Origin: Chrysochromulina parva
Taxonomy: Eukaryota > Haptophyta > Prymnesiales > Chrysochromulinaceae
Direction: 5' to 3'
NCBI GenBank assembly: GCA_002887195.1
Contig: PJAB01000217.1
Span: forward strand, 1-33,784
DNA length: 33,784 nt
Part shown: one piece after another, positions 1 to 33,784 of the stretch
How the letters are laid out: each line of letters starts with the position of its first letter
Position numbering within the stretch: the first letter of the stretch is position 1
Translations under genes and position numbers: made by a program
The notes under the pieces: generated by a model
Databases searched by the model: none
What the model saw: only the letters and a program-made list of their open reading frames with translations
What the model was told of the DNA's origin: nothing

Positions 1-479
1 ACTTCGAAACGAACCTCGTCTCGAACCTTGTCGTCTATCACGGATGTCATGTCGCCGGCCTTGATCACCTTCATACATAGCTCATCAAAGTCAGACGGCT
101 CAGCCGAGAGGGATTCGGGGGTGGGTTCCGCTCTTTCCATCGGCACGAATACAGCACCGTCTTCTTCTGACGCAGGAAAGGACATCGCATCATCAGCCGC
201 CGCATCGAGGACAGGATCCGGGTGCAAGGATCCGGGGACGATGAATTCAGCTGCAGAATTCAGCATCCCAGCGGACGCGGTCGGCGCAGGCCTTTCCTCT
301 TTCTTGTTCGTCGTCTTGTTTGTCCCCGGAATCCCCCTGATGAGGGATGTAATCGCGCCTGAGGTCGGCCGCAAAAAGTACCAGGAGATCTCGCCGGGTG
401 CCCGGTAGCACTTACAGAAGTACGTGCTCTCCGTCACCAGAGGGATCGGCATCCTCCGCTGGCACCACACTTCGGTCAT
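1..479 (-). CDS. Partial unknown protein, 3' end beyond the window
   Basis: Read on the minus strand, the frame starting at the ATG at 479 stays open for 159 codons and runs off the left edge. The part from about 336 down to 1 has sensible protein composition: Lys/Asn-rich, then Pro/Ala/Glu-rich, ending in an acidic helix-like stretch with FDELCMKVIKAGDM. No family was recognised. The 5' part is uncertain. A GTAAGT donor at 415-410 and a CCCTCATCAG acceptor ending at 337 would join an upstream exon in another frame (starting above 416) to the same downstream frame, but that upstream frame has no ATG before the donor. So either ATG 479 with no intron is right, or the gene has another exon further upstream. 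The frame downstream of 336 is the same in both models. Confidence 0.45.
   Translation of the reverse strand, partial: MTEVWCQRRMPIPLVTESTYFCKCYRAPGEISWYFLRPTSGAITSLIRGIPGTNKTTNKKEERPAPTASAGMLNSAAEFIVPGSLHPDPVLDAAADDAMSFPASEEDGAVFVPMERAEPTPESLSAEPSDFDELCMKVIKAGDMTSVIDDKVRDEVRFE
337..415 (-). other. Candidate 79-bp intron with introner-like acceptor
   Basis: On the minus strand a strong donor (GTAAGT, 415-410) and an acceptor ending ATCCCTCATCAG (to 337) bracket 79 bases with a T-run in the middle. Splicing would join two open frames with matching phase. The acceptor block resembles the CTCCCTCATCAG end of the introner-type introns elsewhere in this window. No copy of the downstream exon is visible at the intron's 5' end, so membership in that family is only suggested. 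Confidence 0.3.
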
Positions 480-717
480 CAAAGGGGTCGGAGGGCGACG
501 TACGCGTGGTCGGATCCCCCCAACACACTAGCCAACACACAGGGTACGGACGCTGTGACGGACAGCTGGGAGGAACGGACCGGCTGGAAGTAAATGTGCA
601 TCGTACTGAACAAGAACGACTCGCACAGTACACTCGCTCTCACTCTCTCTCTCAGGTGCGTACGCTAAAAATCTCGCTAGTCGAGCAGCTATCGTCCTAT
701 CCAGCTAATCATATCAA

Positions 718-1707
718 TCAGTCCGCCGCGTTCGGTGCCTCGCTGCGCTGTACAATACAGCGGCCATGCGGGTGGTGAACACGCAGATTCGTCAAGTCCA
801 GCGCGTTGAGGATTTGTGCTGCGGCCCGGAGAGAGCGGTCGCGAAGCTCGTCTTCATCGTCGGCGGCGCATGGGTCCGTTGTCAGCTGTGGCTCCTCGAT
901 GGTGGCGCTCCGTCGGGTGTAGACAAATGCCCTGGCGTGGCCCCACGTCACACTCAGCGCGGGCTCCACGGCCGTAAGCGCAAATGAGGGCAGCGCACCC
1001 TTGGGGATCGCGAGAAGCGTCACGAACATGCGCAGGCGCGGGGCCTGCGCCTCGAACCGCGAGCAGAGCTGGCGGATGAAGCGGGCGTCAAAGAGCAGGC
1101 TGGCAAAGTAGACCAGGGTCGCATCCTCGCAAGGCGAGGTGAGCATGTCGCCATGTATCACGTGCAGGTTGCTCAGTGCAGCCCGCTTGCTCGCGGCGAA
1201 CGCCACCGAGTGCCGCACGCTCGAGAGCTCGACGCCGACGACGCGCACGTGCGGCAGCGCGAGGGCGGCGTGCACAACAAAGCGCCCCGCCCCCGAGCCC
1301 ATGTCGTAGAGCACATCGCCATGGGCGGGACGCATCATCCGAAGCACGGTCTCCGTGCCCTCGTGAGTGAGCTCGCCGTACACATGGCCGCACGACGAGG
1401 TTTCAGACAGTTGCGCGACCTCGGCCTGGGGAATCGTGTGCACGCTCTCCGATGTGTCATCGCCAAGGTATGCAGCTTCGAGCTTCTTGAAGATCGCCCG
1501 CTCTAGCCGCAACGCTCGCCCACGAAAAACACGTTGCAGCACCACCGCGGAGGCGTGGCGGGCATTCACCTGTCGGCGTCTGCGCCACTGACCTTGGATG
1601 AGCGTCGAACTAGTCGCACGATGAGAGCGCTCCTGTTGATACCTCAGGCGTACGAGGAAGCCGCGAGCGGCTGCGTGGAGACGAGTATCGATTCGATCGG
1701 CCAGCAT
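718..1707 (-). CDS. IQ-motif protein with DOT1-like SAM methyltransferase domain
   Basis: About 329 residues, apparently one exon, from the first ATG in frame (1707); the frame is open upstream to 1830 but without another ATG. The N-terminal third has three IQ-type calmodulin-binding repeats (near residues 9-22, 36-47 and 56-67, including LQRVFRGRALR). The rest is a class I SAM-dependent methyltransferase fold: VYGELTHEG (109-117) followed by YDMGSGAGRF (134-143, SAM motif I) and GVEL (158-161). The YGE segment before a D-x-GSG-x-G loop is the arrangement of DOT1 histone H3 Lys79 methyltransferases, so a DOT1-like enzyme is the best fit. The usual Asn-rich motif after strand 4 is replaced by VYFASLLFD, so histone activity is not certain. 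It is divergent from the metallophosphatase, 182 bp away. Confidence 0.7.
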   Translation of the reverse strand: MLADRIDTRLHAAARGFLVRLRYQQERSHRATSSTLIQGQWRRRRQVNARHASAVVLQRVFRGRALRLERAIFKKLEAAYLGDDTSESVHTIPQAEVAQLSETSSCGHVYGELTHEGTETVLRMMRPAHGDVLYDMGSGAGRFVVHAALALPHVRVVGVELSSVRHSVAFAASKRAALSNLHVIHGDMLTSPCEDATLVYFASLLFDARFIRQLCSRFEAQAPRLRMFVTLLAIPKGALPSFALTAVEPALSVTWGHARAFVYTRRSATIEEPQLTTDPCAADDEDELRDRSLRAAAQILNALDLTNLRVHHPHGRCIVQRSEAPNAAD

Positions 1708-1889
1708 GCCTTCGGGGGATTCCTCAGGCGAGAGGCTTTCGTCATTTTTAGCTGTTTTGTCACCGTTGTAGCCGCCCCTGCGTATCTTCCACTTGTAGCT
1801 TGACAAATTTGGCCCCGCACCTTCGCTCAAAAACGGATTTATGTTTCGTCATCGCGGATATGCGCAAGGGTTTTGCGGTGTGCTCGGCC
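1708..1889. promoter_or_regulatory. Divergent promoter region
   Basis: These 182 bases separate the start codons of two genes read in opposite directions, so both promoters must lie here or overlap the 5' coding ends. I see no clear TATA box or other named element. The assignment rests on gene arrangement only. Confidence 0.4.
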
Positions 1890-3435
1890 ATGCAGCGACT
1901 TCTCGTCGCCGCCGCGCTGGCTGCGACGGCACCTGCGAAAGAAGTTGCGTCGTTTGGAATCATCACCGACGTGCACTACGCCGATGCCGACACCAGCGGC
2001 ACGCGCTACTATCGCGACTCGCTGCCCAAAGTGCGAGCGTCAATCGCTGACCTCGCCAGCCGCAGCACCGACTTCCTCATCGAGCTAGGCGATTTCAAGG
2101 ACACGGACGTGGGAAGCGGTTGTGGCAAGGGCAAGGCCACGCCTGCGTGCATCAACCTGACGCTGTCCTTTCTAGCGACGATCGAGGCGGAGATGGCCAC
2201 GTTCCCGGGTCCCCGCTTCCACCTGCTCGGCAATCACGATGTGGACGTGCTCAACCAAAGCGCGGTGCTCAATGCCACCACCAACAGTCCCGTAACCGAT
2301 CCAGGCGGGCCGGGCTATTACTCGTTCGACTTCCCATTCGCTCCGGAGCCCGTCGGCAACGACACAGACGGCTGCCTCGTGCGGGATGGCGTGGACGTAT
2401 GGATTGTCCACGCTGATGGCACGCGTAATTGGCTCAGCATGCCACCGGCCGGCGCAAGCGACGCCGCCCGCCCGATCGCCGATGCCTCTGCGTACCCCAA
2501 GCGGCACGGCGGCAAGGGTGCATACAATTTGGACGCAGACCAGAGCGCGGCGGCCTTTGCCCAGAGATGCCATGGCTGCGTGTGCGATGGAGTGGGGCTT
2601 CCGGCGGCGCTGCCATCGCCTCCGCCCGAGCACGCCGCGCCGCTTCGGTTCATCGCCCTCAACGGCGACTACACCGCAGATGACGTGCCATGGGCAGACC
2701 TCGACGGCGGCGCTGTCCCGGGCGCATCGTGGGATGACGCACACGTACCCACGACGCAAATGGAATGGTTCGCCGAGCAGCTGCAGCAAGCACGTGCCAG
2801 CGCCCAGCGGGTTATTGTCTTCATTCACTACCGGCTCGATGGCGGGCCGGGTGGCCCCGTAGGGACCGGCCTCGGCCCCACCTCCGTGCCCAATCGCGCC
2901 TGGGTGGACGAGTGCACGCTCAAGAATGCGCCGGTCGCACACGCCCAATGAACGGAACCTTCCCTGCACTTCCCTGAACCTGCCCTGAACCTTCCCTGGC
3001 CCCTCGCGCTCACCCTCGCTCCCCACCGATGTTGCCCGGCACAGGTCGTTCGTGCCTTGCTTGAGGAGACGCCTGGCCTCGTCCTGGCCACTTTCTCGGG
3101 GCACGACCACGCGCCACTCCCGCCATACACACACGAGGCCCTCGGTACGCCCTTCTCCCATCTTGCCCCCCCTCCCCCCCCCTCTCCTCACTCGCCATCC
3201 GTACACATCCCGTGGCCTTCACACACTCTTCACACCTTTCGCCGTGCTTTCTCCTCTGGTAGGCAAGCCCGCGTACCTCACAATGGCCGCGACCGTTGAG
3301 GGGTCGTGGCCGACGCACAATGCATACAGCCGTGTGAGCATCCTCGCCGACTGCACAGTGCGTGTGCACGGCTTCGGGAGCGGCGGGTATAATGTTAGCG
3401 TGCCGCCGCCGGACGCGACGTGCTCGCTCGAGTAG
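1890..3435 (+). CDS. Secreted calcineurin-like metallophosphatase (ADPRM-like)
   Basis: Three exons: 1890-2933, 3045-3144, 3263-3435 (438 residues); phases close exactly. The ATG at 1890 gives a signal peptide (MQRLLVAAALAATAPA); the frame is open upstream without a better start. Metallophosphoesterase metal-binding motifs are in order: DVH at 27-29, LGD near 66-68, GNHD 114-117, an HY near 312 and SGHDH 366-370. The YYRDSL segment after the first motif is typical of the Mn-dependent ADP-ribose/CDP-alcohol diphosphatase branch, so hydrolysis of a nucleotide diphosphate or similar phosphoester outside the cytosol is likely. The SGHDH motif lies in exon 2 and is lost without splicing, which supports the intron call. 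Intron 1 (2934-3044) starts in the frame of the next exon with V-A-H-A against V-V-R-A, possibly an old exon copy. Substrate is inferred only. Confidence 0.82.
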
Positions 3436-4046
3436 GCTGAGCGTCTCATTGCGGCACGGCGCCACCGCACGTCGCACTGGGTCGTGGCCACCCGTCAGTC
3501 ACCATGTGCACGAGTCAGCATGCCAGTGCTCAGTCGTCGCGGCGCACTCGGCGGCGGCCCGCCGCGCAGACTCTCTGCCACTCCGCCACACGGATCAACA
3601 AGGGTGGCGGGCTCTGAGGCCTCAGCCCGAACATGCACCGACGCGCCCGCGCACGGCCCCGTCAGAGCGACGGGCCGACGGCGTCGTGCCGGTTGCTTAC
3701 CGTTTCCGTTATCGCACCGAGTGTTCGGTCCATCTCACAAAAACGGGCCCACATAGTAATCCGATAGTTAATCAACACAAAATGGTACAGGGCGCGAGGG
3801 CCAACCTGCGGCGCGCCACGCAAGCGAAGGAGCGAGAGCCGAGCCCCGAGCACAAGAAAGCGAGCACAAGAAAGCGCCTCCCGACTGAGAGGGGAGTGCG
3901 GCCTCTCTCCGCGCGCGCGCGCGCGCTCCCTCTCTCTCTCTCTCTTGTATGTATGTGTGCTTGTGCCTCACGCGCAAGCCCCTCTCTTGTCTAGCGGCGG
4001 ATTGGCGGCGAGTTCGTGGGTGGCCCGCGGCTCAGCGCATCTATTC
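3436..4046. other. Convergent intergenic region with microsatellites
   Basis: This 611-bp gap lies between two converging genes. It holds no convincing frame. An alternating GC run followed by a CT run occupies about 3910-3945, then GTAT/GT repeats. Two nearby copies of an AGCACAAGAAAGCG word lie around 3850-3875. The two transcripts presumably end here, but I cannot point to polyadenylation sites. Confidence 0.5.
3910..3945. repeat. (GC)n/(CT)n microsatellite
   Basis: An alternating GC tract is followed directly by a CT tract between the two converging genes. The simple-sequence character is directly visible. Confidence 0.85.
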
Positions 4047-5647
4047 TCAGCGCATCTTCTCGCCCTTGAAGAGCTCGCGCAGCGACATGAGGCTCATGTC
4101 CTCAAAGGAGGAGACGCGCTGGTCAGCGATGCGTAGATCGGCGCCATTGCGCCGCGCGCCGCCCATGACGGCGACCACCTTGGCAGTGGCATCGTGGCCA
4201 GCGAGGACGTCGTCGACGTCATCGCTGAAGACGACGCATCGCTCAGGAGGACGCTCGAGCTGCGAACAACGGGGGAGAACGGAGGCGGTCAGTCGTGTGA
4301 TCAGGGGCCGCCCAGGTCTCAATCTGGCACAATCTGGAATCAATCTGGCATCGCTCGGGCTGGCGACCCACCTTAATGCATCCGACGAGGTAGGCCTGCT
4401 CCGTAGTCTCGCATCCGTCCTCTGCTGTCACCGAGATCGGGCAGAGATCTCGCAGGCCTGCACGCTCGAGGACGCTGGCGAGCGCCCCCCGGTCCATCGT
4501 GGCGCCCGCGCACACGCAGCACGGCACCTGATACTCGTTGAGCAGCGTCAGCCACTCCTTGGCACCGTCCGCAACTGCAAAGTCAAAGTCGCGAAGCACC
4601 GTGTTCTTCGCGTGGTAGTGCTGCAGAGAGAGTAAGGCGAGCGCCCAAATGCGTGAGAGAGGGAGAGAGGAGCGAGGGGGGGCGAGAGAGAGGCGCGAGA
4701 GAGGTGAGCGCGGGACACAGAGGAACGCCCGAGGCGCCTCGGGGCAGGTTTCAGTTGTGTCTCTTGGGCGAGCGCACCTCAAATGCAAGCTTTTGCGTCT
4801 CGCCCCAGTCGTCGGTCCAGCGGAAGGTTTGCTGGATGGCACGCTCGGGGCGCATCCCGATGGCGCGCAGGATCTCGTCGTCGTCGGGCTCGCGCATCCC
4901 CTGCTCCGCGGCCACGAGCGCCCACGGGCGCCGGTGCATCTCGATCGCGTTTGAGAGCATCACGTCGAGTTTGAAGATCACGCCGTACTGCTGCAGTGGA
5001 AAGTTGTTGAAGCGCAGCCGCGACATGTAGTCCGGCTGGAGGAGTTCGTTGAGATCGGAGGCGCGCAGCTGCTGGGGGTCGGCCTGGAGCGCCGCGTAAT
5101 AGCCCTCGCTGCGCCCGCCGCCGGCCGCGCCATACCGGCCCTCGCGTGTGCTCGGCAACTCGCCGCCGAGCTCGCCCTCGCGGAGCGGTTGCGAGGGCAG
5201 CGGCGGCAGGAAGAGGTCGTCCTTGTCGTCGTCTGGATCCCTCCAGCTGGTGACGCGGCTTCGACGGCCGTTGCTGCTGCTGTCGTCCGGCGCGTAGAAG
5301 GAGATGGGCTCCGCGGTGGTGCGCCTGTGCCGGTTGCGCCCGGACCCTAGCCGGTCGCTGCCGTCGCCGCCGCCGATGCCGCCGCCGTCAATGCTGCTGC
5401 GACTTGCGAGGTCAGACAGGCCGTCCGGCTCGGGCTCGGCCCAATCCGCCACGTCCGCCCTCGCCATTGGCTGCTGCCACTGCTGCCTGGACTGCCAGGC
5501 AGCATCGCAGCAGCACTCGCCCGCACGGTGCGGGGCGCCCTCCGCGCAGCGCGGCGCGTACAGCGATGAGACCAGGCTCCCAAGCGGCTTCGCCTGGCAA
5601 AGCAACAGCACCGCCAGGCAGCGCCGAAGGACGTGCGGATGTGACAT
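4047..5647 (-). CDS. Plastid-type HAD-superfamily protein lacking the usual nucleophile
   Basis: Three exons on the minus strand: 5647-4778, 4620-4372, 4259-4047; 443 residues; both introns are phase 0. The N-terminus (MSHPHVLRRCLAVLLLC) looks like a signal or bipartite plastid presequence, followed by about 170 low-complexity residues. The HAD domain starts near YGVIF (221-225). It shows the helical cap (MRPERAIQQTF, WTDDW), a GAKEWLTLL helix, ISVTAEDG and PERCVVFSDD. This resembles plant chloroplast HAD proteins of the PyrP2-like group (pyrimidine phosphate phosphatases of riboflavin synthesis), by memory of that family. Motif I reads FKLDVML instead of DxDxT, so the first Asp nucleophile is missing and catalysis may be lost or altered. 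Intron 1 (4621-4777) ends in a CT-rich tract; intron 2 (4260-4371) appears to hold a decayed copy of the next exon. Confidence 0.75.
4260..4371 (-). repeat. Intron 2 of the HAD gene with a decayed exon copy
   Basis: The first 25 bases of this 112-bp intron align without gaps to the first 25 bases of the following exon with about 17 identities, including GAGCGATGC. In translation the intron start gives V-G-R-Q-P-E-R-C and the exon gives L-E-R-P-P-E-R-C. Three copies of a CCAGATTG word follow (about 4319-4347 on the plus strand, as CAATCTGG). The pattern fits an old duplication made when the intron arose. Confidence 0.5.
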
Positions 5648-5875
5648 TTTGTAGGCCGCCGTGCGATTTTTTTCTCTGACCCTTCCAAGCGCCGCATCTT
5701 CGCCCCTCAAGGAGGAAGGGAATCCGTCAAAACTCCTACCCACGTTTGTGGACGAATTTTCCGTGATCCGGCGGCGTGGCTGAATTCCTTCGTCCCTTCT
5801 ATCGTCCCCGTCAAGAACACGTCTGTATCCCCGCAAGGCCCGCGTTCAAACTTTTCCGAAGCGCTCGGTCCAACC
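5648..5875. promoter_or_regulatory. Divergent promoter region
   Basis: These 228 bases lie between the start codons of the HAD gene (minus) and the nucleotidyltransferase-fold gene (plus). No named motif is recognised; the role is inferred from the head-to-head arrangement. Confidence 0.4.
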
Positions 5876-7390
5876 ATGCCGTACTTCGACTCGTCAATTG
5901 GGATGTGGGAGGCCGAAGAGTCGCCCGAGGAGGCGCTCGAGCGCGAGTATGAGGCGTACGAGCAGCACCAGCGCGCGGCCGCGGTCGCGCAGCAGGTTTC
6001 CGATGAGGTCGCCGCGCTGCAGTGGGAGGCCGCAGGGGGCCAGGTCTCGCACGATTGGCGTGGCATGGGCGCGGCTATCCTTGCCAGTCTGCGCACGACA
6101 CCCTGGGGGCAGGCGCGCCAGTGGGCCAGCCGCTATCCATTTTACCGTGGCTGGCCGCTGCCCGCGCCGGTCCTGTGGTTCGACCCAGGGAGCGACCCAC
6201 TGATAGGGGCACCCTGGGGCGTGCTGCTTGACCCGTCGCTGCCGCTCGGTGTCGACTGGGCGCCCACCGAGATGCTCCGACTGCGCGGCGTGTGCACCGC
6301 CTTCCGCGGCGGTCTCTCGACCGCGCAATTCTTCAGCCGCGTGCTCGAAGCGCTCGGCGTTCCCAAGCTGCGCGAGCACTGCCACTCGCCGCGCCGGCTC
6401 TTCGAGTTCGCGTCGCGCGTGTTTGTCGAGCTCGCGTTCGTGCACTCGTGCCGCACCGTCGCCGCACACGCCGCCGGCCTCCTCAAGGCCGACACGTCCG
6501 CCACCGACCTGTGCTGCGTGGCCGGAAGCTATGCGCTCCATCGTGCCCTCATGCTCGGGCACAACGACGTCGTTGGCAGTGCTCAAGGGCCCACGACGCC
6601 GTCGTGGGCGCCTGGCGACATGGACATCTTCGTGGGCACACTCGACTCGTCGCGCCGCTCCAAGGCCGCCTTTGATGCCGTCGTCGAGCACGCGCGCACC
6701 GCGTTCGCGTGCTTCTCGAGGCATGTGGACGACATCAAGTGGTGGGGAACGTGCGGGCAGCCGCTGGTCACCTACTCAAGCACTTACGAGCACGAACACG
6801 GGCTGGGCGAGATCGTGCCGGCGTCCGTCGCGGTCGCCATGGGCGCCTTCCAAGGCTACTCCTACTCGCGCGACGATGTGCTCGACTACTCACACGCATG
6901 GGACCAGCCGCTCGTTGATGCCATCAAGCGGCAGCCCGAGACGCTCGGCGTTCACCGGCCGTACCAGGTGGACCGCGTGGCAGAGGTGGAGCGCCCAGCG
7001 CGCTTCACTCACGAGCCCGTCGCGTTCGACTCGCTCTGGCCGCTCCCGCGCAAGATCAACATCATTCAGTACTCGTGTGGCGACGCGCCCGGCGGCGCGC
7101 CTCGCCCGCCGCTGACCCCACTGGCGCTCGTGCGTGGCTTCGATGTGCTGCCAGCCATGGTGGTGATGCGCGTCGATCACAGCCTGCAGCCTCGCTTCCT
7201 CGCGGCCGACGAGGTCGCGCGCTGTGTGCGCCGTCGCGAGCTCCGCCTCTCGCCGTTTGCCTTCGGCCCCGCCGTCGCCGATGATAGGAGCGCGATGGAG
7301 GCAGCGGTGCGCCGCCAGCTCGTGCGTCTCGAGAAGTACCGGCATGCGTATGGCTTTGCGCTGCCCGAGGACGCAACGCAGGGTGCGTGA
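5876..7390 (+). CDS. Nucleotidyltransferase-fold protein of unknown role
   Basis: A single-exon frame of 504 residues with a good start context (CAACCATGCC). An N-terminal acidic/helical region (12-55) is followed by a domain with VAGSYALHRAL (215-225, GS at 217-218) and GDMDIFVG (247-254). A G-S loop followed by D-x-D about 30 residues later is the metal-binding signature of the polymerase-beta-type nucleotidyltransferase superfamily. Later segments KINIIQYSCG and RGFDVLPAMV resemble the core strands of GSx..DxDxF proteins found in algae, fungi and large DNA viruses, from memory. No clear third acidic residue is seen, so activity cannot be claimed. No signal peptide or membrane segment. It is divergent from the HAD gene and 141 bp upstream of the next gene. 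Confidence 0.6.
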   Translation: MPYFDSSIGMWEAEESPEEALEREYEAYEQHQRAAAVAQQVSDEVAALQWEAAGGQVSHDWRGMGAAILASLRTTPWGQARQWASRYPFYRGWPLPAPVLWFDPGSDPLIGAPWGVLLDPSLPLGVDWAPTEMLRLRGVCTAFRGGLSTAQFFSRVLEALGVPKLREHCHSPRRLFEFASRVFVELAFVHSCRTVAAHAAGLLKADTSATDLCCVAGSYALHRALMLGHNDVVGSAQGPTTPSWAPGDMDIFVGTLDSSRRSKAAFDAVVEHARTAFACFSRHVDDIKWWGTCGQPLVTYSSTYEHEHGLGEIVPASVAVAMGAFQGYSYSRDDVLDYSHAWDQPLVDAIKRQPETLGVHRPYQVDRVAEVERPARFTHEPVAFDSLWPLPRKINIIQYSCGDAPGGAPRPPLTPLALVRGFDVLPAMVVMRVDHSLQPRFLAADEVARCVRRRELRLSPFAFGPAVADDRSAMEAAVRRQLVRLEKYRHAYGFALPEDATQGA

Positions 7391-7531
7391 GGTACTGTCC
7401 GTGCGTCGTATTGTTACTTCACGCGAGTAGAAATCTGCATTTGTGCCCAAATTGGGTAAAGCGCCGTAGCAGGCACACAACTCTTCCTCTTTCAATCGGG
7501 TTCACGATCGAGCGCTCGTTTTCGTCCGGCG

Positions 7532-10500
7532 ATGTGGCTTGACTTACACGAGCATGCCGGGCAGCGTCGTGGCAAAGTGCAGTCGGCGATGCCAAACCAC
7601 CGTTCCTTGCACGCTGGGCGTCGCAACGCACCTCGTCGCCGGTACATATCAATGGTGTTGGCACTCGTCCTCATCCCACGAGCAACTTGCGAACCGTGCC
7701 CTCCGGAGGCCTGTGGACCCAACAGTATCTGCTTGCAGCCTGATGGCTGTTGGCTGGGCTTGTGCATTGGCGGTGTTGGCTGCTCTTCCAATCCGCCACC
7801 GCCAAGCCCACCATATCCACCTTCGCCGCCTCCGCCGCCTTCTCCCTCGCCACCGCCCCCCATTCCGCCACATTGCCCACCACTGCCACCGGCTGTGCCA
7901 CCGCCCATGCAGCCCGGCGCACCGTTATCACCACCGCCCAGTCCGATATCACCTAGAGCACCGCCTTCACCACCACCTTGTCCACCATCGCCCCCCCCCC
8001 CGCCGCCATCGCCGCCACCCGCTCCAGGAGGGTGGGCCGACAACAGTGTACTGATCCTCGTCTTCATCATCGTAGCTTCCGTGGTTGCCGTACTCGTTTG
8101 CTTGCGCATGGCATACGTGGCTGTGCGCGAGGATGGCTCGCGCTGGGTGCGCGCGAGGATGGCCGAGCGCCGTGTCAAGATGGCCAAGCGCCGCCCCTCT
8201 GTGGCGCCGGCATCACAGGCTGAGTATGGCCCACCACGCCATTCACGCACGTATGGCCCATCTGAAGGTGGTGACGACTCTGAGGGTCACCTAGCATCAA
8301 TCGCAGAAGAGGGAGCGTGGACGGCAGACCAACCAAAACCCTTTGCAATGCAGCTGGCCGAGATGACGGCCGAGATGCTGGCGAAGCAGGCCGCAGGATG
8401 GGATGAAGAATCGCGGCCATATGCCACGTCGTCCATCGACGGCGACGACGGTGGCGACGCAAGATCTCTCGCGACGGCCGATTTCGCGTCAAGATCATCA
8501 ACGAGGCCATCCACGAGGCCATCCACGAGGCCATCGAGCGGAAGTCGGACGAGGCCATCAACAAGGCCATCAAGCGCAGGTCGGACTGTGACCTTCTCTC
8601 CATCAGACAGCCGAATTTCAAGCCCACGGTCATTGTCGAATGCCAGGCGCCTTGCCCCGCTCACCTCGAAAGGCGCCACGTCGGAGAAGAACTATGCAGG
8701 GCTTTCCAAGGCGCTTCACGACATTGACAAGGCGCTCGCAACTTCAAGCGACTCGAACATACCGAGTGGTCTGACCCCACGTGAGGCCATGCAACTGATG
8801 ACGCTCAACGCCGCCATGGGCCAAAACCCGTGCGATGCGAATATGAGCTTGCCTGCAGCTTCGCCGCGCATCCCGAACATGTCGCCGCGCCCGTCACGAT
8901 CGTCATCGCGACCGTCGTCGCGACCGTCATCTGCGACGTCATCTCGGAACATGTCGCCTCGCCATTCACCAAGGCACGTGTCGCCGCGCGTCATGAACTT
9001 GAGCGAAATGCCTGTCGCCGGCACGGCCACCGAAGTCGTTCGGCGTTGCGATTTCGACGGGCATGCTCGAGAAAGAGCGCCGACCAACGTTTCGGTCCCT
9101 TCCTTCGTGAGCAGGCCCCAGAGCGCCGCCGCGCCGACGAAACGAGACCAGTCCACCTTTCTTCGACCACAGAGTGCGGGTTGCCTGAACAACATTCGCG
9201 AGCAGGAAAGCCATCGCCGAGTAGGGTGGCTGGGCGCTCAACCTGAAGGGGTCGCTGACCAGGCTCCTGACCAGCATCCGGTCGAGGAGGCGGACTGGCG
9301 CAGTGACTCGGGTTTGGGCGACGGCGCGTTTTTCAGGACCCCGGTCCCCATCCCAAGTCATCCCAAGTCACACTTGTGGAGCGAGTCCAGTCGGACAGAA
9401 GAGGCTGCATCGAGGCCCCCTCCAACAAAGCGCGAAATCCAACAGGCATATGAGAATGCAAGCATGGCAGCCGCGGTCGCTTCAGCCGCGGCTGAGCAAG
9501 AGGAGGCCTTGGCCGAACAACGACAGAAGGCTGACGCTGAGGCGCGCATTGCCGAGGCCTCGGAGAGGGTGAAGATTCGTGCGGAGGCGCGGAAACAACA
9601 GGCGAAGGCGGAGGAAGCGGCGAGGGCGGAGGAAGCGGCGAGCCGGCTCGCGAAGCTCGAGATGGAGAGTCAGGCGAAGGCGGATGTGGAGAAAGCGGCG
9701 AGACTCGAGAACGAGCTCAAGTCGAAACTCGTGAGACTCGAGGACGAGCTCAAGGCAAGGGCAGATGCAGAGGCAGCGGCGGCGACCCGGATCGCGCTGC
9801 TGGAGCACGAGCTCCTTGCGAGCGTTCGTTCTCGACCTACATCTGCCGCCCCCAGATGCAATCCCGCGGCCGCAGCACGGCTCGCAGCTTCCTGCGCCAC
9901 CGCGGCCGCTGCAGCGGCCGCGGTTGCGGCAGAGGCAGCCCATATGGAGGCGGATGAAAAGGCGGCGGCTGAGGCGGCCCATGCGGCAGCGGAGGCGGCT
10001 GAAAAGGCGGCGGCGGCAGAGGCGGCCGAAGCATCTCAGCAGCCTATCAGCACCCCTGCAGAACCCGAGAAGAGTGCTGCTGACCGCCCCGTAAATCGCC
10101 GCGCTCAAGTGGTGCGACCGGCAGCGGCAGCGGCGAACAAACTGCGCAAGGTGAACAGTGTGGTCCGCGCGGCCAATGCCTTCGGCTCAGCCTCGAAACC
10201 TCTTGGCTCATCTGCCGATTCACCTGACGGGAAACGAAAGAAGAAGACCTTGACAGTGAGTGCGATACAATCGCAATCTGGAGATGACGAGGGCGCTGAT
10301 GATGTGCACCCGAAGGAGAAGATGCAACCTGCGGAGGTTGCAGCTCGGAGCAACCTGCTCGCTCTGAGCGATGCCGAGGCGCCAGGCCCTCTCGAGCCCC
10401 AAGAATCGTTCACAACCGCCGACATGGAAGCCATTCTCGCCGAGCCAATCCGCCCCGCAGAGCCTGAGAGGGCATCGCTCAATGCTGCTAAGCGCACGGC

Positions 10501-10627
10501 AGAGCGCAACGCTCAAGCGGCGCTGAAGCACGCGCAGCGACTGCAAAAGGCGGGCACGGCCGTCCGCGCGATCACTGCTTGTGCCTCAAACTTGAGACCG
10601 TCGTCGGCCTCGTCGTCGCGGTCCTAA
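7532..10627 (+). CDS. Proline-rich single-pass membrane protein with long coiled-coil tail
   Basis: 1031 residues in one open frame. The first ATG is 7532; a second at 7652 would start directly with a signal sequence (MVLALVLIPRATC), so either is possible. Order: a short Cys-rich segment (about 53-84), a hydroxyproline-glycoprotein-like tract of SPPPP/PPSPP repeats (about 87-165), one membrane helix (NSVLILVFIIVASVVAVLV, 171-189 and on to about 196), a basic stretch, RPST/RPSS repeats encoded by a 12-bp tandem array (8501-8577), a second RPSR/RPSS/SPRH block near 8890-8995, then an Ala/Glu/Arg-rich coiled coil (about 9420-9825) and an Ala-rich helix. The architecture suggests a wall- or matrix-facing proline-rich ectodomain tied to a filament-like cytosolic tail. 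It fits no named family I know; function is inference only. Confidence 0.65.
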   Translation: MWLDLHEHAGQRRGKVQSAMPNHRSLHAGRRNAPRRRYISMVLALVLIPRATCEPCPPEACGPNSICLQPDGCWLGLCIGGVGCSSNPPPPSPPYPPSPPPPPSPSPPPPIPPHCPPLPPAVPPPMQPGAPLSPPPSPISPRAPPSPPPCPPSPPPPPPSPPPAPGGWADNSVLILVFIIVASVVAVLVCLRMAYVAVREDGSRWVRARMAERRVKMAKRRPSVAPASQAEYGPPRHSRTYGPSEGGDDSEGHLASIAEEGAWTADQPKPFAMQLAEMTAEMLAKQAAGWDEESRPYATSSIDGDDGGDARSLATADFASRSSTRPSTRPSTRPSSGSRTRPSTRPSSAGRTVTFSPSDSRISSPRSLSNARRLAPLTSKGATSEKNYAGLSKALHDIDKALATSSDSNIPSGLTPREAMQLMTLNAAMGQNPCDANMSLPAASPRIPNMSPRPSRSSSRPSSRPSSATSSRNMSPRHSPRHVSPRVMNLSEMPVAGTATEVVRRCDFDGHARERAPTNVSVPSFVSRPQSAAAPTKRDQSTFLRPQSAGCLNNIREQESHRRVGWLGAQPEGVADQAPDQHPVEEADWRSDSGLGDGAFFRTPVPIPSHPKSHLWSESSRTEEAASRPPPTKREIQQAYENASMAAAVASAAAEQEEALAEQRQKADAEARIAEASERVKIRAEARKQQAKAEEAARAEEAASRLAKLEMESQAKADVEKAARLENELKSKLVRLEDELKARADAEAAAATRIALLEHELLASVRSRPTSAAPRCNPAAAARLAASCATAAAAAAAVAAEAAHMEADEKAAAEAAHAAAEAAEKAAAAEAAEASQQPISTPAEPEKSAADRPVNRRAQVVRPAAAAANKLRKVNSVVRAANAFGSASKPLGSSADSPDGKRKKKTLTVSAIQSQSGDDEGADDVHPKEKMQPAEVAARSNLLALSDAEAPGPLEPQESFTTADMEAILAEPIRPAEPERASLNAAKRTAERNAQAALKHAQRLQKAGTAVRAITACASNLRPSSASSSRS
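8501..8577 (+). repeat. 12-bp coding tandem repeat (RPST)
   Basis: Repeats of ACGAGGCCATCC and close variants encode R-P-S-T/S units in the basic segment after the membrane helix of the proline-rich protein. The reading frame is kept because the unit is a multiple of three. Confidence 0.85.
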
Positions 10628-10771
10628 ATATCTTTAGCGTCGAGGCTGACTCTCGCAGCGCATGACGGTACGAAAGTCGTAGTTAGGGCTGCAGATAGGA
10701 ACCAAAAATTCGAATCCAAGTTTCCAAAAGTTCTAAAAAGTTTGACTTCGTCACGCGGCGAAGATATAAGA

Positions 10772-13114
10772 ATGGAGCTTGTCCTACCTCATCCGACACC
10801 GGAGGAAACGGCGCCCGAGCTGCCGGAGCCGGCGCCGGAGGGCACAGAGGCGGAGCCGCGCGGCATATTGAAGACAAACGTGAAGGTGACACGGACAGTG
10901 ATGGTGAGGGCCTTGATCCACCGGTTGCTGGACGTCAACCTCGTGCTTCAGCAGTTCGCAGTCAAATCACAGATTGAGGCCAGCTGGTTCGAGCCCGAGC
11001 TCAAGCCGTTGACGAGCAAGAGTACGACGACGACGATGACTTTGGCGGACGTCGAAGCGGCGCGCTCCATCGCAGTCGACAGGAGCCGCACGAACCAGTA
11101 CGTGGGCCATTTGTACTGCTACCTGCCCTCTGAGAAGGAGGAGGATCTTGAAGCCGAGAAAAGCGCTAAGCGCTTTTGGGCCCCGCGCCTCTACTTTGAC
11201 AACGTGCTCACGATGGAGAACGAGGAGTCGTGGTACCACTTTTATGATTCGGCACCCGGCGAGGCTTCGAATCCTCCGATGGTGTGCCTGCACTGGTCGT
11301 TCACGGGCACCTTCTCCGAGCCCATGGAACTCTCCTCATTCCCGCTCGACGCGCAGATCCTCACGATGCGCCTCGTGAGCGGCCATGAGGAGGTGCGTGC
11401 GGCCAACCCCTCCGTCGAGAAGCGTACCATCGTCCAACGCGGCGCCAGGGTGCGCGCGAAGCAGGTGGAGCTCGTCAAGAACGCGTCGTCGAAACGCCGA
11501 AGCAATCTGCGCACGCACACCTTCCTGCAGGCGCATGAGTACACTCTGTACCCGCGCCTCAATTTCCACGCTGGAGAGACACGTGAGGAGGATTCGTCCT
11601 CAGCCAGCGTGTACGCCGCTGATGGCCTCGGAGTGCCACGGATGGCCTCCCTGATGGCCCCTCGATGACCTCCCTGATGGCCTCCCTGCATGGCCTCCCT
11701 CATTGCCTCCCTTGATTGCCTCAGGTACCCTTGATTGCCTCCCTCATTGCCTCCCTTGATTGCCTCTCTCATCAGGTACCCCTTGATTGCCTCCCTCATT
11801 GCCTCCCTTGATTGCCTCCCTCATCAGCTACCCCTTAATTGCCTCTCTTGATTGCCTCCCTTGATTGCCTCCCTCATCAGGTACCCATTGATTGCCTCCC
11901 TCATCAGGTACCCCTTCATCGACATCCAGATGCGCGTGCGCCGCCGGCCATGGAACTGGTTCTTCAATGTCGTCTTTCCGCTCTTCATCCTGCAGGGCAG
12001 TTTGGTCACGACGTACGCCATCGACACGGGGCTTGCCGATCGCGCAGGCGTGACCATCACGCTCTTGCTCGCCATCATCGCCTTCCGGTACGTGGTGACC
12101 GAGAAGCTGCCGCAGATCTCGTACGCCACCCTGATCGACCTGTACGTGCTGAGCAGCTTCGTACTCGCCGCCCTCATCATCGGCGATCAGACGTGCTTCG
12201 GGCTCGGGCTCTACGGCGAGAAGCGCGACCTGCGAGTCGAGATCGCCTCGCCGTTTGATTGGGTTGAGGGTGCGGACGGAGGGTGGACGCAGCGGCAGGT
12301 GGAGATTGGTGGGCCTCTAGTTCACGTCTTCCTCGTGTGGGTGACGATCCACGGCGTGATCGTCCTTGCCATCCTCGCGCGCGCCGCCTACTTCTATCGG
12401 GACGAGGAGTCCTGGGGATACTCCGAGACGACCCTGTGGATTGGAGCCCTCGTCCCGGGCTCGATCTCAGACGATGGTAAGAGCGACCCGCGGCTCACTG
12501 ATGAGGCCACCTCCGCCCTGGGCGCCTTCCTCGCGCACGTGCTCGACGAGAGCCTGCCCAACCTGTCCAAGCGCTGCCGGTTGAGCACATGGACGCCCGA
12601 TGCTGCCAACGCCGTGATCCATAACCTCAGCCGTCATGCCAACGGCCAGGAGGGCGATGGCTATCGGGGCACGACGCCTTTTCTAGTCGCGACGTTTGCG
12701 TCGGCGAGCGACGCGCGAAAGGTGCTCGCCTTTGTGGCCGAGGTCCTACCAGACGACGAGCATGAGTACAAAGAGGAGGTGCTTGCTGAGGACGTGCGCC
12801 TCGCTAAGCCGTACTTCCGCTCGGGCGTCATCAAGGTGGAGCTCCTCGATGAGAAATACCTTTGCCTCACTACGAGGAAGGTCCTTTCGCGCAAGGTGCT
12901 CGAGGCCAAGGGCAGGTGGAGACCCGCTCTCATAGGGGCCGACGCCATCATGCAGCGTTCGATCACCGCGATGAGCAAGAGGGTTCGCTGGGGCGGAAAG
13001 GCGGGGGGCGAGGAGTCCGACCGTTGGACTGGCAGTCCCTTAATGACTCCGACCGGCGTACCTGCCAGCGACTCCCTCAGATGGTCCTCTGTGAAGCCGT
13101 ACATTGAAGATTGA
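10772..13114 (+). CDS. Pentameric ligand-gated ion channel-like protein with C-terminal extension
   Basis: Two exons, 10772-11610 and 11908-13114, giving 681 residues; the junction makes S-V-Y-P-F-I-D. The N-terminal part has the beta-sandwich features of Cys-loop-type receptors: FWAPRLYFDNVL (135-146), HWSFTGTF (174-181) and FPLDAQILTMRL (190-201). The last corresponds to the WRFTGTF...FPFDxQ segment of prokaryotic-type members; no Cys-loop pair is seen. Then come four membrane segments: about 297-317, 324-343, 355-375 and 417-440. Members of this family normally end at the fourth helix, but here about 240 more residues follow, with no recognised domain. Ligand and ion selectivity cannot be read from the sequence. 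The intron sits just before the pre-M1 segment and is an introner-type repeat array. Confidence 0.78.
11611..11907 (+). mobile_element. Introner-type intron: tandem 52-bp units
   Basis: This 297-bp intron starts at GTACGC and ends CTCCCTCATCAG. Inside it are units of about 52 bp that begin GTACCC(C)TT and end in CAG (ends at 11724, 11775, 11827, 11880 and 11907; spacing 51, 52, 53, 27). The unit start copies the first nine bases of the following exon (GTACCCCTT). The filler is built of TTGATTGCCTCCC and CTCATTGCCTCCC words. Each unit thus offers an acceptor-like end followed by an exon-like start. The pattern fits repeated target-site copying plus tandem growth. Confidence 0.8.
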
Positions 13115-13606
13115 GCTTTCCGGTGGCGCGCCGCAGGCAGCACATCGCGTCGTCCTGAGACGGTCTCGTTCGGGTTTGCGAGGTCTGTCCTCTGTGTCAG
13201 CATGACTGTGGGTTTAGCTTTCGGATTGTTTGTGTACGGGTTGGGCCGACATAGGCATAGTTCAGCTTTAGCGGTTCTCTATATGGCGCTACGTAGACGA
13301 AATCAAAATCATAATATTATGCCTCTCCATCCAGTACTGGGACAGTTTGTGTGTGTACTGTGTAGAGATCGGGTGAGAGAAGGAACGTCTCATTATCCCG
13401 GCTCCCCCCGGTGTTTTTGAATCGGGACAGTACCTAACCACGTCTGCTAACAGCCAAGTATACCAAGAGAGTTATTGAGACATTACATGTACTTCACTCA
13501 CCCGATCTCTATGCACTCAGTCTACAGACACTCGCTCCCTCCCTCACGCACTGGGTACAATTGTAACGGACATCGACATGCATTCGTTTTGAGCGAGGTT
13601 TGGAGA
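13115..13606. other. Intergenic region
   Basis: About 490 bases between the channel gene and the FkbM-type gene. It is less GC-rich than its surroundings. A 72-codon frame at 13202-13420 has no recognisable content and is not called. The frame of the next gene is open from 13475 but has no ATG before 13607. The 5' region of the FkbM gene must lie here. Confidence 0.4.
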
Positions 13607-15138
13607 ATGGATTACTTCCTCACGAACGCGACGGTGTGCGCGGCCTCCTCTTGCACCTCGGCGTCGCTATCGCACACTCTACCGCTGGAAGCGTGGCGGT
13701 CCTCGCATACTGCGCTGGCATCGATTGCCATGCGTGACAGGTGCCATGACTGCCCTACGATTGAGATGCACCCAGGGCTGCGCCCGTGCTCGCGCAGCCA
13801 AGAGCGGCAGGAGGTCTTTGTGCTCGCGCTGGCGACTGCGCTCGGGAAGCCGCACGACGGCTTCTTCGTCGAGCTTGGAGGGCACGATGGGCTGCGCGCG
13901 AGCAACACGGTGTTCACAGAGAGCTGCCGCAGCTGGCGCGGGCTGCTCATTGAGCCTAACCCCAGCGCATTCGAGCTGATACGGACGCACCGGCCGGGTG
14001 TGCTCGCAGCCCGTGGCGCGGTGTGTACCGTGCGCGGCAGGGCGACCTTTGCAGCGCGTCGCTCCGTCAGCTCAGCCAGGCATGGCGTTGCGCGCATGTC
14101 CGCGGACGAGACGGGTGGCCTCGAGACGCTCATGAATCAGAACTTTGAGCGCGCGGGCTACAAGGAGCGCGCCCCCACGGCGTGGCTCAACACGACGCGC
14201 GCTTTGCGCATCGACGTGCCGTGTGCACCTCTGCACGACTACCTTGCCCTCTTCAGTGTGCGCCGTGTCGACATTTTTTGGCTCGACGTGGAGGGGGCCG
14301 AGCTTGCGGTGAGATGCACCGAGATGCCCCGTCGAGACTGCCTCATCAACACACCGTGCCCACACTGTCCCCTCCCCAGTGCTAGCGTGTGGACTCGCAC
14401 CGAGCAGCTCCGCGAGCGCATGCATGCACATGTGCTGTGTTTCGTCAGGTGCTCGAAGGCTTTGATCCGACCAATCTCGGTGGGATCTCAATCGGTATTC
14501 TCGTGGTGGAGATGCGCTTCAACGACGTTCGGCGTACCTTCCGTACGCTGCGCCTTCTCAGCCGACTGGGCTTCGAGCTGGTGCGAGCGCTACCCGTATG
14601 GAATTACAAGATCCTTGACCTCGTCTTCGTACGCCCCGAGCACTTTGGGTTCTATGCCGCCGGCGACGACGGCGGCCATGGCGCCGCTGCCGTCAACATG
14701 AGCAGCAGCAGCAGCGAGAGTGCGGGCGAGGAGGGGCGGCGACGTGGACTCGGCTTCCCCAAAGCCGCTTTGGAGGCGTCAGGTTCGTCAGGTTCGTCAG
14801 GTTCATCAGGCTTCCCCAAAGCCGCCCTCGAGCTTCTAAATAGGCAGAGCCGGAACCGTCCGCCGGGCGCCAACGTGCGCTTGATGCAAGGGCGCGTGGG
14901 AGGCCGTTATGTCGTCCCGCCGCCCTCGTCGATCCTTGAGTGCGCTGTGTGGGCGGCGCCGAAGAGCGACGACCAAAGTCACGGCAACGGTACGCTTGTG
15001 GCGGCGCATGGCATGCTGCGCATGGAGCGTGTGAACGGCGCTAATCGGACCCGTGATTGGACCAGCTGGCGCGTCCGTAAGAAGTTGGACCAGCTGAGCT
15101 TCGTGCGGATGAAGAGTGAGAGCGCGAGTGTATGCTGA
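13607..15138 (+). CDS. FkbM-type methyltransferase-like protein
   Basis: Two exons, 13607-14308 and 14449-15138, 463 residues, phase-0 intron of 140 bp (GTGAGA...TTTCGTCAG). The ATG at 13607 is the first in frame. The domain starts with a Ser-Gln-Glu segment, then GFFVELGGHDGLRASNT (85-101, SAM-binding loop of the Methyltransf_21/FkbM family) and GLLIEPNPSAFELI. The exon 1 end, VDIFWLDVEGAEL (near 221-233), is the conserved strand 4 region, and exon 2 continues with VLEGFD, ISIGILVVEM and LGFELV. Splicing is needed to keep this order. Family members methylate hydroxyl groups on glycans or other small acceptors; the acceptor here is unknown. Residues beyond the domain are Ser/Gly-rich with a duplicated FPKAALE block and look unstructured. 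Confidence 0.78.
14752..14830 (+). repeat. Duplicated FPKAALE block with 9-bp tandem repeat
   Basis: A GGCTTCCCCAAAGCCGC block occurs twice, separated by a 9-bp TCAGGTTCG/TCAGGTTCA tandem repeat. All are in frame in exon 2 of the FkbM-type gene and code for FPKAALE, SGSSG units and FPKAALE again. Confidence 0.85.
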
Positions 15139-15531
15139 GAGACGAGCGAGATGTAACTCAAGACGTCAAGAGAGATGGCGCACGGCTCACGCTAATCACG
15201 CGGACGAAAATAACGAGCACGATAACCATCATCGCAGATCCGTAGCCAAGAGCCGGAAGACATGCACGTGGTCGGCTGCGCATTGCTGCCCTTGATGCGA
15301 GCCTTCGGCTTCGCCGCCGCGGGGGCGGTAGCTGTGGCTGGCATGGGTCCTGCCCGCGACCGTCGCCTGTCCTTCTCTTCCTTAGCCTGTTTGCTCGGTT
15401 TGTGTTGCGTGCTGTGTCGCGTTAACATTGGCTATGGATATATGACACATCCCAAGAAATGACAGCGCTTTCAGGGTCATCTATCAGTTCACAGTCGGCC
15501 TTGTTTTCACACCTTGCTCCGTCCGTGCGAT
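15139..15531. other. Intergenic region
   Basis: About 390 bases between the FkbM-type gene and the Stealth gene. Small frames exist on both strands (for example a Lys/Arg-rich one on the minus strand at 15192-15428), but none has a recognised domain or a supported start. The promoter of the Stealth gene should be here. Confidence 0.35.
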
Positions 15532-17459
15532 ATGTGGATGTGGACTGCCATAGGTGTGCTCGCGGTGGCGCTGCTTGTGGCGCTGTCAGCGCTCGCATGG
15601 ATTTCGTTTCGGCGCGAGATCGAAGTGCGGCACTGGAAGCAGGTAGCACGGCAGCAAGAACAGCACGCCAGCGAGATGCTCTTCAAACAGAGAGAAGTGC
15701 GCAGACAGCACGATGAACTCCAGAGCTGGATCGATGATTACTACGCGCTCGACTCTGCGCGGCTGCAGGCTGAAATGGGGCCTCGGCGTGCTGGTCGTGC
15801 AGTCAACAACAACTCCATAAGCACTGGCAGGCACTTTGACAGTTCTCCATCTGTCGTCGACTACGTGTTCATGTGGGTGGACGCGGGTAACCCTCACGTC
15901 GAGTCGACGATGGCTTCAGCTTTGCGCAACAAGCAGCTCTCTCGCAGGCCCGACATTCAGCGGGTGAGGGATGACGGCACCTTTCAATTTGCGCTGCGGT
16001 CGGTGTTGCAGACGCCCCGGTTGGAGGCGGCGATCCGCAACGTGTACATCGTGACGAGCGGCGAGCTGCCACCGTGGCTACTCCCGTGGCTGGGAGACGT
16101 GCCGAACGACGTCCGTTCTTCACTCTTCACGCGGACACCTCTGCGCGCCCCGCTGCAGCCGCTGGTCGATGAGTGCCAAGGGCGCGCTTGGCGGGCCTCG
16201 CATGGGCATGCTGTACGAGCGCGCAGCCTGTACGTCTACCCTCACAACGCCTTCTTCCCCGAGCCGCTGCGGGCGCTGCCGACGTACAACTCAAACGCTA
16301 TCCTCGCCGCATTGCATTGGATCCCCAACATCTCGCGCTGGTGAGATTGCATGAGATTGCATGAGATTGCATGAGATTGCATCGGATCTCCAACATCTGA
16401 CCGCCCCTCACCTCGGCGCACCCCTCGTCCTCCCACCACCGCAGGTTCATCTACTCTGACGATGACATCGTGGCCAGTGGGCGTGACTTCGGTCTTGAGT
16501 TTTGGTGGGAGGCGGGTGGCGCGGCGGCAGGCGGCGCGGCGGCAGGAGGCGAGGCAGCGGGCGGGGCGCAGCTAGTCTTCTCTGATGCTAGCTTGCCGGT
16601 ACGGCGCAACCAGTCGACCGACGGCAACGTCGTTGAGCGGGCCATGGTCTACATGGCTGGCGTGCTCGACGAGGTAGACGATACCCGCGAGGGCGCTTGG
16701 ATCCAACGTACCGGTGCTGGCGAGAGAGCGGCGGGTAGCGTGGTGGGCGGCGCGGCGGGTGGTGCGTTAGGAGGCTTCGAGCGGAGCAGTGCGCCACAGC
16801 AGAGTTCGAGTGAGTCTCGGCGCCTTCCCCCCCCTCGGCGCCTTCCCCCGCCTCGGCGCATCCCCCCCCCTCGAGAGTACGCGCCGGCGGTGCACATGCC
16901 CGTGCTCTTCAACGTGCGCGTACTCTGGGAGATTGAGTCGAGGTGGCCGGAGCTCATGTCGCGCACTAGGGCCCACAGGAAGCGCGAGATGGACGAGATC
17001 GAGCTCAACTTCTTCTACCAGCACTACCTCGAGCTGAGCGGCTACCCGACAGCGCGCCACGCTATCAAGCGCTTTCGTGTGGGGTACCACCCGGTGCAGC
17101 TGTGCGGCACCCCGTGGGGAGGCTCCATCTGCAACAGCACGCTCAGCAGCGACCGCTACAACTTTGTGTGCTTCAACGACGGCTTCAACCACGGAGCAGA
17201 TGGCGCACAATGTGAGTTATGCTACGAGCGCGGCGTACGCCACCTTCAGCACCTGCTGGGCCACCGCTTTGGCACCTTTGGCCCACCGGCCGGCGATCAT
17301 GGGCGAGTCTCCACCACTCTCTCAACCACTCCAATGGGGCTGCAAGCGAGCCTATTAAGAATGAATCGTGCGGTGCGCGGCGGAGCCGGAGCGAGGGAAT
17401 CCCACGCAGAAGCGGGCCCAGTAGTACGTAGCACTTTGATTAAACACGTGGACACGTAA
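15532..17459 (+). CDS. Stealth-family sugar-phosphate transferase (GNPTAB-like), type II membrane protein
   Basis: Exons 15532-16340 and 16445-17459, 607 residues. The ATG at 15532 gives a short cytosolic end and one membrane anchor (TAIGVLAVALLVALSALAW, about 5-23), then a coiled stem. Stealth regions appear in order: CR1 DYVFMWVDAGNP (110-121), CR2 DGTFQFALRSV...RNVYIVTSGELPPWL (148-183), FIYSDDD right after the intron, and CR3 HMPVLFNV...ELMSRTRAHRKREMDEIELNF. Family members transfer hexose-1-phosphates; the animal relative starts the mannose-6-phosphate tag in the Golgi. Low-complexity Gly/Ala and RRLPPP repeats interrupt the region between CR2 and CR3. The C-terminal end is uncertain: a GTGAGT at 17213 and a CTTCAG near 17250 could form another intron, changing the last residues. 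Confidence 0.78.
16341..16444 (+). repeat. Stealth gene intron with GAGATTGCAT repeats and an upstream-exon copy
   Basis: The 104-bp intron begins GTGAGATTGCAT and repeats GAGATTGCAT four times. At 16384-16398 it carries GGATCTCCAACATCT, which differs by one base from the exon sequence at 16319-16333 just before the donor. The rest is a C-rich tract to the acceptor. So here the intron copies the upstream exon, the opposite polarity to the CATCAG introns. Confidence 0.7.
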
Positions 17460-17868
17460 AGTCGTACGTCTGTCGGCGGCGACTCGCCTCGCTGGCCATA
17501 GGCCAAGCTGGCGTCGAAGCTGGCGTGGCCTGCAATGGCCCTCCGCTCTCTCCCACGGAAACAGCGCTCGAACTACAGGGTTCAGGGTTGGGCGTACCCG
17601 ACACCCATAGAAATGCGATGGGATGGATCACGTTTGACCTTACGTGAGTACGTCGCTTCCCCCCCCTCGGACCGCGCAGTCACGCAGGGCCGTTTCCTCT
17701 TCTGTGCCACCGAACACTGTCCGTCATGATGCCATGAGTGACTCCGGCTGGGTGATGCGCGATCATACGCTTTCGCTCCCAGCCACCTTCGGGCACGTCA
17801 CCTGAGACCGTCTCTCAATCGAAGGTGTCGTCAATCTCGTCAATCTCGTCGATGTCGGAGACCGTCTC
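17460..17868. other. Convergent intergenic region
   Basis: Roughly 400 bases between the ends of the Stealth and beta-mannosidase genes. The only structure seen is the 27-bp direct repeat at 17804-17884, which overlaps the beta-mannosidase stop region. A 64-codon frame at 17535-17729 is not supported by anything else. Confidence 0.4.
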
Positions 17869-17884
17869 TCAATCGAAGGTGTCG
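17804..17884 (-). repeat. Direct repeat that duplicates the beta-mannosidase C-terminus and stop
   Basis: Two identical 27-bp copies (17804-17830 and 17858-17884) lie 54 bp apart. On the minus strand the upstream copy codes for the last residues D-T-F-D and the TGA stop; the downstream copy repeats D-T-F-D and TGA in the same frame. The 27 bases between them code in frame for an acidic D-I-D-E-I-D-E-I-D stretch. Confidence 0.85.
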
Positions 17885-20800
17885 CAGAGTGAGCGTACAC
17901 GGAGCCCAACGCCAAAGTCGTCCCACGAGCCTTGCTTCTGCGCGGTGAACGTGATGGTCTTTTCGGAGCCCGCAAGCATCATGAAGGCTCCGTCGCTAAA
18001 GGCACCTGCGACGTGGAGCGACGCGAGGCTCACGAAGGCTGCTGTGCGCTCGGCACGCAGCCGCACGCTGGCGTTGAGACCTCCCACGGATGGTGGTGGC
18101 ACATCAACTGAGAGCACAACAACGCTGGCTTTGGGAAGCGTAGCGTATTTCATCGGAGTCCAAAAATGGAACGCCTCGATGGGCCCGGTCCCGTTGCCAC
18201 CGAACGAGAGACGCACGAACGTCTCGTTGCGAGTCAACTTTGGGCCCGCGCCGCCGCTCGCGGCGGCGAGCAGATCGTCGATGTTCACCGTGTACCCCTC
18301 TTGCGTGCCGAGTGCGGGGGCGACCGCGAGGTGTGTCACCCGCCACAGGACGACTGCAGGCGAGTCGGCCCATCGATAGATCTCGAGGTCGAGATCGTCA
18401 GAGAGATCTCGCGTCAGATCGCTCGTCAGATGGACGGTCAGCATGCCGGTGCCTGCCGCCTCGGTGGCGCTGACGAGGACCGGCGCAAAAGCGCGCGCCA
18501 CGCCGTGGTGCGAGAGCTTCGGAGTGCCATCGAATTCAATCGTCGACCAACTCGGCCCGGGCCAAACGTCATTGAGCTGCCAGTAGAGCACGCCCATGGT
18601 GTTCGTCGGCATCGAGCGCTGCCGCCGCCACTGCGCGAAGGCGGTCTCGTAGCAACGCCCCTGCTGCAACTGGGTCAGCCACAGGTAGTCCGAAAACACT
18701 TTGGGCTGCATCGTCGACACGTTGGCGGGGGGCACTTTGAAGTGCGAGCTCATCATCTTCTCGACCTGATGAGGGAGACAATCATATGCAATCAGTGGGC
18801 CATCAGGGCGATGAGGGGCACCTTGAAGTGCGAGCTCATCAACTTCTCGACCTGATGAGGGAGGGCAATCATATGCAATCATCTTCTCGACCTGCTCGTT
18901 GCCCAGCTGGTGGCGCTGCCGGTAGAAGAGGAGCCACGAGTCGCGTGAGTGGTCCTCGGGCGCCGTGACGGGCGCGTAGCTCTCAAAGGAGGGGAAGGAT
19001 TGAAAGCCGTGCTCCGAGATGAAGCGGGCGAGTGGGTACCTGATGAGGGAGGCAACCATATGCAATCAATGGACCAGCAGGTCAATTGGGGGCACTCAGG
19101 GAGCCGTGCTCCGAGATGAAGCGGGCGAGTGGGTACCTGATGAGGGAGGCAATCATATGCAATCAATGGACCATCAGGTCGATTGGGGGCACTCAGGGAG
19201 CCGTGCGAAGAGATGAAGCGGGCGAGTGGGTACGTGGACGGATCTTCGCAGTCCGCATTGTAGTTGTAGTAGTGCCGATCTCCCCACGAGGGCGCTTGGG
19301 GATAGTCGGGTGCGTCGCCCATCGCGTCGCCCCAGCGCTTGACCAACGGAGAGCGCCCATCGAGATCGCTCGAGATGAGCCCGTTCGAGGGCGAGCTATC
19401 TACAAACGGGCGACCCTCGGGGTCGCTCGAGAGGACCGAGGGCCGTATCGTGTCGAGATAGAGCTTCACGTAGTCTGCGACGTACAGGTCACGGTTGACG
19501 CGGCTGAGATTGAACCATTGCATCGCGTACTCGTTCTCATTCGAGCCGCCCCAGATGACAATGGACGGGTGCGCCGCCAGTCGCGCCACCTGCTGCGTCA
19601 CCTCCTTGCGCACGAGGTCGAGAAAGTGGCCGTCACGGGGATAGAGCGCACACGCAAAGATCATCTCCTGCCAGATCGACGCAGATCGAGATTTGGCCGA
19701 GGGCAGTGACAATCAGTGGCAATCAGTGGCAATCAGTGGCAATCAGAGGCAATTAACGACACTCACCTGCCAGATCATGATCCCGAGCTCGTCGGCGACA
19801 TCGTAGAACCAATCGGGCAGGTAGCGCCCGCCGCCCCACACCCGCACCATGTTCATGTTGGCGGCGGCCGCGAGGCTGAGCAGCCACCGCGCGCGCTCAC
19901 GGGTCTCTCGCGGCGCGAAGACATCCAGAGGAATCAAATTGGAGCCTTTGGCGAAGATGGGCACCCCATTCACACGAAAGTAGAATGAGGTACCGCTCGG
20001 CAGCCCCTCCGCCGGCGGCAGCGCAGGCTCCTCGACCAGCTCCACGGTACGCAGCCCAACACGCTGCCGCAGCGAGGACATGGGCGCCGTCGTGGGCACA
20101 CACGCCGACGCCTCCTCGGCGTCGCTGCCGCGCCCGTCGCCAGCAGCAGCAGCAGCAGTGGGCACGGGCGTCATCGTGGGCACGGGCGTGGCGGCAGCGC
20201 AGGGCACCAGCGAGGCACGAAGCTCGTAGAGCGGCTGTTCGCCGTAGCCGCGCGGCCACCAGAGCGTTGGTGCGTCGACGAGCAGCCTTGCAAGATAAGG
20301 CGCTGCCTCCTCCTCCTCCTCTGCCCCCTCGGCCAGCTCGACGGCGCCAGATTCAGCGACGACCGAGCGCCGCGCGTGCACGCTGGCAAAGGTCAGCGAC
20401 GTTTGGTACCGTACGGCGGCCCTGGCGGCGGCATGGGCAGCATGGGTGGCGTGGGCGGCGTGGGCGCTCGCACAATCTGGCTGGCAGAGCTCGAGCCGAA
20501 GGGCCACGTGGCTTGCATGCAACCGCGTAGCGCTCCAGCCAGGCGCGAGGTGGGCATTCACAGCGAGTACCACCGAGCCGTTCCGCTGATGCTCCTGTGC
20601 TATGGAGAGCCGACGGAGCTGCGGCCCATCCTCCGAGGCGCTCTTGCTCGGTCGAAGCGTGACGCTGCCCGTGATGCCCGTCGGCATGAAGCTGGGGCCC
20701 CAGTCCCAGCCAAAGTCGGTCGGTGACTTGCGCACAAAGTTTCGGAACGGCAGGCCGCCGACGCACGGTCCGGTTTCGCAAGTCGCATTGTAGACCCACG

Positions 20801-21335
20801 TGTCGCCCGGCTCGCTCCATGTGTGGTAATAGATGGACGCGGGCACAGGGTACGGATAAGCGCGGGCGCGGGCCATCCCGGCGGCGCGTGCGTTGGTGAA
20901 CGCGACGCTGATTGTGTTGACGCCCTGGTTGAGGACGGCCTTGGCCACAAACAGCTCCCACGTGATGAACGCGCTGTCGGTGTTCCCGGCGAAGATGCCG
21001 TTAATGCTCACCGTGGCGACCGTGTCGACGCCCACCATGGTGAGCAACGAATCGGCCTTGAGCAGCGGGTCGTCGGCGCCAAGGGTGAAGGTGCCCTCAA
21101 ACGTCCAGTTTTCGAGCGCCACCCAGCTCCAGTCGCGCTCATTGTAACGATACAGCGGATCACCCTTGAGCACTCCCGCGGCCATCAGGGCGGTGTGCGC
21201 GACGGCCGGAAGCGGTGCCGGCACATCGATCGTGCGGTTGGAGTTGCGGCAGCGCCATGAAATGATCGGGTCTGAGGCGGCGCAGCCGTATGCCGCTGCG
21301 ATGAGAAGGAGGAGGGACTTGACGTTTGTGGTCAT
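17869..21335 (-). CDS. MANBA: Beta-mannosidase, glycoside hydrolase family 2
   Basis: Four exons on the minus strand: 21335-19767, 19667-19234, 19039-18892, 18765-17869; 1015 residues. The ATG at 21335 starts a signal peptide (MTTNVKSLLLLIAAAYGCAA); an earlier in-frame ATG at 21464 lacks one. The N-terminal sugar-binding domain has the family features YNERDWSWVALENW and SINGIF. The core has NMNMVRVWGGG, WGGSNENE (second Glu is the acid/base) and, at the start of exon 3, FISEHGFQS with the nucleophile Glu. It cleaves terminal beta-mannose in the lysosome, vacuole or outside the cell. Ala/His-rich, Glu-rich and Thr/Pro-rich inserts make it longer than the animal enzyme of about 880 residues. 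Three of its introns are introner-like, and one lies just before the nucleophile codons. An in-frame duplicate of its end lies after the stop. Confidence 0.9.
18766..18891 (-). mobile_element. Introner-type intron: units of 40 and 86 bp
   Basis: This 126-bp intron consists of two units that both begin with a copy of the next exon's start (GTCGAGAAG) and both end TCCCTCATCAG. The first unit is 40 bp. The second is 86 bp, and its first 37 bases match the exon with two differences. Both contain GATTGCATATGATTG. The intron length is a multiple of three and has no in-frame stop, so retention would insert 42 residues without a frameshift. Confidence 0.85.
19040..19233 (-). mobile_element. Introner-type intron: two 97-bp tandem units
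   Basis: The intron is exactly two 97-bp units (19233-19137 and 19136-19040) that differ at only about six positions. Each starts with a copy of the following exon (the second is identical over about 35 bases; the first has three changes) and goes on through CTGAGTGCCCCC and GATTGCATATG to CCTCCCTCATCAG. The donor GTACCC is itself exon-copy sequence. The copied exon segment includes the codons around the catalytic nucleophile. Confidence 0.9.
19668..19766 (-). mobile_element. Introner-like intron of opposite polarity
   Basis: In this 99-bp intron the last ten bases (GATCTGGCAG) repeat the last ten bases of the upstream exon, so the copied sequence supplies the acceptor AG, while the inserted part supplies the GTGAGT donor. 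The body is a tandem run of TGATTGCCAC words, similar to the filler of the other introners in this window. Confidence 0.7.
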
Positions 21336-21940
21336 GATCCGGGTCGTTGCGATCGACCGCGGCACGGGTCCAGCGATAAGGCCTTCTCGCGGCCGGCATC
21401 CGCTCGCGCGCACGCGCTCGGCACCGCTTCTACGCACCACAGCTTCCGAGGGAGCAATGCCCATTCGTGTGCTCTTTCAGTAGGCAGCAGTAGGCAGCAA
21501 GTGCCAGGCGCCATGTTCATGTGAATACACACAACACGTACAAAGCTCAGAAGGTTCATTCATGGCTCTCAAGCAGCTCTGGTGTGAAACGGCTGTTAGC
21601 CGAGCTTGCGGAACGTCCGCAACCGAGAAGGCACCAACTCACAGTGGAATTGTTCGAACACCCGCCGGGACACACACGGGACACGAGACACATGGAGGAA
21701 CGGGGGAGCCGGGTGCCGGGACACACGGCACACACGGTTCAGCGCGAACCTCACAAACAACCCGACCCGCGCCACGTCCCCGGAGCCGACCGAACTCGCC
21801 ATTCTTTTGCACCACGGAACTCGACAAAAACACCATGAAACACGAAGTGCGAAAATTGTGTCCATCTGCAGGTCGCGTGCGAAAAAACGGCGCTTTAAAA
21901 TTCCTTGGGAATCGCCTTCTTCCTCGCCGCGCATCCGGTT
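21336..21940. promoter_or_regulatory. Divergent promoter region
   Basis: About 600 bases between the start codons of beta-mannosidase (minus) and the Zn2Cys6 protein (plus). It contains a short AGTAGGCAGC duplication near 21479-21498 and ACAC-rich stretches near 21660-21740. No recognisable gene or named element was found; both promoters are assumed to be here. Confidence 0.4.
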
Positions 21941-24001
21941 ATGGATTCCATTTCTTCCGGCTTGGACGAAGGTGGCGCGACACACGCTACGCTCGAAGGC
22001 GAGGCTTTTCTGGAGGCGGTCAGGACGCTCGACCTGATCCAGGACCAGCTTGACTGGGCTGATGTCAAGTCCTCATGGAAGTCAGCCGCAGCGCGCTGGG
22101 CCAAGCAGCTGAGAAAGTGCCGGTACCCGGCAGACCTCGATCTCCTCTGGAAGCTCGCGGGCGAGCTGATGAAGGGCATCAAGCCGACCAACTTTACAGG
22201 GGGATGGTTGGTCAACGCCGATGGCAGCGAGTTGACCCGCTACCGCCAATGGCTGACCGGGACTGATGCGAGCAGAGCTTGCGCCATCCTCAAGGCAGTC
22301 CGGGTGCTGCGTGCGCACCTGGTCAGGGTCGTGGACGGGCCGCTCTACGCGCTTGACGGCACGCCCCTCGCCGACGCGGCCCACGCCAGCGCCGCGCCGG
22401 CACCGCTTGCCATCGAACCCGTCATGCGTAGTCAAACGACGATTCCCGTGCCGGCTGTCGGGCCAGGGATGGCTGAGGGTGAAGGATCTATGGTGCAGCC
22501 CAACCATGCTGTAACCTTGGCAAATCGCTGGTTGGTGCAGGAGATGTCCAACGAAAGGTTGGCAGAAGAAGCTGAACTTTGTGTGACGGAAGTGGAGGAG
22601 CATTCATCGGCCTCCGCACCGTGTCACGAGCAGTCAATGCGGGAGGCTCCAGCTGCAGTAGTTTTTGCGGAGGAGCTCGCCATTGTTGAGGACGATTCAG
22701 CCGCGGCTAAACTTTGTGCGACGGAAGTGGAGGAGCATTCATCGGCCTCCGCACCGTGTCACGAGCGGTCAATGCGGGAGGCTCCATATGCGGAGGTGCT
22801 CGCCATTGTTGAGGACGATTCAGCCGCGGCCGCTCAGCCGTGGTGCATTGGCGGCAGCGTCCCGGGCGAGTCAGCGCCCACGAAGATGCAGTTTGCCTTG
22901 AGCGTGTCCGACGAGAACGTGTCCGAGGAGGCGGTCGCTCTCGCCGAGGAAGCTAGCCAGCTCTCAGTAGATGGCGATGCTCATTTCGCCACCACCGAAG
23001 GCATTGCTACAGGCGCGGCGTATGGTAGCCAGGTGGAGGTGGACGCCAACGGTGTGGCAGAGTCGGCGGATGGCGGTCGTTACACGACGCGCCTGGCCAA
23101 AGCGTGCGATCTGTGTCACGAGAACCGTCTGAAGTGCATCATGCTGCCCACAGGCTGGTGTGAGCAATGCACGATGCGCGGCATCGAGTGCAAGCGGAGG
23201 ATGGAGAGAAAGCGCGGCCGGCCACGCGTGACGGCAGAGAACATTGTGCAGCTCGTGCAGCGCCGGACCGCCAAGCAGCAGCTGGCAAGCAGCAGCTGGC
23301 GCGTGCCTAATTCCGTGAACGCGATCGGCGCGGGGCCATCGACGGGGCCACCACACACGGGAGCCTTTCCCAGCTTTCATGACCCCATCCAGGCGGCTTA
23401 CGCGGCGGGGGTACAGGCAGCGACGCAAGCGCAGCTGGCGGCGGCTATGATGCAGTACCACGGGCCGGCGCACACGTTCTCGCACATGCCCCCCGTGTCA
23501 TTCATGGCGCCCCACGGCGTTCAGCCTTTCGGCGCCCCTGCCCACCAGGCGCCACAGCACCCTGCCTTTGGCGGCGCGGCGCAAGCCATGTTCAACGGCG
23601 CGGCGATGGCAGCGATGGCGGGCCAGTACGGTGTGGGCGGCATGGATGGCTCGGCGGCCTATGAGCACTACGCCGCGATGTACGCCCACTTTCAGCACCA
23701 GCAGCAGCAGCAGTCGCCGCCCCCGGGGTACTCGGGCTACGATCATCAGTCGGCGTACAACCCGAGCGCAGTCGCAGCGGCAGCGGCAGCGGCGTATGCG
23801 GCGGCGCAGGCGTCGGGGTCGGGGGCGGCATTACTGGCGCCGGACACGCCCTCCACGGAGGGGCCAGCAGGGCATGCTCATGCATCGAGCGACCTGCTGG
23901 CACCTCCATGCATGCCGGCGCCGGCCGTGAATGCCAGCACGCAGCCATGGGTCTTCGAGGTTCCTTTCGGGAGCCAACAAAGTGTCGACCACTCAAAGTG
24001 A
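21941..24001 (+). CDS. Zn2Cys6 binuclear-cluster DNA-binding protein
   Basis: 686 residues in one exon from the ATG at 21941 (frame open to 21905 without ATG). The centre holds a complete Zn(II)2Cys6 cluster: Cys at 389, 392, 399, 407, 410 and 417, spaced C-x2-C-x6-C-x7-C-x2-C-x6-C, followed by a basic RKRGRPR AT-hook-like segment (423-429). This cluster defines the Gal4-type transcription factors, which are best known from fungi, so a DNA-binding regulator in the nucleus is likely. The N-terminal 140 residues form a Trp/Leu-rich helical region (SWKSAAARWAKQL, DLLWKLAGELM) of no family I can name. Between them is an acidic, internally duplicated region (22574-22831). The C-terminal 250 residues are Ala/Gln/Pro/His-rich with a short Q run, typical of activation regions. 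Confidence 0.75.
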   Translation: MDSISSGLDEGGATHATLEGEAFLEAVRTLDLIQDQLDWADVKSSWKSAAARWAKQLRKCRYPADLDLLWKLAGELMKGIKPTNFTGGWLVNADGSELTRYRQWLTGTDASRACAILKAVRVLRAHLVRVVDGPLYALDGTPLADAAHASAAPAPLAIEPVMRSQTTIPVPAVGPGMAEGEGSMVQPNHAVTLANRWLVQEMSNERLAEEAELCVTEVEEHSSASAPCHEQSMREAPAAVVFAEELAIVEDDSAAAKLCATEVEEHSSASAPCHERSMREAPYAEVLAIVEDDSAAAAQPWCIGGSVPGESAPTKMQFALSVSDENVSEEAVALAEEASQLSVDGDAHFATTEGIATGAAYGSQVEVDANGVAESADGGRYTTRLAKACDLCHENRLKCIMLPTGWCEQCTMRGIECKRRMERKRGRPRVTAENIVQLVQRRTAKQQLASSSWRVPNSVNAIGAGPSTGPPHTGAFPSFHDPIQAAYAAGVQAATQAQLAAAMMQYHGPAHTFSHMPPVSFMAPHGVQPFGAPAHQAPQHPAFGGAAQAMFNGAAMAAMAGQYGVGGMDGSAAYEHYAAMYAHFQHQQQQQSPPPGYSGYDHQSAYNPSAVAAAAAAAYAAAQASGSGAALLAPDTPSTEGPAGHAHASSDLLAPPCMPAPAVNASTQPWVFEVPFGSQQSVDHSK
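22574..22831 (+). repeat. In-frame 135-bp direct duplication
   Basis: Copy one (22574-22708) and copy two (22709-22831) are nearly identical apart from a short deletion and a few substitutions in copy two. They encode two acidic segments with TEVEEHSSASAPCHE and LAIVEDDSAAA in the Zn2Cys6 protein. The high identity suggests a recent event. Confidence 0.85.
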
Positions 24002-24433
24002 CGTCACTTCCAACGTGACTCATCCAGGCATTCTGCCGCAGGTTTCAGCGCCAGCGGTTTCTCCTGCTCGCAGTAAATCAGGAGGCAAGGAACAGGGCGC
24101 CGCCTCGAGTCGGTACGGAAGTGGGCGAGCGAGAGGTCTGTCTTTTGTTCCGTTCAATCGCATCTTAACAGTCACGCAAATAGTATGTGACAGGAGTTCT
24201 ATCTTCAACACGTGCATGCACCAAAATCACCTTTGCATGTTGGGTTTCGGCAATTGCTCTGGTGCCGCGTGCAGCACCCGCATCTCTCTGTGTCGATTCT
24301 TCCTAATGAAGGACGACGCATGGGCCTCTAGAGCCCCCATGGAGGATCACAGTGATGGAGAGGCAAAGCGTGATTTGCTCCGAGCAAACCTCGACGTACA
24401 ACAGCTCAAGGTCAGGAACTCGCGCAGAGCCAA
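24002..24433. other. Intergenic region
   Basis: About 430 bases between the Zn2Cys6 gene and the CH-domain gene. A frame at 24307-24464 (MKDDAWASRAP...) runs into the next gene out of frame and is not called; an upstream 5' exon cannot be ruled out. Confidence 0.35.
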
Positions 24434-27400
24434 ATGGCTGGTGGCAGTGCCTCGCATGAGTTGAATGAGTCCCTTGATCCCTTGCGCTGTGGCCGTGTGG
24501 CGCCGATGCTCACAGCCTATACGACTTCTCGAAACTCTCCTCTGCAGACATTCACTCGCTGGTGGAACTCGTGGCTATCGGAGCGCCAGCTGATCACCAC
24601 CGACCTTTGCGAAGACATCAAGTTGGGTGTGCTGCCCAACGTGCTCATTGAAATTCTCTCCAGATCGCCATGCGCTCGGTACATCCAGGCACCGCGCACG
24701 ACATTTCAGAAGCTCGACAATCTCCAGATCTTCCTCAGGGAGCTCCGGGAGAAGTCCATCAAGCTCGTCAACATCGGCGCCGAAGATCTCGCGAGCGGAG
24801 ATCGGAAGCTCGTGCTCGGCCTTACGTGGACGCTGATCCTCGCGTTTGAGGTTCAGAGCTCCGCGCCGAGGACGGCGCTGAATTTCGACGATGGCGGCGC
24901 CGACGGCCCCCCCAAAGCCGGCATAGCCGAGCTGCTTGAGTGGGCCAAGGAGAAGGTCAAGCCGCACGGCGTCGTCCTCGAGGGCGGCTGGCAAAAGGGT
25001 TTCACGGATGGACAAGCCTTCTGCGCGCTCGGTGCGTGCGCTTGACTTCCCTGATGTCTACATGATGTCTACCTGATGACTACCTGATGCCCCCGCCACC
25101 TACCTGCGGCCCGACGTCCCAAGCGGCCACTTTCCCCCTGTATGGAGAGATCAGCCCCCATATTTACACGTCGCACATCTTTGCGTGCCATTGCAACGTG
25201 GCGGAGTGACCGAGATTCATTCCGAGATTCATTCCGAGATTCATTCCGAGATTCATTCCGAGATTCATTCCGCCGCGATCTACGACACGGCACATCTCCT
25301 CACCTCCCCACATCTCCCCACACGTTTCCTTCGCCGAGGCCTCCCGCACGCCTCTCACCTGAACCATTACGGACTACACCATGTGCTCGCTTATGCTCGC
25401 TCACCTGACCAGTCTACTCCATCGCTCGCACGCTCCATCGCGCTTGCGCGTGTGTGCTCGCAGTGCATGACTCGGAGCCCACAGCCCTCGACTTCGAAGG
25501 CTCGAAGCGACTGTCGCCTGCCGAGAGGCTCATGACGGCCTTCGCCGCGGCCGAGAAGTCAATGGGCGTGCCGCAGCTCCTCGATAAGAGTGACTTTTCG
25601 CTGTACGGCAAACACGATGAGAAGAGTATCATCCTTTATGTGGCCAAGCTCAAGCAGGGCTGCGACTTGCTCCACACGTACAAGGCGAGGTTGGCGCGAT
25701 CGCTCGACGAGCAGCGGCCACGAGTGCACGAGGGAGCGGCGGCCTCAGTGACGGAGCCCTCGCCGCAGTACTCGGCTCTTCAGTGGCTGCAGCACCAGCC
25801 ACAATCGCCTCTCGACTCGCCGGATCGCGACGGCCTGCAGTCCAGCACCGTCTTCCCGAACCCTCCTCAAAGCACACCGCCGGGCGATGGATCGGTGCAC
25901 CCCATCTCAAAGGAGCGTACTGCGGCGGTGCTGTCGTGGGCGCAAGGTCTCCTCGACGACAAGGAAGCGCGCATCGCCTATGCCAAGGAAGTCTTTGCCG
26001 AGGCGGATGCTGACGGATCGGGATCGATGGAGATCACCGAGGCGATCGCGTCCGTGCATGAGATGGCCCGTGCCGTCGATCTCAAGCTGCCGTCCCCCGA
26101 TGAGATCCGAAAGCTCCTCGACATCGGCCACAAGAGCCGCGACGGCTCACTGCATGAGGACGAATTCCTCACCTTCTTTAAGGCGATGCTCGAGTCCGCA
26201 CTCAATCATTCGAAGGTCAGCACGCCCGAGGACGAGTCAGCACTTAATCATTCGACCCGGTGCGTACTCCCGGCCACGCCCGACCCTGCCGCACCGACCG
26301 CAACGACCGCAACGACCGCACAGCCGGAGAAGAAGTCTTCGGTGGTCGAGGCCAAGGCCAAGACGGACTTTTTCTTCAAGCGCTCCTGGAAGGATGATGT
26401 CAACACGGCCAAGAGCCCAGCCAGGAGCCCGGCGGTAGGCGGTGGGAAGGTGGACCTCTATGGGGAAGTTGAGGGTGGATACGAGCAGACACGCGGATAT
26501 GATGAGACAGGCCGGGGCGACGAGGGCGCAGAGAGTAAGATGAGCCCCGACTCGCTGCACACATGGGCGCTCGCAGCCATCGACGCCAGCGACGACGATT
26601 TGAATCCGGACGTTCCTTCGTTTCCCAAAGACTTGGCGTTGGCGTTTGGAGCAAGGATTGGGGAGAGTGTTGATGCCAAGCCAGCCCCGGACTCGCCGTA
26701 CGACCCGCTCGACCCCGACAGTCGGCAAGGCGAGGCGCGGCCCGCCACATCGCCCGCCAGGAGGCCCGCCACATCGCCCGCCAGGAGGCCCGCCACATCG
26801 CCCGCCAGGAGGCAAGCACGCCTCTCCCGCGAACACGAACACGAACACACGACCACGTGGCAGAAGCGACCGGCCACACCGCCAAGGCTGGCACGGGATG
26901 CTGCCAAGACCGCTTCGGATGCAGCCATGGCTTCGCTCTCCGCCACAACTGCCGAGGCAGCGGCTCTGGAGGCACTGGATTCCGCAAAGAACGCGGCGAC
27001 GGCCGCCGAAGCCGCCCGAGGAGCGGCGTACGCGGCTGCGGCCGCCACGACCGCGCAGGAGGCGTTGATACAGGCACAGGCGGCAGAAGCGGAAGCGCTC
27101 AAGGCGAGGGACCTCGCTTCGCAGCTGGGAGATGACGATCTCACCATATTCATCGCGGCCTTGGCGACGGCGAGTTCCCATGCGAGGGACGCTGCCGGCG
27201 CGGCGAACTCGGCAGTAGCGGCGGCAGCGGCGGCTCGTGAGGCGGCCGAGGCGGCGGCGGCACGCGAGACGGCCCTAACGGCAGCCAAGGCGCGCCTAAA
27301 GGCATTGCGCCTCGAACTCGCCGCCGAGGCCGCCGCTCTCAGTAGCTTGGAGAAGGCGGCGAGCGAGTCTTCGTACGAGACGGCGCTCGAGGCGAGATTG

Positions 27401-28501
27401 CGCGAGATCGAATCTCCGAGGCGTCCCCCGAGCAATCTCGTGATTGCGGAGGCTCTCGCAGCGGCGACGAAGGACCTCGTACGAGTCACGTCAGAGCGCG
27501 ACAGGGCGCGGGCGGAGGCCGACGCTGCTGCCCTTGCTCTCACGACCGTGCTTCCGCCGGACACAGTGTCCGCCGATGTCCTGCGACGCCTGGCCCGCCG
27601 TCTGCATCACCACAAGGGCGCTCGCCACGGCCCCGTCGAAACCACTGAGGAGCGCAGCGCACTGAACGCATGGCAACGGCGCGTCTTGAGTTGGCAACGG
27701 TCTGTCCTCGGCTCAGAGGCCAGCAGCCCCTGCACCAGTCCCCCCTCGAGCCCCTCGAAGCTTCCCGTGATCGAAGCCGAGCCGGAAGTCGTGCTGCGCA
27801 CGGCGCCGCCACGGTCGGTCCCGCCGGTGGCGCCGATTCCGGCGGCGCCGATGCCTCAAGCCGCTGCGTCGACGTCGCAGGCGGACGGTGCTTGGAGCTT
27901 GGTCCTTGTGGATGGCCCTCCTGTGGAGTTGCGCGATCGTCTGCCTCCCCCGGCCCCGCCGGCTGCGCTGGGGCTGCTCGCGACTTTGACGAAGCTCGTC
28001 CCGCGCTTGAGCGTGGCGATGATAGTATGGTTCGTGATGATCATCCTGCTCGAGCTCCTGTATCGTGTCTACATGGCATTCGCCGACCCGACTGCTGCGG
28101 TTGGAATTGTGGACGTGGCGCCAAAGCTCCGCATGGTTGAGTCAGAGCTCTTCGCCCGGGCTCTCCAGCGAAGATTCGTAGGCTGGTGGAAGGTCCACAT
28201 GGTGCAGATGCCGGACCAGCTACAGCTCGGCGCCGCCGCCGCAGGCCAGCTGCTCGCCATCCACAAGGACCTGCTCGTCATCCAGCTTCGCGCCACGTCG
28301 GCTTCAATCGCGCACTGGGCGAAGGAGCGCTCGAAGCGTCATTTGAGGCGAGTGGAGAGTGCGTGGCGTCACGCCGTCGACGTTGCGCCCAGCCCAACGC
28401 AATGTAAGCTCCCTCACGTCATGATGCACTGGTACTCCGTTGAGGTGCTGCGCAAGAAGGGTTGTACGGCTCCGGTGTTCCAGTGGGACGTGAGTTACTA
28501 G
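24434..28501 (+). CDS. Tandem calponin-homology, EF-hand, coiled-coil membrane protein
   Basis: Two exons, 24434-25031 and 25464-28501; 1211 residues. The junction falls inside the second CH domain (FCAL-V-HDSEP), which makes the intron certain. Order: CH1 (about 38-140), CH2 (163-266, with WQKGFTDGQAFCAL), EF-hand loop with all ligands (DADGSGSMEITE, 381-392), a weaker second EF-like loop (KSRDGSLHEDEF), Pro/Ser-rich RPATSPAR repeats, a long Ala-rich coiled coil, one membrane helix (about 1048-1072) and a C-terminal domain of about 140 residues. Tandem CH domains bind actin in alpha-actinin, spectrin and nesprin families; the EF-hand suggests calcium control. The C-terminal membrane helix suggests an actin-to-membrane linker. 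The membrane is unknown, and the tail does not resemble a KASH domain. Confidence 0.78.
25032..25463 (+). repeat. Long CH-gene intron with two repeat arrays
   Basis: This 432-bp intron (GTGCGT...GCTCGCAG) holds a CTACCTGATG-type array near 25049-25090 and five copies of a 12-bp CGAGATTCATTC unit at 25211-25270. The CCTGATG words recall the introner filler on the opposite strand in other genes, but no exon copy is clear. Confidence 0.75.
26739..26812 (+). repeat. 24-bp coding tandem repeat (RPATSPAR)
   Basis: Three in-frame copies of a 24-bp unit encode R-P-A-T-S-P-A-R in the linker between the EF-hand region and the coiled coil of the CH-domain protein. Confidence 0.9.
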
Positions 28502-28882
28502 TCAGGTGTTGCGAGAGAGTTCTACGGGTGTAAGTTGAGTGCGTCATAGCTGAGATATTTCGTCACGGTCGCCACATTAGTCATTACATGTACTACATAG
28601 GAGAACCTGGGAATGACTTACCCCAGGTTCTCATACTACACTCTACAATCATCCATTGTTCAGCCGTAAGCGCGTACTCGCTACGCTGCTCCAGACCACT
28701 GGAAGGCTCTGCTCGAACCCGCCCACCGAGGCTACTCGATGCGCCACACAATGACCGTCGACAGTGCGCCACGCCAGCGCTTAGTCACACAACAGCCGGT
28801 CTTGTGCGTGCCTGTGGATGGCAAGTGGGCCTACAGCTGTACAGTAGCACAGCAACAAAGGTGCACCCGCTCATCCTACTCT
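28502..28882. other. Convergent intergenic region with hairpin
   Basis: About 380 bases between two converging genes. It contains a perfect 11-bp inverted repeat (28601-28632) and a 21-base segment (28793-28813) that copies, with one change, the end of the next minus-strand gene (28884-28904). Confidence 0.5.
28601..28632. repeat. Perfect 11-bp inverted repeat, 10-bp loop
   Basis: GAGAACCTGGG at 28601-28611 is mirrored by CCCAGGTTCTC at 28622-28632. It lies 100 bp past the stop of the CH gene and could form a hairpin in the 3' UTR. Confidence 0.7.
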
Positions 28883-29740
28883 TCAGCCGGTCTTGTACGT
28901 GCCTTCGACGATGCAACCATCGATCCAGTTTGTCTTCCTGGGGAAGGTCATATTTTGCAGAGCCTGCACGGCGGAGAAGCCCAGGATGGTGGCCTGTGAC
29001 GACGAGAAGCAGCCGCTTGCCGTTGAGGCCGTCGCCAGGATGCCAATCGACGTGCCGATGAAAGGGTTGTCTGCGAAGTCCACGACAACACCCACAAAGG
29101 TGCCTGTGGCGCCGCCGATGGCCGCCGACAGAGTGAAATCGTCACGCAGGTTTCCGAGCGTCGGGCCCTCAACGGCCGGGAAGGGGAGCAGGCTGCGTCC
29201 GCCGCGAAGCCCGACAAAGAAGGCCGAGCCGCACGCTGCGCCGACGCCACTGGCGGCCATCCAGAAGGGAGCGTCGGCGAGGGCATTGCACATCGGCTGC
29301 CAGACAAATCCAGAGAGGAAGGTGGCGCACGCGAGGAAGGTGGCCGTCTGTACCTCCTTGGCCATGCTGATGTTAGGCACGGCGAGCGATTTGAGCAAAA
29401 AGTACGCACAATGGCCTGTAAATACCGCACCAGCATCACCCAGCCCAGTTGTGACGAAGTAGCCAAGATCAGTAGCAGCAAACCCAAGAACTTGACAAGC
29501 ATATGCATTGGCAGCCCACCAGCCAGCACCCGCCGGTCCGATCTTGCTCGCGCAGACTTCAACCGTGACGATAAAACGCATGGCGAGGGACGATGCTGCG
29601 CTATCTGCGTTCTCTCTCCGTTCCTCAGCCGTGGCGATCGGTGTGCGCAGGTGGCGTGTGGCAGACCGGAGCGTGGCGAACGAAACCTTCGATACAGGCG
29701 GCCACATCGTTCCGCGCGAACACGCGCGCATCATGATCAT
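28883..29740 (-). CDS. Multi-pass membrane protein of unknown function
   Basis: 285 residues from the ATG at 29740 to the stop at 28883, apparently one exon. After a basic N-terminus of about 65 residues (possible targeting sequence) there are five or six hydrophobic segments rich in Gly, Ala, Ser and Thr: near VCASKIGPAGAGWWAANA, GLGDAGAVFTGHCAYFLL, ATFLACATFLSGFVW, WMAASGVGAACGSAFF, LSAAIGGATGTFVGVVVDF and GTSIGILATASTASGCF. No transporter signature was recognised. The small-residue helices suggest tight packing in an organelle membrane, which is inference. The 3' end carries the CAGCCGGTCTTGT segment repeated in the intergenic region downstream. Confidence 0.65.
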   Translation of the reverse strand: MIMMRACSRGTMWPPVSKVSFATLRSATRHLRTPIATAEERRENADSAASSLAMRFIVTVEVCASKIGPAGAGWWAANAYACQVLGFAATDLGYFVTTGLGDAGAVFTGHCAYFLLKSLAVPNISMAKEVQTATFLACATFLSGFVWQPMCNALADAPFWMAASGVGAACGSAFFVGLRGGRSLLPFPAVEGPTLGNLRDDFTLSAAIGGATGTFVGVVVDFADNPFIGTSIGILATASTASGCFSSSQATILGFSAVQALQNMTFPRKTNWIDGCIVEGTYKTG

Positions 29741-30124
29741 TGTTGCGGCCGAGGTGCGGGGGGTACAGAGCTCACAAGTGCATCAAAAACGCGGGGGTGC
29801 GGAATTCAGCGATTCCGATTCTAAACATACGCGGCAAGACGCTCAAGTCGCACAACCACCGGTCCCGTGGAGACACACCGCGTAAGGCGCAGACTATTCA
29901 ATTCAGCGATGCGATGAAAGAACCTACCGGTACCGTAGAAACTGTAGAGATAAAGAACCAATCGAAATGTCCATGCTACAGTGTACATGAGTGTATTTCA
30001 TCCTGACCTATCGTGTACCCGAGAAGTACGCGATACAGCATCTCATGGCGTGCGAGCGATAGAGCGCGAGCATTTGAGTCGGGTGTGATTGTCTTGTGGC
30101 GGGTGCCTGTGCACGATATATGAG
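29741..30124. other. Intergenic region
   Basis: About 380 bases between the start of the membrane protein gene and the end of the next minus-strand gene. It is less GC-rich than average with no recognisable gene. It should contain the membrane protein's promoter and the 3' end of the next transcript. Confidence 0.4.
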
Positions 30125-30751
30125 CTAGAAGTCTCCGAAGTCTATGAGCGACGGCTGCTGGGGGCCGCCTCCAACGCTCAGCACGGCATGCGGCGGCGGC
30201 AGCGGTGGACGCGGCGGCGGCGGAGGCAGCGGGTTGTTGACGGTCCTCTGTGGCAGCGGCTGCTGCGGGTTGTCGACAGTGTACCGTGGTGGCGGTGAGC
30301 CGCTGCTCTGTGAGTCGGCATCGACGCCCTCGGTGAGCTCTGAGAGCAGCTGCAGCATCAGCTGGCTCTGTCGCAGGAGCAGCTTGGCGTCGTCCGGGCG
30401 CAAAGAGCCTTCCTTGAGCAGCTCGCGCAGCTCGTGCTGAGCCGTGCCGAGCCTTACGATGAGAGCCTGGAAGTTGGGAGTGCTCAGCAGCTCAGCCTTG
30501 GGTAGGCTCTGCTTGCCGCACGCACGCAGCTCGGAAATAATTGCCTGCTGCTCCGACATGTGCGCCGCGACCTGCGGCCCCGCGACGACTAGGTCTTCAG
30601 AGCCGGCGCCGTCAGGTTCATCGCGCATGCGCCCGCCTCCCCGCACGTGCGGCGATGCATGCGATGAGAAGCTGCCATCATCCTCCTCTATCTCATCTGG
30701 CGACAGAGGGGCGTGCTTCGGTCGGCGCGGTCCCCACGAGGGGAACTTCAT
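30125..30751 (-). CDS. Small helical, proline-rich protein ending in DFGDF
   Basis: 208 residues, single exon, ATG at 30751 (MKFPSWGPRRPK). The first 60 residues are acidic/basic and unstructured. The middle is a helical bundle-like region: QQAIISELRACGK, LIVRLGTAQHELRELLKEG and DDAKLLLRQSQLMLQLLSELTE. Pro-rich repeats of TVDNP/TVNNP and PPPPP follow, and the end is SLIDFGDF. The DFGDF tail matches the D-F-G-x-hydrophobic motif bound by gamma-ear domains of AP-1/GGA adaptors. The helical part is loosely like GAT-type bundles of trafficking adaptors. A role in vesicle sorting is therefore a guess from short motifs, not a family match. Confidence 0.55.
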   Translation of the reverse strand: MKFPSWGPRRPKHAPLSPDEIEEDDGSFSSHASPHVRGGGRMRDEPDGAGSEDLVVAGPQVAAHMSEQQAIISELRACGKQSLPKAELLSTPNFQALIVRLGTAQHELRELLKEGSLRPDDAKLLLRQSQLMLQLLSELTEGVDADSQSSGSPPPRYTVDNPQQPLPQRTVNNPLPPPPPRPPLPPPHAVLSVGGGPQQPSLIDFGDF

Positions 30752-31103
30752 CGCCGACGAGAGCCACGCTCATCTTTGTCTCGGGCCCTCCACGTTTTCC
30801 CACAGGTCGAGTCGGCCGGCGCGGGAGCCCCCCACTGAGGTCCAGAGCAGCTCACAGCAGACTTGAAAGTGGAAATAGCCTGACAAAATACGATTTTGGC
30901 AGGCACGTTCCGTAGGAAATGGTGAGGACTGAGGACGGTAAGTAGTACCGTACATAAATGTCACGTCGCGTGCCAAACAGCGAGACCACCCGCTTGATTA
31001 TGTCGTGCCCTGCCATACCCTCCCCATTGTGACACTGATGGCCGCGCCGCGAGACCCACGACCGCTTGGTTGAGAGATGTCAGTGATTGTCATGAGAATC
31101 GAG
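30752..31103. other. Intergenic region
   Basis: About 350 bases between the start of the DFGDF gene and the end of the PAF acetylhydrolase gene. No convincing frame or repeat was found. Confidence 0.4.
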
Positions 31104-32898
31104 TCACGGGGTCGCGTGGACATGCCGAGCAGTGTATGCCACCTTGTCCAGCACCAGGTCCAGCCCCGCAGCCCCATCTAGGCTCGCACCTTCGGGCATC
31201 AGCAGCTTGGCACCTCGAAGGAAGCCGAGGATGCTTGCCGTTGTAGCTCGATCCATCTCGGCGCTCGTCGTGCCGAGGGAGGTCTTCAGGACAAGGTTGA
31301 GCCAATGCGGCATGGTATACGCGAGGTCACAGAGCCCTTGATGGCCAGCCCCCGCAATCGTGAGCGTGCATGCCGGGCGGGCGGCGCCGACGAGCACTCG
31401 ACGAGCCCAAATTTGGTACCAGTGGAACTCGACCCATTGCTCGGACCAAATCGTCAGCAGGGGAAGGTGCTGTGTGAGAGGCGGTGCACGGCCTCCGCAC
31501 GCCCGCAGCCCCTCGGCCTCGCTCGCATACCTGATGAGGGAGGCCATCGGTGGTCATCAGTGGCACTCAGAGGCAAGTAGCAGCCTCTCGGCCTCCGCTC
31601 GCACACCTCGTATCGTTGAAGACACCATCGTAGCCTGTGGCTGTCCACACGCGGCGCGGCATCCAATCAACTGCCGGGTCGAGTGCGAAGCACGCGCCGA
31701 TCCGGGCAGGCCGGATGCGATCGCTGCTGCGCTCGTCCCGTGCACCGGCCACATCAGCGCCGTGTTGGGCCGCGACCGCGCCAGCGCCGTGTTGGGCAGC
31801 GACGCGGTCGGCGCAGACCGTCAGAGCGGTCGCGCCTCCAAACGAGTGGCCTCCCAGGACCAGACGGTCAATGGCGAGGCGCCCCCGCAGAGTACTGAGC
31901 AGGGTCTCCACCTGCGCGTCGGCCAGCCCGTCCATTCGCACGTGCGTCCCCCGAGCCCCACCCGACAGTACCGACCCCTCCTCGATCGCCTCCAGAAACC
32001 CGAGCGTGTCCTCGACATTCGTGGCGCGGATGAGCGTCTGTGCGCGTCGTGCTTCCTTATAAGCCTCCGTGGCCGGCTCGTAGCCGAGGTCCATGACGGA
32101 CGCATCGTACAGGAGCGCTGAGGGTGCACCCGTCGAGGGATCCGCCTCGACGAAGCGCGCGAGCGAGGAGGAGCGGTCCGTGTGCTCCACAAGGAGAACC
32201 AGAGCCCCGGCGGCTGCGAGTGAGAGCGCCATCGAGCTGCTCGTCTCTCGAGTGGCCGTGAGGCCGTGGGAGAAGACGATGAGAGGCAGCTTACCATCGC
32301 CGGAAGGGGTATCGGCAGCCGATGGCAAGGCAGGGGTCGCTCCATACTTCGCGCGGATGCCGATCGCCGCCCAATGGCCGAGAATCCATCTCGGGAGATA
32401 CGGCCGGAGCTCCCTTGGCGCCGCATTCTGAATGAAGGCACGGGTGAGCTTGTGCCGATCTTGCATGGCGATGTAGCCAGCGCAGTCCTGGTGCACGCTC
32501 GTTGGGTAGAGCATGCGGCCGATGATGCGCCGCCCCTCGCCCCTCTTGTTGCAACGCACCTCGTAGTCCACAACACCAACGCACCACGGGCCAGGAACCG
32601 GCTTCAAGCTCGGCAAGCGAAAGGCGGCGTCAATAGCCACCGAGATCGCACCAAACACCGCACCACACACTCCCCATCCGGCCGCGGACAGGCACAAGCC
32701 AAGACGCGGAGCAGTCAGCTGCCAGTAGTCTGGCCGTCGCCACGTGGCTATCCGATGGGCGACCAGCACGCCCAGCGGCGCACAGATTGCCACGAATGAT
32801 GGTGGCGTGAAACCGAGCAGGACTCGCGCAGCTGTCCACAGAGGGAGGGACCAGATGAGCAAACGATCTACGTTGCGGTAATAGTGCGGCCACGACAT
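31104..32898 (-). CDS. Platelet-activating factor acetylhydrolase-type phospholipase
   Basis: Exons 32898-31607 and 31530-31104, 572 residues. The ATG at 32898 is the first in frame. Two or three hydrophobic segments (about 11-50 and 65-90) make it membrane-anchored, unlike the secreted animal form. The alpha/beta-hydrolase core has PLIVFSHGLTATRE (205-218, oxyanion region), GGHSFGGAT (nucleophile Ser352), FALDPAVDW (Asp407) and, in exon 2, GAGHQG (His494), giving a complete triad only after splicing. PAF-AH enzymes release short or oxidised acyl chains from the sn-2 position of phospholipids. A small in-frame duplication (VAAQHGA twice, about 367-381) lies just after the nucleophile elbow. 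The 76-bp intron is a single introner unit. Confidence 0.85.
31531..31606 (-). mobile_element. Introner-type intron: one 76-bp unit
   Basis: The whole intron is one unit. Its first 27 bases copy the first 26 bases of the next exon with one inserted base and two substitutions. Then come CTGAGTGCCACTGATG and the end CCTCCCTCATCAG. The donor GT belongs to the exon copy. This is the simplest member of the family in the window. Confidence 0.85.
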
Positions 32899-33066
32899 GA
32901 TGGTGACGATGTGTGAGTGATATGTGAGCACCTCTCTCGACAGCGTTGCGCCGAGCACCTCTCGGCGTCTCCGTGTGAACAGAAAAGTTGTTCACACCTC
33001 AGGTGGTTCGACCCTCGGCACGTGTGACTACCTAAAATCACCTTAAAACCTCGTGCGAGCCACACG

Positions 33067-33174
33067 ATGCACGTGTCAATCATTGGTGTCGATCGCCTCG
33101 ATGCTCGAAAGCGGAAAGCCACGCTGCGGCTCCGTTGTTCTCCCTTGTGCGGCTCGCGGTCTCAACTCTCATGA
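33067..33174 (+). CDS. Possible first exon or small ORF, divergent from PAF-AH
   Basis: An ATG at 33067, 169 bp upstream of and opposite to the PAF acetylhydrolase start, begins MHVSIIGVDRLDARKRKATL, a pattern that looks like the first strands of a C2-type domain, and stops after 35 codons. Downstream, around 33255-33360, another frame (LVKEPSAQVVRLNDN) also looks protein-like, with an acceptor-like TTTCCAG at 33234-33240. I could not find a consistent exon join, so this may be chance. Confidence 0.2.
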   Translation: MHVSIIGVDRLDARKRKATLRLRCSPLCGSRSQLS

Positions 33175-33358
33175 TCACTCCGTCGAGCCACACGTGAGCA
33201 TAGACGCCTGGTTCATGTGCTGAGGCTGTCGCATTTCCAGGTGAGCCAGCCGTCGAAATCTACACCTCGGCCTCGTCAAGGAGCCCAGCGCCCAGGTGGT
33301 CAGACTCAACGACAACGTCCACGAGATGGCTCACTCTGAAGACTGCACGCTCCCTCAT

Positions 33359-33446
33359 CTGACCCCCCCACTCACGTGGCTCACGTTGCTCACGTGAGGC
33401 TGGGCGGCTCCTTCTGACCCCCGCGCTCACGTGGCTCACCTGCTCA
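33359..33446. repeat. Imperfect 53-bp tandem repeat with CACGTG boxes
   Basis: Two copies of TCTGACCCCC...CTCACGTGGCTCAC, about 53 bp apart, hold three CACGTG palindromes, which are binding sites for bHLH/bZIP factors in many eukaryotes. A regulatory role is possible but not shown. Confidence 0.6.
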
Positions 33447-33481
33447 CCTCCACACCGGACCTGGGGGCTGGCCGGCTATAA

Positions 33482-33660
33482 CTTACGGAGATTGCGTACC
33501 GGTAGACCTAGTGACGAAACCCCTGGTTGCCTAATAAAGAGGTGACGAAACCCTGCGAGCTATATCTGTGGTCATCTGCCCTTACTATATCTTACGGAGA
33601 TTGCGTACCGGTAGCCCTAGTGACGAAACCCACTGGTTGCCTAATAAAGAGATGACGAAA
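33482..33660. repeat. 109-bp-spaced direct repeat
   Basis: A segment of about 70 bp beginning CTTACGGAGATTGCGTACCG occurs at 33482 and again at 33591 with only a few changes. Each copy includes CTAGTGACGAAACCC, GGTTGCCTAATAAAGAG and GTGACGAAAC-type words, a word repeated five times by 33690. AATAAA is polyadenylation-like. The identity is high, so the duplication looks recent. No coding content was found. Confidence 0.8.
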
Positions 33661-33784
33661 CTTAGCGAGGTCAGTGACGAAACTTCGACGAACCTTTTCC
33701 CGCACTTACAGTGTCAGACACTCCAGTGTGACACGTCGACTCTCAATCTTCGGCTCGGGGGGTCGGGTCCGGTCGCCTAGGGTC

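What the first reader, a model, noticed from the sequence alone, without database searches (positions are those of the whole stretch)
11611..31606. A family of introner elements shared by unrelated genes
Seen: introns at 11611-11907, 18766-18891, 19040-19233 and 31531-31606 all end in the block TCCCTCATCAG, and their 5' ends copy the start of the exon that follows. They sit in genes with nothing in common (channel, mannosidase, phospholipase), always in the sense direction. Known: introners described in several algae create introns by insertion, supplying one splice site and taking the other from a target-site duplication. Inference: this genome has an active or recently active introner family whose core provides the acceptor, with the donor GT coming from the host exon. 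The exon copies are long, up to about 37 bases, far more than a usual short duplication, which hints at a distinct insertion or tandem-duplication mechanism.
Basis: partly seen in the sequence, partly recalled or inferred. Interest (0 to 1): 0.9.

Follow-up and report, generated by a model that had tools for sequence, protein, structure and literature searches.

The report
Introns carrying scraps of former genes
In this algal genome (likely a haptophyte), one short sequence recurs 1,473 times, and at the sites examined it mostly marks the end of segments predicted to be spliced out of genes as introns; a traced family line shows such introns copied from gene to gene with a fragment of the previous host gene attached, so part of an intron's travel history can be read from its DNA, and the copying is likely done by reverse transcription at a nicked target.

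Summary
The core CTCCCTCATCAG occurs 1,473 times in the window's genome (reversed control: 5). At 37 of 70 core arrays examined, the bases after the core also stand upstream of the segment (swapped controls 38 of 1,400). Removing the window's four segments restores open frames in three genes; at 20 of 20 sites with coding signal on both sides the frame continues across the excision.

The duplication varies (9-31 bases without gaps, one of about 55), unlike the 3-9 bp reported for some known families. What is copied is a donor intron, complete or 5'-truncated, with the same 3' end. In one pedigree gene D gave an intron to A, and A to B (and probably C); copies hold the tail of the donor's duplicated exon, and nested substitutions agree. 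A second, weaker chain links contigs C1167, C798 and C1.

Mechanism is unproven. I favour target-primed reverse transcription (reverse-transcriptase genes, one beside an endonuclease frame, are present); DNA template switching is the main rival. No RNA data were available; splicing is inferred.

The parts
10772..13114 (+). Host gene 1: Cys-loop-type channel, exons 10772-11610 and 11908-13114
   Evidence: Open frame after excision; stop at 13112-13114; weak Neur_chan_memb match, below cut-off
11611..11907 (+). Core-bearing intron with a degenerate tandem array; start copy weak (GTACGCC/GTACCCC)
11896..11907 (+). Terminal core CTCCCTCATCAG; further exact cores at 11816-11827 and 11869-11880
17869..21335 (-). 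Host gene 2: GH2 beta-mannosidase, exons 21335-19767, 19667-19234, 19039-18892, 18765-17869
   Evidence: 1,015-aa frame after removing three introns; Pfam; gap-free across the three splice points against 6ddt
19040..19233 (-). Core-bearing intron: two 97-base units, each duplicated exon start + element + core
19199..19233 (-). Left copy of the duplicated exon start of that intron, about 35 bases (right copy 19005-19039); first 24 bases exact
18766..18891 (-). Core-bearing intron: two units with exon copies of 14 and about 37 bases; element closely like that of the intron at 19040-19233
19668..19766 (-). Related intron without the core: own 5' splice site GTGAGT, 3' splice site inside a 10-base duplication GATCTGGCAG; holds CTGATTGCCA repeats
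   Evidence: gap-free splice point
31104..32898 (-). Host gene 3: PAF-acetylhydrolase II-like lipase, exons 32898-31607 and 31530-31104
   Evidence: 572-aa frame after excision; PF03403, 95.5 bits
31531..31606 (-). Core-bearing intron, single unit; left exon copy about 27 bases (31580-31606), right copy 31505-31530, with an indel

Best explanation
These segments are a family of introners, predicted to be spliced out as introns, in which, as one traced pedigree shows, a donor intron ending in CTCCCTCATCAG, usually cut short at its 5' end, is copied into the coding sequence of another gene beside a duplicated stretch of the new host exon, likely by target-primed reverse transcription of intron-containing RNA. 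Shown by sequence: 1,473 copies of the core; a common 3' end; variable 5' ends; exon duplications of 9-31 bases counted without gaps (one of about 55, one recipient with no more than about 4); and exon pieces of the donor gene retained in the recipient's intron in one clean pedigree (D to A to B) and one less complete chain. Inferred: the target strand is nicked just before a G-GT or G-GC; its 3' end primes synthesis on an RNA holding the donor intron; synthesis stops early or jumps with 0-4 shared bases; the second cut lies downstream, so the host exon piece is doubled. The left copy of that piece would then provide the 5' splice site, the inserted end the branch-like TGAT repeats, pyrimidine tract and CAG, and splicing would restore the host frame.
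For: Genome count 1,473 against 5 reversed; 955 of the 1,473 are followed by GT. Duplications anchored at the core end in 37 of 70 arrays against 38 of 1,400 swapped pairs; in the 33 kept, lengths 9-31, median 21, so no fixed length. Variable 5' ends: element length 26-77 in 31 of the 33, 134 and 182 in two. Frame continuous in 20 of 20 sites with coding score on both flanks (27 of 33 without that filter); open when spliced 29 of 33, unspliced 9 of 33. Sense 61, antisense 1, undecided 8 of 70; random positions 1,112, 1,145, 743 of 3,000. Pedigree: gene D (C1194:4.7 kb) holds its own exon piece twice (about 55 bases, 6 mismatches and one gap). Gene A (C1194:11.6 kb) holds 26 bases of its own exon, then the last 15 of D's piece (one mismatch to D's left copy). 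Gene B (C1486, second of two units) holds 22 of its own (20 identical), then the last 13 of A's piece, then the same 15; the match of B to A runs over 69 bases at 99% (E 2.2e-27). Gene C (C48) holds 16 of its own, three unmatched bases, the last 2 of A's piece and the 15. Within the 15 bases one substitution separates D's native exon from D's left copy, A, B and C, and a second is shared by A, B and C but not D. One search was made to test whether the 15 bases continue as D's native exon; they do. Second chain: a 25-base stretch in the C1 intron is found in the intron of C798 (twice, exact) and with one mismatch right after a core in C1167 (reversed control 0). BLAST pieces of the gene A intron (40 of 149 candidates scored): 59 of 68 end within 7 bases after the core end. 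Reverse-transcriptase genes are present (5 RVT_1 matches), one beside an Exo_endo_phos frame.
Against: The common 3' end may be selection only, since other ends would not splice in frame. Related introns without the core (19668-19766; L016:6099; L025:7946) have inserts ending elsewhere. Of the 68 BLAST starts only 5 lie inside gene A's own stretch; the other 63 lie at 42-63, mostly 47-52, and mainly mark where the common repeat begins, so they are weak evidence for truncation. Duplications up to about 55 bases exceed the 14-16 bp peak reported for human full-length L1 (PMC2912911). No tail; the two reverse-transcriptase loci followed downstream show no exact core, only matches with 2-3 mismatches, and I did not fix where these elements end; scanned alone, two of the three proteins fall just under the RVT_1 cut-off. 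Core sites cluster: 24 of 77 arrays lie within 3 kb of another against 4.05 expected (largest of 500 simulations 14), and genes D and A lie 6.9 kb apart on one contig, which suits local DNA copying. All four pedigree sites start GTGAG in the exon (one left copy GTGCG), against 4 of 70 sampled, gene C among them; this may mean DNA homology at the 3' junction, though similar introns in general show no such trend. A to C rests on two exon bases and one shared substitution. In one search the reversed control also had one match at 3 mismatches or fewer. In the C1167 chain the native exon is an inference: coding score near zero, left copy diverged, and C798's own exon shares 10 of the bases. Only 2 of 6 fillers searched had a match elsewhere.
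Confidence: 0.5

Rival explanations
1. DNA-level copying: during repair or replication a polymerase at the host exon switches to an existing intron, copies it to its 3' end and switches back upstream, duplicating 10-55 bases; selection keeps only spliceable products.
For: Local clustering, with 18 of 20 pairs within 5 kb on the same strand; inserts without the core and with other ends; shared GTGAG at the four sites of one pedigree; 0-4 bases shared at the five 5' joins read by eye, one of them with three extra bases.
Against: In the few donor-recipient pairs read, no copy runs past the donor's splice sites (but selection would hide it on the 3' side); A-B and A-C lie on different contigs.
Confidence: 0.35
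2. Cut-and-paste DNA element (MITE-like introner) with terminal repeats and a fixed target duplication.
For: Well-documented kind of introner (PMC9860276, passages read); internal CTGATG units are inverted relative to the terminal CATCAG.
Against: Duplication length not fixed; 5' end variable; copies carry the donor's own duplicated exon, which an element with fixed ends would leave behind.
Confidence: 0.07
3. Reverse splicing of an excised intron into another mRNA, then reverse transcription and recombination.
For: Sense orientation and genic location; the C798 copy begins at or within a few bases of the source intron's 5' splice site.
Against: Predicts complete introns without exon duplication; 33 of 70 sites show clean duplications and the copies in genes A, B, C and C1 are 5'-truncated.
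Confidence: 0.05
4. Tandem exon duplication around AGGT, with shared sequence arising by slippage.
For: Exon duplication at the splice sites; tandem arrays of units occur.
Against: Foreign sequence lies between the copies and is shared among unrelated genes.
Confidence: 0.02

Closest known systems
Introners (Gozashti et al. 2022, PMC9860276; passages and section 9 read), incl. Symbiodinium family 1, which carries its 3' splice site and takes the 5' one from the duplication
   Same: Many similar introns in unrelated genes; acceptor in the element, donor from a duplicated target; enrichment in genes.
   Different: There, duplications of 3-9 bp are described for some families (49 of 130 assessed families show evidence of any); here 9-55 and variable, 5' ends variable, donor exon pieces carried along.
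Chrysochromulina sp. introners (same paper, Fig. 2C legend read)
   Same: Likely the same broad algal group; that family carries its 5' splice site and takes the 3' one, like the intron at 19668-19766.
   Different: 4-bp duplication there; the core family here works the other way round.
Tailless retropseudogenes (PMC5322556, passages read)
   Same: LINE-mediated copies of RNAs without poly(A), with duplications (8-35 nt in their filter) and target complementarity to the RNA.
   Different: Selected there as 3'-truncated and nearly 5'-complete; not spliced; not introns.
Intron gain by tandem genomic duplication (PMC3443670, passages read; PMC4974935, search listing only)
   Same: Duplicated exon supplies both splice-site registers.
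   Different: No foreign insert in the model described.
Amoebophrya introners (PMC7789003, passages read)
   Same: Direct repeats at the borders, many copies.
   Different: 3-5 nt repeats, 8-20 nt inverted repeats, mostly non-canonical splice sites.

Membership tests
Introner | Many sequence-similar introns at different sites in unrelated genes | tested here: met
   three unrelated genes in the window
Introner | Removed precisely, coding frame kept | tested here: met
   By frame only: 20 of 20 sites with coding score on both flanks, 27 of 33 in all; mannosidase against 6ddt
Introner | Splicing seen in RNA | not testable with these tools
   No RNA reads available
DNA-transposon introner (MITE-like) | Target duplication of fixed length (3-9 bp in described families) | tested here: not met
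   9-31 without gaps in 33 sites, about 55 with gaps in one
DNA-transposon introner (MITE-like) | Defined 5' end / terminal inverted repeats | tested here: inconclusive
   No constant 5' terminus seen in 33 sites; inverted repeats were not searched for formally
LINE-mobilised retroposon (SINE-like) | Variable target duplications | tested here: met
LINE-mobilised retroposon (SINE-like) | Fixed 3' end, variable 5' truncation | tested here: inconclusive
   Pattern seen, but splicing selection could give the common end
LINE-mobilised retroposon (SINE-like) | 3' tail or 3' end shared with a LINE of the genome | tested here: inconclusive
   No tail seen; 2 of 5 reverse-transcriptase loci followed downstream show no exact core, but their 3' ends were not fixed and 3 were not followed
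Tandem genomic duplication | Duplicated copies adjacent, without foreign insert | tested here: not met
   Shared insert between the copies

The most novel reading that the evidence does not exclude
Spliceosomal introns here behave as retroposons in their own right: intron-containing RNA is reverse-transcribed into nicked exons, and every jump adds a stamp of the new host exon while keeping part of the older stamps, so introns carry an ordered, readable record of the genes they passed through.
Probability: 0.4. Interest if true: 0.92.

Novelty: new variant of a known kind. Interest (0 to 1): 0.75.

Why it matters
How spliceosomal introns are gained is a long-standing question, usually argued from introns whose source is unknown. 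Here, in the cases traced, donor, recipient and direction can be read from the sequence of single introns, because a copy keeps the end of its donor's duplicated exon and substitutions accumulate in order. With 1,473 core copies (some introns hold several), larger pedigrees, jump rates and junction rules could be sought genome-wide, and RNA-templated and DNA-templated models could be tested against each other.

Tried and rejected
A fixed element with a constant 5' end: not seen in 33 sites. A link between duplication length and element length: none (rho -0.16 for 31 sites). Higher similarity of introns on the same contig: none over 33 same-contig pairs, though the measure is dominated by simple repeats. 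Shared exon starts among similar introns: no general trend. A partner element sharing the core: no exact core in the stretches read of two loci. Filler searches: of six fillers, L010 and L032 matched other loci; L034, the window's 19040-19233 intron, L059 and L031 matched only themselves. The codon model was trained on long frames of the same loci, so it is not independent of them. Organism: 18S searches did not complete; the haptophyte call rests on one light-harvesting protein whose best solved relatives stand clearly apart (9jj8/9uen, 8z11, 9uh3); that these entries are haptophyte photosystems is recalled, and a second such protein was not informative. What is not in print was looked for only in the held open-access library; of the papers named only passages, one section or listings were seen, no supplement; Roy et al. 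2023 on dinoflagellate introners is known to me only from a reference list.
Full report
OBSERVATION. The 12-mer CTCCCTCATCAG occurs 774 + 699 times in the 45.07-Mb, 2,199-contig genome that holds the window, against 2 + 3 for the same letters reversed; 955 of the 1,473 are followed by GT. In the window, removing the segments gives open frames for three unrelated genes, a Cys-loop-type channel (Pfam match below cut-off), a GH2 beta-mannosidase and a PAF-acetylhydrolase-like lipase; keeping them brings early stops. The spliced mannosidase aligns without a gap across its three splice points to a solved beta-mannosidase.

DUPLICATION. I examined 70 core arrays: the window, 20 loci of 6.8-9.9 kb and 40 loci of 1-2 kb, chosen around the first listed core places, contigs C1-C110; one of 71 arrays found was dropped as too near an end or a repeat of another. 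An ungapped duplication anchored at the core end scores 9 or more in 37 of 70, against 38 of 1,400 swapped pairs. Four of the 37 are inside repeat arrays and were set aside; the 33 kept run from 9 to 31 bases, median 21. Without anchoring, 38 of 70 score 26 or more against 17 of 350 swapped pairs; 27 of the 38 begin exactly at the core end. Of the window's four introns only the two in the mannosidase are among the 33; the lipase copy has an indel and scores 8.5 without gaps, and the channel copy is weak. 20 of the 37 are exact. The right-hand exon begins GT in 49 of 70 and GC in 14; among the 37, the base before the left copy is G in 29. In two of the 37 the left copy has GT where the exon has GC, which could be later tuning of the donor site; in two others the left copy lacks the exon's GT (CT, AA). 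33 of 70 arrays show no such duplication; the C798 case suggests that some may have very short ones.

ARE THEY SPLICED? No RNA was available. With a codon model trained on 75 long frames of the same loci, upstream and downstream frames agree after excision in 27 of 33 sites, and in 20 of 20 where both flanks score as coding; a frame is open across the junction in 29 of 33 spliced and 9 of 33 unspliced. Orientation: 61 sense, 1 antisense, 8 undecided of 70; random positions in the larger loci give 1,112, 1,145 and 743 of 3,000. A stricter earlier rule gave 25 sense, 0 antisense, 45 unclear. At least one undecided case, the window lipase, is coding by other evidence. The roughly 10-base TGAT-type repeats inside many elements can put TGA into all three frames, so unspliced copies would often end translation.

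THE UNIT THAT MOVES. Between the duplicated exon and the TGAT repeats some introns hold unique sequence. In the C1 intron (L010) this 25-base filler is found exactly in the intron of another gene (C798, twice) and with one mismatch in C1167, where it stands right after a core, in the position of the downstream exon (reversed control 0). C798's own downstream exon shares only 10 of those bases, so there it is foreign. The C1 copy lacks the first five bases of that source intron and shares TG at the join. The coding score of the C1167 stretch is near zero, so calling it native is an inference.

A cleaner pedigree came from the filler of L032 (four places, two of them L032's own contig, and one match of the reversed control). 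Gene D (C1194:4.7 kb) has an intron starting with a copy of about 55 bases of its own downstream exon (6 mismatches, one gap); the spliced frame is open over the 48 codons read. Gene A (C1194:11.6 kb) has 26 bases of its own exon, then the last 15 bases of D's piece, then the element. Gene B (C1486, second unit) has 22 bases of its own exon, then the last 13 of A's piece, then the same 15, then the element; its first unit lacks most of the 15. Gene C (C48) has 16 of its own, three unmatched bases, the last 2 of A's piece and the same 15. When only part of gene D was in hand, I fetched the rest to see whether the 15 bases continue as its native exon; they do, with a C where the copies have T (this expectation was not written in the notebook). 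Within the 15 bases that T is shared by D's left copy, A, B and C; another T is shared by A, B and C only. Scraps and substitutions give the same order: D to A, A to B; A to C is weaker (two bases and the substitution). The copies in A, B and C lost about 39, 13 and 24 bases of their donor's 5' end; all end at the same 3' base.

BLAST of gene A's intron against the genome (40 of 149 candidates scored): of 68 non-self pieces with E below 0.001, 59 end within 7 bases after the core end, 3 end before it and 6 run further; starts fall on 15 positions, but 63 of 68 lie at 42-63, where the common repeat begins. For the C798 intron, which has two units (40 of 220 candidates scored), 55 of 71 pieces end at one of its two core ends. 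In the window, the mannosidase introns at 19040-19233 and 18766-18891 share a long element segment, as a donor and a 5'-truncated copy within one gene would.

MECHANISM. A fixed duplication length, a mark of the described DNA-transposon introners, was tested and not met; no constant 5' end was seen. Reverse splicing would give whole introns without duplication. The pattern (common 3' end, 5' truncation, variable duplication, 0-4 shared or a few extra bases at the five 5' joins read by eye) resembles target-primed reverse transcription, where the second cut lies downstream of the first and truncated products are common (PMC2912911, passages). The genome has reverse-transcriptase genes (5 RVT_1 matches), one beside an endonuclease frame; that they are LINEs is inferred from these domains. 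Against it: splicing selection could fix the 3' end; related introns without the core have other insert ends; core sites cluster, 24 of 77 arrays within 3 kb of another against 4.05 expected with partly interpolated contig lengths; the stretches downstream of two reverse-transcriptase loci hold no exact core; the four pedigree sites share GTGAG at the exon start although only 4 of 70 sampled sites do, gene C among them. DNA template switching therefore stays a strong rival.

ORGANISM. 58 matches to the light-harvesting family PF00504 point to a photosynthetic alga. One such protein is closest, by a wide margin, to three sets of solved entries that I recall as haptophyte photosystem chains. Haptophyte is likely, not proven; 18S searches did not complete.

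NOVELTY. It is an introner family by function. Variable, long duplications and serial carry-over of donor exon pieces were not described in the passages I read of PMC9860276, PMC7789003 and PMC3443670, nor suggested by the titles and abstract starts from ten searches of the held library. PMC11782384 (passages) reports direct repeats of 4-30 bp near introns of many kinds, so repeats near splice sites as such are not new.

Noticed in passing
window 19668-19766 (-): Intron without the core, with the same TGATTGCC-type repeats, that carries its own GTGAGT and takes its 3' splice site from a 10-base duplication; L016:6099 (28 bases) and L025:7946 (21 bases) look alike.
   Followed up: partly
L015:1445-1478 and L013:6999-7026: Further inserts without the core flanked by direct repeats of 34 and 28 bases, so long duplication around inserts may be general in this genome.
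   Followed up: partly
L070-L078 (C1434, C324, C103): Reverse-transcriptase elements with long open frames, likely LINEs; one has an Exo_endo_phos frame upstream of the reverse transcriptase.
   Followed up: partly
window 15514-17459 (+): Gene with Stealth_CR2 (below cut-off) and Stealth_CR3 matches, split by an intron-like stretch around 16342-16443 holding a GAGATTGCAT-type tandem repeat.
   Followed up: partly
window 33476-33661: Two copies of a roughly 76-base stretch, 109-110 bases apart, near the contig end.
   Followed up: no
window 337-347 (-): A lone exact TCCCTCATCAG near the window start; no exon copy was noticed by eye; it may be a relic or chance.
   Followed up: no
L014 and L023 core introns: Left exon copy has GT where the native exon has GC, as if the donor site improved after insertion.
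   Followed up: partly
window 718-1830 (-), 13475-14701 (+): DOT1-like methyltransferase match and FkbM-type methyltransferase match.
   Followed up: no
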